A model generated the notes under the pieces. That model saw nothing but the letters and a program-made list of their open reading frames with translations, searched no databases and was not told the DNA's origin. From assembly GCF_036246005.1 (NCBI RefSeq), contig NZ_CP109171.1, positions 6,436,001-6,500,000 of the forward strand: 64,000 nucleotides of DNA, in the 5' to 3' direction. The stretch is from Streptomyces sp. NBC_01723 (GTDB taxonomy: Bacteria; Actinomycetota; Actinomycetes; Streptomycetales; Streptomycetaceae). Shown piece after piece: positions 1 to 64,000 of this stretch. Made by a program: the position numbers and the translations under genes. Every line of letters begins with the position of its first letter. Position 1 is the first letter of the stretch.

Positions 1-13
1 GCTGGAGTACTGA
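1..13 (+). CDS. 3' end of an upstream gene, probably the partner sugar permease
   Basis: The first 13 bases read Leu-Glu-Tyr-stop and end three bases before the ATG of the next permease gene. In sugar ABC operons the first permease normally precedes the MalG-type one directly, so this is probably its last codons. Too little is present to identify the gene. Confidence 0.35.
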
Positions 14-16
14 GCA

Positions 17-940
17 ATGAAGACGACCGAGACCCCCGCCCCCGTGCCGGCCGAGTCCGGCGCGCCCGTCCTGAAGACCGAGGCCGCGCCCGGCGGACTC
101 CGCAAGGGGAAGAAGGAGGGCACCGCCCTCAACGTCTTCTCCCACGGCGTCCTGGTCATCTGGGCGATCATGGTCGGCATGCCGCTGGTGTGGGCGGTGA
201 TGACGTCCTTCAAGGACGACGCCTCCATCTTCGGCTCGCCCTGGTCGCTGCCCACCAAGCTGAACTTCGACAACTGGTCGCGGGCCTGGTCCCAGGCGCA
301 CATGAGCGACTACTTCCTCAACACCGTCATGGTGGTGGGCGGTTCGCTCGTCGGCACCCTCGTGCTGGGCTCCATGGCGGCCTATGTGCTGGCCCGGTTC
401 GACTTCCCGGGCAACCGGTTCATCTATTACTTGTTCATCGGCGGCATGAGCTTCCCGATCATGCTCGCGCTGGTCCCGCTGTTCTACGTCGTGGACAACA
501 TGGGCCTGCTGAACACCATCCACGGGCTGATCCTGGTCTACATCGCCTACTCGCTGCCCTTCACGGTGTTCTTCCTGACCGCCTTCTTCCGGACCCTGCC
601 CAGCTCGGTGGCGGAGGCGGCGTTCGTGGACGGGGCCTCGCACACCAGGACGTTCTTCCAGGTCATGCTGCCGATGGCCAAGCCCGGCCTGATCAGCGTG
701 GGGATCTTCAACTTCCTGGGCCAGTGGAACCAGTACATGCTGCCGACCGTGCTCAACACGGACCCGGACAAGCACGTCCTCACCCAGGGCCTGGTGCAGC
801 TCGCGGTCAGCCAGGGGTACAAGGGCGACTGGTCGGGCCTGTTCGCGGGACTGGTGATGGCCATGCTGCCGGTGCTGGCGGCCTACATCATCTTCCAGCG
901 CCAGGTGGTCCAGGGACTCACCGCGGGCGCCTTGAAATAG
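17..940 (+). CDS. Carbohydrate ABC transporter permease, MalG family
   Basis: Inner-membrane permease of a CUT1-type sugar importer, 307 residues. It has a cytoplasmic N-terminal tail of about 40 residues and then six predicted membrane helices. The EAA loop near residues 200-225 (EAAFVDGASHTRTFFQVMLP) contacts the ATPase. The start is ATG with GGAG nine bases upstream, three bases after the preceding stop, so it is the last gene of an operon that begins outside the window. No ATPase follows, which is normal in Streptomyces, where the shared ATPase MsiK serves many such systems. Substrate cannot be read from the permease. From synteny it could be the NgcG-like permease next to rok7B7. Confidence 0.9.
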   Translation: MKTTETPAPVPAESGAPVLKTEAAPGGLRKGKKEGTALNVFSHGVLVIWAIMVGMPLVWAVMTSFKDDASIFGSPWSLPTKLNFDNWSRAWSQAHMSDYFLNTVMVVGGSLVGTLVLGSMAAYVLARFDFPGNRFIYYLFIGGMSFPIMLALVPLFYVVDNMGLLNTIHGLILVYIAYSLPFTVFFLTAFFRTLPSSVAEAAFVDGASHTRTFFQVMLPMAKPGLISVGIFNFLGQWNQYMLPTVLNTDPDKHVLTQGLVQLAVSQGYKGDWSGLFAGLVMAMLPVLAAYIIFQRQVVQGLTAGALK

Positions 941-965
941 CGCCCCGGCGCTCGCCGGCGTGCTC

Positions 966-1002
966 GCGCGTGCCGCTCCCGAAGGCCGGGGGCGGCACGC
1001 GC
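966..1002 (+). terminator. Rho-independent-type hairpin after the permease operon
   Basis: Perfect 11-bp inverted repeat GCGCGTGCCGC / GCGGCACGCGC with a 15-base loop, starting 26 bases after the permease stop. There is no T-tract, as usual in Streptomyces. Confidence 0.75.
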
Positions 1003-1144
1003 GTGTGTGCGGCCACGCACCCGTGGGGGGCCCTGATGCGGTTCAACCTCTTGACGGGAGGCGACCCGAACGGCTCAGCTTAGAGTTCACTAGTTGGACA
1101 TGGACGGGGCCTCATCGAAGCGGCCCCGCGCGCAGGAGGTCGTC

Positions 1145-2356
1145 GTGGAGACTCCGGGGTCGCAGTCGTCGCTGCACCGAGCCAACCTGGAACGGGTCGT
1201 ACGAGCGGTACGGCTCGCCGGTTCGCTCACGCAGGCGGAGATCGCGAGGACGACGGGCCTGTCCGCGGCGACCGTCTCGAACATCGTCCGGGAGCTGAGG
1301 GAGGGCGGGACCGTCGAGGTCACGCCCACGTCGGCGGGCGGCAGGCGGGCCCGCAGCGTCTCGCTGAGCGGGGACGCCGGCATCGTCATCGGTGTGGACT
1401 TCGGCCACACCCACCTGCGCGTCGCGATCGGGAACCTGGCCCATCAGGTCCTCGCCGAGGAGGCCGAGCCACTGGACGTGGACGCCTCCTCGGACCAGGG
1501 CTTCGACCGGGCGGAACAGCTGGTCAGCCGGTTGGTCGCGGCCACCGGCGTCGACCGCTCCAAGATCGCCGGAGTGGGTCTCGGCGTGCCCGGCCCGATC
1601 GACGTGGAGTCCGGGACGCTGGGCTCGACCGCCATTCTGCCCGGCTGGGGCGGCACCCGGCCCGCCGAGGAGCTGCGGGGGCGGCTCGGCGTGCCGGTGC
1701 ACGTGGACAACGACGCCAACCTCGGCGCCCTGGGGGAGCTGGTCTGGGGGAGTGGCCGGGGGGTGCGGGACCTGGCCTACATCAAGGTCGCCAGCGGTGT
1801 CGGCGCGGGCCTGGTCATCAACGGGAAGATCTACCGTGGACCGGGCGGCACAGCGGGAGAAATCGGGCATATCACCCTCGACGAGGCGGGCCCCGTCTGC
1901 CGTTGCGGAAACCGGGGTTGCCTGGAGACCTTCGCGGCAGCACGCTATGTGCTTCCGCTCCTCCAGCCCGGCCACGGCACCGATCTGACGATGGAGGGCG
2001 TCGTGCGGCTGGCACGGGACGGTGACCCGGGCTGCCGTCGGGTGATCGCCGACGTCGGCCGCCACATCGGCAGTGGAGTCGCCAACCTCTGCAACCTGCT
2101 CAATCCGAGCCGGGTCGTCCTCGGCGGCGATCTCGCCGAGGCGGGTGAGCTGGTGCTCGGCCCGATAAGGGAGTCCGTCGGGCGGTACGCCATCCCCAGC
2201 GCGGCGCGTCAACTCTCGGTGCTTCCCGGGGCACTTGGGGGCCGTGCGGAGGTGCTCGGGGCCCTCGCCCTCGCGCTCAGTGAAATGGGTGATTCGACCC
2301 TTTTGGACGGAAGTGCGACCGGCGCTCTGCCGACGGCCACGCCTGCCTTCACTTAG
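1145..2356 (+). CDS. rok7B7: ROK-family transcriptional regulator Rok7B7
   Basis: DNA-binding sugar-responsive regulator, 403 residues. It has an N-terminal MarR-like helix-turn-helix (about residues 20-65, with LTQAEIARTTGLSAATVSNI) followed by a glucokinase-fold ROK domain. The ROK signature is present: GVGLGVPGPID, DNDAN, GEIGH and the zinc-binding cluster CRCGNRGC near residues 252-259. I chose GTG 1145 because AGGAGG ends five bases before it; an ATG 51 bases upstream in frame lacks a good site. It stands directly upstream of xylFGH on the same strand. In S. coelicolor Rok7B7 is reported to control this transporter, carbon catabolite repression and antibiotic production. The identification rests on family motifs and neighbourhood. 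Confidence 0.9.
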   Translation: METPGSQSSLHRANLERVVRAVRLAGSLTQAEIARTTGLSAATVSNIVRELREGGTVEVTPTSAGGRRARSVSLSGDAGIVIGVDFGHTHLRVAIGNLAHQVLAEEAEPLDVDASSDQGFDRAEQLVSRLVAATGVDRSKIAGVGLGVPGPIDVESGTLGSTAILPGWGGTRPAEELRGRLGVPVHVDNDANLGALGELVWGSGRGVRDLAYIKVASGVGAGLVINGKIYRGPGGTAGEIGHITLDEAGPVCRCGNRGCLETFAAARYVLPLLQPGHGTDLTMEGVVRLARDGDPGCRRVIADVGRHIGSGVANLCNLLNPSRVVLGGDLAEAGELVLGPIRESVGRYAIPSAARQLSVLPGALGGRAEVLGALALALSEMGDSTLLDGSATGALPTATPAFT

Positions 2357-2477
2357 AGCACGGATGGCACCGTTGTCATCTCGTTAAGGATTTACTTCTT
2401 GACGTCGTACGCGCGGCCGAGTTGACTTCCAGCCACCTCGGCCGCAACGACGCGGCCTCGTCAGGGAGGTTTGTGAA

Positions 2478-3590
2478 GTGAACACGCGTATGCGTCGTGC
2501 CGCCTTTGCCGTCGCCGCCGGCGCCATGGTCGTCTCGCTTGCTGCCTGTGGCAGCGCCGCGGAGTCCGACAACAACGACTCGTCCGACTCGGCCGCGAAG
2601 AAGGGCGACGACATCAAGGTCGGTCTCCTGCTTCCGGAGAACCAGACCGCTCGCTACGAGAAGTTCGACAAGCCCATGATCGAGAAGAAGGTCAAGGAGC
2701 TCACGAACAACAAGGGCGAGGTCGTCTACGCCAACGCCAAGCAGGACGCCAGCCTGCAGAACCAGCAGGTCGACACGATGGTGACCAACAAGGTCGACGT
2801 GCTGATCCTGGACGCGGTGGACTACAAGGCCATCGCCGGCTCGGTGAAGAAGGCCAAGGACGCCGGCATCAAGGTCGTCGCCTTCGACCGCCTGGCCGAG
2901 GGCCCGATCGACGCCTACACCTCGTTCGACAACGTCACCGTCGGCAAGACGCAGGGCGAGGCGCTGCTGAAGGCGCTGGGCGACAAGGCCAAGGACAGCC
3001 AGGTCGTCATGATGAACGGCTCGTCCACCGACCCGAACGCCGCCCAGTTCAAGGAGGGCGCCCACGCCGCCCTCGACGGCAAGGTGAAGGTCGGTCGCGA
3101 GTACGACACCAAGGAGTGGAAGCCGGAGAACGCCAACGCCAACATGGAGGGCGCCATCTCCGCCCTCGGCAAGGACAAGATCGCCGGCGTCTACTCCGCC
3201 AACGACGGCATGGCGGGCGGCATCATCACCGCCCTGAAGGCCGCCGGCATCGCCGACATCCCGGTCACCGGCCAGGACGCCGAACTCGCGGGTGTGCAGC
3301 GCATCGTCACCGGTGAGCAGTACATGAGCGTCTTCAAGTCCTACCCGAAGGAGGCCGAGGTCGCGGCCGAGATGGCCGTGAAGCTGGCCAAGGGCGAGTC
3401 GCTCGACTCCATCGCCAACGACAAGGTCGACAGCGAGTCCGCCAAGGACGTCCCCGCGGTCATCGTCCCGGTCGTCTCGCTGACCAAGGACAACATCAAG
3501 GACACCGTCATCAAGGACGGCTTCTACACGATCGACGAGATCTGCGCGGGCAAGTACAAGGCCGCCTGCGACAAGATCGGTCTGAAGTAA
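2478..3590 (+). CDS. xylF: XylF-type sugar-binding lipoprotein
   Basis: Extracellular substrate-binding protein of a CUT2-type pentose importer, 370 residues. It has a lipoprotein signal peptide with lipobox LAAC (Cys24), an acidic serine-rich linker, and then a periplasmic-binding type I fold starting at IKVGLLLPENQTARYEKFD. Motifs such as DAVDYKAIAGSVKKAKDAGI and AFDRLAEGPIDAYTSFDN are typical of D-xylose-binding proteins. GTG start with GGGAGG eight bases upstream. Codons are strongly biased to Lys AAG and GAC/GAG, as in highly expressed genes. It is followed by an intercistronic hairpin and by xylG and xylH. The 121-base gap after rok7B7 probably carries its own promoter, which I could not resolve. 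Confidence 0.92.
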   Translation: MNTRMRRAAFAVAAGAMVVSLAACGSAAESDNNDSSDSAAKKGDDIKVGLLLPENQTARYEKFDKPMIEKKVKELTNNKGEVVYANAKQDASLQNQQVDTMVTNKVDVLILDAVDYKAIAGSVKKAKDAGIKVVAFDRLAEGPIDAYTSFDNVTVGKTQGEALLKALGDKAKDSQVVMMNGSSTDPNAAQFKEGAHAALDGKVKVGREYDTKEWKPENANANMEGAISALGKDKIAGVYSANDGMAGGIITALKAAGIADIPVTGQDAELAGVQRIVTGEQYMSVFKSYPKEAEVAAEMAVKLAKGESLDSIANDKVDSESAKDVPAVIVPVVSLTKDNIKDTVIKDGFYTIDEICAGKYKAACDKIGLK

Positions 3591-3645
3591 GCGGAACCCG
3601 CGTCCCGAGCTGACTGAGCCGCCCGGGACCGTCCGCCTCAGCTCC

Positions 3646-3693
3646 TCCGGCGCCCCGCACTCATCAGCCCCGCAAGCTACGCGGGGCGCCGGA
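3646..3693 (+). terminator. Strong intercistronic hairpin between xylF and xylG
   Basis: A perfect 13-bp stem, TCCGGCGCCCCGC / GCGGGGCGCCGGA, lies 56 bases after the xylF stop. In binding-protein operons such hairpins partly terminate or protect the 5' message, giving more binding protein than membrane components. Confidence 0.7.
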
Positions 3694-3759
3694 CGGACCC
3701 TCCCCCCAACCTTTCTGCACAACCTCCCGCCGGGTCAGGCGGCGAAGGAGATGGTTCAC

Positions 3760-4542
3760 GTGTCCGCTACGCCCGTGCTGGCGTTGCGCGGGGTCTCCAA
3801 GCGATTCGGTGCCGTCCAGGCGCTCACCGACGTAGAGCTTGAGGTCCACGCCGGTGAGGTGGTCGCCCTGGTGGGCGACAACGGCGCCGGAAAGTCCACG
3901 CTGGTCAAGACGATCGCCGGCGTGCACCCCATCGATGAGGGCGCCATCGAGTGGGACGGCAGGTCCGTCTCGATCAACAGGCCGCACGACGCCCAGAACC
4001 TCGGCATCGCGACCGTCTACCAGGACCTCGCGCTGTGCGACAACATCGACGTCGTCGGCAACCTCTACCTGGGCCGGGAGCTGCGCAAGCGCGGCGTCCT
4101 GGACGAGGTGGAGATGGAGCGCCGCTCCCGCGAGCTGCTGGACACGCTGTCCATCCGCATCCCCAGCGTGCGCATCCCGATCGCCTCGCTCTCCGGCGGT
4201 CAGCGCCAGGTCGTGGCGATCGCCCGCTCCATGCTCGGCGAGCCGAAGCTGGTCATCCTGGACGAGCCCACCGCCGCCCTCGGCGTCGAGCAGACCGCCC
4301 AGGTCCTCGACCTCGTCGAGCGGCTGCGCGAGCGCGGCCACGCGGTCATCCTCATCAGCCACAACATGGCCGACGTCAAGGCGGTCGCCGACAAGGTCGC
4401 CGTCCTGCGCCTCGGGCGCAACAACGGCATCTTCGAGGTCAAGTCGACCTCCCAGGAAGAGATCATCTCCGCCATCACGGGCGCCACGGAGAACGCCGTG
4501 ACCCGTCGTGCGGCGCGCACCAATGGGGAGATCAAGAAGTGA
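3760..4542 (+). CDS. xylG: XylG-type sugar ABC transporter ATPase (single domain)
   Basis: Cytoplasmic ATPase energising the XylFH importer. It has Walker A GDNGAGKST, signature LSGGQRQVV, Walker B LVILDEPTAAL and an H-loop in LISHNMADVK. It is about 260 residues and carries one ABC domain, whereas E. coli XylG is a fused tandem of about 500 residues, so it must act as a homodimer. I chose GTG 3760 because AAGGAG lies nine bases upstream; the in-frame ATG 3751 directly abuts that site and could not use it. Its stop overlaps the xylH start by four bases (GTGA), so the two are translationally coupled. Confidence 0.88.
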   Translation: MSATPVLALRGVSKRFGAVQALTDVELEVHAGEVVALVGDNGAGKSTLVKTIAGVHPIDEGAIEWDGRSVSINRPHDAQNLGIATVYQDLALCDNIDVVGNLYLGRELRKRGVLDEVEMERRSRELLDTLSIRIPSVRIPIASLSGGQRQVVAIARSMLGEPKLVILDEPTAALGVEQTAQVLDLVERLRERGHAVILISHNMADVKAVADKVAVLRLGRNNGIFEVKSTSQEEIISAITGATENAVTRRAARTNGEIKK

Positions 4543-5831
4543 GCATCGACAAGACCTCCACGGCCGCCGAGGAGAGCTCGGTGGAGAACACCGACGCGGC
4601 CCCCGCCGCGGTCGCCGCGGTCGACCCCCGGCTGCTGGTGCGCGAGCAGGGCTTCGCCGGCTACCTCGGCGAGTTCAAGCGGAAGATGAAGGCCGGTGAC
4701 CTCGGGTCCATCCCGGTCGTCGTGGGCCTGCTGGTCATCTGGGCCATCTTCACCAGCCTGAACTCCAACTTCCTCACCGCCGGCAACTTCTCCGACATGT
4801 CGGTCGCCATGGTCGGCACCGGCATGATCGCCGTCGGTATCGTCTTCGTCCTGCTGCTCGGCGAGATCGACCTGTCGGTCGGCTCGGTCAGCGGTGTCGC
4901 GGGCGCCACCTTCGCGGTGCTCAGCGTCACGCACGGGATGAACGAGATACTCGCCCTGGTGCTGGCGATCCTCACCGGAACCGCGGCCGGCGCCATCCAC
5001 GGCTTCGTCTTCGCCCGCATCGGCGTCCCGGCCTTCGCCGTCACCCTGGCCGGCCTGCTGTTCTGGCAGGGCTTCATGCTGCAGATCCTCGGCAGCAACG
5101 GCACGATCAACCTCGACTCCGAGGGCGTGGTCGTCAAGCTGACCAGCTACTACTTCAGCGACGTGGCCGCCGCCTACGGTCTGGCGATCGTCGTCACCGC
5201 CGGGTACTTCCTCAGCGCGTTCTTCGACAACCGCCGCCGGGACGCCGCCGGTGTGCCGTCCCGTCCGCTGAACGAGATCATCGTGCGCACGGTGCTTCTC
5301 GCCGTGCTGGCCTTCGCCGTGGCGATCGTCTTCAACCAGTACAAGGGCCTGCCGCTGGCCGTCGTGATCTTCCTGGGCTTCCTGCTGCTCACGGACTTCG
5401 TCCTGCGCCGCACCGCCTACGGCCGGAAGATCTTCGCGCTCGGCGGCAGCGTCGAGGCGTCCCGCCGGGCCGGCATCAACGTCGAGCTGATCCGGATCTC
5501 GGTCTTCGCGATCGCGGGCACCTTCGCCGCGATCGGCGGCCTCTTCGTGGCCTCGAAGATCGCCTCCGCCAACCAGGGCGCGGGCACCGGTGAGTTCCTG
5601 ATGAACGTCATCGCCGCGGCCGTCATCGGCGGCACGTCCCTCTTCGGCGGCCGCGGCCGCACCTGGGACGCGCTGCTCGGTGTGATGGTCATCGTCTCCA
5701 TTCAGTACGGCCTCGCCCTGGAGGGCATCGCCTCGCCGGTCCAGTACATGATCACCGGTGGCGTGCTGCTGGCGACCGTCGTCATCGACGCGGTCACCCG
5801 CAAGACCCAGAAGACGGCCGGCCGCGCGTAG
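4539..5831 (+). CDS. xylH: XylH-type sugar ABC transporter permease
   Basis: Membrane permease of the same importer, 430 residues with about ten hydrophobic helices. It has the BPD_transp_2 family pattern GEIDLSVGSVSG and GRKIFALGGSVEASRRAGINV. The N-terminal 60 residues are a hydrophilic Ala/Glu-rich tail. The GTG start overlaps the xylG stop (GTGA) and has GGGGAG about nine bases upstream. Last gene of the operon; a GC-rich hairpin follows 42 bases downstream. Likely co-regulated with xylF by Rok7B7. Confidence 0.9.
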   Translation: MSIDKTSTAAEESSVENTDAAPAAVAAVDPRLLVREQGFAGYLGEFKRKMKAGDLGSIPVVVGLLVIWAIFTSLNSNFLTAGNFSDMSVAMVGTGMIAVGIVFVLLLGEIDLSVGSVSGVAGATFAVLSVTHGMNEILALVLAILTGTAAGAIHGFVFARIGVPAFAVTLAGLLFWQGFMLQILGSNGTINLDSEGVVVKLTSYYFSDVAAAYGLAIVVTAGYFLSAFFDNRRRDAAGVPSRPLNEIIVRTVLLAVLAFAVAIVFNQYKGLPLAVVIFLGFLLLTDFVLRRTAYGRKIFALGGSVEASRRAGINVELIRISVFAIAGTFAAIGGLFVASKIASANQGAGTGEFLMNVIAAAVIGGTSLFGGRGRTWDALLGVMVIVSIQYGLALEGIASPVQYMITGGVLLATVVIDAVTRKTQKTAGRA

Positions 5832-5873
5832 CGGCGCCACACAGGCCCCTGGCGCGGCCAGTACGGCCGACGA

Positions 5874-5912
5874 CCGCCCGCCCGCCCGGCTGAGCCCCGG
5901 GAGGGCGGGCGG
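5874..5912 (+). terminator. Terminator hairpin after xylFGH
   Basis: Perfect 10-bp arms CCGCCCGCCC / GGGCGGGCGG around a 19-base loop that itself can pair, placed between xylH and dxs. Confidence 0.75.
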
Positions 5913-6032
5913 ACCGTTGTGCCGTGGCGTTCGGGGGACGGTGCGCGTCGGCCGCCGCCGGCGGGGCAGTCGTAGAACGGTCCGCCGCTGGGTAAGGCCG
6001 AACGCGTGACGTACGACGCACCGCCCGGACAC

Positions 6033-6058
6033 GTTCCGCCACGGCGGAACATTAGACT
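6033..6058 (+). promoter_or_regulatory. Candidate dxs promoter with a perfect palindrome
   Basis: GTTCCGCC-AC-GGCGGAAC (6033-6050) is a perfect 8+2+8 inverted repeat. It is followed at once by ATTAGACT, whose TAGACT (6053-6058) fits a -10 hexamer. The palindrome therefore occupies the -35/spacer region, where a repressor would block RNA polymerase. About 40 bases of leader precede the dxs ribosome site. I do not recognise the cognate regulator. Confidence 0.5.
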
Positions 6059-6098
6059 CGGGCAGGCCCGGCAACAGCTCTACTGCAAGGAGGCACGG

Positions 6099-8027
6099 GT
6101 GCCGCTGCTGACCCGCATCACGGGACCGCGCGATCTGGACCGGCTCAGCCTGGAAGAGCTGGGCGGCCTGGCAGAGGAGATCCGCACCTTCCTGGTCGAC
6201 GCCGTGTCCAAGACCGGCGGCCACCTCGGCCCCAACCTCGGCGTGGTGGAACTCACCCTCGCCCTGCACCGCGTCTTCGACTCCCCGAAGGACAAGGTGC
6301 TCTGGGACACGGGCCACCAGTCCTACGTGCACAAGCTGCTCACCGGCCGCCAGGACTTCTCCAGGCTGAAGATGAAGGGCGGCCTGTCCGGCTACCCCGC
6401 GCAGGCCGAGTCCGAGCACGACGTCATCGAGAACAGCCACGCCTCCACGGTCCTCGGCTGGGCCGACGGCATCGCCAAGGCCAACCAGGTCCTCGACCGC
6501 GACGACCACGTGGTCGCCGTCATCGGCGACGGCGCGCTCACCGGCGGCATGGCCTGGGAGGCGCTGAACAACATCGCCGCCGCCAAGGACCGCCCCCTCG
6601 TCATCGTCGTCAACGACAACGAGCGCTCCTACGCGCCCACCATCGGCGGCCTCGCCAACCACCTGGCGACCCTGCGCACCACCGACGGCTACGAGCGCTT
6701 CCTGGCCCGCACCAAGGAGGTCCTGGAGCGCACCCCGGTCGTCGGCCGCCCGCTCTACGACACCCTGCACGGCGCCAAGAAGGGCCTGAAGGACTTCATC
6801 GCCCCGCAGGGCATGTTCGAGGATCTCGGCCTGAAGTACGTCGGCCCGATCGACGGCCACGACCTGGAGGCCCTGGAGTCCGCGCTCACGCGCGCCAAGC
6901 GCTTCGGCGGTCCGGTCATCGTGCACTGCCTCACCGAGAAGGGCCGCGGCTACCAGCCCGCCCTCCAGGACGAGGCCGACCGCTTCCACGCCGTCGGCAA
7001 GATCCACCCCGACACCGGCCTGCCCATCTCCACCTCCGGCGCCGACTGGACCAGCGTCTTCGGTGAAGAGATGGTGAAGATCGGCGAGGAGCGGGAGGAC
7101 GTCGTCGCCATCACGGCCGCCATGCTCCAGCCGGTCGGCCTCGACAAGTTCGCCAAGTCCTTCCCGGACCGCGTCTACGACGTCGGCATCGCCGAGCAGC
7201 ACGGCGCGGTCTCCGCGGCCGGCCTCGCCCACGGCGGGGTGCACCCGGTCTTCGCCGTGTACGCCACCTTCCTCAACCGCGCCTTCGACCAGGTGCTGAT
7301 GGACGTGGCCCTGCACAAGTGCGGCGTCACCTTCGTGCTGGACCGCGCCGGTGTCACCGGCACCGACGGCGCCTCCCACAACGGCATGTGGGACATGTCG
7401 ATCCTCCAGGTCGTCCCCGGCCTGCGGCTGGCCGCCCCGCGCGATGCCGACCAGGTCCGCGCCCAGCTGCGCGAGGCCGTCGAGGTCGACGACGCGCCGA
7501 CCGTGGTCCGTTTCTCCAAGGGCGCCGTCGGCCCCGCCGTACCCGCCGTCGGCCGCGTCGGCGGCATGGACGTGCTGCGCGCCCCGGGCACCGACACCCC
7601 GGACGTCCTGCTGGTCTCCGTCGGCGCGCTCGCGCCGATGTGCCTGGAGGTGGCGGACCTGCTGGACAAGCAGGGCATCTCCACCACCGTGGTCGACCCG
7701 CGCTGGGTCAAGCCCGTCGACGAGGCCATGGCCCCGCTCGCCGAGCGCCACCGCGTGGTCGTCACCGTCGAGGACAACTCGCGCGTCGGCGGTGTCGGCT
7801 CCGCCGTCGCCCAGGCGCTGCGCGACGCGGGCGTGGACGTGCCGCTGCGCGACTTCGGCATCCCGCCGCGCTTCCTCGACCACGCCTCCCGCGCCGAGGT
7901 ACTGGCCGAGATCGGGCTCACCGCGCCCGACATCGCCCGCCAGGTCACCGGCCTGGTCGCCCGGCTCGACGGCCGGTACGACCGCGCGGGCGCCGGGGCG
8001 GACGCCGTGGAGGCGGCCCGCGACTGA
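6099..8027 (+). CDS. dxs: 1-deoxy-D-xylulose-5-phosphate synthase
   Basis: Cytoplasmic thiamine-diphosphate enzyme condensing pyruvate and glyceraldehyde 3-phosphate, the first step of the MEP isoprenoid pathway. At 642 residues it has the family length. It carries the TPP-binding [16 protein letters not shown] segment, the transketolase pyrimidine domain ([30 protein letters not shown]) and the C-terminal transketolase domain. I chose GTG 6099 because AAGGAGG ends five bases before it and the protein then starts like the family; the frame runs open further upstream. It appears to be a single-gene unit with a hairpin on each side. Confidence 0.95.
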
Positions 8028-8050
8028 CGGGACGCCAGTGCTGTTGCGCC

Positions 8051-8096
8051 GATGGGCCGGTATCTCCACTCGTTGCGGTGGTGAAACCGGCCCATC
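8051..8096 (+). terminator. Terminator hairpin after dxs
   Basis: Perfect 11-bp arms GATGGGCCGGT / ACCGGCCCATC, with further inner pairing CCAC/GTGG, 24 bases after the dxs stop. Confidence 0.8.
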
Positions 8097-8178
8097 CGCG
8101 TGAATCGGCTCACGCCAGGGCATACGCAGTACGCCCCCCTCTCGATCATGTCGGGGACGACAAGCGTCGGAGGTACGC

Positions 8179-9684
8179 GTGAGCAACAGCAGTCTTTTCA
8201 GGACCAAGAAGATCGAGCAGTCGATCCGGGACACGGAGGAACCGGAGCACGCGCTCAAGAAATCCCTGTCCGCGCTGGACCTGACCGTCTTCGGCGTCGG
8301 TGTCATCATCGGCACCGGCATCTTCGTACTCACCGGCACGGTCGCCAAGAACAACGCCGGGCCCTCCGTGGCCCTGGCCTTCGTGGTCGCCGGTGTGGTG
8401 TGCGGGCTCGCCGCACTCTGCTATGCCGAGTTCGCCTCCACCGTCCCGGTGGCGGGTTCCGCCTACACCTTCTCCTACGCCTCGCTCGGCGAACTGCCGG
8501 CCTGGATCATCGGCTGGGACCTGGTCCTGGAGTTCGCGCTGGGCACGGCGGTGGTGGCCGTCGGCTGGTCGGGGTACATCCGTTCGTTCTTCGACAACGC
8601 CGGCGTGACGTTCCCCGAGACCCTGGGCGGCCGGGACGGGGCCGACGGATTCGGCTTCGACATCCTCGCCGCCGCCCTGGTGCTGGTGCTCACCGGCATC
8701 CTCGTCCTCGGCATGAAGCTCTCGGCGCGGATCACCTCGCTCGTCGTCGCCATCAAGGTGACCGTCGTCCTCATCGTGATCATCGCGGGTGCCTTCTTCA
8801 TCAAGGGTTCCAACTACGACCCCTTCGTCCCGAAGTCGCAGCCGGTGGATGCCGGAGCGGGGCTCGACTCGCCACTGATCCAGCTGATGTTCGGCTGGGC
8901 GCCGGCGAACTTCGGCGTCATGGGCATCTTCACCGCGGCCTCGGTCGTCTTCTTCGCCTTCATCGGCTTCGACATCGTCGCCACGGCCGCCGAGGAGACC
9001 CGCAACCCGCAGCGCGACATGCCCCGCGGCATCCTCGGCTCGCTGTTCATCTGCACCGCCCTCTACGTCGCCGTCTCGATCGTCGTCACCGGCATGCAGC
9101 ACTACAGCGAACTGTCCGTCGACGCCCCGCTCGCCGACGCCTTCAAGTCCACCGGGCACCCGTTCTTCGCCGGCGTGATCAGCTTCGGCGCCGCCGTCGG
9201 CCTGACCACGGTGTGCATGATCCTGCTGCTCGGCCAGACCCGGGTGTTCTTCGCGATGAGCCGCGACGGCCTGCTGCCCCGCTTCTTCTCCCGCGTCCAC
9301 CCGAAGTTCCGGACCCCGTACCGGCCGACCATCCTGCTCGGCGTGATCATCGCCATCGTGGCCGGCTTCACCAGCCTGAGCGAGCTGGCCGAGCTGGTGA
9401 ACATCGGCACGCTGTTCGCGTTCGTCATCGTGGCGATCAGCGTGATCATCCTGCGCCGCACCCGCCCGGACCTGCCGCGCGCCTTCCGCACCCCGCTGGT
9501 GCCGGTGCTGCCGATCGTGTCGGTGGCCGCCTCGCTCTGGCTGATGCTGAACCTGCCGGCCGAGACCTGGGTCCGGTTCGGCATCTGGATGGTCATCGGC
9601 GTCGTCGTGTACTTCCTCTACAGCCGCAACCACAGCCGCCTGGCCCGCGGCGAGGAGACCCCGGCGCCCCCGGCCGGCCAGTAG
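8179..9684 (+). CDS. APC-superfamily amino-acid permease
   Basis: Integral membrane amino-acid transporter of 501 residues with about twelve predicted helices. Helix 1 carries the APC hallmark GVGVIIGTGIFVLTG, and helix 6 has FFAFIGFDIVATAAEETRNPQRDMPRGI. The latter is typical of cationic amino-acid transporters (CAT/YfnA type). GTG start with GGAGG five bases upstream. Monocistronic between two hairpins. The exact amino acid carried cannot be told from sequence. Confidence 0.88.
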   Translation: MSNSSLFRTKKIEQSIRDTEEPEHALKKSLSALDLTVFGVGVIIGTGIFVLTGTVAKNNAGPSVALAFVVAGVVCGLAALCYAEFASTVPVAGSAYTFSYASLGELPAWIIGWDLVLEFALGTAVVAVGWSGYIRSFFDNAGVTFPETLGGRDGADGFGFDILAAALVLVLTGILVLGMKLSARITSLVVAIKVTVVLIVIIAGAFFIKGSNYDPFVPKSQPVDAGAGLDSPLIQLMFGWAPANFGVMGIFTAASVVFFAFIGFDIVATAAEETRNPQRDMPRGILGSLFICTALYVAVSIVVTGMQHYSELSVDAPLADAFKSTGHPFFAGVISFGAAVGLTTVCMILLLGQTRVFFAMSRDGLLPRFFSRVHPKFRTPYRPTILLGVIIAIVAGFTSLSELAELVNIGTLFAFVIVAISVIILRRTRPDLPRAFRTPLVPVLPIVSVAASLWLMLNLPAETWVRFGIWMVIGVVVYFLYSRNHSRLARGEETPAPPAGQ

Positions 9685-9705
9685 CCGGACGAAGGCGGCG
9701 TCCGG
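9685..9705 (+). terminator. Short hairpin between convergent genes
   Basis: CCGGACG / CGTCCGG 7-bp stem with a 7-base loop immediately after the permease stop, before the end of the convergent NYN gene. Confidence 0.5.
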
Positions 9706-9741
9706 TCCCGGATGAGTTGCTCCGGAACCGGGCGCTCGCCG

Positions 9742-10122
9742 TCACCGGGGCCGTACGGTCCGAGGCCCCGCCACCTCCGCGCCCAGTTCCGCCACCCGGC
9801 GGCGCAGCTCGCGGTCGGCCGTCACCACCAGGACGGGGCGGTGGCCGGCGGCCCGTTCGACCAGGGCGACCATGTGGTCGTCCCCGCTGCCGGGCGCCGA
9901 CTCGACCCTCACGCCCTCGACGGATTCCACCCCGCGGGCCGCGCCCTCCACCACCAGCACGATCTCCACCGGCCCGGTGTGCCCCGGCACTCCGTCCGCC
10001 GCCAGGCGGTCCCGCAGGCGCTCCGCGGCCCCGCGCCGGTCGCGCCACCAGCCGTCGGGCACCGAGCCGACCACGTTTGCGGCGTCGACGATCACGAACA
10101 GGGGTGCGTTGTCGTCGTCCAT
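9742..10122 (-). CDS. Small NYN/PIN-like domain protein
   Basis: 126-residue single-domain protein. It starts VIVDAANVVGS and later has acidic positions in DDHMVALVE and TADRELRRRV. This is the NYN (PIN-like) nuclease-fold pattern in which scattered Asp residues bind metal. Related actinobacterial proteins are annotated as NYN or NTP-pyrophosphohydrolase-like without proven function. ATG at 10122. It is divergent from the next plus-strand gene with only 81 bases between, so their promoters share this gap. Convergent with the APC permease. Confidence 0.75.
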   Translation of the reverse strand: MDDDNAPLFVIVDAANVVGSVPDGWWRDRRGAAERLRDRLAADGVPGHTGPVEIVLVVEGAARGVESVEGVRVESAPGSGDDHMVALVERAAGHRPVLVVTADRELRRRVAELGAEVAGPRTVRPR

Positions 10123-10191
10123 GCGGCCAGGGTCGCACGCGGTCGCCGCCCCTGAACGGCACCCGATCGACACGGAGCCGGTCCCCCCGCT

Positions 10192-10197
10192 TAGAGT
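10192..10197 (+). promoter_or_regulatory. -10 element of a probably leaderless transcript
   Basis: TAGAGT lies six bases before GTG 10204 and there is no Shine-Dalgarno sequence. This is the spacing expected when transcription starts at the start codon. TCGACA at 10167 is a possible -35 with a long 19-base spacer. Confidence 0.45.
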
Positions 10198-10203
10198 GAT
10201 GCG

Positions 10204-11226
10204 GTGAATGGCGACTGGCTTCTCCTCGGCCGCGACGGCCGCCTCAGCGTGTACCTCCCGACCGACGACGCCGCCCTCTGGCGTGCCGAACGCGTGCCCG
10301 CGGGCGCCTGGGAGGCCCCGCGACGCCTCGGCGGCGACCAGGCCCTGCGCCCCGGCCTCGCGGTCGGCAGGGGCCCCGACGGCTACGCCCACCTGGTCGC
10401 CTGGCGGCCGACCGGCGCCGACCGGTCCGGACTCGTGCACACCACGCACTTCCGGCCGCTGCTCGCCCCCCTGGACTGGGAGCCGGCCGGCCACCCCAAC
10501 AAGCAGGGCGACCGCACCGGAACGCCGGCCGTCGCGGTCGACGCCCAGGGGCGCGCCCACGTCTTCGTCCGCAACGGGGGCGGCGGCCTGAGCATGGTGG
10601 CCCAGAAGGAGAAGGGCGGCTGGGACCCCTGGCGCGACCTGAAGGGCCGCGGCGTCCAGGAGGCACCCACGGCGGCGACGGCCGAGACCGGTCTGGTCGA
10701 GGTGTACGCGCCCGTCCCGGACGGCATCCTGCACTGGCGTCAGGACAAGGCGGGTGCGCGGCCGGTGCTGGGGGAGCGCCTCGACGCGGCGGTCCGCCCG
10801 GGCACCCTGCGCGCGCTCGCGACCTCCGCCGGGCACACCACCGTCCTGTACACCGACGACGGCACCGGTGAGCTGTGCGCCTGGCGCCCCGGCGGCAAGC
10901 CCACGCCGCTGGTGGCCGCCGCGGGACCCGGCCCCGTGTCCGCCGTCCGCTGTGTCATAGACGGTCACGACTGCACGGTGGTCGCCCAGCGCTCGGCGGG
11001 CAGCGGCCGGGTCGCCTTCGCCGCGTACCCCTCGGAACTGGAGGAGATGGGCGCGGCCTGGACCGAGTCGGGCCCCACGCTGCCGGCCGACGCGACGGTC
11101 TCCCTGGCGCTGGACGCCGACGGCCGCCTGGTGGCCGCGGCCCTCTCCCCGTCCACCGGGCAGCTCCACCTCACCCGGCGGAAGGACGAGGCGGGGCTGG
11201 CGCTGGGGGCGTGGCAGGCCGTCTGA
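10204..11226 (+). CDS. Repeat protein, paralogue of the following gene; function unknown
   Basis: 340 residues, no signal peptide and no membrane helix. The protein opens GDWLLLGRDGRLSVYLPTDD. It contains several repeats of about 45 residues with a pattern of Trp, a Gly-rich turn and 'DGRLHVFVRN'-like strands (AVDAQGRAHVFVRNGGGGLS), resembling a beta-propeller such as the PLL/fucose-lectin-like fold. The next gene encodes a clear paralogue (GDWLTLGRDGRLSLYLPADG), so a tandem duplication is likely. GTG start, probably leaderless. No enzymatic motif is visible. A sugar-binding propeller is one possibility but is inference only. Confidence 0.8.
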   Translation: MNGDWLLLGRDGRLSVYLPTDDAALWRAERVPAGAWEAPRRLGGDQALRPGLAVGRGPDGYAHLVAWRPTGADRSGLVHTTHFRPLLAPLDWEPAGHPNKQGDRTGTPAVAVDAQGRAHVFVRNGGGGLSMVAQKEKGGWDPWRDLKGRGVQEAPTAATAETGLVEVYAPVPDGILHWRQDKAGARPVLGERLDAAVRPGTLRALATSAGHTTVLYTDDGTGELCAWRPGGKPTPLVAAAGPGPVSAVRCVIDGHDCTVVAQRSAGSGRVAFAAYPSELEEMGAAWTESGPTLPADATVSLALDADGRLVAAALSPSTGQLHLTRRKDEAGLALGAWQAV

Positions 11227-11345
11227 CGCCGCCCGGCGGCCCGGTGACGGACGCATGGGGAACTGGTGAACGAACGGCATATGATGTTCCGCGTTCGACG
11301 GTCCCTGTCCGTGACACGGCGGGCTTCAGGAAGGTGCAGCAGGCC

Positions 11346-12470
11346 ATGCGGAGAAAGTCGGCGGCCCCGGTCGGCACCGCCAGCCGGGTCGGGCCCGGCA
11401 CCGCGGAGCGCGGGCACGACGGCGCGGCCGGACCGCCGCACGGCGACTGGCTCACCCTCGGCAGGGACGGCCGCCTCAGCCTCTACCTGCCCGCCGATGG
11501 CGGCCTGGTGCGCTGGACGGAGACGGCCGTGGGCGGCCCCGACTGGAGCGGACCGCACTTCGTGCCCGTCGCGGGGCTGACCGACCTGACGGTGGTGCAG
11601 GGGGCGGACACCTACGTCCACTTCCTGGGCCGCCGGGAGCGCGAGCGGTCCGACGGCGCGCCGGGCGTGGACGTCGTGCACGCCATCCAGTACCAGACCG
11701 GACTGGCCTTCACCGAGTGGCGCTCGCTGGGCAGCCCGCACCGCGACGGCGCCGAGGGCCGGGGACTCGGGGTGCCCGTGGGGGCGGTCGCGTCCGACGG
11801 CACGGTGCACGTCTTCGTACGCAACGCGAACGGCGGCCTGTCACTGCGCCGCGAGGCGCCGAACGGCAAGTGGCGCGCCTGGGAGGACCTGCGCGGCAAC
11901 GGAATCGACGGACCGCCCGCGCCGGTCGCGCTGTCCGGCGGCCGGCTGGAGGTCTGCGCCGTCTCCGCGTCGGGCGTCCTGCTGTGGCGCCAGAACGAAC
12001 CGGGCGGCGACTTCGCCGGCCCCCAGGGCCTCGCCCTGCGCCCGGTGCCGGGCACGGTCACCGCGGTGGAGACCGGGCCGGACCGATCCACGTACTTCTG
12101 GTCCGACGCCGATAGCGGCGGCGCGGCCGCGTGGCGGGAGGGCGACTGGCCCGCCGTACTGGGCGGATCGCCGGCCGAACGGCCGTACGCCTCCCTGCGC
12201 ACGGCCGTGGACGGCTACGACTGCGTCGTCCTCGCCCACCGGACCCGGGACGGCTCCGCGCTGTTCGGCATGGGCGCCACGGAGAACGAGACCGGCGGGT
12301 TCTGGTGGTACGCCCTGGCCGAGTCGTGCCAGGGCGCACCGGCCCTGGCACGCGACGGACACGGGCGCGTGGTGATGGCGCTGCTCGGGGCGGACGGCAC
12401 CCCGAAGGTGGCCCGCCAGGACGACGGCACCGGCCTCACCCTCACCCGCTGGCGAACCCTCGGGTCCTGA
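11346..12470 (+). CDS. Repeat protein, tandem paralogue; function unknown
   Basis: 374 residues with a 35-residue hydrophilic N-terminal extension. It then repeats the propeller-like architecture of its upstream paralogue: GTVHVFVRNANGGLSLRREAP, GRLEVCAVSASGVLLWRQN and other strands at about 45-residue spacing. No signal peptide. ATG 11346 has AGGAAGG 11 bases upstream; a GTG at 11334 is possible but sits on that site. It follows its paralogue by 119 bases. A TATGAT hexamer at 11280 may give it its own promoter. Convergent with the LCP gene. Confidence 0.78.
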   Translation: MRRKSAAPVGTASRVGPGTAERGHDGAAGPPHGDWLTLGRDGRLSLYLPADGGLVRWTETAVGGPDWSGPHFVPVAGLTDLTVVQGADTYVHFLGRRERERSDGAPGVDVVHAIQYQTGLAFTEWRSLGSPHRDGAEGRGLGVPVGAVASDGTVHVFVRNANGGLSLRREAPNGKWRAWEDLRGNGIDGPPAPVALSGGRLEVCAVSASGVLLWRQNEPGGDFAGPQGLALRPVPGTVTAVETGPDRSTYFWSDADSGGAAAWREGDWPAVLGGSPAERPYASLRTAVDGYDCVVLAHRTRDGSALFGMGATENETGGFWWYALAESCQGAPALARDGHGRVVMALLGADGTPKVARQDDGTGLTLTRWRTLGS

Positions 12471-12476
12471 GCGGCC

Positions 12477-12492
12477 GACGCCTCGCGGCGTC
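12477..12492 (+). terminator. Compact hairpin between convergent genes
   Basis: GACGCC-TCGC-GGCGTC, a 6-bp stem with a tetraloop just after the paralogue's stop; it could act in both directions. Confidence 0.45.
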
Positions 12493-12527
12493 CTGAAGGC
12501 GTCCCGTGCGGACGTCCTGGCGGGGGA

Positions 12528-13616
12528 TCAGCCGCCCGTCGCGGGCGACTTCTTGGCGGACTCGGGGATCTCGGAGTCCGACCGGACGGCCTTCCACAAC
12601 TCGGTGGCCTGGGGTTCGGCCGCCACGACCCGGTTCGGGTCGGTCTTGTCGTACGCCACCGGCAGCATGATCGTCTCCATGGTGGCCGGGTCGACCCCGT
12701 TCATGCTGCGCGCGAAGTCCGCCAGGCTGGTCAGCGAGGCCAGTTCGGAGTCCGTGGTGAGCGCGGCGGTGAGACTGTCGGCGATCTTGTACGTCTTGGT
12801 GGGGCTGCCCAGCAGGTCCTGCTTCTTGACCTCGCTCAGCAGCGCGATCAGGAACTGCTGCTGGAGCCCGATGCGGCCGAGGTCGCTGCCGTCGCCCACC
12901 CCGTGCCGGGTGCGCACGAAGGCCAGGGACTCGGTGCCGTCCAGGGTGTGGGTGCCGGCGCTCAGGTCGAGGCCGCTGGCGGGGTCCTTGATGGGCTCCT
13001 CGACGGTGACGGGCACCCCGCCGATGGCGTCGACCAGGCCCTTGAACCCGGCGAAGTCGATCTCCATGTAGTGGTCCATGCGGACGCCGGACATCTTCTC
13101 CACGGTCTTGACCACGCAGGCCGGTCCGGCCTGCGAGTACACGGAGTTGAACATCACGCGCTTCGCCTCCGGCAGGGCGGAGCCGTCGGACTTCTCGCAC
13201 TCGGGGCGGGTGACCAGGGTGTCGCGCGGGATGCTCACGGCGACGGCCTGCTTGCGGCCCTCGGGTATGTGCACCACCAGGGCGGTGTCCGAACGGGCCC
13301 CGGCGACCTTGCCGGTGCCGAGCGAGGCGTTGTCGCCGGCGCGCGAGTCCGAGCCGAGGACCAGCAGGTTCTGTCCCGACGTCGGCAGCTTCTCCGGACG
13401 TTCGGTACCGAGGGCCTTGTCCAGGTCGACCCCGTCGATGTTCCCGTTCAGGCCGCTGTAGAGCCAGTAGCCGGTGCCGCCGAGGGCGAGCAGGAGCACG
13501 ACGAGCGACAGCAGGACGATCCGTCCCCAGCGTCTGCGGCGGCGTGGCGCGCGGCGACCGCCGTCCGGCGCGGCCCGGCGGGTACGCCGAGGCTCCGTGG
13601 TGGCGCTGTGCGTCAT
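12528..13616 (-). CDS. LytR-CpsA-Psr (LCP) family cell-wall polymer ligase
   Basis: 362 residues. It has a short, very basic cytoplasmic tail, one membrane helix (about residues 32-53) and then an extracellular LCP domain. The domain includes NLLVLGSDSRAGD, the arginine-containing SIPRDTLV motif and VNAIGGVPV-like VDAIGGVPVTV. Family members transfer undecaprenyl-linked polymers such as teichoic acids to peptidoglycan. It sits divergently beside the TagF-type polymerase gene, which fits a wall-polymer role. ATG 13616 has AGGAGAGG about 11 bases upstream. The first gene of its unit; no downstream partner on this strand. Confidence 0.88.
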   Translation of the reverse strand: MTHSATTEPRRTRRAAPDGGRRAPRRRRRWGRIVLLSLVVLLLALGGTGYWLYSGLNGNIDGVDLDKALGTERPEKLPTSGQNLLVLGSDSRAGDNASLGTGKVAGARSDTALVVHIPEGRKQAVAVSIPRDTLVTRPECEKSDGSALPEAKRVMFNSVYSQAGPACVVKTVEKMSGVRMDHYMEIDFAGFKGLVDAIGGVPVTVEEPIKDPASGLDLSAGTHTLDGTESLAFVRTRHGVGDGSDLGRIGLQQQFLIALLSEVKKQDLLGSPTKTYKIADSLTAALTTDSELASLTSLADFARSMNGVDPATMETIMLPVAYDKTDPNRVVAAEPQATELWKAVRSDSEIPESAKKSPATGG

Positions 13617-13709
13617 GGTGGTGGGTTCCTCTCCTCACGGGCTCCGCGGTGGCGGAGTCGCAGGGCCCGGGTGGGGGGAGGCCGGCCCGCTGGGCGGTCG
13701 TGTCAGTGC

Positions 13710-13742
13710 GAGCACTATATGTGCTCACGCCCAGTCATTTTA
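13710..13742 (-). promoter_or_regulatory. Palindrome and possible -10 upstream of the LCP gene
   Basis: GAGCAC-TATAT-GTGCTC (13710-13726) is a perfect 6+5+6 inverted repeat. On the minus strand a TAAAAT hexamer (13737-13742) would place the transcription start near 13730, so the palindrome would lie over the first transcribed bases as an operator. No matching -35 was found. Confidence 0.35.
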
Positions 13743-13793
13743 CGAGCGGGGAACCATAGCGGGTAACAGCGATGTACGCCACATTAACTCCCC

Positions 13794-13821
13794 TTGACCA
13801 GCCTTAAGGGTGACATAAGAT
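13794..13821 (+). promoter_or_regulatory. Vegetative-type promoter of the wall-polymer polymerase gene
   Basis: TTGACC (13794-13799), a 16-base spacer and TAAGAT (13816-13821) match a principal-sigma promoter well. It would give a leader of about 155 bases before the coding start at 13987. The rest of the 370-base intergenic region holds the LCP upstream palindrome and no other gene that I can support. Confidence 0.6.
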
Positions 13822-13986
13822 GTGGCGAACCTGTGACGGCTGTGAAGGGGGGCTTTCCCGCTGTCAGGGGTTTCCGGTGTGGCCGTTCACGGTGGGGGCC
13901 GTGGCTGCGCCGGACAGGGGAGGGGCGTCCAGTGCGGACTGTTCGGCAGCCCGCTGGGCGAAATGTCTTGGTAGGAGTACGAGTTG

Positions 13987-16900
13987 GTGGATCACCCGCG
14001 TTTGAGCATCGTCGTGCCCTTTCAGGACGTCGAGACCTATCTCGCCGAATGCCTGGAGTCGATCGCGCGGCAGTCGTTCCGTGACTTCGAGGTGATCCTC
14101 GTCGACGACGGCTCCACCGACGGCTCCTCACGGATCGCCGCCGACTTCTGCGCCGCCGACCCGCGCTTCCGGATGATCCGCCAGGAGCCGCAGGGGCCCG
14201 GCCACGCCCGCAACACCGGTCTGCGCGCCATGCACCCCCAGGGGGAGTTCCTCGCCTTCGTCGACGGGGACGACGTCATCCCCGAGTACGCCTACGGCCT
14301 GCTGGTCCGCACCCTGGAGGGGTCCGAGTCGGACTTCGTCTCGGGCAACGTGCAGATGATGAACTCCACCAAGAAGTGGCAGTCACCGCTGCACAAGGGG
14401 CCGATGCAGAAGAACCGGCGGGGCACGCACATCACCCGGTTCGAGGCGCTGATCTACGACCGCACCGTCTGGAACAAGATGTTCCGGCGGTCCTTCTGGG
14501 ACTACCACTACATCGCGTTCCCCGAGGGCGTCATGTACGAGGACTCCTGGGTCAACATGTACGCCCACTTCCGCGCCGCCAAGGTCGACGTCGTCACCGA
14601 CATCGTGTACTTCTGGCGCCGGCGCGAGGGCGGGGCCGCGCCCTCGATCACCCAGCGCCACACCGAGCTGTCCAACCTGCGGGACCGGGTCGCGGCGGTC
14701 CAGTCGGTCAGCCGCTTCCTGGCCGACCGCCGCTCGCGCCAGTACGAGGAGAGCAAGCGCAAGTACGACCTCGCCTGCCTGAAGTCCGACCTGATGCTGC
14801 ACCTCAAGGTGTTGCCGGACGCGGACGAGGAGTACCGGCAGTCGTTCATGCGGTGGGCCAACGAGTTCCTCGACGAGACCGACCTCACCATCATCGACGA
14901 ACTGCCCGCGGACGCCCGGGTCAAGTGGCTGCTGGTACGCGAGTGGCGGCTGGCCGAACTGCTGGAGGTCATCGAGTTCGAGCGGCGCGGCGGCCCGATG
15001 CCGGTCCAGCGCCGCTTCCGGCGCTACCTGAAGTACCCCTACCTCGGGGACCGCGAGGTCGGCCTCGACAAGAAGGCGTTCCGGCTCGACAAGGAACTCT
15101 CCCTGCACGGCTCGCTCGGCGAGGCCCGCTGGAGCACCAACGGCCATCTGCTGACCCTCACCGGGAGCGCGTACGTGCGCTTCATCAACGTGCACAAGCG
15201 GCACATGTCGGTGAAGGCGATCGCCCTGCGGAACAAGAAGCAGGGGCGGATGGTGCTCACCCCGGCGAAGACCACCTACGCCCCCCAGGCCACCGAGCAC
15301 TCCAACCAGAACCGCTACTGCTACGACTGGGCCGGCTTCGAGGCCCGGATCGACACGACCCGGCTCAAGCGCAAGGGCCAGTGGGTCGAGGGGACCTGGG
15401 ACGTGGCCGCCGGTGTCCTCAGCCGCGGGCTGTTCCGCTACCGGGGCATCGACCGCGGCAGTGCGGGAAGCTCCGCCAACCCGCCGTACCGCTATGTCGA
15501 CAAGAACACCCGCATCCTTCCGGTCTTCCTCCAGGGCAAGCTGAAGCTCCGGGTCGAGATCGTCCGCTGCCGGATCACCGGCCACCGCGTGACCGGCGAC
15601 CAGCTGGAGGTGCGCGGGGTCTACCTCGGGCCGCGCGTGCCGGAGTGGGGCAAGCTGCGCGTCACCAGTCTCAGCGGCGCGGGCCAGCACGACGGCCGCG
15701 TGTACTTCACGGCGGGCGGCGAGGGCTGGTGCACCTTCTCGGCCAGGCTCCCGCTGCGCTCGCTGGTGCCGGCCTTCCGGGCCGACGCCCAGGCGGACGC
15801 GGACATCCCGGAGTCCTGGAGCATGGGCAGCAACGGCTGGAAGACCACTCTCCACGTGGAGGGCCGCAAGGGCGCCCTCTACCCGGTGATGGCGGAGGAG
15901 ACGCCCGACGGCCACTACCGGATGCCCGGCTCGCTGCAGACCCGGGAGGGCGACCGCGAGGTCGTGGTGCACCGCAACGGCTCGGGCTACCTCGTCCTCT
16001 TCGAGCGCGCCACCCTGCCGACGGTGAATCGATTCTCCTGGCATCAGGACGGCTCGCTGGAGATCCACGGCCGCTACCTGGCCGCGGACCGGCTCTCGTC
16101 GCGCGAGTACCGGGACGCCCACCTGGTGGTCCGCTCCCGGGCGCACGGCGCGGAGCGCGAGGTCCCCGTCGAGTGGGACGGCAACGCGTTCCGGTGCCTG
16201 GTCAGCCCGGCCGCCATGCGGACGCTGGCCGGCGACATCCCGCTCGCGGCCGGCCGCTGGGACTTCTTCCTGCGCCGGCAGGACCACTCGGCCGTGGCCC
16301 GCGAGGACCGCCTCGAAGACCTGATGGTGAAGATCGAGCAGGATCTCGTCGGCGCCTTCCCCGAGGAGTACGAGGAGAACGAGCGCCGCTACGAACTCCA
16401 GGCCGAGGCTTACGACCGGCTCTCCCTGCTCGTCCACTCCGCCATGCCCGACTACGCCCGCGGCCCCTACCGCCAGAAACTGCTGCGCACCAAGGCGTAT
16501 CCGGCGGCCCGCCGGCAACGGGTGCGCCCCGCCGTCCTCTTCGACGCCTTCAAGGGCACCCAGTACTCGGACAGCCCCCGCGCCCTGCACGAGGAACTGC
16601 TCCGCCGCGGAACCGACCTCGAACAGCTGTGGGTGGTGCGCGACGACCAGGTGGAGGTGCCGCCCAGCGCGATCCCGATCCGCATGTGGTCGCCCGAGTG
16701 GTACGAGGCCCTGGCCACCAGCCGGTACATCGTCGCCAACAACCACCTCCCCGACTGGTTCCAGCGGCGCGACGGCCAGATCGTCGTGCAGACCTGGCAC
16801 GGCACCCCGCTGAAGAAGATCGGCCACGACATCGAGTCCATCCACTTCGCCGACCAGCGCTACCTGGAACGGGTCGAGAAGGAGGTGCGGAACTGGGACA

Positions 16901-17853
16901 TGCTGGTCTCGCCCAACAGCTTCTCCACCCCGATCCTCCAGCGCGCCTTCGGCTTCCCCGGGGAGATGGTCGAGTCGGGCTACCCCCGCAACGACATCCT
17001 CCGGCTGCCCGGCACCGAGGAGCGGGGGCGGGAGATCCGCCGCCGCATCGGCCTGCCCGAGGACAAGCGGGTCGTGATGTACGCGCCCACCTGGCGCGAC
17101 GACCAGTACTACGCGCCCGGCAAGTACAAGCTGGACTTCCGCATCGACCTCGCGGACGCCCGCGCCCGGCTGGGCGCCGACCACGTCCTCCTGGTCCGCC
17201 GCCACCCCAACGTCGTGGACCCGGTGCCCGGCGCCGGCGACGGATTCGTCTTCGACGTCTCCGACTACCCGGACATGGCCGAACTCTCCCTGATCACCGA
17301 CGTCATGATCACGGACTACTCGTCCCTGATGTTCGACTACGTCAACACCGGGCGGCCCATCCTCTTCTTCACCTACGACCTGGACCACTACCGGGACACC
17401 CTGCGCGGCTTCTACTTCGACTTCGCGAGCAGCGCCCCCGGCCCCCTCCTGCACACCTCCGAGGCGCTGGTGACGGCCGTCGAGCGGATCGACCGGATCG
17501 AGGAGGCCTACGCCGACCGGTACCGCTGGTTCCAGCGCGAGTTCTGCGACCTGGACGACGGTTACGCCTCCGCGCGGCTCGCCGACCGGATGCTCGTGGT
17601 CGGCGGCGACCTCGCTCCCGGGCAGGCGCAGGCACCGGCCGTGGGCACCGTCGACACCCGACAGGCGGGGCGGCCCATGACGCCGGTCCAGGGCCGTGCC
17701 GGGAGCTGGTTCACGGCGCCGCGCCGGACGGTGCAACCGGAGCCGGCCGTCGCGCCGGTGGTCGGTGCGGTGCCCGCGCAGCCCGGGCCCGAGTACGCCG
17801 GCCCTCCGCAGCTCATGCCCGGCGGGCGGACCTTCGAGGGCGCGGTCGTATGA
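13987..17853 (+). CDS. Bifunctional GT2 glycosyltransferase / CDP-glycerol glycerophosphotransferase (TagF-like)
   Basis: Very large (about 1,288 residues) wall-polymer synthase. Residues 1-330 are a GT2 domain: LSIVVPFQDVETYL, VDDGSTDGS and FVDGDD as the metal-binding DxD equivalent. The middle 450 residues are unassigned, beta-rich sequence. Residues from about 820 to 1190 are a TagF/CDP-glycerol glycerophosphotransferase domain: QTWHGTPLKKIGHD, MYAPTWRDD, LLVRRHPN and ITDYSSLMFDY. The last 80 residues are a Pro/Ala/Gln-rich tail. The combination suggests synthesis of a glycosylated poly(polyol-phosphate) wall teichoic acid at the membrane's inner face. GTG 13987 has AGGAG nine bases upstream; TTG 13984 is an in-frame alternative. 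Opposite the LCP ligase gene. Confidence 0.88.
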   Translation: MDHPRLSIVVPFQDVETYLAECLESIARQSFRDFEVILVDDGSTDGSSRIAADFCAADPRFRMIRQEPQGPGHARNTGLRAMHPQGEFLAFVDGDDVIPEYAYGLLVRTLEGSESDFVSGNVQMMNSTKKWQSPLHKGPMQKNRRGTHITRFEALIYDRTVWNKMFRRSFWDYHYIAFPEGVMYEDSWVNMYAHFRAAKVDVVTDIVYFWRRREGGAAPSITQRHTELSNLRDRVAAVQSVSRFLADRRSRQYEESKRKYDLACLKSDLMLHLKVLPDADEEYRQSFMRWANEFLDETDLTIIDELPADARVKWLLVREWRLAELLEVIEFERRGGPMPVQRRFRRYLKYPYLGDREVGLDKKAFRLDKELSLHGSLGEARWSTNGHLLTLTGSAYVRFINVHKRHMSVKAIALRNKKQGRMVLTPAKTTYAPQATEHSNQNRYCYDWAGFEARIDTTRLKRKGQWVEGTWDVAAGVLSRGLFRYRGIDRGSAGSSANPPYRYVDKNTRILPVFLQGKLKLRVEIVRCRITGHRVTGDQLEVRGVYLGPRVPEWGKLRVTSLSGAGQHDGRVYFTAGGEGWCTFSARLPLRSLVPAFRADAQADADIPESWSMGSNGWKTTLHVEGRKGALYPVMAEETPDGHYRMPGSLQTREGDREVVVHRNGSGYLVLFERATLPTVNRFSWHQDGSLEIHGRYLAADRLSSREYRDAHLVVRSRAHGAEREVPVEWDGNAFRCLVSPAAMRTLAGDIPLAAGRWDFFLRRQDHSAVAREDRLEDLMVKIEQDLVGAFPEEYEENERRYELQAEAYDRLSLLVHSAMPDYARGPYRQKLLRTKAYPAARRQRVRPAVLFDAFKGTQYSDSPRALHEELLRRGTDLEQLWVVRDDQVEVPPSAIPIRMWSPEWYEALATSRYIVANNHLPDWFQRRDGQIVVQTWHGTPLKKIGHDIESIHFADQRYLERVEKEVRNWDMLVSPNSFSTPILQRAFGFPGEMVESGYPRNDILRLPGTEERGREIRRRIGLPEDKRVVMYAPTWRDDQYYAPGKYKLDFRIDLADARARLGADHVLLVRRHPNVVDPVPGAGDGFVFDVSDYPDMAELSLITDVMITDYSSLMFDYVNTGRPILFFTYDLDHYRDTLRGFYFDFASSAPGPLLHTSEALVTAVERIDRIEEAYADRYRWFQREFCDLDDGYASARLADRMLVVGGDLAPGQAQAPAVGTVDTRQAGRPMTPVQGRAGSWFTAPRRTVQPEPAVAPVVGAVPAQPGPEYAGPPQLMPGGRTFEGAVV

Positions 17854-17873
17854 CGCCGGTACTCGGCGGGCCC

Positions 17874-18785
17874 TCAGCCGGTGTCCACCCGGACCAGCAG
17901 CGCGCGGTGGTCGGAGACGCCGGTGTCGCGCACCGTGCAGCCGGATCTGGGCAGGCCGGTGAACAGATAGTCCAGTTTGTGACCGGACTCGTGCGTCGGG
18001 CGCCCGGAGCGGTCGGCGGCAGATTCCTGGTCGCACTCCCGGTAGACGCGGTAGACGGCGTCGGGCCACACCCAGCTGGACGTGTTGCGGACGCTCGGCG
18101 GGTTCAGGTTGAAGTCGCCGCCGAACACGGTGCGCCGCCGCGGCACCGCCGCGACCAGTGCCCGCAACTGGTCGTCGCGGTACTCCCGGCCGGGATGCGC
18201 CAGGTCGCTGCCGGGCAGGCTCAGGTGGGCGTTGCACACCCGGACGCCGGCCTTGTCGACCGTCGCGCACAGGATGCCGCGCCCCAGTCCGGCCACCGGC
18301 TGGCGCGAGGGCACCGACCGCACCGAGGACAGCGGGTGGGCCGAGAGCAGGGCGAGGCCGGCGGCGCCCTGCCCGCGCCCGTCGCACCGCACCGTGCCGG
18401 AACGCCCGGCCCGGTCGCGCGAGGTGTAGGGACGGAAGGCGAGCTGCCAGGAATCGCCGAGGGCGTCGCGGACCGACTCCGCCTCGGCTTCGCAGGCCTC
18501 CTGGAGCAGGACCACGTCGGCACCCTCGCCGACGAGCCGTTCCACCGCCCGCCTCTTGGCGGCGGCACCACCGGTCTCCGCGCAGTTCCACCGCCGCACG
18601 CCGCACATGTTCCAGGACGCCACGGTCAGGACGCGCTCCGCCGGGAGGGACCGCACCGTTCCCCTCGCGGTCAGCACCGGCACCAGCGTGACCAGGAGCG
18701 CCGACAGCGCGAGCACCGAGGCCACGGCGACGAGGCCGCGACGCCGGCGCGGGCCGGTGAGGAGCGGGAAGTCCGGCAGAGGCAT
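17874..18785 (-). CDS. Endonuclease/exonuclease/phosphatase-family protein, membrane-anchored or secreted
   Basis: 303 residues. An N-terminal hydrophobic helix (about residues 18-40) follows a basic stretch and could be an uncleaved anchor or a signal peptide. The rest is an EEP fold: VASWNMCG at the start, VVLLQEACE with the catalytic Glu, GGDFNLNP and the C-terminal SDHRALLV His/Asp pair. Such extracytoplasmic enzymes cleave phosphodiesters in DNA, lipids or polymers. Next to teichoic-acid-type genes a wall-polymer substrate is possible but unproven. Its stop lies 20 bases from that of the polymerase, which is convergent. Confidence 0.8.
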   Translation of the reverse strand: MPLPDFPLLTGPRRRRGLVAVASVLALSALLVTLVPVLTARGTVRSLPAERVLTVASWNMCGVRRWNCAETGGAAAKRRAVERLVGEGADVVLLQEACEAEAESVRDALGDSWQLAFRPYTSRDRAGRSGTVRCDGRGQGAAGLALLSAHPLSSVRSVPSRQPVAGLGRGILCATVDKAGVRVCNAHLSLPGSDLAHPGREYRDDQLRALVAAVPRRRTVFGGDFNLNPPSVRNTSSWVWPDAVYRVYRECDQESAADRSGRPTHESGHKLDYLFTGLPRSGCTVRDTGVSDHRALLVRVDTG

Positions 18786-18850
18786 CCCGACATCATGTCC
18801 GATCGACCGAGCCGGCCCACGGGGGCGGTCATGAGAGTGGAGTTCCGTAC

Positions 18851-20299
18851 ATGACCAAGGCGCCCGCGCGGAAGATGTTCAACGGGATCGAGGCGTCGGG
18901 CCCGTTTCCCGTCGAGTACCGGTTCTCCCACGCCAAGAGCGGCAACCGCCACCTCGTCGTGGTGTTCGCCAACTTCTCCGCGCCCGAGGACTACGGCTGG
19001 TGCAACGGCGTCTTCGACAACGTACGCGCCAACATCCTCTGGATCCGCGACCGCTTCGACGGGACGAACGCCTACTACCTGTGCCGGAACATGGACTTCG
19101 GCCTGGCGGACTCGGTACAGGCCCTCATCTCGAACGTCACGCGGTCGCTGGGGCTGACGCCGGACCAGGTCACCTTGTGGGGCGGCTCCAAGGGCGGCAG
19201 CGCCGCGCTGTACTTCGGGCTGCGGTACGGGTACCGGAACATCGTGGCCATCGTGCCGCAGTTCCTCGTCGGCGACGCCCTGGAGCGGCGGCACCCGAAG
19301 GTCTCCGCCTACATGCTGGGCGAAGGCGCCCCGGCGCACAACGCCCGGTTCCTCGACGCGCTCCTCCCCGACCTGGTGCGGGCCCGCGCCAACAGCGCCG
19401 CCAACATCTACGTGCTCTCCTCACCCCAGGACGAGCACTACGCGGTGCAGGTGGAGCCGTTCCTCGGCATGTTCCAGGGCTACGACAACTTCAACTTCCT
19501 GTACAGCGAGTCGCCGACGATCACCGGCCACGCCACGGTCACCCGGCGGAACGTCCCGGCGCTCGTCGGTCTGCTGAACCTGCTCGCCGACGGCTACGCC
19601 CCGCGCCTCGGGTTCGTGCGCCACGCCGCCGAGGAGTTCGACCGGGAGACGTCGGACATCGAGGCCTACCTCTCCGCCACCTCGAAGGTGCAGGGCGCCG
19701 ACGCGTTCGCGCCGCCCGTGGTGACGGCCCCGGACTACAACGGCGAGGCCCCCGCCACCGGCCTCCGCTTCGCCGGGACGGCCCCGGGGGCGGTGCGGGT
19801 CAGCATGTGGGAGAACGGCAAGTTCGTGGCGTCGCCGGAGGTCGCGGCCGACGGCTCCTGGTCCTGGGCGCCGGCCAGGCCGTGGGCGACCGGCAAGCAC
19901 CTGGTCAAGGTCTTCGCGGTCGACCTGGCCGGGTTCCACTCCAGCCGGGTCGAGGTGCCCTTCACGGTGGTCGACCGCCCCGCCCCCGCGGGGCCGACCC
20001 CGCCGGCCGTCGCCGTGCCGGGACCGGGGCAGCAGGTGGGGCCGTCGGTCGCCTTCCACGGGACCGCGCCGGGCGCGGTCCAGGTCGGTTTCCGGGAGAA
20101 CGGCGTGCTGCTGGGCGCGGTGGCGGTCGCGCCGGACGGCGTCTGGGGCTGGGACCCGGGCTGGTCGTGGCCGGAGGGCATGCACCTGGTCGAGGTGGTC
20201 GGGGTGGACGCGCACGGCGCGGAGTCCGCCCCGGCCGCGGCCGCCTTCACGGTCCTGCACGCGGCCGTGCCCGTCGGTCACCTCCCGCCGCGGTACTGA
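18851..20299 (+). CDS. Serine-hydrolase-fold (Asp2-like) protein with two Ig-like repeats
   Basis: 482 residues, no signal peptide. Residues 1-270 look like an alpha/beta hydrolase with nucleophile elbow WGGSKGGSAALYFGLRYG (Ser113). Candidate acid Asp194 is in SSPQDEHY and candidate base His227 in TITGHATVT. The pattern recalls accessory-secretion Asp2 and capsule-type esterase/acyltransferases. Residues about 290-480 hold two repeats beginning GTAPGAVRVSMWENGKF and GTAPGAVQVGFRENGVL, each an Ig-like beta-sandwich. ATG 18851 has GTGGAG eight bases upstream. A second copy follows at 46 bases. A role in O-acylation or ester removal on a wall glycan is inference from neighbours. Confidence 0.75.
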   Translation: MTKAPARKMFNGIEASGPFPVEYRFSHAKSGNRHLVVVFANFSAPEDYGWCNGVFDNVRANILWIRDRFDGTNAYYLCRNMDFGLADSVQALISNVTRSLGLTPDQVTLWGGSKGGSAALYFGLRYGYRNIVAIVPQFLVGDALERRHPKVSAYMLGEGAPAHNARFLDALLPDLVRARANSAANIYVLSSPQDEHYAVQVEPFLGMFQGYDNFNFLYSESPTITGHATVTRRNVPALVGLLNLLADGYAPRLGFVRHAAEEFDRETSDIEAYLSATSKVQGADAFAPPVVTAPDYNGEAPATGLRFAGTAPGAVRVSMWENGKFVASPEVAADGSWSWAPARPWATGKHLVKVFAVDLAGFHSSRVEVPFTVVDRPAPAGPTPPAVAVPGPGQQVGPSVAFHGTAPGAVQVGFRENGVLLGAVAVAPDGVWGWDPGWSWPEGMHLVEVVGVDAHGAESAPAAAAFTVLHAAVPVGHLPPRY

Positions 20300-20344
20300 G
20301 CACGACGGTCCGGACGACGAACAACTCACGAGTGGAAGCCACAC

Positions 20345-21853
20345 ATGCCGACTGCACCGCCGAAAGCACGCGAGCTGATCAGCGGGATCGACACCTCGGG
20401 CGCGTATCCCGTCGAGTACCGGTTCACGCACGGGAAGGGCGGCAACCGCCATCTCCTCGTCGTGTTCTCCAACTTCGGCGTCCCCGACGACTACGGCTGG
20501 TCGAACGGCGTCCTCAACCCGGTGCGGGCCAACATCCTCTGGATCCGTGACCGGTTCCGCGGTATGCGGAGCTACTACCTGTGCGAGGGGATGGACTTCT
20601 CCCTGGAGCAGTCCGTGATCGGGGTCGTCTCCAAGGTGATGAACGCCCTCGACCTGACCCCGGACCGCGTCACCCTGTGGGGCGGCTCCAAGGGCGGCAG
20701 CGCGGCCCTCTACTTCGGCCTGCGCTACGGGTTCGGCAACATCGTCTCCATCGTGCCGCAGTTCCTCATCGGCACCTACGTGAAGACGGTGCACCCCAAG
20801 GTCGCCCGGTTCATGCTGGGCGAGGGGGTGCCGGAGGAGAACGTCCGGACGGTCGACGCGCTCCTCCCGGACCTGGTGCGCTCGGGCGTGGGCCGGCAGT
20901 CCAACATCTACCTGCTCACCTCGCCGCAGGACGAGCAGTACGAGGAGCAGGTCGAACCCTTCCTCGGGCTCTTCCAGGGGTACGACAACTTCAACCTCGT
21001 CTACAGCGAATCCCCGCACATCACCCGCCACTCGGACGTCACCCGGCGCAACGTGCCCTTCCTCATGGGCCTCGTCAACATGCTCTCCGACGGGCTCGCC
21101 CCGCGGCTGGGCATGGTGCGCAACGGGTACGAGGAGCCGGACCGCGACACCTCGGCGATCAAGGGCTATCTGTCCGCCACCTCGGCCGAGCGGCCCAGCA
21201 CCATCGCCATGCCGGTGGTCTCCCACCCGGCACCGGACACCGAACTGCCCACGAACGGCGTGTACTTCACCGGCACCGCGCCCGGCGCGGTGCGCGTGAG
21301 CCTGTGGGAGCACGGCAAGTTCCTGGGCTCGCCGGCCGTGGCCGTGGACGGCACCTGGTCCTGGCAGCGGGACAAGCCGTGGAGCAAGGGCAAGCACCTG
21401 GTGAAGGCCGTCGCGTGGGACGCGGAGGGCCGCAAGACCAGGGGCACCGCCGTCCCGTTCACCGCGGTGGCCGGCGCCCCGGCCGCCGGTGCGGGCGCGA
21501 TCCCGGCCCAGCCCGCGGCGCCCATGGACTTCGCGCCCATGGGCGGCGGGCTGCCCGCGCCCACCGTCCACTCCCCGGTGGCGTACGAGCAGATCGGCGG
21601 GTCGGCCGTGCGCTTCACCGGCCTGGCCAGGGGCGCCGCGCAGGTGGGGTTCCGGGCGGGCGGCACGCTCCTGGGCGGGAGCCCGGTCGCGGTCGACGGA
21701 CGCTGGGCCTGGGACTCCGGCTGGCCGTGGCAGGAGGGCCGGCACACGGTGGAGGTCTTCGCCGTGGACGCGGCGGGAAACGAGTCCCCGGCGACGCCGG
21801 TCCCCTTCGCCGTCGCGCATGTCACGGCGGGCGCGACACCGTACGGCTACTGA
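20345..21853 (+). CDS. Second Asp2-like serine-hydrolase-fold protein with two Ig-like repeats
   Basis: 502 residues, a full-length paralogue of the preceding gene. It keeps the same elbow (Ser115 in LWGGSKGGSAALYF), the LTSPQDEQY acid and the PHITRHSDVT base position, plus two C-terminal Ig-like repeats separated by a 45-residue Ala/Pro linker. The two proteins share long identical stretches (ANILWIRDRF, FLG.FQGYDNFN, TRRNVP), so this is a tandem duplication retained with both active sites intact. They probably act on related substrates. ATG 20345; likely co-transcribed with its partner. Followed by a strong bidirectional terminator. Confidence 0.75.
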   Translation: MPTAPPKARELISGIDTSGAYPVEYRFTHGKGGNRHLLVVFSNFGVPDDYGWSNGVLNPVRANILWIRDRFRGMRSYYLCEGMDFSLEQSVIGVVSKVMNALDLTPDRVTLWGGSKGGSAALYFGLRYGFGNIVSIVPQFLIGTYVKTVHPKVARFMLGEGVPEENVRTVDALLPDLVRSGVGRQSNIYLLTSPQDEQYEEQVEPFLGLFQGYDNFNLVYSESPHITRHSDVTRRNVPFLMGLVNMLSDGLAPRLGMVRNGYEEPDRDTSAIKGYLSATSAERPSTIAMPVVSHPAPDTELPTNGVYFTGTAPGAVRVSLWEHGKFLGSPAVAVDGTWSWQRDKPWSKGKHLVKAVAWDAEGRKTRGTAVPFTAVAGAPAAGAGAIPAQPAAPMDFAPMGGGLPAPTVHSPVAYEQIGGSAVRFTGLARGAAQVGFRAGGTLLGGSPVAVDGRWAWDSGWPWQEGRHTVEVFAVDAAGNESPATPVPFAVAHVTAGATPYGY

Positions 21854-21868
21854 CCCGGCCCCCGCACG

Positions 21869-21906
21869 CGAGAGGGCCCCCGCCACACGTGGCAGGGGCC
21901 CTCTCG
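21869..21906. terminator. Strong bidirectional terminator
   Basis: Perfect 12-bp arms CGAGAGGGCCCC / GGGGCCCTCTCG plus inner GCCAC/GTGGC pairing between two convergent units. Confidence 0.88.
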
Positions 21907-21915
21907 TACGGAGAC

Positions 21916-24045
21916 CTACGCGGGCACGCTCGCCACGCCCGCCTCCAGGAACGGCTTCCCGTTCACCCGCTGCGAGACGCCCTCGCGGTCCAGGTACGGC
22001 GTGATGCCGCCCAGGTGGAAGGGCCAGCCGGCGCCGGTGATCAGGCAGAGGTCGATGTCCTGGGCCTCGGCGACGACGCCCTCGTCGAGCATCAGGCCGA
22101 TCTCCTGGGCGACCGCGTCGAGCACCCGCGCCCGCACCTGCTCCTCGGTCAGGACGGTGTCGCCCTGCTTGAGGAGCGCGGCGACCTCCGGGTCCAGCTC
22201 GGGCTTCCCGCTGTCGTAGACGTAGAAGCCGCGCTTGCCGGCCTCGACGACCGCCTTGAGGTTCGGGGAGACCGTGAAGCGCTCGGGGAAGGCCCCGTTG
22301 AGGGTCTCCGAGACGTGCAGGCCGATCGCCGGGCCGACCAGCTCCAGCAGGACCAGCGGGGACATCGGCAGGCCGAGCGGCTCCACCGCCTTCTCCGCGA
22401 CGTCCACCGGCGTGCCCTCGTCGATGACGTTCTGGATCTCGCCCATGAAGCGGGTCAGGATGCGGTTGACGACGAACGCCGGGGCGTCCTTGACGAGGAC
22501 CGCGGTCTTCTTCAGCTTCTTGGCGACGCCGAACGCCGTGGCCAGCGAGGCCTCGTCGGTCTGCTCGCCGCGGACGATCTCCAGCAGCGGCAGGATCGCG
22601 ACCGGGTTGAAGAAGTGGAAGCCGACGACCCGCTCGGGGTGCTTCAGCTTCGACGCCATCTCCGAGACGGAGAGGGAGGAGGTGTTGGTGGCGAGGATCG
22701 CGTGCGCCGGGGCGACCGCCTCGACCTCCGCGAACACCTTCTGCTTGACGCCCATCTCCTCGAAGACCGCTTCGATGACGAAGTCGGCGTCCGCGAAGCC
22801 CTCGGCCTTGTCCAGGACGCCGGAGACCAGCGCCTTCAGCCTGTTCGCCTTGTCCTGGTTGATCCGGCCCTTGCCGAGCAGCTTGTCGATCTCGGCGTGG
22901 ACGTAGCCCACACCCTTGTCGACACGCTCCTGGTCGATGTCGGTGAGGACGACCGGGACCTCCAGGCGCCGCAGGAAGAGCAGCGCGAGCTGGGAGGCCA
23001 TCAGGCCGGCGCCGACCACGCCGACCTTGGTGACCGGGCGGGCCAGCGACTTGTCCGGGGCGCCCGCGGGGCGCTTGCCGCGCTTCTGCACCAGGTTGAA
23101 GGCGTAGATGCCGGACCGCAGTTCGCCGCCCATGATCAGGTCGGCGAGCGCCTGGTCCTCGGCGTCGAAGCCCTGCTGGAGGTCGCCGTTCTTGGCGGTG
23201 GCGATGATGTCCAGGGCGCGGTAGGCGGCCGGGGCGGCGCCGTGCACCTTGCCGTCCGCGATGAAGCGGCCCTTCGCGACGGCCTGGTCCCAGGCGTCGC
23301 CGCGGTCGATCACCGGACGCTCGACGGCGATCTCGCCCTTGAGGACGGACGCCGTCCAGATCAGCGACTGCTCCAGGAAGTCCGCGCCCTCGAACAGCGC
23401 GTCCGCGATGCCGAGTTCGTAGACCTGCTTGCCCTTGAGCTGCTTGTTCTGGTTCAGGCTGTTCTCGATGATCACCGAGACGGCCTTGTCCGCGCCGATC
23501 AGGTTCGGCAGCAGCGTGCAGCCGCCCCAGCCGGGGACCAGGCCGAGGAAGACCTCGGGGAGCGAGAACGCCGGGAGGGCCGCGGAGACCGTCCGGTACG
23601 AGCAGTGCAGGCCGATCTCCACGCCGCCGCCCATGGAGGCGCCGTTGTAGTACGCGAAGGACGGCACGGCCAGCTTCGACAGCCGCTTGAGGACGTCGTG
23701 TCCGCCCTTGCCGATGGCCAGCGCGTCCTCGTGCCGCTTCAGCAGCTCGACGCCCTTGAGGTCGGCGCCGACGGCGAAGATGAACGGCTTGCCGGTGACG
23801 CCGACGCCGACGATGTCGCCGTCCGCGGCCTCCTTCTCGACCTGGTCGATCGCGGCGTCGATGTTCGCCAGCGACTGCGGGCCGAGCGTGGTCGGCTTGG
23901 TGTGGTCGTGGCCGTTGTCCAGGGTGATCAGGGCGAAGCGCCCGGCACCGAGGGGAAGGTCGAAGTGGCGTACGTGCGCCTGGGTGACGACCTCGCCGGG
24001 GAACAGCTCGGCCGCACCCTTCAGCAGCTCTGCGGTGGTGCTCAC
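21916..24045 (-). CDS. fadB: Fatty-acid oxidation complex alpha subunit (enoyl-CoA hydratase / 3-hydroxyacyl-CoA dehydrogenase)
   Basis: 709-residue cytoplasmic bifunctional beta-oxidation enzyme. The N-terminal crotonase domain has an oxyanion-hole region in GKPFIFAVGADLKGVE and SMGGGVEIGLHC. The NAD-binding dehydrogenase domain starts VGVVGAGLMASQLA (about residue 345) and has the signature VGFHFFNPVA and a C-terminal helical domain (IVRGEQTDE, NRILTRFMGE). The GTG start at 24045 overlaps the thiolase stop by four bases, so the two are coupled as a hydratase/dehydrogenase/thiolase trifunctional set. The open frame runs far upstream but the overlap and protein start fix the gene's beginning. 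Confidence 0.93.
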   Translation of the reverse strand: MSTTAELLKGAAELFPGEVVTQAHVRHFDLPLGAGRFALITLDNGHDHTKPTTLGPQSLANIDAAIDQVEKEAADGDIVGVGVTGKPFIFAVGADLKGVELLKRHEDALAIGKGGHDVLKRLSKLAVPSFAYYNGASMGGGVEIGLHCSYRTVSAALPAFSLPEVFLGLVPGWGGCTLLPNLIGADKAVSVIIENSLNQNKQLKGKQVYELGIADALFEGADFLEQSLIWTASVLKGEIAVERPVIDRGDAWDQAVAKGRFIADGKVHGAAPAAYRALDIIATAKNGDLQQGFDAEDQALADLIMGGELRSGIYAFNLVQKRGKRPAGAPDKSLARPVTKVGVVGAGLMASQLALLFLRRLEVPVVLTDIDQERVDKGVGYVHAEIDKLLGKGRINQDKANRLKALVSGVLDKAEGFADADFVIEAVFEEMGVKQKVFAEVEAVAPAHAILATNTSSLSVSEMASKLKHPERVVGFHFFNPVAILPLLEIVRGEQTDEASLATAFGVAKKLKKTAVLVKDAPAFVVNRILTRFMGEIQNVIDEGTPVDVAEKAVEPLGLPMSPLVLLELVGPAIGLHVSETLNGAFPERFTVSPNLKAVVEAGKRGFYVYDSGKPELDPEVAALLKQGDTVLTEEQVRARVLDAVAQEIGLMLDEGVVAEAQDIDLCLITGAGWPFHLGGITPYLDREGVSQRVNGKPFLEAGVASVPA

Positions 24046-25259
24046 TTGTCCCCCTCGAAGTGCGGGTTCTCCCAGATGACGGTCGCGCCCATGCCGAAGC
24101 CGACGCACATGGTGGTCAGGCCGTAGCGGACGTGCGGCTGCTCCTCGAACTGGCGGGCCAGCTGCGTCATCAGACGCACGCCGGAGGAGGCCAGCGGGTG
24201 GCCGAAGGCGATGGCGCCGCCGTACTGGTTGACGCGCGCGTCGTCGTCGGCGATGCCGTAGTGCTCCAGGAAGGCGAGGACCTGGACGGCGAAGGCCTCG
24301 TTGATCTCGAACAGGCCGATGTCGGAGATGGACAGGCCGGCCTGGGCCAGCGCCTTCTCCGTCGCCGGGATCGGTCCGTAGCCCATGACCTCCGGCTCGA
24401 CGCCCGCGAAGGAGTACGAGACCAGGCGCATCTTGACGGGCAGGTCGTGCTCGCGGGCGAAGTCCTCGCTCGCGATGATCGAGGCGGTGGCGCCGTCGTT
24501 CAGACCGGCCGCGTTGCCCGCGGTGACCCGGCCGTGCACGCGGAACGGCGTCTTCAGGCCGGACAGGTTCTCCAGCGTGGTGCCCGGACGCATCGGCTCG
24601 TCGGCGGTGACCAGGCCCCAGCCCGTCTCGCCCGCCTCTTCGTTGGTGCGGCGCACCGAGACCGGCACCAGGTCGGCCTGGATCTGGCCGTTGGCGTACG
24701 CCTTGGCGGCCTTCTCCTGCGAGCGCACGGCGTACTCGTCGGCGCGCCGCTTGGTGATGCTCGGGTAGCGGTCGTGCAGGTTCTCCGCGGTCATGCCCAT
24801 GAACAGGGCGGACTCGTCGACCAGCTTCTCGGAGACGAACCGCGGGTTGGGGTCGGCGCCCTCGCCCATCGGGTGGCGGCCCATGTGCTCCACACCGCCC
24901 GCGATGGCGACGTCGTACGCGCCGAAGGCGACCGAGCCGGCCACGGTGGTGACGGCGGTCAGCGCGCCCGCGCACATGCGGTCGATCGCGTAGCCGGGCA
25001 CCGACTGGGGCAGACCGGCGAGGATGCCGGCCATCCGGCCGATGGTCAGGCCCTGGTCGCCGACCTGCGTGGTGGCGGCGACGGCGACCTCGTCGACCTT
25101 CTTGGGGTCGAGACCGGGGTTGCGGCGCAGCAGCTCCCGGATCGCCTTCACGACCAGGTCGTCGGCGCGGGTCTCGTGGTAGACGCCCTTCGGGCCCGCC
25201 TTGCCGAACGGGGTGCGGACGCCGTCTACGAAGACGACGTCCCTGACGGTACGAGGCAC
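24042..25259 (-). CDS. fadA: Acetyl-CoA acyltransferase (thiolase)
   Basis: 405 residues. Thiolase catalysing the last step of beta-oxidation. Active-site Cys lies in AIDRMCAGALTAV (about residue 92), the His in GGAIAFGHPLASSG and the second Cys in LTTMCVGFGMGATV; INEAFAVQ is also present. I chose GTG 25259 because GGAGGAG sits seven bases upstream on the minus strand; the frame is open a further 14 codons. Operon with fadB (4-base overlap). The upstream 170-base region carries two palindromes and probably the operon's promoter and operator. Confidence 0.93.
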   Translation of the reverse strand: MPRTVRDVVFVDGVRTPFGKAGPKGVYHETRADDLVVKAIRELLRRNPGLDPKKVDEVAVAATTQVGDQGLTIGRMAGILAGLPQSVPGYAIDRMCAGALTAVTTVAGSVAFGAYDVAIAGGVEHMGRHPMGEGADPNPRFVSEKLVDESALFMGMTAENLHDRYPSITKRRADEYAVRSQEKAAKAYANGQIQADLVPVSVRRTNEEAGETGWGLVTADEPMRPGTTLENLSGLKTPFRVHGRVTAGNAAGLNDGATASIIASEDFAREHDLPVKMRLVSYSFAGVEPEVMGYGPIPATEKALAQAGLSISDIGLFEINEAFAVQVLAFLEHYGIADDDARVNQYGGAIAFGHPLASSGVRLMTQLARQFEEQPHVRYGLTTMCVGFGMGATVIWENPHFEGDK

Positions 25260-25308
25260 GATGGCTCTCCTCCAGGGTGCGGGGTGGCACTGCTGCGGCA
25301 CGCATGCA

Positions 25309-25351
25309 CTGAGCGCGCGCTCAGCCCCATGCTACTTATGAGTAACGTAGC
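25309..25351 (-). promoter_or_regulatory. Two palindromes upstream of the beta-oxidation operon
   Basis: CTGAGCGCGCGCTCAG (25309-25324) is a perfect 16-bp palindrome. Next to it TACT-TATG-AGTA (25333-25344) sits inside a looser GCTAC...GTAGC repeat (25331-25351). TACTNNNNAGTA-like sites are typical of TetR-family acyl-CoA-responsive repressors, so this could be the operator of the operon. Which regulator binds is not known. Confidence 0.4.
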
Positions 25352-25430
25352 TGCCCAGTCCCCCCGGCGGGAGCGGCGAACGTCACACCGTCGGGGGCAC
25401 GCGGAGGCCCGGCGCGGTCCGCCGGGCGGC

Positions 25431-26723
25431 TCAGCGCGGGTCCGCCGCGGAGGTCAGCGCGGTGACCAGTACGGGCGTCACCTGCTCCACCTGCCAGGGC
25501 CGGGCCCCGTGGCCGGCCAGGGCGGCCGCCACCGAGCCGGCGTCGACCGCGGCCGGCGGCTCCCAGCAGACCCGGCGCACCGTGTCCGGCGTGATCAGGT
25601 TCTCCTGCGGCATGGCGAGCTGCTCGGCGAGCGCCGTCACCGCCGCGCGCGCCGCGGACAGCCGGGCCGCGGCGGCCGGGTCCTTGTCGGCCCAGGCACG
25701 CGGTGGCGGGGGACCGGTCACCGGCTGGCCGGGCTGCGGCAGCTGCGACTCGGAGAGCGCCTTGGCCCGGTCGACCGACACCTGCCACTGCTCCAGCTGT
25801 CGGCGGCTGACCCGCCCGAAGCCGTTCAGCGCGGCCAGCGCCTGCGCGTCGGCGGGCAGGGCGAGCGCCGCCTCGACGATGGCCGCGTCCCCGAGCACCT
25901 TGCCGGGGGAGACGTCCCGGCGCTGCGCGATCCGGTCCCGCGCCTGCCACAGCTCCCGCACGACGGCCAGCTGCCGGCGCCGGCGCACCTTGTGCATCCC
26001 GGACGTGCGCCGCCACGGGTCCTTGCGCGGCTCGGGCGGCGGGGCGGACGCGATCGCGTCGAACTCCTGCCGGGCCCACTCCAGCTTGCCCTGCCGGTCC
26101 AGCTCCTTCTCCAGCGCGTCCCGCAGGTCGACGAGCAGCTCGACGTCGAGCGCGGCGTAGCGCAGCCAGGGCTCCGGCAGCGGGCGGGTGGACCAGTCGA
26201 CGGCCGAGTGGCCCTTCTCCAAAACGAAGCCCAGGACGTTCTCCACCATCGCGCCGAGGCCGACCCGCGGGAACCCGGCGAGCCGCCCGGCCAGCTCGGT
26301 GTCGAAGAGGCGGGTGGGGACCATCCCTATTTCGCGCAGGCAGGGCAGGTCCTGGGTGGCGGCGTGCAGCACCCACTCCACGTCGGCGATGGCCGCGCCG
26401 AGTCCGGACAGGTCGGGGCAGGCCACCGGGTCGATCAGCGCGCTCCCGGCGCCCTCGCGGCGCAGCTGCACCAGGTACGCCCGCTGCCCGTAGCGGTACC
26501 CGGAGGCACGCTCGGCGTCCACGGCGACGGGGCCGTGGCCGGCGGCGAAGGCGGCGGTCACCTCTGCGAGGGCGTCGGCGTCGGCGATCACCGGCGGAAT
26601 GCCCTCGCGTGGTTCGAGCAAGGGGGTCGGCGCCTGACTCACAGAAGATCCGGCGTCGTCCGGAGGGGCGCCTCCGGTGGTTCGCAGTGGGCGGTCTGCT
26701 GCGGTTTCGTGGGCGTCGGTCAC
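25431..26723 (-). CDS. rnd: Ribonuclease D-like 3'-5' exonuclease
   Basis: 430-residue cytoplasmic RNase of the DEDD group. The exonuclease domain spans about residues 45-240: PVAVDAERASGYRYGQRAYLVQL supplies Asp/Glu, HAATQDLPCL the middle Asp, and LRYAALDVELLVDLRDAL the final Tyr/Asp. An HRDC domain lies near residues 250-340 and a C-terminal region follows. Family members trim tRNA and structured RNA 3' ends. GTG start at 26723 lacks a clear ribosome site, and a TACTCT hexamer is six bases upstream, suggesting leaderless expression. Downstream of whiI on the same strand but separated by a perfect palindrome, so probably a separate unit. Confidence 0.88.
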   Translation of the reverse strand: MTDAHETAADRPLRTTGGAPPDDAGSSVSQAPTPLLEPREGIPPVIADADALAEVTAAFAAGHGPVAVDAERASGYRYGQRAYLVQLRREGAGSALIDPVACPDLSGLGAAIADVEWVLHAATQDLPCLREIGMVPTRLFDTELAGRLAGFPRVGLGAMVENVLGFVLEKGHSAVDWSTRPLPEPWLRYAALDVELLVDLRDALEKELDRQGKLEWARQEFDAIASAPPPEPRKDPWRRTSGMHKVRRRRQLAVVRELWQARDRIAQRRDVSPGKVLGDAAIVEAALALPADAQALAALNGFGRVSRRQLEQWQVSVDRAKALSESQLPQPGQPVTGPPPPRAWADKDPAAAARLSAARAAVTALAEQLAMPQENLITPDTVRRVCWEPPAAVDAGSVAAALAGHGARPWQVEQVTPVLVTALTSAADPR

Positions 26724-26729
26724 CTGTCA

Positions 26730-26735
26730 AGAGTA
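26730..26735 (-). promoter_or_regulatory. -10 element of a probably leaderless rnd transcript
   Basis: On the minus strand TACTCT is followed by six bases and the GTG start codon. No good -35 was found. Confidence 0.35.
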
Positions 26736-26748
26736 TCGGTGGATCGAC

Positions 26749-26784
26749 GGCGCCCGCCGACGGAACGTTCCGTCGGCGGGCGCC
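26749..26784. terminator. 36-bp perfect palindrome, likely whiI terminator
   Basis: Two uninterrupted 18-bp arms meet at AACGTT (centre between 26766 and 26767). It lies 35 bases after the whiI stop and 26 bases before the rnd start. As RNA it forms a very stable hairpin with an AACGTT-derived loop, consistent with termination after whiI. Confidence 0.75.
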
Positions 26785-26818
26785 GGGGGGTCGTAAACCA
26801 GTCAGGTCGGTGAACGGG

Positions 26819-27481
26819 TCAGTGAATGATGCCGGTGCGCAGGGCCACCGCGACCATCCCGGCGCGGTCGCCCGTGCCGAGCTTGCGGGCGATGCGGGCC
26901 AGGTGGCTCTTGACGGTCAGGGCGGACAGGCCCATGGAGACGCCGATCGCCTTGTTCGACTGGCCCTCCGCGACCAGTCGCAGCACCTCCACCTCGCGGC
27001 CGGAGAGCTCGCGGTAGCCGCCCGGGTGGCTCGGGGCACCCGGGGGGCGGCGGTGCAGGCGGGCGGCGGCGGCGCCGATGGGGGCGGCGCCCGGCCGGGT
27101 GGGGAGCCCGACGTTGGTGCGGGTGCCGGTGACGACGTAGCCCTTGACGCCGCCGGCGAGGGCGTTGCGCACGGCGCCGATGTCGTCGGCGGCGGACAGG
27201 GCGAGACCGTTGGGCCAGCCCGCGGCGCGGGTCTCGGACAGCAGGGTCAGGCCGGAGCCGTCGGGAAGGTGGACTTCCGCGACGCAGATGTCGCGGGGGT
27301 TGCCGATGCGGGGACGAGCCTCCGCGACGGACGAGGCCTCGATGACGTCGCGCACACCGAGCGCCCACAGGTGACGGGTGACGGTGGAACGGACGCGCTG
27401 GTCGGCCACGACCACCATGGCGGTCGGCTTGTTCGGGCGGTAGGCGACCAGGCTTGCAGGCTGCTCGAGGAGAACGGACAC
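26819..27481 (-). CDS. whiI: WhiI, atypical response regulator of sporulation
   Basis: 220-residue orphan regulator of the NarL/FixJ type needed for late aerial-hypha development. The receiver domain is degenerate: the usual paired N-terminal acids are reduced to Ala26-Asp27, and the phospho-acceptor Asp is replaced by Glu69 in AEVHLPDGSG. The LuxR-type HTH is intact (about residues 155-210, LSGREVEVLRLVAEGQSNKAIGVSMGLSALTVKSHL). WhiI is known to act with BldM as a heterodimer rather than by phosphorylation. GTG start, AGGAGG four bases upstream. Neighbours RNase D, DUF3000 and hemE match the Streptomyces whiI locus. Confidence 0.95.
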   Translation of the reverse strand: MSVLLEQPASLVAYRPNKPTAMVVVADQRVRSTVTRHLWALGVRDVIEASSVAEARPRIGNPRDICVAEVHLPDGSGLTLLSETRAAGWPNGLALSAADDIGAVRNALAGGVKGYVVTGTRTNVGLPTRPGAAPIGAAAARLHRRPPGAPSHPGGYRELSGREVEVLRLVAEGQSNKAIGVSMGLSALTVKSHLARIARKLGTGDRAGMVAVALRTGIIH

Positions 27482-27588
27482 CAGGCCTCCTGGGGGGCGG
27501 GGACGGGGCCGGCTCGTGGGGTGAAGGCGGGACGAACCGTGCTTTCAAGGTCACAGTCGTCTTCGGCACCGAACCCGTTCGCCTTTAG

Positions 27589-27634
27589 AGAATGATCACG
27601 ATCTGGTGAGTAACAATCCGAGCAATTCGGACAC
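27589..27634 (-). promoter_or_regulatory. Candidate whiI promoter region with a WhiA-like GACAC site
   Basis: On the minus strand TTGTTA (27611-27616), 16 bases, then CATTCT (27589-27594) could form a promoter with a leader of about 105 bases. GACAC at 27630-27634 (plus strand) just upstream matches the half-site reported for WhiA, which controls whiI. A GACAC pentamer is common, so this is weak. The remaining sequence of this 290-base gap is the hairpin annotated separately. Confidence 0.3.
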
Positions 27635-27666
27635 GCGGTCGATCATTCGAAGATCGAACGGTTTCA

Positions 27667-27710
27667 CACTTTGTCGATACCCGGCCGAAAGTGGCCGTGT
27701 CGACAAAGTG
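27667..27710 (-). terminator. Terminator after the DUF3000 gene
   Basis: Perfect 11-bp arms CACTTTGTCGA / TCGACAAAGTG enclosing a second CGGCC/GGCCG stem. It lies 62 bases beyond the DUF3000 stop in the direction of transcription and upstream of whiI. Confidence 0.75.
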
Positions 27711-27771
27711 ACGGAACGTTTCCCGGCCGTGCGGAAGCCCCCTGGTGAAGAAGAAGGAAAGGAAGAGCGGG

Positions 27772-28449
27772 TCAGCGCGACTGCGGGCCGCGGCGCTGCG
27801 GCAGCGTGACGATCGACGCGTCGCCGGGCCCGGCCGGCGGCAGGCCCGCGACCTGCGCCAGCAGGTCGCACCACGAGGCGAGGTGCGCCGCGGTGTCCGG
27901 GACGCCGCCCAGGCCCTCGCGCGGCGTCCAGGACGCCCGGATCTCGATCTGCGAGGCCGCGGGGCGCGCCGAGAGCCCCCCGAAGTAGTGGGAGCTCGCG
28001 CGCGTGACGGTGCCGCTCGGCTCCCCGTAGGTGAGCCCGCGGGCCTGGAGCGCGCCGGTGAGCCAGGACCAGCACACGTCGGGCAGCAGCGGATCCGCGG
28101 CCATCTCCGGCTCCAGCTCGGCCCGGACCAGGGTCACCAGCCGGAAGGTCCCCCGCCAGGCGTCGTGCCCGGCCGGGTCGTGCAGCAGCACCAGCCGGCC
28201 GTCCGCCAGGTCCTCGTCGCCGTCGACGACCGCGGCCTCCAGCGCGTACGTGTGCGGGGCGAGCCGCTGGGGCGCGCGCGTCGGCTCCACCTCGATCTGC
28301 GGCCGCAGCCGCGCGGACCGCAGGGCCTCGACGGCGGCCGTGAAGGCCGGCGGTGCCGTACTCCCCTTGTGCCGGGCCTCCTCCTCGGTTCCCTTCGCCT
28401 CGTCCATTCCGCCAGCGCCGTCCGACAGTCGTCCCTGAGCCGCAGCCAT
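27772..28449 (-). CDS. DUF3000 family protein
   Basis: 225-residue soluble protein conserved in actinobacteria beside hemE, of unknown biochemical role. The core runs from [28 protein letters not shown] to the C-terminal [13 protein letters not shown]. The first 35 residues are hydrophilic and variable. ATG 28449 lacks a ribosome site, but TAGTGT lies seven bases upstream, so the message is probably leaderless; a second ATG, 18 codons in, is an alternative. Divergent from hemE across about 150 bases. No signal peptide or membrane helix. Confidence 0.85.
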
Positions 28450-28456
28450 GCGGGGA

Positions 28457-28462
28457 ACACTA
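28457..28462 (-). promoter_or_regulatory. -10 element of a probably leaderless DUF3000 transcript
   Basis: TAGTGT on the minus strand, seven bases before ATG 28449, with no Shine-Dalgarno sequence in between. Confidence 0.4.
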
Positions 28463-28600
28463 AGCGGAACGGCGGCCCGGCGCAGGGAGGGACACCCGCG
28501 TGCGGACGCGATGTCCGGATCCCGCGGTACCCCGAGGGCGCGCGGGAGCCGCCCCACCCGCGGTCCGGGACCGTCCGTGCGCCGTGCGAGACTTGCCGGT

Positions 28601-29668
28601 GTGAGTGCCAACCAGAGCCCCGCGGGCCAGCCGCCGACCGCCACGTACGACTCCGCGTTCCTCAGGGCCTGCAGGCGCGAGCCGGTGCCGCACACCCCGG
28701 TGTGGTTCATGCGGCAGGCCGGGCGCTCGCTGCCGGAGTACCTCAAGGTGCGCGAGGGCATCCCGATGCTCGAGTCCTGCATGCGGCCGGAACTGGTCAC
28801 CGAGATCACCCTCCAGCCGGTCCGCCGGCACGGCGTGGACGCCGCCATCTACTTCAGCGACATCGTGGTCCCGCTCAAGGCCATCGGCATCGACCTCGAC
28901 ATCAAGCCGGGCGTCGGCCCGGTCATCGAGAACCCGATCCGCACCCGCGCCGACCTGGCGCGGCTGCGCGAGCTCACCCCCGAGGACGTCACCTACGTCA
29001 GCGAGGCCTTCGGCCTGCTCACCCGCGAGCTGGGCGCCACCCCGCTGATCGGCTTCGCCGGGGCGCCGTTCACCCTCGCGAGCTACCTCGTGGAGGGCGG
29101 CCCGTCCCGCAACCACGAGCACACCAAGGCGCTCATGTACGGCGACCCGCAGCTGTGGGCCGACCTCCTGGACCGGCTCGCCGGCATCACCGCAGCCTTC
29201 CTGAAGGTGCAGATCGAGGCGGGCGCGAGCGCCGTCCAGCTCTTCGACTCCTGGGTCGGCGCCCTCTCGCCCGCGGACTACCGCGCCTCGGTGCTGCCCG
29301 CCTCCCGCAAGGTCTTCGAGGCCGTCGCCGGGTACGGGGTGCCGCGCATCCACTTCGGCGTCGGCACCGGCGAACTCCTCGGCCTGATGGGCGAGGCCGG
29401 CGCGGACGTCGTCGGCGTCGACTGGCGCGTCCCGATGGACGAGGCGGCCCGCCGGGTCGGCCCCGGCAAGGCGCTCCAGGGCAACCTGGACCCCGCCGTC
29501 CTCTTCTCCACCCCGCAGGCCGTCGAGACCAAGGCCGGCGAGGTCCTGGACGCGGCGGCGGGTCTGGAGGGCCACGTCTTCAACCTCGGCCACGGCGTCC
29601 TGCCCACCACCGACCCGGACGCGCTGACCCGCCTCGTGGAGTACGTCCACACCCGCACCGCCCGCTGA
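28601..29668 (+). CDS. hemE: Uroporphyrinogen decarboxylase
   Basis: 355 residues, family length. Cytoplasmic enzyme that decarboxylates the four acetate side chains of uroporphyrinogen III to coproporphyrinogen III. It has the N-terminal signature [15 protein letters not shown] with substrate-binding Arg, YFSDIVVP with the catalytic Asp, [12 protein letters not shown] and the C-terminal NLGHGVLP. I chose GTG 28601 because the protein then starts SANQSPAG before the conserved core; the frame runs further upstream without a ribosome site. It supplies the coproporphyrin branch completed by cgoX and chdC 22 kb downstream. Its stop is only 7 bases from that of the convergent ABC permease gene. 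Confidence 0.95.
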
Positions 29669-29675
29669 GCCCCGC

Positions 29676-30524
29676 TCACCCGTTGCGGGCGTACCAGGCC
29701 AGGCACCGCCGCCACAGCGCAAGCCCGGACACCAGCACCAGCAGGGCGACCAGCGGTGACAGGTACACCAGCGCGGGGGAGACCGGCACCGTGTCGGCGT
29801 GGCCGGTCAGCCACGCCGCCGGGTAGTACCCGGCGAACGCGATGGGCACCCCGAAGGTGAACGCGCCCTGGAGCGCCACCGGGAACACGCTCAGCGGGTA
29901 GTTGCCGAAGTTGCCCGCCGTGTTGTCCAGCCAGAAGAACAGGGACTCGCTGCCCCGGAACCTCAGCACCAGAGCGGCGATGTGCAGGTTGAGCCCCAGC
30001 TCGATCACGGTGGCGGCGACGACCGCCACCACCAGGAAGCCCAGCGCGGCCGGCGACCATGTCACGTCCAGCAGGGACAGGCAGACGCCGAGCGAGGCGC
30101 CGGCCACCACCAGGTCGCCCAGCGCGTTGACCGGCGCCTCGTAGGTGAAGACCTGGAGCAGCACCGGCGCCGGCCGGGTGCGGAAGGCCTCGAAGCGGCC
30201 CTCCCGCAGCAGGTGCGGGATCAGCCCGAGGTTGCCGAAGAACAGCATGTACAGGCCGTGCCCCAGCATGCGGATGCTGCTGATCAGCAGGATCTCGCCG
30301 AGGTCCCAGCCCGCCAGGGAGGGGAACCGGCTGAAGATCACCGCGGCGAAGAGCAGCACCGTGATCTGGAAGGTCACCCCGTTGGCGACGGCCATCGCGA
30401 AGTCCGCGCGGTTGGCGAGCTGGCTGCGCAGCCCGGCCCGCATGATCACGACGGCCAGCCGCAGCCGGCCCACCGGGTGCGCCCCGGACGCCGGGGCGGC
30501 GGTGTCGGAGGTCATCGGCGTCAC
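29676..30524 (-). CDS. ABC-2-type exporter permease (ABC2_membrane_6-like), second subunit
   Basis: About 280 residues with six predicted helices. It is related to the paired permeases found with multidrug/metabolite ABC-2 exporters: an amphipathic N-terminus, RSQLANRADFAMAVANG, GHGLYMLFFGNLGLIPHLLREGRFE and a C-terminal helix. GTG 30524 overlaps the preceding permease stop (GTGA); ATG 30515 is an equally possible start. Last gene of the long minus-strand operon. With the next permease and the ATPase it forms a complete exporter, probably for the cluster's product. Confidence 0.85.
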   Translation of the reverse strand: MTPMTSDTAAPASGAHPVGRLRLAVVIMRAGLRSQLANRADFAMAVANGVTFQITVLLFAAVIFSRFPSLAGWDLGEILLISSIRMLGHGLYMLFFGNLGLIPHLLREGRFEAFRTRPAPVLLQVFTYEAPVNALGDLVVAGASLGVCLSLLDVTWSPAALGFLVVAVVAATVIELGLNLHIAALVLRFRGSESLFFWLDNTAGNFGNYPLSVFPVALQGAFTFGVPIAFAGYYPAAWLTGHADTVPVSPALVYLSPLVALLVLVSGLALWRRCLAWYARNG

Positions 30525-31360
30525 CCGCCCAGGACGAGCAGTCGACGGGCGGCGCGCCGCCACATCACGCGGCTCAGCACGGCCAGCACCCCGCACCACA
30601 GGGCCCCTTCGGCCAGGTACGGCCAGCAGTCCGCCACGGTGATCCGCCCGGTGTAGAGGGAGACGGGCACGTTGATGGTCGCCGCGAAGGGCAGGTGCCC
30701 GGCGACGGAACGGAAGCCCTCCGGGAAGAACCAGAGCGGGATCAGCCCGCCCGACAGGAGCAGTTGGGCGAAGGCCACCAGCCGGTTCACGCCGAAGCTG
30801 GTGATGGTCCAGAAGCTGGTCAGGTCGACCAGCAGACCGATCTGGTAGAAGACGACCTGCCCGAGGCCGTAGGCGAGCACCGTCACCGAGGCGGCGGCCG
30901 GGGACGGCGGCAGTGCGACCAGTTGGCAGGCCACGCCCACCGCCAGGCCGACGAGCAGCCAGACCGTGGCGTACAGGCTCTCCCCGAGGCCGCGCCAGGC
31001 GCAGTAGCGGCGGGCGGAGAGCGGCCGGACGAACCAGAACACCACCGAGCCGTCGCGGATCTTGCTCTGCGCGGTCTCCTGCGAGGCCCCCTCCATGATG
31101 ACCCGGCCGGTGCCCATCAGCGTGGCCAGCACCGAGTAGGTGATGGCCTGGTCGACGTCGAGGCCGACCACCGCGCCGCCGCTCTCCCGGTACAGCGCCC
31201 GCCACAGCAGCACGTACAGGAACACCTGGGTGACGATGACGAAGGCGGTGGCCACCAGGCGCGGCCGGTAGGCCCACTCGGTGCGCGGTACCAGGGTGAC
31301 GAGCCGGTGGGCGCGCGAGGGCGGCCGCGGAGCCGGGCCGGGCCTGTCGAGGACACTCAT
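30521..31360 (-). CDS. ABC-2-type exporter permease, first subunit
   Basis: 279 residues with six predicted helices. It has RLVATAFVIVTQVFLYVLLWRALY for helix 1, SKIRDGSVVFWFVRPLSARRYCAWRGLGESL as the cytoplasmic coupling loop, and a hydrophobic C-terminal half. ATG 31360 overlaps the ATPase stop (ATGA). The two permeases differ strongly, so they form a heterodimer. Substrate unknown; context suggests an amine- or sugar-bearing metabolite. Confidence 0.85.
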   Translation of the reverse strand: MSVLDRPGPAPRPPSRAHRLVTLVPRTEWAYRPRLVATAFVIVTQVFLYVLLWRALYRESGGAVVGLDVDQAITYSVLATLMGTGRVIMEGASQETAQSKIRDGSVVFWFVRPLSARRYCAWRGLGESLYATVWLLVGLAVGVACQLVALPPSPAAASVTVLAYGLGQVVFYQIGLLVDLTSFWTITSFGVNRLVAFAQLLLSGGLIPLWFFPEGFRSVAGHLPFAATINVPVSLYTGRITVADCWPYLAEGALWCGVLAVLSRVMWRRAARRLLVLGG

Positions 31361-32382
31361 CCACCCGCCCCCGGTGCCGCGGCCCGCTGCCGTCGCGCGT
31401 CACCGTGCAGGGCCCGCAGGACGTCCTCCGCCGTCGCCCCCTCGTACCGCACCGACCGGACCGGATGGGCGGCGAGGAGTTCGGCGGTCACCCGTGCCCG
31501 GTCCGCGCCCGGCAGCGGCCTGACCCGCACGCTCGGCCCCTCCGCGGAGACCACCTCGGCGGTCAGCAGGTCGAGCGGTGGCGGCGGAGTCTCGAACTCG
31601 ACCAGGAAGACCGACTCCGCCCCGGCGACGCTCAGCCGTTCGCGGGGCCCGTCGTGGACGACCCGGCCGCGGTCGATGACGACGATGCGGCGGCACAGGG
31701 CCTCCACCTCCGCCATGTCGTGCGTCGTCAGCACCACGCAGTGGTCCCCGGTGGCGGCCAGCCGCGACAACAGCTCCCGCACCTGGTCCTTCACCAGCAC
31801 GTCCAGGCCGATGGTGGGTTCGTCCAGGAAGAGCACCCGCGGCCGGTGCAGCAGCGCCGCGGCCAGATCGCAGCGCACCCGCTGACCGAGCGACAGGAAA
31901 CGCACCGGCGTCGCCCAGAAGTCCGACAGCGAGAGCACGTCGTCGAGTTCGGCGAGCGCGCCGCGCCAGGCGTCCTGGGGCAGGCCGTGGATGTCGCGCA
32001 GGATGGAGAAGGAGTCCCGGGCGGGCAGGTCCCACCACAGCTGGGTGCGCTGCCCGAAGGTGACGCCCATGTTCCGGGCGTTGGCCTCCCGGTCGGCGTA
32101 CGGATCGAGTCCGCACACCCGGACGGTGCCCTCCTCCGGGAGCAGCAGGCCCGTCATCAGTTTGATGAGGGTGGACTTGCCGGCGCCGTTCTGTCCGAGC
32201 AGCCCGACGAACTCCCCCCGCCCGATGCGCAGTTCCACGTCGCTGAGGGCGACCGCGCGGGAAGCACGCCGCCGGCGGAAGGGCCGGCGGACGCTCCAGG
32301 CGTCGGACCGGTCCCAGGTGCGGAAGGTCTTGGTGACGCCCTCCACGTCGATGACGGGCTCCGCGAGCCCGGGAGCGCTCAC
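31357..32382 (-). CDS. ABC exporter ATPase
   Basis: 341 residues. Walker A GQNGAGKSTLIKLM, signature FLSLGQRVRCDLAAALLHRP (LSLGQ in place of the usual LSGGQ, as in this exporter subfamily), Walker B VLFLDEPTIGLD and H-loop THDMAEVEAL. A C-terminal 80-residue extension follows the core. GTG 32382 overlaps the upstream gene's stop (GTGA). Energises the two ABC-2 permeases encoded next in the operon. Confidence 0.9.
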   Translation of the reverse strand: MSAPGLAEPVIDVEGVTKTFRTWDRSDAWSVRRPFRRRRASRAVALSDVELRIGRGEFVGLLGQNGAGKSTLIKLMTGLLLPEEGTVRVCGLDPYADREANARNMGVTFGQRTQLWWDLPARDSFSILRDIHGLPQDAWRGALAELDDVLSLSDFWATPVRFLSLGQRVRCDLAAALLHRPRVLFLDEPTIGLDVLVKDQVRELLSRLAATGDHCVVLTTHDMAEVEALCRRIVVIDRGRVVHDGPRERLSVAGAESVFLVEFETPPPPLDLLTAEVVSAEGPSVRVRPLPGADRARVTAELLAAHPVRSVRYEGATAEDVLRALHGDARRQRAAAPGAGG

Positions 32383-33476
32383 GAGCCGCTCCCCGCCGCC
32401 TCCGCGTCCGCCGCGCCCCCCAGCACGGCCGCCGCCACCAGCGGGTACAGCAGCTCGCCCACCGCCGCCAGCCATTGCACCGGCACGACCCTGCGCAGCG
32501 CCCCCGGCGCCAGCGTGGCCAGCGCCTCCCGGGCCGCCGGACGGCCGAGGTCGGGGAATCCGCCGAGGTCCCGGGTCACCACGCCCAGCGCGTAGGCGGT
32601 GGTCCACACCTCGGAGAGCAGTACGTCGCTGACCCGGTCGTGGATCAACTCGCGGTGCGGGACGCTCTCCAGCGCCGTCCGCAGCGACGCCACGACCCGC
32701 TCCCGCCCGATGCCCCGCTCCAGCAGCGCCTCCTCGGCCGGCACCCGGCGCCAGCCGTCCGGACTCGCCGGGTCGCGCAGGTAGACCACGGCCAGCTGCT
32801 CCCACCAGCAGAAGTACGGCACCGCGCGCATCGCGGGCAGCACGGAGCCCTCCGGGTCGCCGGCGGGGGCGAGGCAGGCGGCGCTGCGCGGGCCCATCAC
32901 GTCGTTGCCGACGAGGCTCGGCGGGTTGGCGTGGTCGACCGGGCCGGCCACCGGGACGACCCGGCCGACGTCGTGCAGGTAGTCGAGCAGGGTGACGTCG
33001 TCGGTCGCGTCGGGTGCGGCCTTCGCGGCGGCGTACTCCTCGAACCCCCGGGCCAGTGCGGCGGGCAGCACCAGCGCGACGGACGGGAGGTAGTCGTCCA
33101 CCACGGGCGCCCAGGCGTGGCCGAGCAGCGCCGCGGCACGGACCGCGTTGGCGGTGCGCGAACCCCACTCGGTGAACAGGCTGACGGAGTCCCCCGGCCG
33201 GGCGGCGGCCAGCGCGGCGACGGTGTCCGCGAAGTCCGGGGAGAGCACCGCGTCGTCCTGGAGCACCAGGTGGTGCGTGGCGTCGGCGGCCACGGACCGC
33301 CAGGCCAGGCGCGCGGTGCGCAGGGCGGACGGCGGACCCTGCGGCTCCGGGTCGGTGACGACCCGCGCGGCGAGCGCGGGGTGCGCCTCGCCCAGCGCCT
33401 CGGCCGCGGCCCGCCGGCGCGGGTGGGCCATGATCACGGTGGACAGGCGGAGGTCGGAACGGTGCGGTGTCGTCAT
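32379..33476 (-). CDS. GT25-like glycosyltransferase
   Basis: 365 residues. The N-terminal half resembles family-25 (LPS/procollagen-type) galactosyl/glucosyltransferases: LSTVIMAHPRRRAAAEAL, then HLVLQDDAVLSPDF with the metal-binding DDA, and a DDVTLLDYL acidic motif. The C-terminal 150 residues contain PYFCWWEQLAVVYLRDP and are not assigned. No signal peptide or membrane helix. ATG 33476 has only a weak GAGA site. A 114-base G-rich gap separates it from the preceding GT2 gene. It is coupled to the exporter ATPase by a 4-base overlap, tying glycosylation to export. Family assignment is moderate. Confidence 0.65.
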   Translation of the reverse strand: MTTPHRSDLRLSTVIMAHPRRRAAAEALGEAHPALAARVVTDPEPQGPPSALRTARLAWRSVAADATHHLVLQDDAVLSPDFADTVAALAAARPGDSVSLFTEWGSRTANAVRAAALLGHAWAPVVDDYLPSVALVLPAALARGFEEYAAAKAAPDATDDVTLLDYLHDVGRVVPVAGPVDHANPPSLVGNDVMGPRSAACLAPAGDPEGSVLPAMRAVPYFCWWEQLAVVYLRDPASPDGWRRVPAEEALLERGIGRERVVASLRTALESVPHRELIHDRVSDVLLSEVWTTAYALGVVTRDLGGFPDLGRPAAREALATLAPGALRRVVPVQWLAAVGELLYPLVAAAVLGGAADAEAAGSGS

Positions 33477-33590
33477 TCTCGGGTCTTTCTCGCGGGGCTT
33501 CGGGGGACGGGGGAGGTCGGGGACGAAGGGGCGGACGGGTCGGTCGTGCGGCGGGAGCCGTGGGCCGCGGCCCGGACGGGGGGGCGGCGG

Positions 33591-35144
33591 TCACCGCTCC
33601 GTCTTGCCGAGCACCGGCGGCCCGCCGCGCAGGACGCGGGCCAGGTGCCGGACCGGCCCCGCCCAGTGCAGGAGCGGCTGGGCGAGGAACGCGAGCACGA
33701 GTACGGGGACGCGGACGGGGGCCGCCGGTCCGCCGGGTGGTTCGGCGCGGGCGTCGGCCCCCCGGTGCGCGGCCAGCCAGCGCCGGGCCCGCCGCACGCA
33801 CCACCAGGCGTGCAGCAGTGTGTAGGCGCAGGCCGCGAACGCCCAGGCCAGCAGCGGACCGTGGGCGCCGCGCGCGACCAGGGTGCCCAGCGCCGCGAGC
33901 ACGACGGCGGGACCGGCGAACCACCACAGCGTGTCCAGCCCTTCCTTGACCAGCACCACGGTGTTGCGGAGCCGGAAGGCGCGCAGGACCGGATCGGTCA
34001 GCAGTCGCCGGCACCCGGCGAGCGAGCCGTGCGCCACCAGCGCGTACGCCTTGCCGAGCGCCGCCGTACCGGAGTACCGGTCGACCAGGTTGAACACGGG
34101 CAGCACCTCCATCACCGCGCCGGCGGAGGAGAGTTTGTAGCCGACGAGGAGATCGTCGACGGGCTCCTCGTACATGCCGATGGACACCAGGGTGTCGTGC
34201 CGGACGAACAGTCCGGCCCCGACGCCGTACACCACCGGCTCGGCCACGGCCGTCACGCCCGCCGGCAGCCGTGCGGCCCGGATGCGGCGCCGGGCCAGGA
34301 GGCGGTGGGCCTCGACGCCCGCCCGGCGGCGCAGGTCGGCCAGGGCGTGGGCGCGCAACAGCACGTCCGCGCCGCCGGGGCGGGCCGCGTGCGGGCGGCG
34401 CAGCTGGAGCGGGAGCTGCTGGACCAGGTCGGGCGCGGGGCCGCCGCCGTCCGGGGAGACGGCGGCGGCGAGGTGCGTCAGGGTGTCCAGATCGGGCTGC
34501 GAGTCGGCGTCGTAGAGCCCGACATAGGTGAACGAGGGCGCGGCGTCCGGCGGCAGCAGCTCCGGCAACCGCTCCACCGCGTGCACGAGCTGGCTGCTCT
34601 TGGCGCCCTCGTCCGGGTAGTGCAGGTGGTGCAGGCTCACGCCCGGATGTTCCGCCGCGACCTCAGGCAGCAGCGCGCCGGCGACCTCGCGGGTGGTGGG
34701 GACGGCGTCGAGTTCGGCCCGCAGGGTGCCCGCCGGGTCGGCGGAGGCGCGGGTGCGCTCCGCCGTCCGGGCCGCCAGGCCGGAGGGCACCACACCGGCC
34801 AGCACGGCCGCGTCCCGGGCGCCGCCGGCGACGAGGGCCGCCGCGAGGGCGGGCAGCCGGTCCACCACCGCCCGCCGCTCCCGCTCCTCGCGCTCCGTGG
34901 TGACGACGACCACGTGCAACAGGCCCGGGGGATACGGCAGTCCGGCCGCCGCCCGCACCACCTCGCCCAGCAGCTCCTGTTCGCGCAGCGCCGGCACTAG
35001 CAGCACGACGTGCGGCGCGCTGTCCGGCGCCACCGCGTGCCCACGCCGCCGGTCCAGGACACGGGCCGCGAGGGCCGCGCGGACGCTCAGCAGCACGCCC
35101 CACAGCAGTACCCCCCACAGCACGGCCAGGGCTGTCACGGTCAT
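33591..35144 (-). CDS. Membrane GT2 glycosyltransferase
   Basis: 517 residues. An N-terminal membrane helix is followed by VVLLVPALREQELL, YPDEGAKSSQLVHAV and GLYDADSQPDLD, which is a GT2 core with donor-binding and DxD motifs. VGAGLFVRHDTLVSIG and the VDDLLVGYKLS acceptor-site region follow, then three to four C-terminal helices. This layout is that of processive or lipid-linked transferases working at the membrane. ATG 35144 overlaps the decarboxylase stop (ATGA). It probably adds a sugar to, or polymerises, the product before export. Confidence 0.8.
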   Translation of the reverse strand: MTVTALAVLWGVLLWGVLLSVRAALAARVLDRRRGHAVAPDSAPHVVLLVPALREQELLGEVVRAAAGLPYPPGLLHVVVVTTEREERERRAVVDRLPALAAALVAGGARDAAVLAGVVPSGLAARTAERTRASADPAGTLRAELDAVPTTREVAGALLPEVAAEHPGVSLHHLHYPDEGAKSSQLVHAVERLPELLPPDAAPSFTYVGLYDADSQPDLDTLTHLAAAVSPDGGGPAPDLVQQLPLQLRRPHAARPGGADVLLRAHALADLRRRAGVEAHRLLARRRIRAARLPAGVTAVAEPVVYGVGAGLFVRHDTLVSIGMYEEPVDDLLVGYKLSSAGAVMEVLPVFNLVDRYSGTAALGKAYALVAHGSLAGCRRLLTDPVLRAFRLRNTVVLVKEGLDTLWWFAGPAVVLAALGTLVARGAHGPLLAWAFAACAYTLLHAWWCVRRARRWLAAHRGADARAEPPGGPAAPVRVPVLVLAFLAQPLLHWAGPVRHLARVLRGGPPVLGKTER

Positions 35145-37555
35145 GCCGGCTCCGTTCCGCCGGCCGCGCCGTCCGGCACGGACAGCCGCCGGTGTCCCTC
35201 GCGGGCGAGCGCGGCCTCGCGCAGGGAGGCGAGCCGCGGGTGCAGTCGCCCGGCCCATCCCACCACCTCGGAGGGGGTGAGTGCTTCCGGGTCGCCCACG
35301 GGGATGCCCGGCAGCAGAGCGGGCAGCCGCGCGCCGAGCCCGAGCGGCACGGTGAAGGCGGCGCCGCCCTCTCCGCCGACCGCCGCCAGCTCCACGCGCA
35401 GGGCGCCTTCGGCGACGGACGCCGTCACCCGGACCAGGTCCAGCAGCGCCGACCGGGCGAGCAACGGCCCCTCGGGACCGGCCGGCCACCGCTGCGCGTA
35501 CGCCCGGCCCACCGTCAGGTCGACGACCGTGTCGAAGAAGCGGTTGGGGAACCGGCGGTACTGTCCGCGCAGCAGATGGCGGCGGCGCGGCAGCGCGGGA
35601 TCCGCGTGCCGGGCCACCCGGGTGATCCGGGGGACGGCCGCGTCGTCCGTCAGCCGCACCCGCAGCTCGAGTGACGTGTCCAGGGAGAAGGAGTAGTCGT
35701 TCCCGTCGCGGCGCACGCTGCGCGCGTCCTTGCCGATCTTCACCACGACGTGGTCGGCGAAGACCTGCACCTCGTCGTTGTACCGGCGGTCGCCGTACTT
35801 GTACTCGACGGACCGGAAGGCGCCGTCCGCGTGGAAGTTGGCGAGGACCACGGGCCGGTCCGGGGTGCGCGGCTCGGGACCGAAGACGGCGAAGTGGGCC
35901 GCTCCCACCAGCGAGAGCTTCTGCTGGTTGCGGTCGAGGACCTCCAGCGAGTACCGATCGGGGTCGGTCACCCCGAACAGCTCGTTCGCGAACGGCGCCG
36001 CCAGGTCGGGCGCGTAGACGTACAGGCCGGTACGGCCGCCGTCCTCACCGGTCCACGGGCGGGCGGCCAGCTCCTCCCCGAGACCGGCCCGGTCCTGGAA
36101 GGTGTGGAAGGAGTAGGCGTGCGGATGGTCGTCCGGGTCGCGGCGGCCCGGCGGATGCACCACGAGGTGCCGCAGGCACACGCTGCTGCGCCGCAGGTCC
36201 CGCAACTCGCCCGCGGGGTTCGCCGGCGCGGCGGGGACCTCCCGCCGGGGCACGCGCGCCGCGCCCGCGAGGGCGGCGGCGAGCGCGGCGCCGAAGCCGT
36301 CCACGTGGGCCGGGGTCAGGTGGGGCATGGCGTAGAAGTGGTGGAACAGCCGCTCTCCGGCCGAGCCGTCCGGCGCCGTCCACGGGAGGGTGTTGCCCAC
36401 CAGGCGGTAGCGCTCGGCGAGTTCGGCGGGCAGCCTGCCCTCCCCGTGCGAGAAACCGGCGACGACCACCGTGTTGCCGGGGGAGGGCAGCACCACCGCG
36501 TCGGGGTCGGCGGCACGGATCGCGTCGGCGAGCCGGTCGCGCACGCCCAGGCAGTCGCGGAACACCTCGCGGTAGCCGTCCGCGGCCAGCCCGAAGACCA
36601 GTGACCACAGGGCCGCGGCCATCGCCCCGGAGCGCGACCCGCTGATCGTCTCGTCGACGAAGCCGGACATCGGGGCCGGCACCGCGCCGTGCCCGAGCAG
36701 CCCCTTGCGGCACAGGAAGACCCCGCAGCTGTACGGCATCAGCCCGGACTTGTGCGGGTCGAGCACGACCGAGTGGACGTACGGGTTGCGGAAGTCGAAG
36801 GGCACCTCGGGCGCGGTGAACGGCAGGATCATGCCGCCGTGCGCGGCGTCCACGTGGTGGAAGACGCTCAGGTTCCCGCCGCCGGCCGCCCGCCGGGCCA
36901 GTACGGCGGAGATGGCGTCCACCGGGTCGACCAGGCCGGTGTTGTAGTACCCGGCGGTGGACACGACGACGACTCCGGTACGGGCGCCCGGCCCGGTCTC
37001 CTCGGCCAGGGCGTCCAGCGCGGCGTCCACGGCCTCCGCCTCCAGCAGCCAGGAGGGCCCGGCCGGGCACGGCCGCAGCTCCAGGTCGAGGATCTCGGCG
37101 GCCTTGGCCACGGAGTGGTGGGTGAGCGCCGACGCGAGGACGACGACCCGTCCGGCGCCCGCCGCGCGCAGGGCGTTGCGGCCGATGCGCAGGCCCGCGA
37201 GGGTGCCCTCGTTGGCGCCTCCGGTGAGGTAGCCGTCGGCGGCGTCGGCGTGCAGCAGCCCGGCGAGCGCGAGGACCGCCTCGCGTTCCAGGCGCCGGGT
37301 GCCGCGGACGCCGTCGCCGAAGCGGGTGTGGACGCCCACGTTGTTGGGATTGCGTTCGGCGAAGCGCCCGAACGCGTCCAGGGCCAGGGCGTGCGGCGCC
37401 GTCATGGCGAACCCCAGCCGCACCGGGTCGTCCGGGGAGTGCCAGCCGGGCACCTCGGCCAGGCGCTCGTCCAGCACCCGCGCCAGCTCGGCACCGGACA
37501 GCGGGACGTCCGGGAAGGCGTCGGTCTCGGTCGAACCGTCCTCCAGGTCGGCCAC
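35141..37555 (-). CDS. Group II PLP-dependent decarboxylase fused to an unknown C-terminal domain
   Basis: 804 residues. Residues about 40-430 are a fold-I amino-acid decarboxylase of the glutamate/tyrosine/aromatic type: His147 in THHSVAKAA stacks on PLP, Asp236 in HHVDAAHGG binds the pyridine nitrogen, and Lys269 in DPHKSG is the Schiff-base lysine. The remaining 370 residues match no family I know. They are rich in beta-type segments (VEYKYGDRRYNDEVQVFADHVVVKIG; RRRHLLRGQYRRFPNRFFD). Stand-alone decarboxylases are 450-500 residues, so this is a fusion. GTG 37555 starts one base after the methyltransferase stop, with GGAGGA about seven bases upstream. Substrate unknown; it would yield an amine. 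Confidence 0.85.
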   Translation of the reverse strand: MADLEDGSTETDAFPDVPLSGAELARVLDERLAEVPGWHSPDDPVRLGFAMTAPHALALDAFGRFAERNPNNVGVHTRFGDGVRGTRRLEREAVLALAGLLHADAADGYLTGGANEGTLAGLRIGRNALRAAGAGRVVVLASALTHHSVAKAAEILDLELRPCPAGPSWLLEAEAVDAALDALAEETGPGARTGVVVVSTAGYYNTGLVDPVDAISAVLARRAAGGGNLSVFHHVDAAHGGMILPFTAPEVPFDFRNPYVHSVVLDPHKSGLMPYSCGVFLCRKGLLGHGAVPAPMSGFVDETISGSRSGAMAAALWSLVFGLAADGYREVFRDCLGVRDRLADAIRAADPDAVVLPSPGNTVVVAGFSHGEGRLPAELAERYRLVGNTLPWTAPDGSAGERLFHHFYAMPHLTPAHVDGFGAALAAALAGAARVPRREVPAAPANPAGELRDLRRSSVCLRHLVVHPPGRRDPDDHPHAYSFHTFQDRAGLGEELAARPWTGEDGGRTGLYVYAPDLAAPFANELFGVTDPDRYSLEVLDRNQQKLSLVGAAHFAVFGPEPRTPDRPVVLANFHADGAFRSVEYKYGDRRYNDEVQVFADHVVVKIGKDARSVRRDGNDYSFSLDTSLELRVRLTDDAAVPRITRVARHADPALPRRRHLLRGQYRRFPNRFFDTVVDLTVGRAYAQRWPAGPEGPLLARSALLDLVRVTASVAEGALRVELAAVGGEGGAAFTVPLGLGARLPALLPGIPVGDPEALTPSEVVGWAGRLHPRLASLREAALAREGHRRLSVPDGAAGGTEPA

Positions 37556-37556
37556 G

Positions 37557-38225
37557 TCAGTCCTCCTCCCGGCGCAGCACGCACCGCAGGACGGCACGCG
37601 GGCCGACGTCGAGGTCGCGCACGTAGCTGTGCGTCCCGCCCTCGGGGCGCAGTCCGGCCCCGGCGAACGCGTCCAGGACCGCGGCGTCGGGCAGCAGGGT
37701 CATGGGCACGTCGTCGGGCAGCAGGTACTGGCCCTCGCCGGTGCCCGGCCGCAGCCGCGGGTCCAGGGTCTCGGCGGTGAAGGTGTTGAGCGCCAGCCGT
37801 CCGCCCGGCCGCAGCACCCGGCGGATCTCGCCGACCGCCGTGTCCCACTGCGCCCGGTCGACGGCGTTGTGCAGGACGCCGTAGCAGACCACCAGGGCGA
37901 AGACGCCGTCGTCGGCCGGGACGCCGTGGGCCGCGCCCTGCCGGACCGTGATCCGCCCGTCCGGGTACCCGGCGGTGCGGGCTCGGGTCGCCGCGACCAT
38001 GCCCTCGTGCAGGTCGACGGCGAGGACGTCGAAGCCGCGCTCCAGCAGGGCCACGGTGTTGCGGCCGCCGCCGCAGCCGAGGTCGAGGGCGGGGCCGTCG
38101 ACCGGGGTGCGGCCGAGCAGGTCGGTGAGGTAGGGCCGGACGCCGAGGGCGCGGAACTCCGCGACGGTCTCCGGGGAGTTCCAGTAGGCGGCGGCGCGGC
38201 CGGCGGCCGTGGTCGTCTCGGTCAT
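37557..38225 (-). CDS. Class I SAM-dependent methyltransferase
   Basis: 222 residues. Motif I is LDLGCGGGRNTVALLERG, followed by VLAVDLHEGM, the motif II region FALVVCYGVLHNA and RRVLRPGGRLALNTFT. It is close to the Methyltransf_11/25 small-molecule methyltransferases. ATG 38225 overlaps the kinase stop (ATGA) and its own end runs straight into the decarboxylase start. Acceptor atom unknown. Confidence 0.85.
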   Translation of the reverse strand: MTETTTAAGRAAAYWNSPETVAEFRALGVRPYLTDLLGRTPVDGPALDLGCGGGRNTVALLERGFDVLAVDLHEGMVAATRARTAGYPDGRITVRQGAAHGVPADDGVFALVVCYGVLHNAVDRAQWDTAVGEIRRVLRPGGRLALNTFTAETLDPRLRPGTGEGQYLLPDDVPMTLLPDAAVLDAFAGAGLRPEGGTHSYVRDLDVGPRAVLRCVLRREED

Positions 38226-39355
38226 CGGGCGGACCCCGTCTCCTCGTAGGTGCCGTTGTGCGGCCGGGCGTGGATCACGTCCATGTCCAGCTCGGCGAAG
38301 CGCTCGGCGCAGCGGCCGGGGTCGTCGGTGAGGGCGAAGAAGGCGGGGCCGACGGAGGAGAGGGCGAGCACCGTGGCCGCCTTCTCGTGCCACAGGGACT
38401 CCACTTCGCCGGCCAGCTCGGTCAGGCCGGGGTGCGAGAAGGAGCAGTTCTCGATGCTGCCCATCCGGAACCGGTAGTCGAAGACCAGGGAGCCGAGCGG
38501 GCCGAGGTCGCCGCGGAGCGCGGCCGGCATGGCCTCGTGCAGCATCCGGAACGCGATGGTGGGCGACCAGCGTTCGCCGGTGGCCCGGAACCGGTCGAAG
38601 TGGGCGACCTCGGCCGCCATCAGTTCGTCGGTGGGGCGTTCCTCCAGGCTTCGGGGCACCCCGATGACCAGGGACAGGTGCTCGGGCACGGGCACGGACA
38701 GTACGACGGTGCCGCGTCCGGCGACGACCTGCACCCCGCCCGGGTAGAGCCCGGAGGCGGCCGACCCGCCGATGCACTGCACGGGGGTGAGCAGACCGGG
38801 CCTGCTGCCGTGCTCCTCGCCGTGGTTGCCGGTGAGGTACGGCAGCAGGTCGGCGCGGTCCACCGGGCAGCCGTACAGGTGGTTGACGGCGGCGGCGACG
38901 GCCGCGATCAGGCTGCTGCTCGAGCCGAACCCGGCGTGCACCGGCAGCGGGTCGCTCTCGACGCCGATCGCCAGGTCGGGTTCCACGCCGAGGGCCGCGC
39001 ACATGATCAGGGCGGCGTGCTCGGCCAGTTCGGGTCTGCGGACGCCGGGGTCCAGAACCAGTCCGGCACCGGGGTCCCGGCGGCGCACGTGGACGTGGTG
39101 GTGGCGGGCGACGGAGAAGACGACCTCGCCGGCGTCGTAGATGAGGTTGTTGTCGCCCGCGATCGCCCCGGGCTGCAGGGCCATGGCGTTCAGCCGGGTC
39201 GGGTAGCGGACGCGCACCTCGTCGGCGGGCGGGCGCACCGGGCCCGGGGGCGTGGCGAGCGGGTGGTGGACGGTGCCGGGGGCGAAGGGCGCGAACATGG
39301 CGGCCGGGTCCGGCGTCGATCGCGTGGGCCCTGTGGCGGGCATGGGGGTGGTCAC
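38222..39355 (-). CDS. GHMP-family kinase
   Basis: 377 residues. ATP-dependent small-molecule kinase of the galactokinase/homoserine/mevalonate/phosphomevalonate superfamily. The phosphate-binding glycine/serine loop VHAGFGSSSSLIAAVAAAV is intact. The N-terminal motif is RYPTRLNAMALQPGAI and the C-terminal third motif is SSVGPAFFALTDD. It does not match sugar-1-kinases closely enough to name a substrate. GTG 39355 has GGAG 11 bases upstream; GTG 39364, overlapping the preceding stop, is an alternative. Together with the HAD phosphatase at the operon head it suggests transient phosphorylation of an intermediate. Confidence 0.82.
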   Translation of the reverse strand: MTTPMPATGPTRSTPDPAAMFAPFAPGTVHHPLATPPGPVRPPADEVRVRYPTRLNAMALQPGAIAGDNNLIYDAGEVVFSVARHHHVHVRRRDPGAGLVLDPGVRRPELAEHAALIMCAALGVEPDLAIGVESDPLPVHAGFGSSSSLIAAVAAAVNHLYGCPVDRADLLPYLTGNHGEEHGSRPGLLTPVQCIGGSAASGLYPGGVQVVAGRGTVVLSVPVPEHLSLVIGVPRSLEERPTDELMAAEVAHFDRFRATGERWSPTIAFRMLHEAMPAALRGDLGPLGSLVFDYRFRMGSIENCSFSHPGLTELAGEVESLWHEKAATVLALSSVGPAFFALTDDPGRCAERFAELDMDVIHARPHNGTYEETGSAR

Positions 39356-39360
39356 TTCGG

Positions 39361-40428
39361 TCACTTCTCCGTGGTTGCGCCGGACAGGAGGCGGTGCCGG
39401 GCGAGCGTCAGCTCCGCCAGGTGGTCGAGGGAGTCGGTGGTGTAGCCGCCGCTGCCGAGGGAGCCGTCCGGGCGGATGTTCATGTTGGCCTTGGCGAGTT
39501 GCAGGTGCGGAAGGCGGAAGCGGAGCAGTTCCCGCATGAGCGAGCGCAGTCCGGCGAGGGCGCGCCCGGCCGCGGGCCGGACCGGGGAGTGCGCGGTGGC
39601 CTCGTCCACCAGCCTGGGGAGCAGGGGCCGATGGCGGCGGGCCCGGTCGCTCGCCGCGCGGTAGGCGGCGGGCAGGTAGGGCAGGTTCTCGCGCAGGTAC
39701 CCCTCGTACCACTCCGCCGCGTGGTCGCCGGGCTCCGGCCGGATCAGCAGGATGTCGACGAGCAGTGGGGTCATCTGCGCCCCGCCCGGCGCGTAGAGCA
39801 CCTGCCCGCCGACGGTCATGGGCGGGAAGTAGGGGCGCAGTTCACCCGAGAAGGTCTGCGGGGTGATGGCCCGCTTCACGGCCAGCAGCGACTGGGCGAA
39901 GACGGTGAACCCGCGGGTCGCCTCGGCCAGCAGCTCCGGCAGCACGGGGTCCTCCGCGGTGAGCGTCAGTGCTTCGAGCAGGGCGTCGACCGCGGGGCGC
40001 AGGGCGACGCCGGCCGTGCGCACCTCCCGGATGAACAGTGCCTCCTCGGGCAGTTCGGTGAAGGAGCGCACGGCGTTCTCGGGGTTGCGCAGCGCGTACG
40101 TGTAGACGCTGTCGCGGGGCACCTCGCCGGTGAGGGCGCCGAGGCGCAGCAGGGTCTCCTCCGCGCCGGGTACGCGGCGGAGGTCGACGCCGTGGCGTTC
40201 CAGCGAGGCGAGGGCGAAACCGAGGTCGCGCAGGGCCGCGCCGGCGGTGACGGTGTCGCGCACGTTCGCCGCGACCCGGCCGTGCCAGGTGCGGGCGAGC
40301 CGGTCGAGGCCGGCGATGTCACCGGCTCGGTTCAGGGCGGGCAGCCGCGACGCGTCGCGGGCGGCGTCGAGTGGGTCGGAACCGGCCACGAGCTGGTCCA
40401 GTTCGCGCATGGGTGAGGCGAGCAGCAC
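39361..40428 (-). CDS. PrnB-like (DUF1864) heme protein of the IDO/TDO superfamily
   Basis: 355 residues. The run FTVFAQSLLAVKRAITPQ, then ELRPYFPPMTVGGQVLYAPG, resembles monodechloroaminopyrrolnitrin synthase PrnB and relatives. Near the C-terminus, His308 in FRLPHLQLAKANM fits the heme axial ligand, and GSGGYTTDSLDHL (residues 325-337) parallels the GTGG loop of indoleamine/tryptophan dioxygenases. PrnB itself rearranges 7-chlorotryptophan, so a heme-dependent oxidation or ring rearrangement of an aromatic or amino-acid-derived substrate is plausible here. No halogenase is nearby. GTG 40428 with AGGAG about 12 bases upstream. The assignment is by motif only. Confidence 0.65.
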   Translation of the reverse strand: MLLASPMRELDQLVAGSDPLDAARDASRLPALNRAGDIAGLDRLARTWHGRVAANVRDTVTAGAALRDLGFALASLERHGVDLRRVPGAEETLLRLGALTGEVPRDSVYTYALRNPENAVRSFTELPEEALFIREVRTAGVALRPAVDALLEALTLTAEDPVLPELLAEATRGFTVFAQSLLAVKRAITPQTFSGELRPYFPPMTVGGQVLYAPGGAQMTPLLVDILLIRPEPGDHAAEWYEGYLRENLPYLPAAYRAASDRARRHRPLLPRLVDEATAHSPVRPAAGRALAGLRSLMRELLRFRLPHLQLAKANMNIRPDGSLGSGGYTTDSLDHLAELTLARHRLLSGATTEK

Positions 40429-40553
40429 GGAAATCGCAGTCTCCTGGGTGGGGTGAGAGCGCGGTTCGACGGCGGTGACGGCGTCACGGGGCCTGGTGCG
40501 GCCCGGTCACGGTCCCCGGTCGGAGGGCGATGGTGCGGTCGGTGCCCGGCGGG

Positions 40554-41207
40554 TCAGACGGTGCCGATGAGTTCGTCCAGCGCGCGCACGCGTCGTGCGA
40601 CGGGGCCCGGCGGGAGCGCCGAGTCCGGTGCGTCGGTGAGCCAGACGGCGGGCAGGCCCGCGGTGGCGGCGGCGGCCAGACCGGCGTAGGAGTCCTCGAC
40701 GGCGAGGAGTCCGAAGGGCGGTCCGGCGGGGGCGCAGGCGCGCAGTGCGCCGAGGTAGGTGTCGGGGGCGGGCTTGGTCCGCACCCCGGGGCCCGCGCAG
40801 TGCACGGAGTGGAAGGCGGACCGGATGCCGAGCCGTTGGAGGTGGCCCTCCACCCAGTCCCGGCCGTTGCCGGAGGCGATCGCCAGGCGGTGCCCGCGCT
40901 CCCGGCAGTGGGCGAGGAAGGGGCGTACGCCGGGCCGGGCGTCGAGCAGGTCGGCCCGGGCGCGGTTGCGGCGCTCGAACTCGGACCACAGGGCCCGTGT
41001 GCGCCGCCGGCCCAGCGTGCCGGCCAGGTCCCGGCGCAGGGCGTCCCGGTCGAGCGTGCCGTCGGTCCGGACGCTCAGCGCGCCCCGTGCCTCCGGCGGA
41101 GCGTCGCCCAGCAGGTCACGCCAGACGTCGATGCCGGTGCGTTCCGTGTCGAGCAGTACCCCGTCGAAATCCAGGACGATCAGCCGGCGTAAGTCCCGCG
41201 CCCTCAC
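40554..41207 (-). CDS. HAD-superfamily phosphatase (beta-phosphoglucomutase-like) with a TTA codon
   Basis: 217 residues. Motif I is VLDFDGVLLDTE (Asp13 nucleophile, Asp15), motif II IASGNGRDW, motif III lysine in RTKPAPDTYLGAL and motif IV VEDSYAGLAAA. This is a subclass-I HAD of the PGMB/phosphatase type. GTG 41207. Leu6 is encoded by TTA, the rare codon read only by the bldA tRNA in Streptomyces, so translation of this first cistron may depend on development. First gene of the ten-gene operon, behind a promoter overlapped by a DasR-like box. It probably removes the phosphate placed by the GHMP kinase. Confidence 0.85.
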   Translation of the reverse strand: MRARDLRRLIVLDFDGVLLDTERTGIDVWRDLLGDAPPEARGALSVRTDGTLDRDALRRDLAGTLGRRRTRALWSEFERRNRARADLLDARPGVRPFLAHCRERGHRLAIASGNGRDWVEGHLQRLGIRSAFHSVHCAGPGVRTKPAPDTYLGALRACAPAGPPFGLLAVEDSYAGLAAAATAGLPAVWLTDAPDSALPPGPVARRVRALDELIGTV

Positions 41208-41280
41208 GATGAATCAATCCCCCGTCCCCCGTGCATGGCGAAGCCGACGGCCTCGACGAACGCGCCGCCCTGCCTCGCCC

Positions 41281-41327
41281 TTTGGTCTGGACCATTGAAC
41301 TCTAGGCGGCAACGCCGCCTACTTCAA
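41281..41327 (-). promoter_or_regulatory. Promoter of the HAD operon with spacer palindrome and DasR-type box
   Basis: On the minus strand TTGAAG (41322-41327), exactly 17 bases, then TAGAGT (41299-41304) form a good promoter with a start near 41292. The spacer is filled by a perfect palindrome TAGGCGGC-AAC-GCCGCCTA (41303-41321), which could also serve as the terminator of the GH3 gene upstream. TTTGGTCTGGACCATT (41281-41296) covers the predicted start and matches 12 of 16 positions of the DasR responsive element. Confidence 0.6.
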
Positions 41328-41408
41328 CAGCCTTTCGGGAGCACGGCTCGAGTACGGGTCGGTCCCTGCTCGATCGGGCCCCGCACGGCGCGCGCCCCGC
41401 GTCCCCCG

Positions 41409-42926
41409 TCAGTCCCTCCCCGTCAGCACGTCGGCCGCCGCCACCCCCGACGCCGCGCTCGCGCCGTGCGTGAAGATCTGGGCATGTGCCGCCGTGACCG
41501 CGCCCGGCAGGCCCATCTCCACCACGATCGCGTCGGGGCGGGCCGTGGTCAGGCCGGTCACCGCGCGGCTCATCCACGGGTGGCGGGCCGCGTCGCGGGC
41601 CACGACGACCAGGGGGCGTCCCGCGGCCGGTTCGAGAGCGCAGCTCGTCAACTCCAGGGTTCCCTCGCGCAGTTCCTCGTCGTGCACCCGCACCGAGGTC
41701 GTGCCGGGCAGTCGCTCGCGCAGCGGGTCGGCGACGCCCCACGGGGTCTCCTTGCCGATCGCCATGTTCGTCACCGGTGCCAGTTCGACCACGTGCGGCG
41801 CGGCGGTCAGCGGCAGCGCCTCGCGCGCGCCCCCGGTGAGCCGGACGGCGCGGCGGGCGGCGAGGTGTCCGATCCCGGCGCCGGCCGTCTCCCCGGCGCC
41901 CCCGGCCGACGCCCGCAGCGCGGCCGACCAGCCGGCGAACTCCCGTACCCGGCCCGCCGCCTCGGCCAGCCGTTCCTCCGGCAGCTCACCGGCGGCGACC
42001 GCGGCGGCCAGCGCCTTGACCAGCAGCTCGGTCGTGGCCTCCTCGGCGCTCTCGCCGCCGACGCAGATCGCGTCCACCCCGGCGGCGACGGCCTTCACCG
42101 TGGCGCCGTCGATGCCGTACCGGCGGGTGACGGCGCCCATCTCGATGGCGTCGCTGACCACCAGCCCGTCGAAGCCCAGTTCGTCGCGGAGCAGGTCCCG
42201 CAGGATGCGCCGGCTGAGCGTGGCCGGCAGGTCGGGGTCGTAGGCGGGCACGAGCAGATGGCCGCTCATCACCGCGCGCACCCCGGCCGAGAGGGCCGCC
42301 CGGAACGGGGGCAGGGCCTGGGCCGCGATCTCGTCCCGCCCGGCACCGTAGGCCGGCAGGTCGTGGTGCGAGTCGACGGCGACGTCCCCGTGGCCGGGGA
42401 AGTGCTTGGCGCAGGCGGCGACGCCGGACGACTGGAGGCCCCGGATCCACGCGGCGGTGTGCCGGGAGGCCACGTCGGGGTCCGAGCCGAAGGAGCGTAC
42501 GCCGATGATGGGGTTGTCGGGGTTGGAGTTGACGTCCGCGCTCGGCGCGTAGTCGAGGCTCACTCCGGCGGTGCGCAGCTGCCGGCCCAGGTCGGCGGCG
42601 ACGGCCTCGGTCAGCTCCGGGTCGTCGACCGTGCCGAGCGCGAAGTTGCCCGGCCGGGACGATCCGGTGGCCGACTCGATCCGGGTGACGTCACCGGCCT
42701 CCTCGTCGATGGCGACAATCAGCTCCGGGTTCTCCGACCGCAGTTGCGTGGTCAGCCGGGCGACCTGCTCGGTGGAGACGATGTTGCGGGAGAAGAGCAC
42801 CACGGAGGCCAGGCCGTCGCCGATGTCGCGCAGGACCCAGTCGGGCGCCTCGGTGCCGACGAAGCCGGGCTGGAGGACGGAGAGCGCGAGCCGACGCAGC
42901 TCGCCGTTGTGCTTGCTGGAGGCCAT
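41409..42926 (-). CDS. Glycoside hydrolase family 3 beta-N-acetylhexosaminidase (NagZ-like)
   Basis: 505 residues. GH3 catalytic domain: IVAIDEEAGDVTRIE, the GlcNAc-specific loop AKHFPGHGDVAVDSHHDLP carrying the His/Asp dyad used as general acid, and LVVSDAIEMGAV with the nucleophile Asp. A C-terminal domain of about 160 residues follows. No signal peptide, so it probably cleaves imported chitobiose or muropeptide-type GlcNAc glycosides in the cytoplasm. ATG 42926 with AAAGG eight bases upstream. DasR-type boxes lie 25 and about 137 bases upstream of the start, fitting GlcNAc regulation. It stands between the two arms of the unknown cluster. Confidence 0.88.
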   Translation of the reverse strand: MASSKHNGELRRLALSVLQPGFVGTEAPDWVLRDIGDGLASVVLFSRNIVSTEQVARLTTQLRSENPELIVAIDEEAGDVTRIESATGSSRPGNFALGTVDDPELTEAVAADLGRQLRTAGVSLDYAPSADVNSNPDNPIIGVRSFGSDPDVASRHTAAWIRGLQSSGVAACAKHFPGHGDVAVDSHHDLPAYGAGRDEIAAQALPPFRAALSAGVRAVMSGHLLVPAYDPDLPATLSRRILRDLLRDELGFDGLVVSDAIEMGAVTRRYGIDGATVKAVAAGVDAICVGGESAEEATTELLVKALAAAVAAGELPEERLAEAAGRVREFAGWSAALRASAGGAGETAGAGIGHLAARRAVRLTGGAREALPLTAAPHVVELAPVTNMAIGKETPWGVADPLRERLPGTTSVRVHDEELREGTLELTSCALEPAAGRPLVVVARDAARHPWMSRAVTGLTTARPDAIVVEMGLPGAVTAAHAQIFTHGASAASGVAAADVLTGRD

Positions 42927-42950
42927 CGGGCGCGCCTTTCGGTGACGTTT

Positions 42951-42966
42951 CTTGGTATAGACCAAG
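42951..42966 (-). promoter_or_regulatory. DasR-type operator upstream of the GH3 gene
   Basis: CTTGGTATAGACCAAG has perfect CTTGGT/ACCAAG arms and the TGGTNTAGACCA core of DasR responsive elements. Read on the minus strand, TATACC within it could be the -10, with CTGAAC 16 bases upstream. Confidence 0.65.
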
Positions 42967-43050
42967 GGGGTGCGCGTTCAGGTTAACCAGACCTGTCAAG
43001 AGGGGTGTCGCCGAACCGGGAAGTAACAACTTTCCTCGTCGGGCGGGGTG

Positions 43051-43080
43051 TTGACACCCTCCCTTGGTCTAGTCCATTGT
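43051..43080 (+). promoter_or_regulatory. Promoter of the PhyH operon containing a DasR-type box
   Basis: TTGACA (43051-43056), an 18-base spacer and CATTGT (43075-43080). The spacer and -10 are covered by CTTGGTCTAGTCCATT (43063-43078), 12 of 16 matches to the DasR responsive element. The arrangement predicts repression that is lifted when glucosamine phosphate accumulates. Confidence 0.6.
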
Positions 43081-43413
43081 GAGGCGCAAGTTCGGCGAGG
43101 GACACATGGGACACCAGTTACCGCGCCGGACACCTGCCGCGGCCGGGCTGCGAAGACCGCCCGCGACGCCTTCCGTACGACCACTTCCGTGACGACCACC
43201 CCGGACGAGACGACCATTCCGGACGAGAGCGCGGACCGGGCGAGCCCCTGAACCGGGAGAGCCCCGTCCGTCCGAGCCGCCCTCGTCGCCCCGCTCCGCC
43301 CCCGGACGCGAGCGGGCCCCGCTGCCCCCACCGACCTGATGTGTGACGGCCCGACCTCCGTCGCACACACCGCCGTTGCCGCACGGTGCGACGGCGAGGA
43401 TCTGGAGCACCAC
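43081..43413 (+). other. 333-base leader of the PhyH operon
   Basis: No conserved gene or clear RNA element seen. It contains one short frame (43106-43192, 28 codons, GAGGGA five bases upstream, one TTA codon) that could be a leader peptide, and a Thr/Pro/Asp-rich frame after it; neither has a recognisable product. Confidence 0.4.
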
Positions 43414-44499
43414 ATGGCGACGCCCGATTCCTACCTCCACCGAGCCCCGTCGGCCATCCCGTACTTCAGCGCGGACGCCGACACCTACCTGGCCCGCACC
43501 CAGCTGCGCGACCTGGACAAGACCCGTCCACTGCGGGTGCTGTCCGAGGAGGACTTCGCGCACTGGCAGACGTACGGCTACGTCGTGGTCAAGGAGGCGA
43601 TACCCGCCTCCTCCGCGCGCCGACTGCTCGACTTCGCCTGGGAGTTCCAGGGCCTCGACCCGGACCGCCCCGACACCTGGTACCAGGACCGCGAGTACCG
43701 CTCCGACCTCGACCGGGAACTGCACATCTACGGCTTCGTCGAGGCGTACCAGCACCAGCTCATCTGGGACAGCCGGCAGACCCGGCGCGTGTACGACGCC
43801 TTCGTCGACGTGTGGGACGTCGAGGAGCTGTGGGTCACCCTGGACCGGCTCAACCTCAACCCGCCCAACGTCGGCAACCGCGACCGCGCCCTCATCGACA
43901 AGCCCGACCGCGGCTTCGACATCGACCTGCACTGGGACGTCGACACCACGCTCGGCGTACTGCCCCAGCGCGTCCAGGGCATCATCGCCCTCAACGACAC
44001 CAAGCCCGACCACGGCGGCTTCCAGTGCTGTCCCGAGCTGTTCCGCCGCTTCGACCGCTGGAAGGCGCTCCAGCCCGACGGCCGTGACCCGATCCGGCCC
44101 GCGATCGACCGCGAGGACATGCCCGTCGTACGGCCCGACCTGGAGGCCGGCGACCTGCTCATCTGGAACGGCCTGCTGGCCCACGGAGTGGCGCCCAACG
44201 TCTCCGGCGAGGGCGTGCGCGCCGTCCAGTACCTGTCGATGATGCCCGCGCTGGAGAGCCACCGGCGGCTGCGCGACTCCCGCGTCGACTCCTGGCGCAC
44301 CCTGGCCACCCCCGACTGGAACGTCACGCTCCTCGGCGACGCCCACCGCCACGAGTCCGAGCGCTACGGGCCCGCCGAACTGAACGAACTGGGCGCCAGG
44401 CTGCTGGGCCTGACGTCCTGGCACGCGGACGCCGGCACCGGCACGGACGAGGCGACCGACGAGGCCACCGGGGACGCCGCATGCGCAGCATCTGCCTGA
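43414..44499 (+). CDS. Phytanoyl-CoA dioxygenase (PhyH)-family Fe(II)/2-oxoglutarate oxygenase
   Basis: 361 residues. A double-stranded beta-helix oxygenase with iron ligands His173 and Asp175 (DLHWDVDT) and distal His257 (WNGLLAHGVAPN); Arg269 (GVRAVQYLS) can bind 2-oxoglutarate. GGFQCCPELF matches the family. It most likely hydroxylates a small substrate or amino-acid-derived intermediate. ATG 43414 with CTGGAG six bases upstream. First gene of the plus-strand arm; the next gene starts inside its last codons (19-base overlap). The C-terminal 25 residues are an acidic Thr/Ala tail. Confidence 0.85.
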   Translation: MATPDSYLHRAPSAIPYFSADADTYLARTQLRDLDKTRPLRVLSEEDFAHWQTYGYVVVKEAIPASSARRLLDFAWEFQGLDPDRPDTWYQDREYRSDLDRELHIYGFVEAYQHQLIWDSRQTRRVYDAFVDVWDVEELWVTLDRLNLNPPNVGNRDRALIDKPDRGFDIDLHWDVDTTLGVLPQRVQGIIALNDTKPDHGGFQCCPELFRRFDRWKALQPDGRDPIRPAIDREDMPVVRPDLEAGDLLIWNGLLAHGVAPNVSGEGVRAVQYLSMMPALESHRRLRDSRVDSWRTLATPDWNVTLLGDAHRHESERYGPAELNELGARLLGLTSWHADAGTGTDEATDEATGDAACAASA

Positions 44500-45806
44500 C
44501 CCTGCCCACCAACCGGCACTGCCCGGACACCATCACGGCACTCGGCGAGGAAGCGGCCTACGCGACCGCTCACTTCGACATCGATGTCCACCTGCTGGTC
44601 CTCGACTCCTGCCCGCCCGAGGACCACGCCGCCCACGCAGAGGCGCTGCGGCGGCTGCCCGCGCACCCCCGGATCACGGCGCACCACCTCGACGAGGCCG
44701 CCCAGCGCGACTTCCTGGAGCGGGTCACGGCACGCTCCGGCAGCGCCAAGCCCGAGCTGCTCCTCGACCTGATGCTGCCCGACGGCCTGTCCTACGGCGC
44801 CTGCACCAACCGCGCCTTCCTGATCGCGGCGGCACTCGGCTGCGAGTCCGTGCACCGCAGGGACTCCGACAGCCGCTACCAGAGGGTGGACGGCCGCACC
44901 GTCTTCCCCGTCCACCACGAACTCCTCTCCCTCGGCAGGCCCGCCGCCGACGCCTTGCCCGGCGTCACCGAGTCCGACCTCGCCGACGGCCTGCTGGAAC
45001 GGCGGATCGCCATGGTGGGCAGCTCCTTCGTGGGCGAACTCTCCGTGGACATCGCGCGGATACGCGACGCCGACCCCGGCGTCTACCACGACGTGGTCTC
45101 CCTGTGGGCGCCCGAGGACTGGACCCCCGAGCAGAAACGGGAGCTGGTCGAGGAGTCCTTCGCCGGCGCCGGCACCGAACCCTTCACGACGGACCACTCG
45201 CTGCTCACGGTGGTCGACCCGATGCGGGTCGACATGTGCAACATCGCCTTCCACGGGGAGACGGTCAGCGAGCGCGTACCGCTGCCGCCCGCCCGCGACA
45301 CCATCGGCAGCGACTACTTCCTCATCCACCTGGTGCACGACGCCCGGCTGCCCGGCGTGCTGCACAACCGCAACATCGTCAACTACTACACCGGCGAACG
45401 ACGGACCGGCCCCGGCTTCCTCGCCTACCAGACCCGCTTCGCCAAGTTCCTGCTGTCGATGCTCTACTTCCACTTCGTCTACGACCGCATGGCCGAGGCG
45501 GGCGACACCCTCCTGGACGAGCACGGCCGGGCCCGCCCCGCCGCGGTCGCCGCCCTGGCCCGCGAGAGCACCGGTCTGGACACCGCGGAGAACGTTCGCA
45601 GACTCGACGCCCTCGACAGCGCCTACCGGCGCCTCGGCGGCGCGTACGCCGACTTCGCCGACCTGCTGGCCGGCCGGCGCGAGCGGCTCCTCGACGAGGC
45701 GCGCGGCGACATGGCCGACTTCGCCCTGCTGACCGAGGCGTGGCAGGGGCTGGTCGCCGCCGCCAAGGCCACGCCCCCGGTCCGGCCGCCGGTGGCGCCG
45801 CGGTGA
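44481..45806 (+). CDS. DUF6271-like protein, probable GT-A-fold glycosyltransferase
   Basis: 441 residues. It opens MRSICLTLPTNRHC and has a Rossmann-like start, HLLVLDSCPPEDH, then CTNRAFLIAAALGCESVHRRDSDSRYQ where Asp128-Ser-Asp130 looks like a metal-binding DxD. I believe it matches the uncharacterised DUF6271 family of Streptomyces gene clusters, but this needs a search. The C-terminal half is helical with YYTGERRTGPGFLAYQTRFAKFLLSMLYF. No signal peptide. ATG 44481 overlaps the dioxygenase end, and its own stop overlaps the decarboxylase start (GTGA). Function not established. Confidence 0.65.
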   Translation: MRSICLTLPTNRHCPDTITALGEEAAYATAHFDIDVHLLVLDSCPPEDHAAHAEALRRLPAHPRITAHHLDEAAQRDFLERVTARSGSAKPELLLDLMLPDGLSYGACTNRAFLIAAALGCESVHRRDSDSRYQRVDGRTVFPVHHELLSLGRPAADALPGVTESDLADGLLERRIAMVGSSFVGELSVDIARIRDADPGVYHDVVSLWAPEDWTPEQKRELVEESFAGAGTEPFTTDHSLLTVVDPMRVDMCNIAFHGETVSERVPLPPARDTIGSDYFLIHLVHDARLPGVLHNRNIVNYYTGERRTGPGFLAYQTRFAKFLLSMLYFHFVYDRMAEAGDTLLDEHGRARPAAVAALARESTGLDTAENVRRLDALDSAYRRLGGAYADFADLLAGRRERLLDEARGDMADFALLTEAWQGLVAAAKATPPVRPPVAPR

Positions 45807-47023
45807 GCGCGGTGACGGGCCCGGTGCCGGGCGCGGTCCTCGGCGAGCCCCTGGCCGCCGCCCTCGCCGCCGCCTCCGAGGACCGCATCGTCTACGACCT
45901 GGCCGGCATCGAGCAGCGGTACGACACCCTGCGCCGGGAACTGCCCGGCGTCGAGGTGCGGTTCGCGATGAAGGCCTGCCCGGTCGACGAGGTCCTCACC
46001 GCCCTGGCCCGACGCGGCGCCGGCGCCGACGCGGCCAGTCCCGGCGAGATCGAACAGGCGCTGCGCGCCGGGGTGCCGGCCGGGCGCGTGCACTACGGCA
46101 ACACCGTCAAGTCCGACCGGAACATCGCCGAGGCGTACCGGCTCGGCATCCGCACCTTCGCCACCGACAGCGTCCAGGACGTCGCCGCCGTCGCCCGCCA
46201 CGCCCCCGGCGCCCGCGTCTTCTGCCGGGTGGCGACCGGCGGGGCGGGCGCCGTGTGGGGACTCAGCAACAAGTTCGGCTGCTCGCCCGGCGACGCCGTC
46301 CACGTCATGGAGCGGGCCCGGGACGCCGGTCTGGTCCCGGCCGGCCTGTCCGTGCACGTCGGCTCCCAGCAGATGACCGGCGAGGCGTGGCACGCCGCCA
46401 TCGAGGACCTCGGCGAGGTGCTGCGCGCGCTGGACCGGGGCGGTATCCGCGTCGACCACGTCAACCTCGGCGGCGGGCTGCCCGCGCTCGGCTACCGCGA
46501 CCGGCGCGGCACCCCTCTCGACCCACCGCTGGACAAGATCTTCGCGGTGATCCGGGAGGGCACGGACGAACTCCGCCGGATCCACGGCGGACCGCTGGAC
46601 TTCGTCATCGAACCCGGCCGGCACCTCGTCGCCGACCACGGCGCGATCCGCGCCCACGTCGCCCGCCTCACCGAACGCCGGGACGCCGACGGCGAACGGC
46701 GGCACTGGCTCTACCTGAGCTGCGGCAAGTTCAACGGACTGTACGAGATGGACGCCCTCCAGTACCGGCTGGTGTTCCCGACCCACCCCGACGGGCCCAC
46801 CGTCCGGGCCGTCGTCGCCGGACCCACCTGCGACAGCGACGACGCCTACTCCCACGAGGACGCACTGGTGCCGGTACCCCGGGCACTCGCCTCGGGCGAT
46901 CCGGTCTGGGTGCTGTCCTCGGGCGCCTACGCGACCAGCTACACGACCCTGGGCTTCAACGGCTTCGCCCCGCTCCCGTACGCCTGGGCGGACCGCCCCG
47001 AGGGGACCGGCGCCGATGACTGA
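45803..47023 (+). CDS. Fold-III PLP-dependent decarboxylase (ornithine/diaminopimelate type)
   Basis: 406 residues. Alanine-racemase-like barrel with Schiff-base Lys57 (RFAMKACP), HVGSQQ near residue 185 and NLGGGLP. Phosphate- and substrate-binding Glu270 (IEPGRHLVADHG) and active-site Cys343 (GPTCDSDD) follow, with a C-terminal GAYATSYTTLGFNGFAPL. The GPTCDSDD motif is typical of ornithine/lysine rather than diaminopimelate decarboxylases. It would make a diamine or related amine for the pathway. GTG start overlaps the preceding stop, and its stop overlaps the GNAT start by eight bases. Confidence 0.85.
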   Translation: MSAVTGPVPGAVLGEPLAAALAAASEDRIVYDLAGIEQRYDTLRRELPGVEVRFAMKACPVDEVLTALARRGAGADAASPGEIEQALRAGVPAGRVHYGNTVKSDRNIAEAYRLGIRTFATDSVQDVAAVARHAPGARVFCRVATGGAGAVWGLSNKFGCSPGDAVHVMERARDAGLVPAGLSVHVGSQQMTGEAWHAAIEDLGEVLRALDRGGIRVDHVNLGGGLPALGYRDRRGTPLDPPLDKIFAVIREGTDELRRIHGGPLDFVIEPGRHLVADHGAIRAHVARLTERRDADGERRHWLYLSCGKFNGLYEMDALQYRLVFPTHPDGPTVRAVVAGPTCDSDDAYSHEDALVPVPRALASGDPVWVLSSGAYATSYTTLGFNGFAPLPYAWADRPEGTGADD

Positions 47024-47576
47024 CACCGTGCGCGTCCGGCCCCTCGCCGACCGGGACTGGGACGCCGTCGTTGCGCTGGAGCGGGACGCCTACACCGGCC
47101 TCGGGCTGTCGGAGGGCCGGGCGGCGCTGGAGTCCCGCGCGGCGGCCTCGCCGGACACCTGCTTCGTCGTGGACGTCGGCGCCCGCACCGCCGGATACGT
47201 GCTGGCCCTCCCTTACCCGCCGCACCGCTACCCGGACCTGACGCGGGCGGAGGAGGCCGCGACGGCCTTCCCGACCGGCAACCTCCACCTGCACGACATC
47301 GTCGTGGCGCCCGGCCTGCGCCGCAGAGGGCTGGCGCGGCACCTGCTGCACCACCTCACCGGCACCGCCCGGACGCGCGGGGACGAGCGGATCTCGCTGG
47401 TCGCCGTGGGCGGCACCGAGCGGTTCTGGTCGACGCGCGGCTTCGTGGCCGAGCCGGGGGTGGTGCCCGACGGCGCCTACGGCGGCGAGGCCGTCTACAT
47501 GTCCAAGCCGGTCCCGGCCCACCCGTCCCTGTCCCCGCCCCCGAGCCCGCCCCCGTTCCTGCGCGAAGTGAGCTGA
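47016..47576 (+). CDS. GNAT-family N-acetyltransferase
   Basis: 186 residues. Acetyl-CoA-binding motif A is LHDIVVAPGLRRRGLARHLLHHL; the N-terminus VRVRPLADRDWDAVVALERDAY and C-terminal WSTRGFV are also typical. A Pro/Ser-rich tail of 20 residues ends the protein. Encoded between a decarboxylase and an exporter, it most likely acylates the amine product for self-protection or as a biosynthetic step; this is inference. ATG 47016 lies within the decarboxylase end and its stop shares one base with the MFS start. Confidence 0.85.
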   Translation: MTDTVRVRPLADRDWDAVVALERDAYTGLGLSEGRAALESRAAASPDTCFVVDVGARTAGYVLALPYPPHRYPDLTRAEEAATAFPTGNLHLHDIVVAPGLRRRGLARHLLHHLTGTARTRGDERISLVAVGGTERFWSTRGFVAEPGVVPDGAYGGEAVYMSKPVPAHPSLSPPPSPPPFLREVS

Positions 47577-48805
47577 TGCGCGTGTCCCGTGTCCACGACC
47601 CCTTCCTGCGCGGCCAGTTGGCGATCGCCGCGCTGTTCCTTTCCCTCGGCTTCCAGTACGCCACCTGGGCCGCGCGGATCCCGGCGATCAAGTCCGACCT
47701 GGACCTGAGCGCCGCCGAGGTGGGGGTGCTCCTGATGGCCGCGGGGGTCGGCGCGGCGGTGTCGTTCCCGGTGGTGGCGTGGCTGATGCGGCGCATGGGC
47801 TCGCGGCGGCTCGGCCTGCTCTCCCAGCTCGGCCTCGCCCTCCTGCTGCTCGGCCTGGCGGCGGCCCCCAACTACCCGGTGGCCCTGCTGGTGATGTGCG
47901 CCGACGGCGTCCTCGTCGGCTGCCTGAACGTGGCCATGAACGCGCAGGGAGCCGCCCTGGAGGCACGGCACGAACGCAACACCATGGCGAAGCTGCACGC
48001 GACGTTCTCCGCCGGCTCGCTGCTCGCCGCGCTGCTCGCCTCGGGCATGACCGCCGCCACCGACGCGGTCGCCGCGCACTTCGGCGTGGCCGTCGTCCTC
48101 CTCGTCGCCCTGGGCGCGTCCGCGCGGACGGGGCTCCTCGACGACGAGGCACCGGCGGACGAGGCGGGCGAGGCGGCCCGTGCGGACGCGGCCGCCACCG
48201 CCGACGGGAAACCGGCCGGCCGCCGCTGGACCGTCCCCTCCAGCCTGACCCTGTGGATGTGCTGCGCCATGGTCTTCGGCACGGTCGCCGAGGGCGCCAT
48301 GAACGACTGGTCCGCCCTCTACCTCAAGGACGTCGCCGAGGCGTCGGCGGAACTCGCGCCCCTGGGCATCGCCGTGGTGTCCGGGATGATGGTCGTCGCC
48401 CGCCTCTTCGCCGACGGCTGGCGGGCCCGCTGGGGCGACGGCCGGGTCGTCCTCCTCGGCAGCGTGGTCGCCGCCGCCGGCCTCGCCCTCGCGCTGGTCA
48501 GCGGCGGCGTCGCACCGGCCCTCGCGGGCTTCGCCTGCATGGGCCTGGGCATCGCCGCCGTGACCCCCTGCGTCTACGCCGCCGCGGCCCGTCAGGGCTC
48601 GGACGCGCTCACCCTGGTCGCCGCCATGGGGACCACCGGACTGCTGGCCGGGCCGCCGCTCATCGGCTTCATCGCCGGTGCGAGCAGCCTGGCCTGGGGC
48701 ATGGGCGCCGTCGCCGCGTCCGCGGGCGCCGTCGCCCTGTGCAGCACCCGCATCCGCTGGACCCCGGCACCGGCCGTGCCGGACGAGGCCGCCACCCCCG
48801 CCTGA
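47576..48805 (+). CDS. Major facilitator superfamily transporter
   Basis: 409 residues, about twelve helices. First half: LGFQYATWAARIPAIKSDLDLSAAEVGVLLMAAGVGAA, with the loop MRRMGSRRLGL. A hydrophilic central loop of about 40 residues (EAPADEAGEAARADAA) follows, then a second half with AEGAMNDWSALYLKDV. It resembles FucP/YbjJ-like carriers. ATG 47576 overlaps the GNAT stop (TGATG). As the last gene of the arm it probably exports the product; alternatively it imports a sugar. Confidence 0.85.
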   Translation: MRVSRVHDPFLRGQLAIAALFLSLGFQYATWAARIPAIKSDLDLSAAEVGVLLMAAGVGAAVSFPVVAWLMRRMGSRRLGLLSQLGLALLLLGLAAAPNYPVALLVMCADGVLVGCLNVAMNAQGAALEARHERNTMAKLHATFSAGSLLAALLASGMTAATDAVAAHFGVAVVLLVALGASARTGLLDDEAPADEAGEAARADAAATADGKPAGRRWTVPSSLTLWMCCAMVFGTVAEGAMNDWSALYLKDVAEASAELAPLGIAVVSGMMVVARLFADGWRARWGDGRVVLLGSVVAAAGLALALVSGGVAPALAGFACMGLGIAAVTPCVYAAAARQGSDALTLVAAMGTTGLLAGPPLIGFIAGASSLAWGMGAVAASAGAVALCSTRIRWTPAPAVPDEAATPA

Positions 48806-48902
48806 CCCCGCCCGTGAACACCCCGGGCCGCGCGTACGTATGTCCTCACAACCGCCCGCGACCCGGGGAAGGCGGACGCGGGGACGACGTGAGGATCAGG
48901 CG

Positions 48903-49250
48903 ATGAACGAACGGGTCACACCGGCGCCGGCGATGCACGCACTGCCCGACGGGGAGGCCGAGGTCGCCCTCGTGCTGCGCCTGCCCTGGGAGGACGTGGC
49001 CCGGCTCGGCCAGGAGGCCGGGCGGCTGGCCGCGCAGATGCAGCGCCCGGTGACGCTGGACGAGGCGGTGAGCCACCGGCTGCGCTCCGCGCGGGCGGCG
49101 GCGACGCACGCCAGGCCGGCCGGCGAACAGCCGCCCGCGGTGGCCGCGTCGGCGGTCGGCACGGCACCCGCCTCGGTGTCGTCGCTGCCCGCGCGGCCCC
49201 CGGCCGAGCAGGCACGGCAGGCCATCGACCGGATCAACGGGACCGCGTAG
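48903..49250 (+). CDS. Small hypothetical protein
   Basis: 115 residues, soluble, Ala-rich. The N-terminal half VALVLRLPWEDVARLGQEAGRLAAQMQRPVTLDEAVSHRLR is predicted helical. The C-terminal half is a low-complexity Ala/Pro linker ending QARQAIDRINGTA. No family recognised. ATG 48903 has GAGGA about eight bases upstream. 97 bases after the MFS gene and convergent with the next gene, so it may or may not belong to the preceding operon. Confidence 0.65.
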   Translation: MNERVTPAPAMHALPDGEAEVALVLRLPWEDVARLGQEAGRLAAQMQRPVTLDEAVSHRLRSARAAATHARPAGEQPPAVAASAVGTAPASVSSLPARPPAEQARQAIDRINGTA

Positions 49251-49265
49251 CAGGCGCCACCGCAC

Positions 49266-50666
49266 TCAGCCGCGCTGCTCCTCCACCGCCCGCGAGGCCC
49301 TGCGGGCGGCCACCAGCACGGGGTCCCACACGGGGGAGAAGGGCGGCGCGTACCCCAGGTCGAGGGCCGTCATCCGGTCCACCGTCATCCCGGCCGTGAG
49401 GGCCACCGCGGCGATGTCGACCCGCTTGCCGGCGCCCTCGCGGCCGACGATCTGGACGCCGAGCAGCCGGCCGGTGCGCCGCTCGGCGAGCATCTTCACC
49501 GTCATGGGGGAGGAGTCCGGGTAGTAGCCCGCGCGGCTGGTCGACTCGATCGTGGCCGTCACGAACCGCAGCCCCGCCCGCAGGGCGTCCTTCTCGCGCA
49601 GCCCGGTGCGCGCGATCTCCAGGTCGCACACCTTGCTGACCGCCGTGCCGACCACGCCGGGGAAGGTGGCGTAACCGCCGCCCACGTTGGTGCCGATGAC
49701 CTGACCGTGCTTGTTGGCGTGCGTGCCCAGCGGGATGTGCCGCGACTGCCCGGAGACCAGGTCGAGCACCTCCACGCAGTCGCCGCCCGCCCAGATGTTC
49801 TCGTGCCCCCGCACCCGCATGCCGAGGTCGGTCAGCAGCCCGCCGTGCGCGCCGAGCGGCAGCCCGGCGGCCTCGGCCAGCGCGGTCTCGGGGCGTACGC
49901 CGATGCCGAGCACGACCACGTCCGCCGGGTACTCGGCGTCCTCGGTGGCCACCGCCCGGACCCGGCCGTCGTCTCCGGTGAGGACCTCGGTGACCTCGGC
50001 GCCGTTCACCATGGTGATGCCGAGGCCCTCCATGGCCTCGTGCACCATGCGGCCCATGTCCGGGTCCAGCGTCGACATCGGCTCCCGGCCGCGGTTGACG
50101 ACCGTCACCTCGTAGCCGCGGTTGATGAGCGCCTCGGCCATCTCCACGCCGATGTACCCGGCGCCGACGACCACCGCGCGGCGGCCGTGCGTGCGGGTGA
50201 GCGTGTCGAGCAGCGCCTGACCGTCGTCGAGGGTCTGCACCCCGTGCACGCCGGGCGCGTCGACGCCCGGCAGCTCCGGCCGGATCGGCCGCGCCCCGGT
50301 ACCGATCACGAGCTTGTCGTACGGCGTCCAGGACTCCGCCCCCGAATCGACGTCACGCGCGCGTACCCGCCCGCCGGCCACGTCGATCTCCGTGACCTCC
50401 GTGCGCATCCGCAGGTCGATGTCCCGGGCCCGGTGCTCCTCGGGCGTGCGGGCGATCAGCTGGTCCCGGCCGGCCACGTCGCCGCCGACCCAGTACGGGA
50501 TGCCGCACGCCGAGTACGAGCTGAAGTGGCCGCGCTCGAACGCCACGATCTCCAGTTCGTCCGGGCCCTTCAGCCGACGGGCCTGCGACGCCGCGGACAT
50601 CCCCGCGGCGTCACCGCCGATCACGACCAGTCGTTCTCTCGTACCGCCCGCGGCGCTCATGCTCAT
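49266..50666 (-). CDS. FAD-dependent pyridine nucleotide-disulfide oxidoreductase, CoA-disulfide-reductase-like
   Basis: 466 residues. FAD site VVIGGDAAGMSAASQARR, single redox Cys in SSYSACGIPYWVGG (the CoA-disulfide reductase / NADH oxidase pattern rather than a CxxxxC pair), NAD(P) site AVVVGAGYIGVEMAEAL and second FAD motif NIWAGGDCVEV. A C-terminal dimerisation domain is present. It probably reduces low-molecular-weight disulfides or persulfides, or oxygen. ATG 50666 has no Shine-Dalgarno, but TAGCGT six bases upstream suggests a leaderless message. Single-gene unit. Confidence 0.88.
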   Translation of the reverse strand: MSMSAAGGTRERLVVIGGDAAGMSAASQARRLKGPDELEIVAFERGHFSSYSACGIPYWVGGDVAGRDQLIARTPEEHRARDIDLRMRTEVTEIDVAGGRVRARDVDSGAESWTPYDKLVIGTGARPIRPELPGVDAPGVHGVQTLDDGQALLDTLTRTHGRRAVVVGAGYIGVEMAEALINRGYEVTVVNRGREPMSTLDPDMGRMVHEAMEGLGITMVNGAEVTEVLTGDDGRVRAVATEDAEYPADVVVLGIGVRPETALAEAAGLPLGAHGGLLTDLGMRVRGHENIWAGGDCVEVLDLVSGQSRHIPLGTHANKHGQVIGTNVGGGYATFPGVVGTAVSKVCDLEIARTGLREKDALRAGLRFVTATIESTSRAGYYPDSSPMTVKMLAERRTGRLLGVQIVGREGAGKRVDIAAVALTAGMTVDRMTALDLGYAPPFSPVWDPVLVAARRASRAVEEQRG

Positions 50667-50672
50667 GCGAAC

Positions 50673-50678
50673 ACGCTA
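50673..50678 (-). promoter_or_regulatory. -10 element of a probably leaderless transcript
   Basis: TAGCGT on the minus strand, six bases before ATG 50666 of the oxidoreductase gene. Confidence 0.4.
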
Positions 50679-50693
50679 CGCGGACCCGGCATT

Positions 50694-51653
50694 TCAGTCC
50701 CGCGCGCCGGGCTCCTCCGCGCGCGCCGCCGGTGACGGCGACTCGGCAGGTGCCGGCGTAGCCGCCGTGCGGCGCGGCAGCCTGGGCCGCACCACCCGCA
50801 GCCACACCAGCGCCAGCAGCGCCGCCACGAGGGCGAACGGCAGCACCGCGCCGAGGGCCACGGCCAGCCAGCGCAGCATCGTCACGAAGGCGTCCCATCC
50901 GCCGGCCAGCGCGTCCGTGAACCCGGGGTCGTCGTCCTCGGCGGCCTCGTCGGCCGGCGTCTCGGACAGGGAGAGGGTGATGGTGGCCAGGCTGGTGCGG
51001 TCCTTCAGGGACGCCTGCTGGGCCAGCAGCGCCTCCAGTTCGGTCTGCCGGGCACTCAGCTCGCCCTCCAGCGTCACCACGTCGCTCAGCTTCGTCGCCC
51101 GGTCCATCAGCTCCCGCACCCGGGCCACGCTGGCCTGTTGCGACTTGACCCGGCTCTTCACGTCGACGACCTGGTCGGTGACGTCCTCCGCCTTCGCGCC
51201 CCGGTGCAGCAGCTTCCCGGCGCCCTCCAGGCCGTCGAGGACGTCCTGGTAGGCGTCGACGGGCACGCGCAGCTCCAGCCGGGTGCGTTCCCGGCCGTCC
51301 TCGTCCCGGCTGGTGTCCTCGTCGCCCACGTAGCCGCCCGCGTTCTCGACGGTGGTGCGGGCCTCGTCCAGGGCCTTCGGCACGTCCTCGACCTGGACGG
51401 TCAGCGAGGCGGTGCGGATGACGTGGGTCGCGGCGGCCTTCGGCGGCACGGTCGCCTTGGCACCGGAGGCGTCGCCGCCCGCCGCGCCCGGCCGGTCGTC
51501 GGCCGCCGGGGGAGCGGCCTCCTTGGCCGCGCCGGCCGCGCTGTCCGCGCCGGAGTCACCGCCCCCGGAGCTGCATCCGGTCAGCGCGAGAGCCCCGGCC
51601 AGCAGGACGGCGGCCAGCGCCGGCAGCGGTCGTGGGAAGGATGATGTGCGCAC
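50694..51653 (-). CDS. DUF4349 membrane lipoprotein
   Basis: 319 residues. Lipoprotein signal with LTGC (Cys27) is followed by a Gly/Ala/Asp-rich linker and the DUF4349 domain: ATHVIRTASLTVQVEDVPKAL, ENAGGYV, LRVPVDAYQDVLDGL. A coiled-coil stretch follows (about residues 165-215) and one C-terminal membrane helix with a basic cytoplasmic tail. Such proteins are anchored at both ends on the outer face of the membrane; their role is unknown, and in Bacillus a relative influences the wall. GTG start at 51653 with a weak G-rich site upstream. Confidence 0.85.
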   Translation of the reverse strand: MRTSSFPRPLPALAAVLLAGALALTGCSSGGGDSGADSAAGAAKEAAPPAADDRPGAAGGDASGAKATVPPKAAATHVIRTASLTVQVEDVPKALDEARTTVENAGGYVGDEDTSRDEDGRERTRLELRVPVDAYQDVLDGLEGAGKLLHRGAKAEDVTDQVVDVKSRVKSQQASVARVRELMDRATKLSDVVTLEGELSARQTELEALLAQQASLKDRTSLATITLSLSETPADEAAEDDDPGFTDALAGGWDAFVTMLRWLAVALGAVLPFALVAALLALVWLRVVRPRLPRRTAATPAPAESPSPAARAEEPGARD

Positions 51654-51819
51654 AGGGGCCCCCGGGATCGTCGGTACGACTTGTCGTTCCTACGACGCGG
51701 GGAGCGGCCCGGAGGCCGGCGCGAAACGGTCCCGAACAGGTCACGGTCCGGACTCGCGGGGCCCGGACACGTGACCGGCCTGGCGGCGGCCCCGCCGGTG
51801 GGTCTGAGACGCTGGGGAC

Positions 51820-53298
51820 ATGTGCGCAAGCGAGACCCCCGCGGGCCGGGTTCCGGGGGACCCGGGACATGTCGTCGTCGTCGGAGCCGGCATCGCCGGA
51901 CTGGCCGCCGCCCACCGCCTGCTGGAGCGGGGCGCCCGGGTGACCGTGCTGGAGGCCGCCGACCGGGTCGGCGGCAAGCTGCTGCCCGGTGAGATCGCCG
52001 GCGTCCGCGTCGACCTCGGCGCCGAGTCGATGCTGGCCCGCCGCCCCGAGGCCGTCGGCCTGGCCCGCGCGGCCGGTCTCGCCGACCGCCTCCAGCCGCC
52101 GGCCACCGCGTCGGCCTCCCTGTGGACCCGCGGTGCGCTGCGCCCCATGCCCAAGGGCCACGTCATGGGCGTCCCCGGCACCGCCGCCGCCCTCGCCGGC
52201 GTCCTCTCCGAGGAGGGCCTGGCCCGCATCGAGCGCGACGCCGACCTGCCGCGCACCGAGGTGGGCGACGACGTCGCGGTGGGGGAGTACGTCGCCGCGC
52301 GCCTCGGCCGCGAGGTCGTCGACCGCCTCGTCGAGCCGCTGCTCGGCGGGGTCTACGCGGGCGACGCCTACCGCATCTCGCTGCGCTCCGCCGTGCCCCA
52401 GCTCTTCGAGGCGGCCCGCGACCACACCTCCCTCACCGAGGCGGTGCGCGCCCTCCAGGGACGGACGGCCACCTCCCCGGCCCGCGGCCCGGTGTTCATG
52501 GGCATCGAGGGCGGCATCGGCACCCTGCCCCTCGCCGTCGCCGAGTCGGTCCGCGCGCGCGGCGGCGAGATCGTCACCGGGGCACCCGTGACGGAGCTGC
52601 GCCGCACGGCTCCGAACGGCTGGCGGATCGTCGCCGGCGAGCGGGTGCTGCACGCCGGCGCGGTCGTCGTCGCCCTCCCCGCCCGCCCCGCCGCCGAGCT
52701 GCTGCGCGCCGAGGCGCCCGCGGCCGCCGCCGAGCTGTCCGCGGTGGAGTACGCCTCGATGGCCCTGATCACCCTCGCCTACCGCCGCTCCGACGCCGCC
52801 GCCCTGCCCGAGGGCAGCGGCTTCCTGGTGCCGCCGGTCGACGGGCACACCATCAAGGCGTCCACCTTCGCCTCACGCAAGTGGGGCTGGATCGCCGACG
52901 GCGACCCGGACCTGGTCGTCCTGCGCACCTCCGTCGGGCGGTACGGCGAGACGGAGATCCTCGGCCGCGACGACGCGGGCCTGGTCGCCGCCTCCCGGCA
53001 CGACCTCGGGGAGGCCACCGGGCTGACCGCCGAGCCCGTCGCCGCCCGGGTCACCCGCTGGCAGGACGGCCTGCCCCAGTACCCCGTGGGCCACCACGCG
53101 CGCGTGGCCCGCGTCCGCGGGCACGTCGCGAGGCTCCCCGGCCTCGCGGTGTGCGGGGCGGCCTACGACGGCGTCGGCATCCCGGCGAGCATCGCGAGCG
53201 CGTACGCGGCCGTGGACCAGATCCACGGGGACCCGCGCGGCGTGGACGAGCTGACCGCCCACCCGGTGCAGAGTCTGCACGGCGGAGCGGGAGAATAG
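51820..53298 (+). CDS. cgoX: Coproporphyrinogen III oxidase (HemY/CgoX type)
   Basis: 492 residues. FAD-binding oxidase: [19 protein letters not shown] at the N-terminus, ADRVGGKL, and the C-terminal FAD motif [23 protein letters not shown]. Monoderm HemY enzymes oxidise coproporphyrinogen III to coproporphyrin III, not protoporphyrinogen, and the partner ChdC gene immediately follows, which supports that route. Older annotations call it protoporphyrinogen oxidase (hemG). ATG 51820 has only GGGGA nearby. Four bases separate it from chdC, so the two form an operon. Confidence 0.9.
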
Positions 53299-53302
53299 GG
53301 GC

Positions 53303-54034
53303 ATGAGTGACGACGCCTCCACCGCTGCCGCCGGCCGGATCCCCAACAAGGGCAAGCTGGCCAAGGACCTCAACGAGGTCATCCGCTACACCCTCTGGTC
53401 CGTCTTCAAGCTCAAGGACACGCTCCCCGAGGACCGCGCCGGGTACGCCGACGAGGTCCAGGAGCTGTTCGACCAGCTCGCCGCCAAGGACGTGACGGTC
53501 CGCGGCACGTACGACCTGTCCGGTCTGCGCGCCGACGCCGACCTCATGATCTGGTGGCACGCGGAGACCGCCGACCAGCTCCAGGAGGCGTACAACCTCT
53601 TCCGCCGCACGAAGCTGGGCCGCGCGCTGGAGCCGGTCTGGTCGAACATGGCGCTGCACCGCCCCGCCGAGTTCAACCGTGCGCACATCCCGGCCTTCCT
53701 GGCCGACGAGACGCCCCGCGACTACATCAGCGTCTACCCGTTCGTGCGCTCCTACGACTGGTACCTGCTGCCCGACGAGGACCGCCGCCGCATGCTCGCC
53801 GACCACGGCAAGATGGCCCGCGGCTACCCGGACGTGCGCGCCAACACGGTCGCCTCCTTCTCGCTCGGCGACTACGAGTGGATCCTCGCCTTCGAGGCCG
53901 ACGAACTGCACCGCATCGTCGACCTCATGCGCCACCTGCGCGCCTCCGAGGCCCGCATGCACGTCCGCGAGGAGGTCCCCTTCTACACCGGGCGCCGCAA
54001 GGACGTCGCGGAGCTGGTGGCCGGGCTGGCCTGA
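53303..54034 (+). CDS. chdC: Coproheme decarboxylase ChdC (HemQ, chlorite-dismutase fold)
   Basis: 243 residues. Last enzyme of the coproporphyrin-dependent pathway, turning coproheme into heme b with peroxide. Conserved features are TLWSVFKL, the [16 protein letters not shown] stretch carrying the reactive Tyr, and the proximal-His region [24 protein letters not shown] 53303 follows cgoX by four bases, with AGGGG upstream. It ends TGATCA head to head with the stop of the minus-strand peptidase gene, with no base between. Confidence 0.93.
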
Positions 54035-55630
54035 TCAGGGCGCCGGGCTCGGTTCCGGTTCCGGTTCCGGGCGCGGGGCGCACGAGGTGTTCCGCGCCGG
54101 GAGCCGGCCCTCCAGCAGGTACGCCTCCAGGTGGCCGTTGACGCAGGCGTTCGGTCCCCCGGCGATGCCGTGCGTGCCCGCGTCCCGCTCGGTCACCAGG
54201 ACCGAGCCCGACAGCCGCCGCCGCAGTTCCAGCGCGCCCTCGTAGGGGGTGGCCGCGTCCCGCTCGGCGGCCAGGATCAGCGTCGGCGGCAGCTCACCGG
54301 GCACGGTGCGCACGTCGAGGGGCCGCTGCCGGGGCACCCGCCAGTAGGCGCACGGCAGGTTGGTCCACACGTTGTCCCAGGTCTCGAAGGGCGCCCGGCG
54401 CGCCAGCCGTGTGTTGTCCCGGTCCCAGACCTCGAAGTCGGTCGGCCAGGGCGCGTCGTTGCACTCGACGGCCGTGTACACGGCGTTGGAGTTCTCCGCC
54501 CCCTTCGCGCCCTTCGCGGTCCGCGTCCCCGCCTGGTCGATCAGCGGCTGCGGATCGCCCTTCAGGTACGCCGACAGCGCCTCGGCGCGGTGCGGCCAGT
54601 AGTCGTCGTAGTACCCGGCCCGCAGGAACGCCCCCTGCAACTGGGCGGGCCCCACCGTCCCGCCGGCCGGCTCCGCCGCGAGCCGCTCGCTCGCCTCCTC
54701 GTAGCTGTTCTGCACCTGCCTCGGTGTGTCCCCGAGGCCGTACACGGCGTCGTGCCCGGCAATCCACTCCTTGAAGTCGCCCCAGCGGTCCTCGAACGCC
54801 TCCGACTGCTCCAGGTTGTTGCGGTACCAGACCAGCGCGGGGTCCGGATTCACCACCGAGTCGAACACCATCCGCCGCACCCGGGCCGGGAACAGCTCGG
54901 CGTACAGCGCCCCGAGGTAGGTGCCGTACGACGCGCCCATGAAGGACAGCCGGTCCTCGCCCAGCGCGGCCCGCACCACCTCCAGGTCACGGGCGTTGTT
55001 GAGCGAGTGGTAGTGCCGCAGCGACTCCCCGGCGCGTTCGGCGCAGCCCCGTGCGTACGCCTCGGCCTCGGCGGCGCGCTCCTTCTTGTACGCGTCCGAG
55101 GGCTGTGCCGGGGCCGGGCGCGGGCCCTTGAAGAAGTCGCCGGGGTCCTGGCAGGACAGCGGCGCGGAGGGCGCGACCCCGCGCGGCGCGTATCCGACCA
55201 GGTCGTAGGCGCCCGCGATCCGCTTCCACTCGGGCACCAGGCCGACCAGCGGGAAGTGCAGGCCCGAGCCGCCGGGACCCCCCGGGTTGTAGAGGAGGGC
55301 GCCCTGCCCGGGCACCTTGCGCTTGGGGTTCCGCGGGTCCTTGTGGGTGGCCCGCACCCGGCTGACGGTGAGCCGGAGCTGCTTCCCGTCGGGGTGCGCG
55401 TAGTCCAGGGGCACCCCGACCGTGCCGCAGCGCATGCTGCCCGGCAGGTCCTCCGCCTTCGGGCAGTTGCCGAACGCGATACCGGCCGCCGCCGCCCGCT
55501 CGGCGGCCACGGCGGTGCCGCGCGCCTCGGCCAGGCCGTGGGCGGGCGGGGCCGCCTGGGCCGGAGCGGTGGTGGCGAGGGTGGTCAGCAGCAAGGACCC
55601 GGCGGCCGAGTAGAGGGCGGCAGCTCGCAT
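54035..55630 (-). CDS. Secreted alpha/beta-hydrolase, tripeptidyl aminopeptidase (SlpE/Tap type)
   Basis: 531 residues. Signal peptide with cleavage near APAQA-APP (about residue 28). Catalytic core: YNPGGPGGSGLHF, nucleophile GASYGTYLGALYAELFP, Asp in LILAAERDAATPYEGA and His in DAGTHGIAGGPNACVN. A TAP-like C-terminal domain is present. Members release N-terminal tripeptides from extracellular proteins. ATG 55630 with AAGGGA six bases upstream; the frame extends 22 codons further without a better start. C-terminus ends in a Pro/Glu repeat (PEPEPEPSPAP). Confidence 0.88.
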   Translation of the reverse strand: MRAAALYSAAGSLLLTTLATTAPAQAAPPAHGLAEARGTAVAAERAAAAGIAFGNCPKAEDLPGSMRCGTVGVPLDYAHPDGKQLRLTVSRVRATHKDPRNPKRKVPGQGALLYNPGGPGGSGLHFPLVGLVPEWKRIAGAYDLVGYAPRGVAPSAPLSCQDPGDFFKGPRPAPAQPSDAYKKERAAEAEAYARGCAERAGESLRHYHSLNNARDLEVVRAALGEDRLSFMGASYGTYLGALYAELFPARVRRMVFDSVVNPDPALVWYRNNLEQSEAFEDRWGDFKEWIAGHDAVYGLGDTPRQVQNSYEEASERLAAEPAGGTVGPAQLQGAFLRAGYYDDYWPHRAEALSAYLKGDPQPLIDQAGTRTAKGAKGAENSNAVYTAVECNDAPWPTDFEVWDRDNTRLARRAPFETWDNVWTNLPCAYWRVPRQRPLDVRTVPGELPPTLILAAERDAATPYEGALELRRRLSGSVLVTERDAGTHGIAGGPNACVNGHLEAYLLEGRLPARNTSCAPRPEPEPEPSPAP

Positions 55631-55768
55631 CGCGTATCCCTTCGGTGGCACGGGGGTGTCACAAGGGATGTTTGGTTCGCCCGCCGGGCAGGGCAAGCAC
55701 CGCCCGCGGGTGTCGGCGCCGAGTGCCTCCGTACGCCCCCGGCGCGTCGGCGTGTCGGCGGCGGCCGG

Positions 55769-56566
55769 TCAGAACCGGCGCCCGCGGTACCCCTCGGTGT
55801 ACGCCTCGCGGTGGGCGAAGGCCGCGCGCAGGTCCGGCTCGCCGATCGCGTGCACGCCGCGCACGGCGACGGAGGTGAGGTAGGTGCGCTCGTCGGCGGT
55901 GCCGTCGGCGTGCTGGACGAGGGTGCCGATCAGCCGCTGCCCGGCGGGGGAGGCCCAGCGGGAGTACGGGTGGATCTCCATCCGCGTGATGGCGAGGCAC
56001 CCCAGGGTCAGGGCGAGCGGCAGGGCGAACCACAGCGCGATCAGCGTGCGCGGCTCGTGCGCGGGCAGGGGCAGCGCCAGCGCGGCGACGGCCAGCGCGC
56101 ACACGGCCACCGCCGCGACCCGTACCCGCCGCACCCCGGCCGCGACGCCGTCGGAGCCGCCGTCCGGTACGGCGAGACCGGCGCCGACCAGCCGGTCGGC
56201 CAGGCCCCGTACCGGGTCGGCCGTGGCGGCGGTGGCCCGGACCGGGGCTATCCGGGACTGCCCCTCGGGCCCTATCGCCCCGATGACCGACCGCTCCATG
56301 TCGTCGCGTCCGCACGGGTCCACGACCGTCGCCCAGCCGGTGTGCGCGAGCAGCAGCCGGCGCTGGCGGGCCATCGAGACCAGCGTCAGGTCGGCCACCC
56401 GCCGCGGTCCGCCGGACAGGAACGCCGCCTCGTACAGCGTCAGCGCGTGCTCCCGCGCGGGGGTGCGCGGGGCGACGGCCGCCGCGCGCACGGCGGCCAG
56501 ACACAGCCGCAGACACGCGAGGCCGGCGACGGCCCAGGCCGACAGGAGGAAAAGGACCCAGAACAT
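55769..56566 (-). CDS. TIGR04222-domain membrane protein
   Basis: 265 residues. An N-terminal helix (WVLFLLSAWAVAGLACLRL) is followed by the cytoplasmic TIGR04222 core (YEAAFLSGGPRRVADLTLVSMARQRRLLL) and two central membrane helices. The C-terminal soluble tail ends YRGRRF. Many family members end in a long Gly/Cys-rich tail thought to be modified by the neighbouring DUF692 enzyme; that tail is absent here. ATG 56566. It lies downstream of the MNIO gene on the same strand, 117 bases away. Confidence 0.8.
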   Translation of the reverse strand: MFWVLFLLSAWAVAGLACLRLCLAAVRAAAVAPRTPAREHALTLYEAAFLSGGPRRVADLTLVSMARQRRLLLAHTGWATVVDPCGRDDMERSVIGAIGPEGQSRIAPVRATAATADPVRGLADRLVGAGLAVPDGGSDGVAAGVRRVRVAAVAVCALAVAALALPLPAHEPRTLIALWFALPLALTLGCLAITRMEIHPYSRWASPAGQRLIGTLVQHADGTADERTYLTSVAVRGVHAIGEPDLRAAFAHREAYTEGYRGRRF

Positions 56567-56683
56567 GCCGTACTTCTATGCCAAAGGCTTTCGCCGGCGC
56601 CATGGCCTGTTCACATTTCGGGACGCAGTGTTGTGAGTATGTGACGTTCCGTTTGGTGATGTCCCGGACCGGCCGTGACCGGG

Positions 56684-58009
56684 TCAGCGACGCAGCAGGA
56701 CCCGCCTGGTCGCACGCGCCCACCGCACCCCCGGCCGCCTCGACCGCGGCACCGGCCCCGAGCGCTCCAGCCACCACTCCCGCAACTCCCGCCGCACACC
56801 GGCGTCCTCCGCCGCGGGCCCCGCGTCCGCGCTCAGCAGCCGCTCGGCGAAGTCGAGGGCGTCCCGCCGGTAGCCCGCGCCCATCGGGCACCCCCGCGCG
56901 TAGGCGAGGAACGCCGGCCGGTACGCCGGGCCGAGGATCACCGGCAGTTCGGGCGCCACCTTCGCGACCACGTCCGCCCGCTTCCCGGCGAGCGCCCGCG
57001 CCTGCACGCCCAGTCGCACCCGGTCGAACCCCTCGGGCGCCGGCGCCCCCGCGACCAGCGCGGACAGCAGCGCGGCCTGCGCCAGGCCGAGCCGCTGCCG
57101 TACGGCGTGGTCCGCCGCGTTCGCCTCGGGCGGGGCCGCTCGTGCCACGGACGCCTCCCGACCGGCGGGCTCCCCGCTCTCCGCCCGCCCCCGCGCGACG
57201 GCGTCGCGGATCGCCGCGACCTCCGCCGCCAGCTCGCCCGCGCCGGGAAAGTTCTCGTCCCGCTCCAGCAGGACGCCCGGCGGTGCCACCCGCGAGGCGA
57301 GGTCGGTGAGGATGTCGAGCACGGGCCGCGGGACGGGGTGGGCGTGGCTGTCGTGCCAGACGCCGTCCCGTTCGAAGCCGCCCGCGACATGGACGTAGGC
57401 GATGGCCTCCAGGGGCAGTTCGCCGAGCGCCTCGGCCGGGTCCGCCCCGATGTTCACGTGGTTGGTGTGCAGGTTCGCCACGTCGATCAGCAGCCGCGCC
57501 CCGGTCCGGTCGGCCAGCTCGTACAGGAACTGCCCCTCCGTCAGCTCCTCGTCCGGCCAGGCGACGAGCGCGGCGATGTTCTCCACGGCGAGCGGCACGG
57601 GCAGCGCGTCCTGTGCGATGCGCACGTTCTCGCACAGCACGTCGAGCGCGTCGCGGGTGCGCGGTACGGGCAGCAGGTGCCCGGCCTCCAGGTGCGGGGA
57701 GGCGGTCAGCGCGCCGCCCGCGCGGACGAACGCGATGTGCTCGGTGACCAGCGGCGATCCGAGCGCCTCCGCGCGGCCGGCCAGCGCCGCCAGCCGCCCC
57801 GCGTCCGGCCGTTCGGCGCCGCCCAGACCGAGCGAGACACCGTGCGGCACGACGGTCACCCCGCGCTCGCGCAGCCGCAGCAGCGATTCCGGCAGATGCC
57901 CGGGACAGAGGTTCTCGGACACGGCCTCGACCCAGTCGATGCCGGGCATCCGCTCCACGGCGTCCGCGATCTCCGGACGCCACCCGATGCCGGTTCCCAG
58001 TCGTCGCAT
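56684..58009 (-). CDS. MNIO (DUF692) family oxidative enzyme with a fused HvfC/BufC-like C-terminal domain
   Basis: 441 residues. The N-terminal TIM-barrel of about 280 residues has the multinuclear-iron DUF692 pattern: [79 protein letters not shown] and ERDENFPG. These are His/Asp/Glu/Asn ligands at family positions. After an Ala/Glu linker, residues about 325-400 ([45 protein letters not shown]) look like the DUF2063-type partner that delivers peptide substrates. ATG 58009 has GGAGGAGG seven bases upstream. MNIOs modify Cys or Asn/Asp in RiPP-like peptides; the substrate here is unknown. Confidence 0.82.
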
Positions 58010-58097
58010 GGTCGTACCTCCTCCCCGTCGGTATGACGGGGGTATGGCCCACCCGTCCCGCCGCCAACCGCGCGGGGGCGTCTTCAGAGCAAGATTT

Positions 58098-58119
58098 GAG
58101 GGTGTGGAATGTGAGCTCT
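58098..58119 (+). repeat. IS-end-like repeat, copy 1
   Basis: A 22-base sequence beginning GAGGGTGTGGAATGTGAG recurs at 60883-60905 in the same orientation with two mismatches and one inserted G. The second copy abuts a transposase remnant, so both may be ends of the same IS type. The rest of the 268-base gap (58010-58278) holds no gene I can support apart from a doubtful Cys-rich frame. Confidence 0.5.
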
Positions 58120-58278
58120 GGGCGCGCGTTGGTCGGCCCGCGTCGGCCGGGGCCCGGAGACGTTCACGTTTCGTGTGGACGGCGACGGACAGTGGCTGCT
58201 GCACCCGCGTGTGCCTCGGCTGCTCCTGTCTGCGGGATGACCGCGCCGAGACACATCGAGGCGTCCGGAGGACCGACG

Positions 58279-59148
58279 TTACTGAGGTGAGGATGGGTCG
58301 GCCGTTGTGGTGGCCGCGCCCACGCGGGCCTCGAAGCACTCCCGTTCGCCGTCGGCCGACGCGGGCCGGAAGCAGGCCCGTACGGTGCTACCGGGGTGCA
58401 CCTCGGTCATCTCGGTGTAGACGAAGGTCGCCGCGTCGTCCTTGTTCCTGATGCGCACGCCGTGGGTCGGGCCGCCCGCCGTGACGTCCACCCGGTCGCC
58501 GATCTCGGTCGCCCAGGTCCGGGCCCAGCTCGCACCGCACTTCTCACTGTGGCGCAGTTCGACGTGGGCGCCGGTGGCCGTGCGGTACGAGGCGAGGGTG
58601 TCGGGGCCGACCCCGCAGATCAGGCGCATCGGGTCCTGGCCCTCGCAGGCCGCTCCCCGGCACAGGGGAGCGAAGGAGAACGGCACGGAGGCCGGCAGCG
58701 ACTCGGCCTCCCGCGCCTCCGAGTCCGGCAACAGGAGGAACAGCAGGGCCGCGACACCGCCCACGACCACGGTGTAGGCCGCCGCCAGCACCACCAGGAG
58801 CCTGCTTCGGCGAAGTCGCCGCCGCCGGGTCCCGTCGGGCGGTGGCAGCTCCTGGGGACGCGGCCGCGTCGACTCGTCCGGGGAAGCGGCGGGTGCGGTG
58901 GCCACCGCGCGTCCGCTCCAGTGCGACTCGGCGATCTCACGGAGCACGAGCAGCCGCCCGTCTGGTTCGTCCGCGAGCCTGCACAGTTCCCGTACGGCCT
59001 GTCGGGGAGGCAGGCTCTTGCCGTTGAGGTAGCGCTCCCAGGAGGACTTGCTGTACGGCGTGCGCTCCGCCAGCGCCGCCAGGCTCAGGCCCGCGCGGGC
59101 CCGCAGTTCCCGCAACGCCGCTACCAGCCGGGTGTGTTCCGTGCTCAC
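58279..59148 (-). CDS. HTH protein with membrane helix and extracellular DUF2690-like domain
   Basis: 289 residues. An N-terminal XRE-like helix-turn-helix (about residues 10-60: [28 protein letters not shown]) is followed by a proline-rich linker and one membrane helix ([24 protein letters not shown]). The outer domain has paired Cys residues ([30 protein letters not shown]) that resembles DUF2690. Such proteins could carry an outside signal to the chromosome or bind secreted partners. GTG 59148 overlaps the upstream gene's stop (GTGA). Paralogous in layout to that gene. Confidence 0.78.
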
Positions 59149-59942
59149 TCGGGCGCCGCCTTGCGTAGTGCCTGCCAGGTCGGCGGGTCGACGACTCCGT
59201 TCACGATCAGTCCGTTCCGCTTCTGCATGCGTTCGACCGCTCGCCGCGTCTTCGGGCCGAAGATGCCGTCGATGTCTCCCGGCGCGGTACCCGCGCGGCG
59301 CAGCAGGCACTGGGCCTCGGCCACTTCGAGCCCCACCTGGGTGTTGGACAGGAGGATGTCCGTGGTGCTGCTCAGGCCCGCGTACCAGCGGGCGCCACGC
59401 CGCTCCAGCCGACAGGTGTAGATGACCGGCACCAAGGACTCCGACACGGTGGCCGGGGCCGTCACCTCGGCGTCGGCGCGGTCGTGCGCGAGCTGGGCGC
59501 GGGCCTCGGTGAGCCGAACGGCCAGCAGGAGGGCCACGGAGACGGACAGCACCGTGACCACGGCTCCCGCCGCGGCCGCCACGCGCAGAAGGCGTCCGTA
59601 GGGCTGCCGTTCGGTGGGGGTGTGGTCCGGTGTCGCGGAGGAGTCCTCGGGGGTTGCCGTGCCGGCCGTCCGCCCCTCCGCCCAGCGTTGGGCGGCGATC
59701 TCGTGCATCACCAGCAGCCGGGCCGGATCGTCACGGCCGATGCGGGCTATCGCCTCGACGGCTTCCAGGGGCGGCAGGGACCTGCCGTTCAGATAGCGCT
59801 GCCACGACCTCGCGCTGTATCCGGTCTTCACGGCCAGTTGCCGCGTGCTCAGTTCGCTGTGGTCCTTCAGCCTGCGCAGGCGCACGATCAGCTGGTGAAC
59901 GTGCGGATGCAGTTCTGCGGGCAGTGCCTTCCAGCGCGACAC
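59145..59942 (-). CDS. HTH protein with membrane helix and extracellular peptidoglycan-binding domain
   Basis: 265 residues. N-terminal XRE-like HTH (LSTRQLAVKTGYSARSWQRYLNGRSLPP), then a linker and one membrane helix (LLRVAAAAGAVVTVLSVSVALLLAV). The outer region ends in a PG_binding_1 domain (VGLEVAEAQCLLRRAGTAPGDIDGIFGPKTRRAVERMQKRNGLIVNGVVDPPTW). GTG 59942 with a G-rich site five bases upstream. Coupled with the next HTH/TM gene. The pairing of a DNA-binding domain with a wall-binding domain suggests sensing of the cell wall. Confidence 0.8.
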   Translation of the reverse strand: MSRWKALPAELHPHVHQLIVRLRRLKDHSELSTRQLAVKTGYSARSWQRYLNGRSLPPLEAVEAIARIGRDDPARLLVMHEIAAQRWAEGRTAGTATPEDSSATPDHTPTERQPYGRLLRVAAAAGAVVTVLSVSVALLLAVRLTEARAQLAHDRADAEVTAPATVSESLVPVIYTCRLERRGARWYAGLSSTTDILLSNTQVGLEVAEAQCLLRRAGTAPGDIDGIFGPKTRRAVERMQKRNGLIVNGVVDPPTWQALRKAAPE

Positions 59943-60255
59943 GCTTCCCCCCACTCGCGTTCCGGACCGCAGGACCGGCCCCCCGTGTCCCGGTCTCATT
60001 CTGCACCAGCCGTCCGGGGAACCGCCCTGCCGCCGACCCCGCCCCGGGCGCGCACCCGGCCGTGCCCCTGCCGTCGAAGTCCCGTCACAGGGACACGGCG
60101 GTCGGCATCTGCGCAGGTCATGGAGCGGGACGTCTCGGGACGGGGCCACCTCCGCGTCACCTGTGGACGAGCATCCCGCCGAACCCGCAGTCTCGTCGCG
60201 GAGCCGGCCGCCGCGGTCGGCTTCTTCAAGCGCACGTCATATCGAGGAGCACAGC

Positions 60256-60720
60256 ATGCGAGCACTCACCAAGACACTGGTCGGAGTCACCGCCGCGGTC
60301 GGTATCGCCGCCGGCAGCCTCGCCACCGCGGGCACGGCCATGGCGGACACCTCACCCGCCCCGAGGTCGGCGGTCGCGGCCTCGCCCGCGGCGGTGGCCG
60401 CGTACAACAACCTCGGCCTCACCAAGAACCAGGCCACCGGCGTCCAGTGCTTCCTGAACACCTCGCCCACCGTCAACCTTGACGAGGACGGGTACCTCGG
60501 CCCGAAGAGCTGGGAGGCGATGCAGGAGTTCCTCAACAGGAGTTGGGGCCGGAACCTCGTGACAGACGGCATCGTCGGCCCGGCCACGATCAAGGGGCTC
60601 CAGTACTTCCTCAAGCACGGCAACTGGGGGTACACCGGCAAGATCGACGGTATCGCCGGCGAGGGAACGCGTGCGGCGTTCGCCAGGTTCGGTCAGGCGA
60701 CCGCGAAGCAGTTCTGCTAG
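60256..60720 (+). CDS. Secreted peptidoglycan-binding-domain protein
   Basis: 154 residues. Signal peptide (VGVTAAVGIAAGSLATAGTAMA, cleavage near residue 31) followed by one and a half PG_binding_1-like repeats: LTKNQATGVQCFLNT...DGYLGPKSWEAMQEFLN and NLVTDGIVGPATIKGLQYFLK, each with the DG-hydrophobic-GP signature. No catalytic domain. ATG 60256, GAGGAG six bases upstream. Divergent from the HTH/TM pair, whose second member carries a similar domain, suggesting a functional link. Confidence 0.88.
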   Translation: MRALTKTLVGVTAAVGIAAGSLATAGTAMADTSPAPRSAVAASPAAVAAYNNLGLTKNQATGVQCFLNTSPTVNLDEDGYLGPKSWEAMQEFLNRSWGRNLVTDGIVGPATIKGLQYFLKHGNWGYTGKIDGIAGEGTRAAFARFGQATAKQFC

Positions 60721-60730
60721 GTAGTTCGCA

Positions 60731-60888
60731 TCATGAGTGTGGTGCGATGCCGCGGAGCCGGAGCATCGCACCACACAGGTGCAGTCCGGCCTCGTAGCTT
60801 TCCGGGGCCTTGTCGTACCGGGTGGCGATACCGCGCCAGTTCCGCAGCCGGTCGATGCACCGTTCCACGGTGTCGCGCTCTGAGGGGT
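60731..60888 (-). pseudogene. Truncated IS5-family transposase fragment
   Basis: Minus-strand reading gives about 50 residues ending the protein: SERDTVERCIDRLRNWRGIATRYDK, then a Leu/Ala-rich helix and RGIAPHS-stop. The VERC..RL..WRGIATRYDK block is the C-terminal signature of IS5-type DDE transposases. The rest of the gene is missing; the fragment stops at the IS-end-like repeat at 60883. Confidence 0.75.
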
Positions 60889-60905
60889 GTGGAAGGTGAG
60901 ATCTC
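60883..60905 (+). repeat. IS-end-like repeat, copy 2
   Basis: Begins GAGGGGTGTGGAAGGTGAG and matches copy 1 at 58098 in the same orientation. Directly adjoins the transposase remnant. Confidence 0.5.
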
Positions 60906-60932
60906 GTCCGTTTCGTGGTTGATCTCGGACGC

Positions 60933-61505
60933 TCAGCGCAGGTCGAGCCGCATCAGGACGCGCGGGTGTCCGGCCGGCACGGAGGTGGTGTCGGCGGCGT
61001 GGACGAACCCGGCACGCTCGAAGTTCCGCCGGAGCCCGGCGTACGCCATCGTCAGGTCGACCCGGGCGTCCCCGTTGTCCAGCGGGTACGCCTCGATCGC
61101 GGGAGCACCCTGCGAGCGGGCGAATTCCACGGCCCCGGCGATCAGGGCGTGCGAGATCCCCCGCTTCCGGTGACCGGGCCGCACGCGGACACACCACAAC
61201 GACCAGACCGGCAGGTCGTCCACGTGCGGGATCTTGCGGTTGCGGGCGAAGGAGGTGTCCGCGCGCGGCGCCACGGCGGCCCAGCCGACCGGCTCGTCCC
61301 CGTCGTGGGCGAGCACCCCGGGAGGCGGGGCCGTCCGGCACAGCTCGGCGACGTACGCGCCGCGGGCCGGGCCGCGCAGCTCCTTGTTGACCTTGGAGGG
61401 GACGCGGTAGCTCAGGCACCAGCAGACGTTGGCTCCGGGCGACTTGGGGCCGAGCACCGCGCGCACGTCCTCGAAGACCGAGGCCGGGCGTACGTCGATG
61501 CTCAT
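60933..61505 (-). CDS. GNAT-family N-acetyltransferase
   Basis: 190 residues. Acetyl-CoA site LWCVRVRPGHRKRGISHALIAGAVEFAR; upstream WCLSYRVPSK and CRTAPPPGVLAHDGDEPVGWAAVAPR match a subgroup of small-molecule GNATs. ATG 61505. Substrate unknown. 12 bases separate it from the end of the next minus-strand gene, so the two probably share an operon. Confidence 0.85.
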   Translation of the reverse strand: MSIDVRPASVFEDVRAVLGPKSPGANVCWCLSYRVPSKVNKELRGPARGAYVAELCRTAPPPGVLAHDGDEPVGWAAVAPRADTSFARNRKIPHVDDLPVWSLWCVRVRPGHRKRGISHALIAGAVEFARSQGAPAIEAYPLDNGDARVDLTMAYAGLRRNFERAGFVHAADTTSVPAGHPRVLMRLDLR

Positions 61506-61517
61506 GCCATCACGATG

Positions 61518-62330
61518 TCACGCCGCACGGGACGACGCCTCCGGCGCCCGCCCGGTGCCCAGGAACTCCTCCAGGAGCGGCACGAGCAGGGCCGTGCGCC
61601 GCATCAGCGTCATGTGGGTGGTGTCGGGGAGGACGGCGAGGCGCGCGTCGGGGATCAGCTCCCGCATCTCGGCGGCGTGCTCCACGCGCACGAAGTCGCG
61701 GTCCCCGACGACCAGCAGCGTGGGTGCCGTCAGCCCGCGCAGGTCGTCGGCGCTCCAGGGCAGCGGGCCGTGGGCGGCCTGCGAGCACTTGTCGACGAAG
61801 TCCTGGAAGTGCTCGGGGTGCGGAGCGGCGGCCGCGTAGGCGTCGGCCATCTCCTGGAAGTCGGCCTCGCTGGGCAGCAGCGGTGAGTCGTAGTCGGGGG
61901 TGCGGACCTCCTCGCGGTAGCCGCCCTGGGTGTACTGCGTGGCGGCGAGCACGAGTCGTCCCACCCGCGCGGGGTGCCTGACGGCGACCTCCAGCGCGGT
62001 CAGCCCGCCCAGGCTGAACCCGAGCAGGTCGGCCCGCTCGATGCCGAGCGCGTCGAGCAGGGCGACCACGTCACCCGCCAGGTTGGGCACGGTGATGGCG
62101 CGCTCGATGTCGGCGGTGTGGCCGTGCCCCTGCAACTCGGGGGCCACGATGTGCCGGCCGGCGGCGAGCGCGGGCAGCAGGGCGCCGAAGCTCAGTCCGA
62201 CGGTGAGGACACCGCCGTGCAGCAGGACCAGCGGACGCCGGGTGCCGTCCCGGCCGGTGCCGTGGATCTCGTAGTACATCTCCAGGCCGTCGAGGTCGGC
62301 GTGGGCGGAACTGTTCGGCACGGTGATCAC
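61518..62330 (-). CDS. Alpha/beta-fold hydrolase
   Basis: About 270 residues, no signal peptide. Oxyanion region LVLLHGGVLTVG, nucleophile LLGFSLGGLTALEVA, acid LVVGDRDFVRVEHA and base PDTTHMTLM form a complete triad. Resembles carboxylesterase or 2-hydroxymuconate-type hydrolases; substrate unknown. GTG 62330 or GTG 62321 may be the start; neither has a strong ribosome site. Divergent from the ArsR-type regulator across 170 bases, so it may be one of its targets. Confidence 0.82.
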   Translation of the reverse strand: MITVPNSSAHADLDGLEMYYEIHGTGRDGTRRPLVLLHGGVLTVGLSFGALLPALAAGRHIVAPELQGHGHTADIERAITVPNLAGDVVALLDALGIERADLLGFSLGGLTALEVAVRHPARVGRLVLAATQYTQGGYREEVRTPDYDSPLLPSEADFQEMADAYAAAAPHPEHFQDFVDKCSQAAHGPLPWSADDLRGLTAPTLLVVGDRDFVRVEHAAEMRELIPDARLAVLPDTTHMTLMRRTALLVPLLEEFLGTGRAPEASSRAA

Positions 62331-62499
62331 GTCCGTTTCTGGGAGGTGCGTCTCCTGGGCAGACCGTCCCGCCTCGCGGAACTCATCGCACGCGCACCGG
62401 CGTGGCCGCCGTTCAGCGGGCGTCAACCGTTTGCGTATGCGGGCGGCCCACGCTGGCCGTGGACGAGTTCGGCGCCCGTCGGGGGAACGGGGGAACACC

Positions 62500-63573
62500 T
62501 TGCTGCGGATCCACTTCACCGGACAGGACCTGGAGAACATCAGACTGGCGCGCGGCCCCGATCCGCTGTGGGAGATCGTGTGCAGCGTCTGCCGCCTCCA
62601 GACACGGGAGGGCGCGCTCGCCTTCGACCCGTGGCGGCGGCAGGTCAGGGCCCGGCTGCTGCGCGACGGCACGGCCCGCCGGGCCGCGCTGGCGCTGCGT
62701 GGCCTGGTGCCGTTCGGCGCGTACTTCCCGGACTTCCTCACCCCGCCCGTAGAGGGCCACCACGTGACCCTGCGGGACGGCGTCGAACGGGTGCTCGCCA
62801 CCCCGCGCGGCCGCCTCCGGCACGAGCTGGCCCTGCTGGCCGCGTCCGGCGCGCGGCCGGTCCCGGGCGCGGCGGCACTGGCCCGGGGCGACGTGACGGC
62901 GCTCGGAGAGCTGGGCGGCGGCCTGCGCGCCTACGACGAGGCGTTGCTCGAACCCGTGCGCGACCGGATCGGGTCGGCCGTGGGCGCCGACCTCGCCTGG
63001 CGCACCCGCGCCCTGGTGACCGGCGGGACGGCCGCCCTGCTGGCCACCTTCCGGCCGGTGGCGGTGTGGCGGCCACCGGTGCTCGAAGTGGACTATCCGG
63101 TCCGGCGCGACCTGCACCTGGAGGGGCGTGGGCTGCTGCTCGTGCCCTCGTACTTCTGCTGGCGGCGGCCGATCACCCTGGTCGACGCGGACCAGAGCCC
63201 CGTGCTGGTCTACCCGGCGGACAAGACGGTCGTCCCGGCGCCGCTCACCGGGTTCGCCGCGCTCACCGCCCTGGTGGGCCCCACCCGGGCCGCGCTGCTC
63301 CACGAGGCGGCCGGACGCGCGTGCGGGACGACGTCCGAGCTGGCGGCGGCGGTCGGCATCTCGCTGCCCAGCGGCAGCCAGCAGCTGGCGGTGCTGCGGG
63401 AGGCGGGCCTGCTCACGACGCGCCGGGCCGGCAAGTACGTCCTGCACTCGGTGACCGCCCTGGGTCTGCGGCTGCTCGGCGACGATTTGGCTGGGTCCGA
63501 ACAGTGGTGCGCGAACGGCACCCGCGCCAGGAACCTGCCGGTGCAGGAAACCGCAACGGAGGGAATCCCATGA
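62500..63573 (+). CDS. ArsR-type winged-helix regulator with DUF5937-like N-terminal domain
   Basis: 357 residues. It begins LLRIHFTGQDLENIRLARGPDPLWE, the typical start of a family with an N-terminal ligand-type domain and a C-terminal ArsR-like winged helix (about residues 265-335: GTTSELAAAVGISLPSGSQQLAVLREAGLLTTRRAGKYVLHSV). I chose TTG 62500 because GGGGGAAC is five bases upstream and homologues begin there; ATG 62437 is in frame upstream. Its stop overlaps the next start (ATGA). Signal unknown. Confidence 0.78.
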   Translation: MLRIHFTGQDLENIRLARGPDPLWEIVCSVCRLQTREGALAFDPWRRQVRARLLRDGTARRAALALRGLVPFGAYFPDFLTPPVEGHHVTLRDGVERVLATPRGRLRHELALLAASGARPVPGAAALARGDVTALGELGGGLRAYDEALLEPVRDRIGSAVGADLAWRTRALVTGGTAALLATFRPVAVWRPPVLEVDYPVRRDLHLEGRGLLLVPSYFCWRRPITLVDADQSPVLVYPADKTVVPAPLTGFAALTALVGPTRAALLHEAAGRACGTTSELAAAVGISLPSGSQQLAVLREAGLLTTRRAGKYVLHSVTALGLRLLGDDLAGSEQWCANGTRARNLPVQETATEGIP

Positions 63574-63950
63574 AGCTCTTCCACCGCGCACTCGCCGGCG
63601 GCGCCGCGTCCGTCGCCCTCACGGCCGGGCTGCTGGGCGCCGGCACGGGGGCGGCGTCCGCGGCACCGGTCGCGGACTCCCAGTACGGATGTCCGGTCGG
63701 GGCCGTCTGCATCTACCCGCAGGGCGAGTACTGGAAGGACAGCAAGCCGACCCACTTCTACTACTCCCGGGGGGTGCACAAGCTCTACGACCAGTTCGGA
63801 GACCACTGGGTCTACAACAACCAGACCGACGGCTGGACCGTGCGGCTGTGCACGGGCGGCAACGGTACGGGCTGCGGCGACCGCATTCCCCCGGACTGGG
63901 CCTGGAACCGCAACCTCACGCCCATCAACTCGATCAAGATCGAGTCGTAG
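63570..63950 (+). CDS. Secreted peptidase-inhibitor-I36-like protein
   Basis: 126 residues. Signal peptide (HRALAGGAASVALTAGLLGAGTGAASA, cleavage near residue 32) is followed by a beta/gamma-crystallin-like domain: CPVGAVCIYPQGEYW, HFYYSRGVHKLYDQFGDHWVYNN, and Cys pairs ending INSIKIES. I36 inhibitors (SMI type) block metalloproteases. ATG 63570 overlaps the regulator stop (ATGA), with GGAGGGA six bases upstream, so it is translationally coupled to an intracellular regulator. The last 50 bases of the window show nothing. Confidence 0.85.
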   Translation: MKLFHRALAGGAASVALTAGLLGAGTGAASAAPVADSQYGCPVGAVCIYPQGEYWKDSKPTHFYYSRGVHKLYDQFGDHWVYNNQTDGWTVRLCTGGNGTGCGDRIPPDWAWNRNLTPINSIKIES

Positions 63951-64000
63951 CACCAGGCAGCGCCGGGTGGTCCGCGACCACCGTGCACGAGCCCGGCGCG

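Follow-up and report, generated by a model that had tools for sequence, protein, structure and literature searches.

The enzyme PrnB of pyrrolnitrin biosynthesis (PDB 2v7i) is encoded in a cluster together with a halogenase and a Rieske oxygenase. Group II PLP decarboxylases are represented by MfnA, serine decarboxylase and S1P lyase, and GT75 NDP-pyranose mutases by MtdL of the A201A cluster and by rice UAM. As regards control by DasR, a sensor of N-acetylglucosamine (GlcNAc, the sugar of chitin), the daptomycin cluster is described as having no regulator of its own and as being directly DasR-controlled (PMC9404778), and in Streptomyces coelicolor the SCO6032-SCO6033 region was bound by DasR in a ChIP-on-chip study, with the site given as cttggtctagtccatt (PMC4398421). 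In the portion of the latter paper that concerns it, SCO6032 is named as a beta-N-acetylhexosaminidase of the chitinolytic core regulon and is presented without mention of a biosynthetic cluster.

Gene content and enzyme families

The DNA analysed here (the window) is a 64,000-nucleotide stretch of the genome of Streptomyces sp. NBC_01723. Ten minus-strand genes (arm A) and five plus-strand genes (arm B) had originally been predicted in it, and all fifteen are present as described, with coding bias and plausible starts; a further minus-strand gene between the arms, encoding a NagZ-like GH3 enzyme, had been overlooked.

29676..30524, minus: arm A permease A, ABC2_membrane_6 (PF06182, E 1.8e-32)
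30521..31360, minus: arm A permease B, ABC2_membrane_6 (PF06182, E 9.7e-20)
31357..32382, minus: arm A ABC ATPase (top NCBIfam model DrrA-type, under its cut-off)
32379..33476, minus: arm A GT25-like gene (label without Pfam support)
33591..35144, minus: arm A GT2 (PF13641), hydrophobic segments at both ends
35141..37555, minus: arm A fused group II PLP decarboxylase (residues ~1-440 PLP part, with Lys269; ~450-800 beta-rich C-terminal domain)
37557..38225, minus: arm A class I SAM methyltransferase (Pfam)
38222..39364, minus: arm A GHMP-type kinase (alternative start 39298)
39361..40428, minus: arm A PrnB-like heme enzyme (PF08933, E 1.9e-28)
40554..41207, minus: arm A HAD phosphatase-like protein, first gene (Pfam)
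41409..42926, minus: arm B GH3, beta-N-acetylhexosaminidase-like, 505 amino acids (Pfam, E 1.6e-72)
43414..44499, plus: arm B PhyH-type enzyme (Pfam; alternative start 43339)
44481..45806, plus: arm B DUF6271 protein (Pfam; predicted GT-A fold, nearest GT75 mutase MtdL)
45803..47023, plus: arm B fold-III ornithine/lysine-type decarboxylase, ODC (Pfam; start 45803 or 45812)
47016..47576, plus: arm B GNAT acyltransferase (Pfam)
47576..48805, plus: arm B MFS exporter (Pfam)

The families were backed by Pfam as HAD, PrnB, GHMP_kinases_N, Methyltransf_25/11, Pyridoxal_deC, Glyco_tranf_2_3, ABC_tran and two ABC2_membrane_6 permeases in arm A, and as PhyH, DUF6271 (E 9e-229), Orn_Arg_deC_N, GNAT and MFS_1 in arm B. 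The exception was the GT25-like label, for which Pfam returned no glycosyltransferase family even at E<=1, leaving only an LVLQDD motif that we take to resemble that of a GT-A enzyme. PKS, NRPS, terpene and lanthipeptide domains were absent by Pfam from the 16 genes scanned, in line with the original prediction, and no regulator domain was found among them. The arms form two coherent operons with an exporter in each. With the chosen starts, the genes overlap by 4 bases at six of the nine junctions within arm A, one of these overlaps hinging on the choice of GHMP start (39364 or 39298), and the remaining three measure +1, +114 and +125 bases; the four plus-strand junctions of arm B all overlap (by 19, 4, 8 and 1 bases). 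The hemE stop lies 7 bases from the permease A stop at 29676.

The PrnB-like enzyme belongs to PF08933 (99.8 bits against a cut-off of 27), a family common to it and PrnB (E 2.6e-44) as well as the PrnB homologue 9dfg (E 1.4e-27). The His of PHLQLA/PHLKLA, presumably the proximal heme ligand in PrnB, and the GSGGY motif both align with PrnB. In contrast to the pyrrolnitrin cluster, the ten arm A genes include no halogenase or Rieske gene by Pfam and instead carry a decarboxylase, a kinase, a methyltransferase and glycosyltransferases. In the fused decarboxylase H268-K269 was invariant over 30 aligned rows, Lys269 being what we take to be the Schiff-base lysine; the enzyme differs from the group II decarboxylases named above in an extra C-terminal domain of ~350 residues, which is covered by no Pfam family and occurs almost solely in this fusion. 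In a fold search of the fused protein the result list was occupied by the PLP domain. Searches of open-licence papers on PrnB, heme and Streptomyces and on 'monodechloroaminopyrrolnitrin synthase' gene clusters gave no description of the arm A cluster type, as judged by title or start of abstract.

The GT2 protein carries one N-terminal and two C-terminal hydrophobic segments and shows a weak similarity to HpnB, far under the cut-off of the HpnB model. Together with the ABC-2 permeases, this would be in keeping with a role of arm A in decorating the cell envelope, whereby GT2, the GT25-like protein and the ABC-2 exporter would build and flip a lipid-linked sugar bearing a methylated, phosphorylated amine. 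The PrnB-type enzyme and the patchy spread of the arm (the fused decarboxylase was found in 9 of 392 genomes of the genus, and arm A is missing from another genome of the same species) suit specialised metabolism better, and we regard an envelope role as unlikely.

For the DUF6271 protein of arm B, the predicted fold combines a GT-A domain, a core and a C-terminal helix as in a GT75 NDP-pyranose mutase, and a DxD motif (D128-S-D130) was invariant over 25 aligned rows. At the level of sequence a relation to MtdL was undetectable (14% identity, no sequence-profile match). No invariant Arg stands at the GT75 nucleophile spacing from the DxD motif, as judged by alignment, and a counterpart of the nucleophilic Arg159 of MtdL is not evident. 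A TGA within the DUF6271 stretch matched in genome G131 was just the ordinary end of the gene. No paper on the family was found in the open-licence literature, nor one on a PhyH/ODC/DasR/GlcNAc gene cluster.

The GH3 gene goes with arm B: nine of the eleven loci of that arm, L034-L044, contain it. Its product has no hydrophobic segment by hydropathy, and its best NCBIfam model is NagZ (NF003740; 184.6 bits against a cut-off of 207). Nagstatin is a hexosaminidase inhibitor, and the pairing of GH3 with GNAT brought it up as a possible arm B product; this was dropped, as no paper on a nagstatin gene cluster was found in the open-licence literature. In genome G066 a free-standing condensation domain occupies the place of ODC and GNAT, as it does in G059, judged by gene size, so that acylation looks like an interchangeable step. 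An ODC match was absent from G066 and from G126.

Distribution and linkage of the two arms

The original prediction had treated the arms as one linked system. That reading was not borne out: the arms are two modules that move separately, each conserved as a unit and each occurring apart from the other. Type-1 arm A, running from HAD through the two permeases, was located in nine genomes, and it adjoins the arm B GH3 gene in two of them, the window and S. rochei NRRL B-2410. No arm B gene was matched in the arm A flanks read in the remaining seven; S. spinosus, S. lasiicapitis and NRRL F-5630 have a full arm A with no arm B match in those flanks, and in G066 the arm A genes are collinear (10/10) and the DUF6271 gene is 1.76 Mb distant. 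A DUF6271 match was present in 51 of 150 genomes of the same genus, 44 of them without arm A. The PrnB-like protein (at least 45% identity) and the fused decarboxylase occurred in the same 7 of these 150.

The independence seen in linkage did not extend to co-occurrence at the level of genomes. DUF6271 was present in all nine type-1 arm A genomes and, among the 150 genomes sampled, in 7/7 of those with arm A; excluding the window's own genome, the comparison was 6/6 against 44/143 (Fisher 0.0012; 0.0035 when G066 and G126, which are nearly identical, are treated as one), the genomes not being phylogenetically independent and the four type-1 lineages alone giving 0.013. Among genomes with type-2 arm A, DUF6271 was found in three of six Streptomyces and in the one Nocardia not at all (0/1). 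This co-occurrence, the operator type common to both arms (see below) and the position of GH3 beside arm A in two genomes would be compatible with a single pathway in which arm A, even unlinked, takes an intermediate or product of arm B, such as an unusual sugar donor. Such a pathway seems distinctly unlikely, given the seven type-1 genomes in which the arms are not adjacent in the flanks read, the 44 DUF6271 genomes without arm A, the missing ODC match in G066 and G126, the type-2 counts and the relatedness of the genomes. Similarly unlikely is a distributed pathway of clusters that need not be linked, kept in the same genomes and fired through DasR on GlcNAc, in which arm A would start from what arm B makes and yield glycosylated, methylated amines of a new class; were it true, the adjacency seen here would unite its two halves.

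For the comparison of the hemE interval ten hand-picked genomes were used. Both operons occupy a variable segment within a conserved backbone, whiI-hemE...hemG-chdC. At this locus two relatives (G118 and G136) have arm B with arm A missing, and in two others (G277, of the same species, and G200) the GT25-like gene is the sole arm A gene kept. A recent insertion of arm A as the simplest history was weakened by the arm B tree: there S. rochei, whose arm A adjoins GH3, falls outside the group of empty-site genomes with a local support of 0.98, and an older gain of arm A followed by losses therefore fits better. A tree of GH3 alone was poorly supported, with the outgroup placed inside, and arm A DNA had no match in a plasmid collection. 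On balance, the interval between hemE and the pyridine nucleotide-disulphide reductase gene is fairly probably an insertion-prone site shared by two separate small-molecule clusters.

DasR-type operators

No site within three mismatches of the full 16-base consensus dre was found in the window, and the operator scans were then made with the 12-base dre core.

41283..41294, minus: predicted DasR-type operator TGGTCCAGACCA, 4 bases past the arm A -10 box
41299..41327, minus: arm A promoter-like TTGAAG-N17-TAGAGT (TTGNNN-N17-TANNNT in 9/9 type-1 loci)
42953..42964, no strand assigned: predicted DasR-type operator TGGTATAGACCA, upstream of GH3
43051..43076, plus: arm B promoter-like TTGACA, then operator TGGTCTAGTCCA, whose 16-base site is the S. 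coelicolor SCO6032-33 dre

The core TGGTCTAGACCA was matched within one mismatch at 23 places in the 8.85-Mb genome, a modest excess over the 16 for a control pattern, and three of these lie here, inside 1.8 kb. For arm B, all 12 loci scanned have a site within one mismatch upstream of PhyH, and in 11 of them TTGACA immediately precedes it. The likeness to SCO6032-SCO6033 lies in the GH3-type function name and in the intergenic operator, equal in 16 of 16 bases (PMC4398421). For arm A, an operator-like site stands 3-6 bases past the -10 box in all nine type-1 loci, with one mismatch in eight and two in one. From the whiI/hemE gene numbering, SCO6032-SCO6033 presumably occupies the position that arm B has in the chromosome here.

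The arm A site might be fortuitous or bound by another GntR-type regulator, leaving arm A outside the DasR regulon, as the background of the motif (23 against 16) is not negligible and no site within one mismatch was found in the stretches read of six type-2 Streptomyces loci. The latter indicates that not every member of the arm A family is under GlcNAc control. Against a chance site, its place is fixed in the type-1 loci despite varying flanking bases, and the simulated chance of a site with at most one mismatch in such a 200-base stretch was 0 to 0.0007, though the loci are related to each other; we consider this alternative decidedly improbable. Both arms likely carry a binding site for DasR, and it is regulation that would join them, DasR control of arm A being a prediction from the operator sequences. 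Like the daptomycin cluster, the arms appear biosynthetic and have no regulator of their own; they differ from it in being two unrelated modules whose control by DasR is predicted (PMC9404778).

Proposed explanation and its implications

The arms are little-studied clusters that probably produce small molecules containing a sugar or an amine and transport them out of the cell. We propose two separate clusters at one site, both repressed by DasR; with its chemistry included, this explanation as a whole is one we hold to be reasonably probable. GlcNAc supplied by chitin or lysed hyphae would be converted to glucosamine-6-phosphate, DasR would be released and both arms would be switched on, and such shared control would account for neither cluster having its own regulator. 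In arm B, the GT75-like DUF6271 protein would supply or transfer an unusual sugar, PhyH would hydroxylate, ODC would turn a basic amino acid into an amine for acylation by GNAT, and the product would be exported by the MFS protein, while the cytoplasmic NagZ-like GH3 may trim or detoxify GlcNAc conjugates. In arm A, the fused decarboxylase may take an aromatic, tryptophan-like amino acid, this substrate being the least secure step of the scheme. The ring would be oxidised or rearranged by the PrnB-like heme enzyme, and the methyltransferase and GHMP kinase would yield a methylated, phosphate-masked intermediate, to be glycosylated by the glycosyltransferases and exported by the ABC system, with HAD stripping the phosphate.

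At this locus close relatives range from the complete cluster through a single remaining gene to an empty site, which provides a ready natural comparison, and with GlcNAc predicted as a simple inducer the arm A product could be searched for at once. Since roughly one in three of the sampled genomes of the genus has DUF6271, and arm B includes a site that DasR binds in S. coelicolor, the 'chitinolytic' regulon may conceal a widespread, uncharacterised biosynthetic cluster.

Two gene sets between hemE and the reductase gene

The segment comprises arm A, ten minus-strand genes, and arm B, a GH3 gene with five plus-strand genes.

Gene content: arm A leftwards from its promoter, first to tenth gene, then arm B
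40554-41207, minus, HAD (first)
39361-40428, minus, PrnB-like (second)
38222-39364, minus, GHMP kinase (third)
37557-38225, minus, methyltransferase (fourth)
35141-37555, minus, fused decarboxylase (fifth)
33591-35144, minus, GT2 (sixth)
32379-33476, minus, GT25-like (seventh)
31357-32382, minus, ABC ATPase (eighth)
30521-31360, minus, permease B (ninth)
29676-30524, minus, permease A (tenth, leftmost)
41409-42926, minus, GH3 (Pfam E-value 1.6e-72)
43414-44499, plus, PhyH
44481-45806, plus, DUF6271
45803-47023, plus, ODC
47016-47576, plus, GNAT
47576-48805, plus, MFS

The fifteen genes named in the original prediction were confirmed as real genes; GH3 was absent from that list. No regulator domain was found by Pfam in these 16 genes. 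A small plus-strand frame of 115 amino acids follows MFS (48903-49250), and a frame of similar size occupies the same place in genome G200 (locus L163, 737-1078).

The single two-armed biosynthetic and export system that had been proposed merged two clusters, as the arms were found apart: genome G066 carries the ten arm A genes in the window's order with its DUF6271 gene 1.76 Mb distant, and 2.25 Mb separates the PrnB-like and DUF6271 genes in G023, which has the type-2 form of arm A. Among 150 genomes of the same genus, DUF6271 was matched in 51 (two of them weakly, at 28% and 34% identity) and the PrnB-like protein in 22, seven of these, including the window's genome, at 45% identity or more. 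The fused decarboxylase (E ≤ 1e-60) was present in 9 of 392 genomes, and the seven that fall in the 150-genome sample are the same seven. Arms A and B are separate modules.

Distribution of the two arms

Arm A with the window's gene set (type 1) was found in nine genomes, namely the window's, S. rochei NRRL B-2410 (L064), NRRL WC-3626 (L065/G131), S. spinosus (L066), man185 (L067/G126), S. lasiicapitis (L068), S. atriruber (L069/G081), NRRL F-5630 (L070) and G066. In five of these (the window, G066, S. spinosus, S. lasiicapitis and NRRL F-5630) the ten genes lay within one stretch; they were split over two contigs in NRRL WC-3626 and man185, and ran to contig edges in S. rochei and S. atriruber. 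Further relatives were identified in S. parvulus, Streptomyces sp. BBFR51 and NPDC048232 by a protein search (31 proteins), which also gave more distant ones in Micromonospora and Kitasatospora. From 79 loci matched by the search query, the 12 spanning most of it (L064-L075) and L076 (residues 1-340) were used; the remaining 66, matching only inside residues 1-390, were left out.

Six Streptomyces loci (L029/G149, L030/G023, L062/L074, L063/L072, L071 and L073) were classed as type 2 and retain GT2, decarboxylase, PrnB-like, GHMP kinase and methyltransferase. The two that were scanned, L030 and L071, additionally encode an APH-type kinase, a NUDIX protein and a flavin amine oxidase, together with a dual-specificity-phosphatase-like protein that scores under its Pfam cut-off. 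Nocardia wallacei (L075) has the decarboxylase, PrnB-like protein and methyltransferase together with a HAD match; its GHMP kinase is on the opposite strand. A more distant PrnB-like clade (~32% identity) occurs at L031 (9742-10848), L032 (9633-10706) and L033 (9601-10758), in stretches with no match to any other arm A gene.

An ABC ATPase and two permeases similar to those of arm A lie between two distant GT25-like genes in G203 (L164, 6476-7543 and 11033-15889). Because similar ATPase and permease genes are paired with GT25-like genes there, this combination may be a reusable export unit.

GH3 accompanied PhyH-DUF6271-ODC-GNAT-MFS in 9 of the 11 arm B loci read (L034-L039 and L041-L043), the ODC match at L043 being partial. 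L040 (G066) and L044 (G059) have PhyH-DUF6271 with no GH3, ODC or GNAT match. At L040 (8410-13880), the locus covered by the domain scan, PhyH-DUF6271 is followed by a stand-alone condensation domain and an MFS exporter in place of ODC/GNAT, and a divergent neighbour weakly resembles class II tRNA synthetase, below the cut-off; the genes of L044 (9071-14443) are similarly sized and ordered. Across the phylum, 4 of 296 genomes had a DUF6271 gene, all four in the window's genus.

The hemE-chdC locus

The order whiI-hemE ... hemG-chdC was conserved in all ten hand-picked genomes, with the reductase gene matched in nine and DUF4349 in eight. The gap from hemE to the reductase gene was about 0.07 to 9.4 kb in those ten, compared with 19.6 kb in the window (29669-49265). 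Across the genomes read this interval ranges from about 0.07 to 19.6 kb and resembles an insertion hot spot, and the earlier suspicion of an insertion-prone site was right. DUF6271 lay less than 10 kb from chdC in 3 of the 51 DUF6271 genomes (the window's, G118 and G136) and at least 60 kb away on the same contig in 24; in the other 24 the two were on different contigs, where distance cannot be judged.

GH3 directly follows hemE in G118 and G136. In G277, of the window's species, and G200, an intact GT25-like gene stands alone between hemE and GH3 (96% and 92% identity), as if with a use of its own; it lies at L061 8293-9381, trimmed almost exactly to the gene, and L163 8773-9861. In S. rochei, GH3 adjoins HAD as in the window, and the remaining arm B is on a separate contig with the reductase gene, hemG and chdC. 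The arm B protein tree placed S. rochei outside ((G118,G136),(G200,(window,G277))) with local support of 0.98, and the core-gene tree, which has no outgroup, was not at odds with this; the GH3-only tree had low support, its outgroup falling inside. The simplest reading is that arm A was gained once, long ago, at this locus and was then lost once in full and elsewhere in part; a second gain by the window's strain is conceivable.

Co-occurrence and predicted DasR-type operators

DUF6271 was present in all nine type-1 genomes and the arm B ODC in seven, the window counted (absent from G066 and G126). In the 150-genome sample minus the window's own, DUF6271 occurred in 6/6 arm A genomes (four type-1, two type-2) versus 44/143 others (Fisher 0.0012, relatedness ignored; 0.0035 with G066 and G126 taken as one; 0.013 for the four type-1 lineages alone). 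Three of the six type-2 Streptomyces had DUF6271 and the Nocardia had none; the L076 strain was outside this count.

The dre core, TGGTCTAGACCA, from the operator of the GlcNAc-sensing regulator DasR, was matched within one mismatch at 23 places in the 8.85-Mb genome versus 16 for a reversed control pattern. Three of the 23 lie in the window, at 41283, 42953 and 43065, the first being a candidate site 4 bases after the arm A -10 box. Two more dre-like sites stand upstream of other genes. The core is consistent with the tables of PMC4398421, and the window's CTTGGTCTAGTCCATT is identical to the S. coelicolor SCO6032-33 site given in that paper, a region bound by DasR at both 24 h and 54 h.

All nine type-1 loci have a TTGNNN-N17-TANNNT promoter followed 3-6 bases on by a dre-like site, with one mismatch in eight loci and two in one. 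The chance of at most one mismatch in a comparable 200-base stretch was 0 to 0.0007, and of at most two 0.0017 to 0.0063 (3000 simulations each); as the loci are related, they are not nine independent draws. The six type-2 loci had no site within one mismatch across the stretches read, and their two-mismatch sites lay inside or away from the cluster.

For arm B, a site upstream of PhyH matched one of two cores with at most one mismatch in 12/12 loci scanned, preceded shortly by TTGACA in 11, and the PhyH-DUF6271 variants L040 and L044 also have DasR-type sites upstream. L041 and L042, where GH3 and PhyH run in the same direction, were left out of that scan; their sites lie upstream of GH3, the nearest two in L042 with two mismatches. 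What is new here is a predicted DasR-type operator common to both arms and, for arm A, its fixed position across nine loci.
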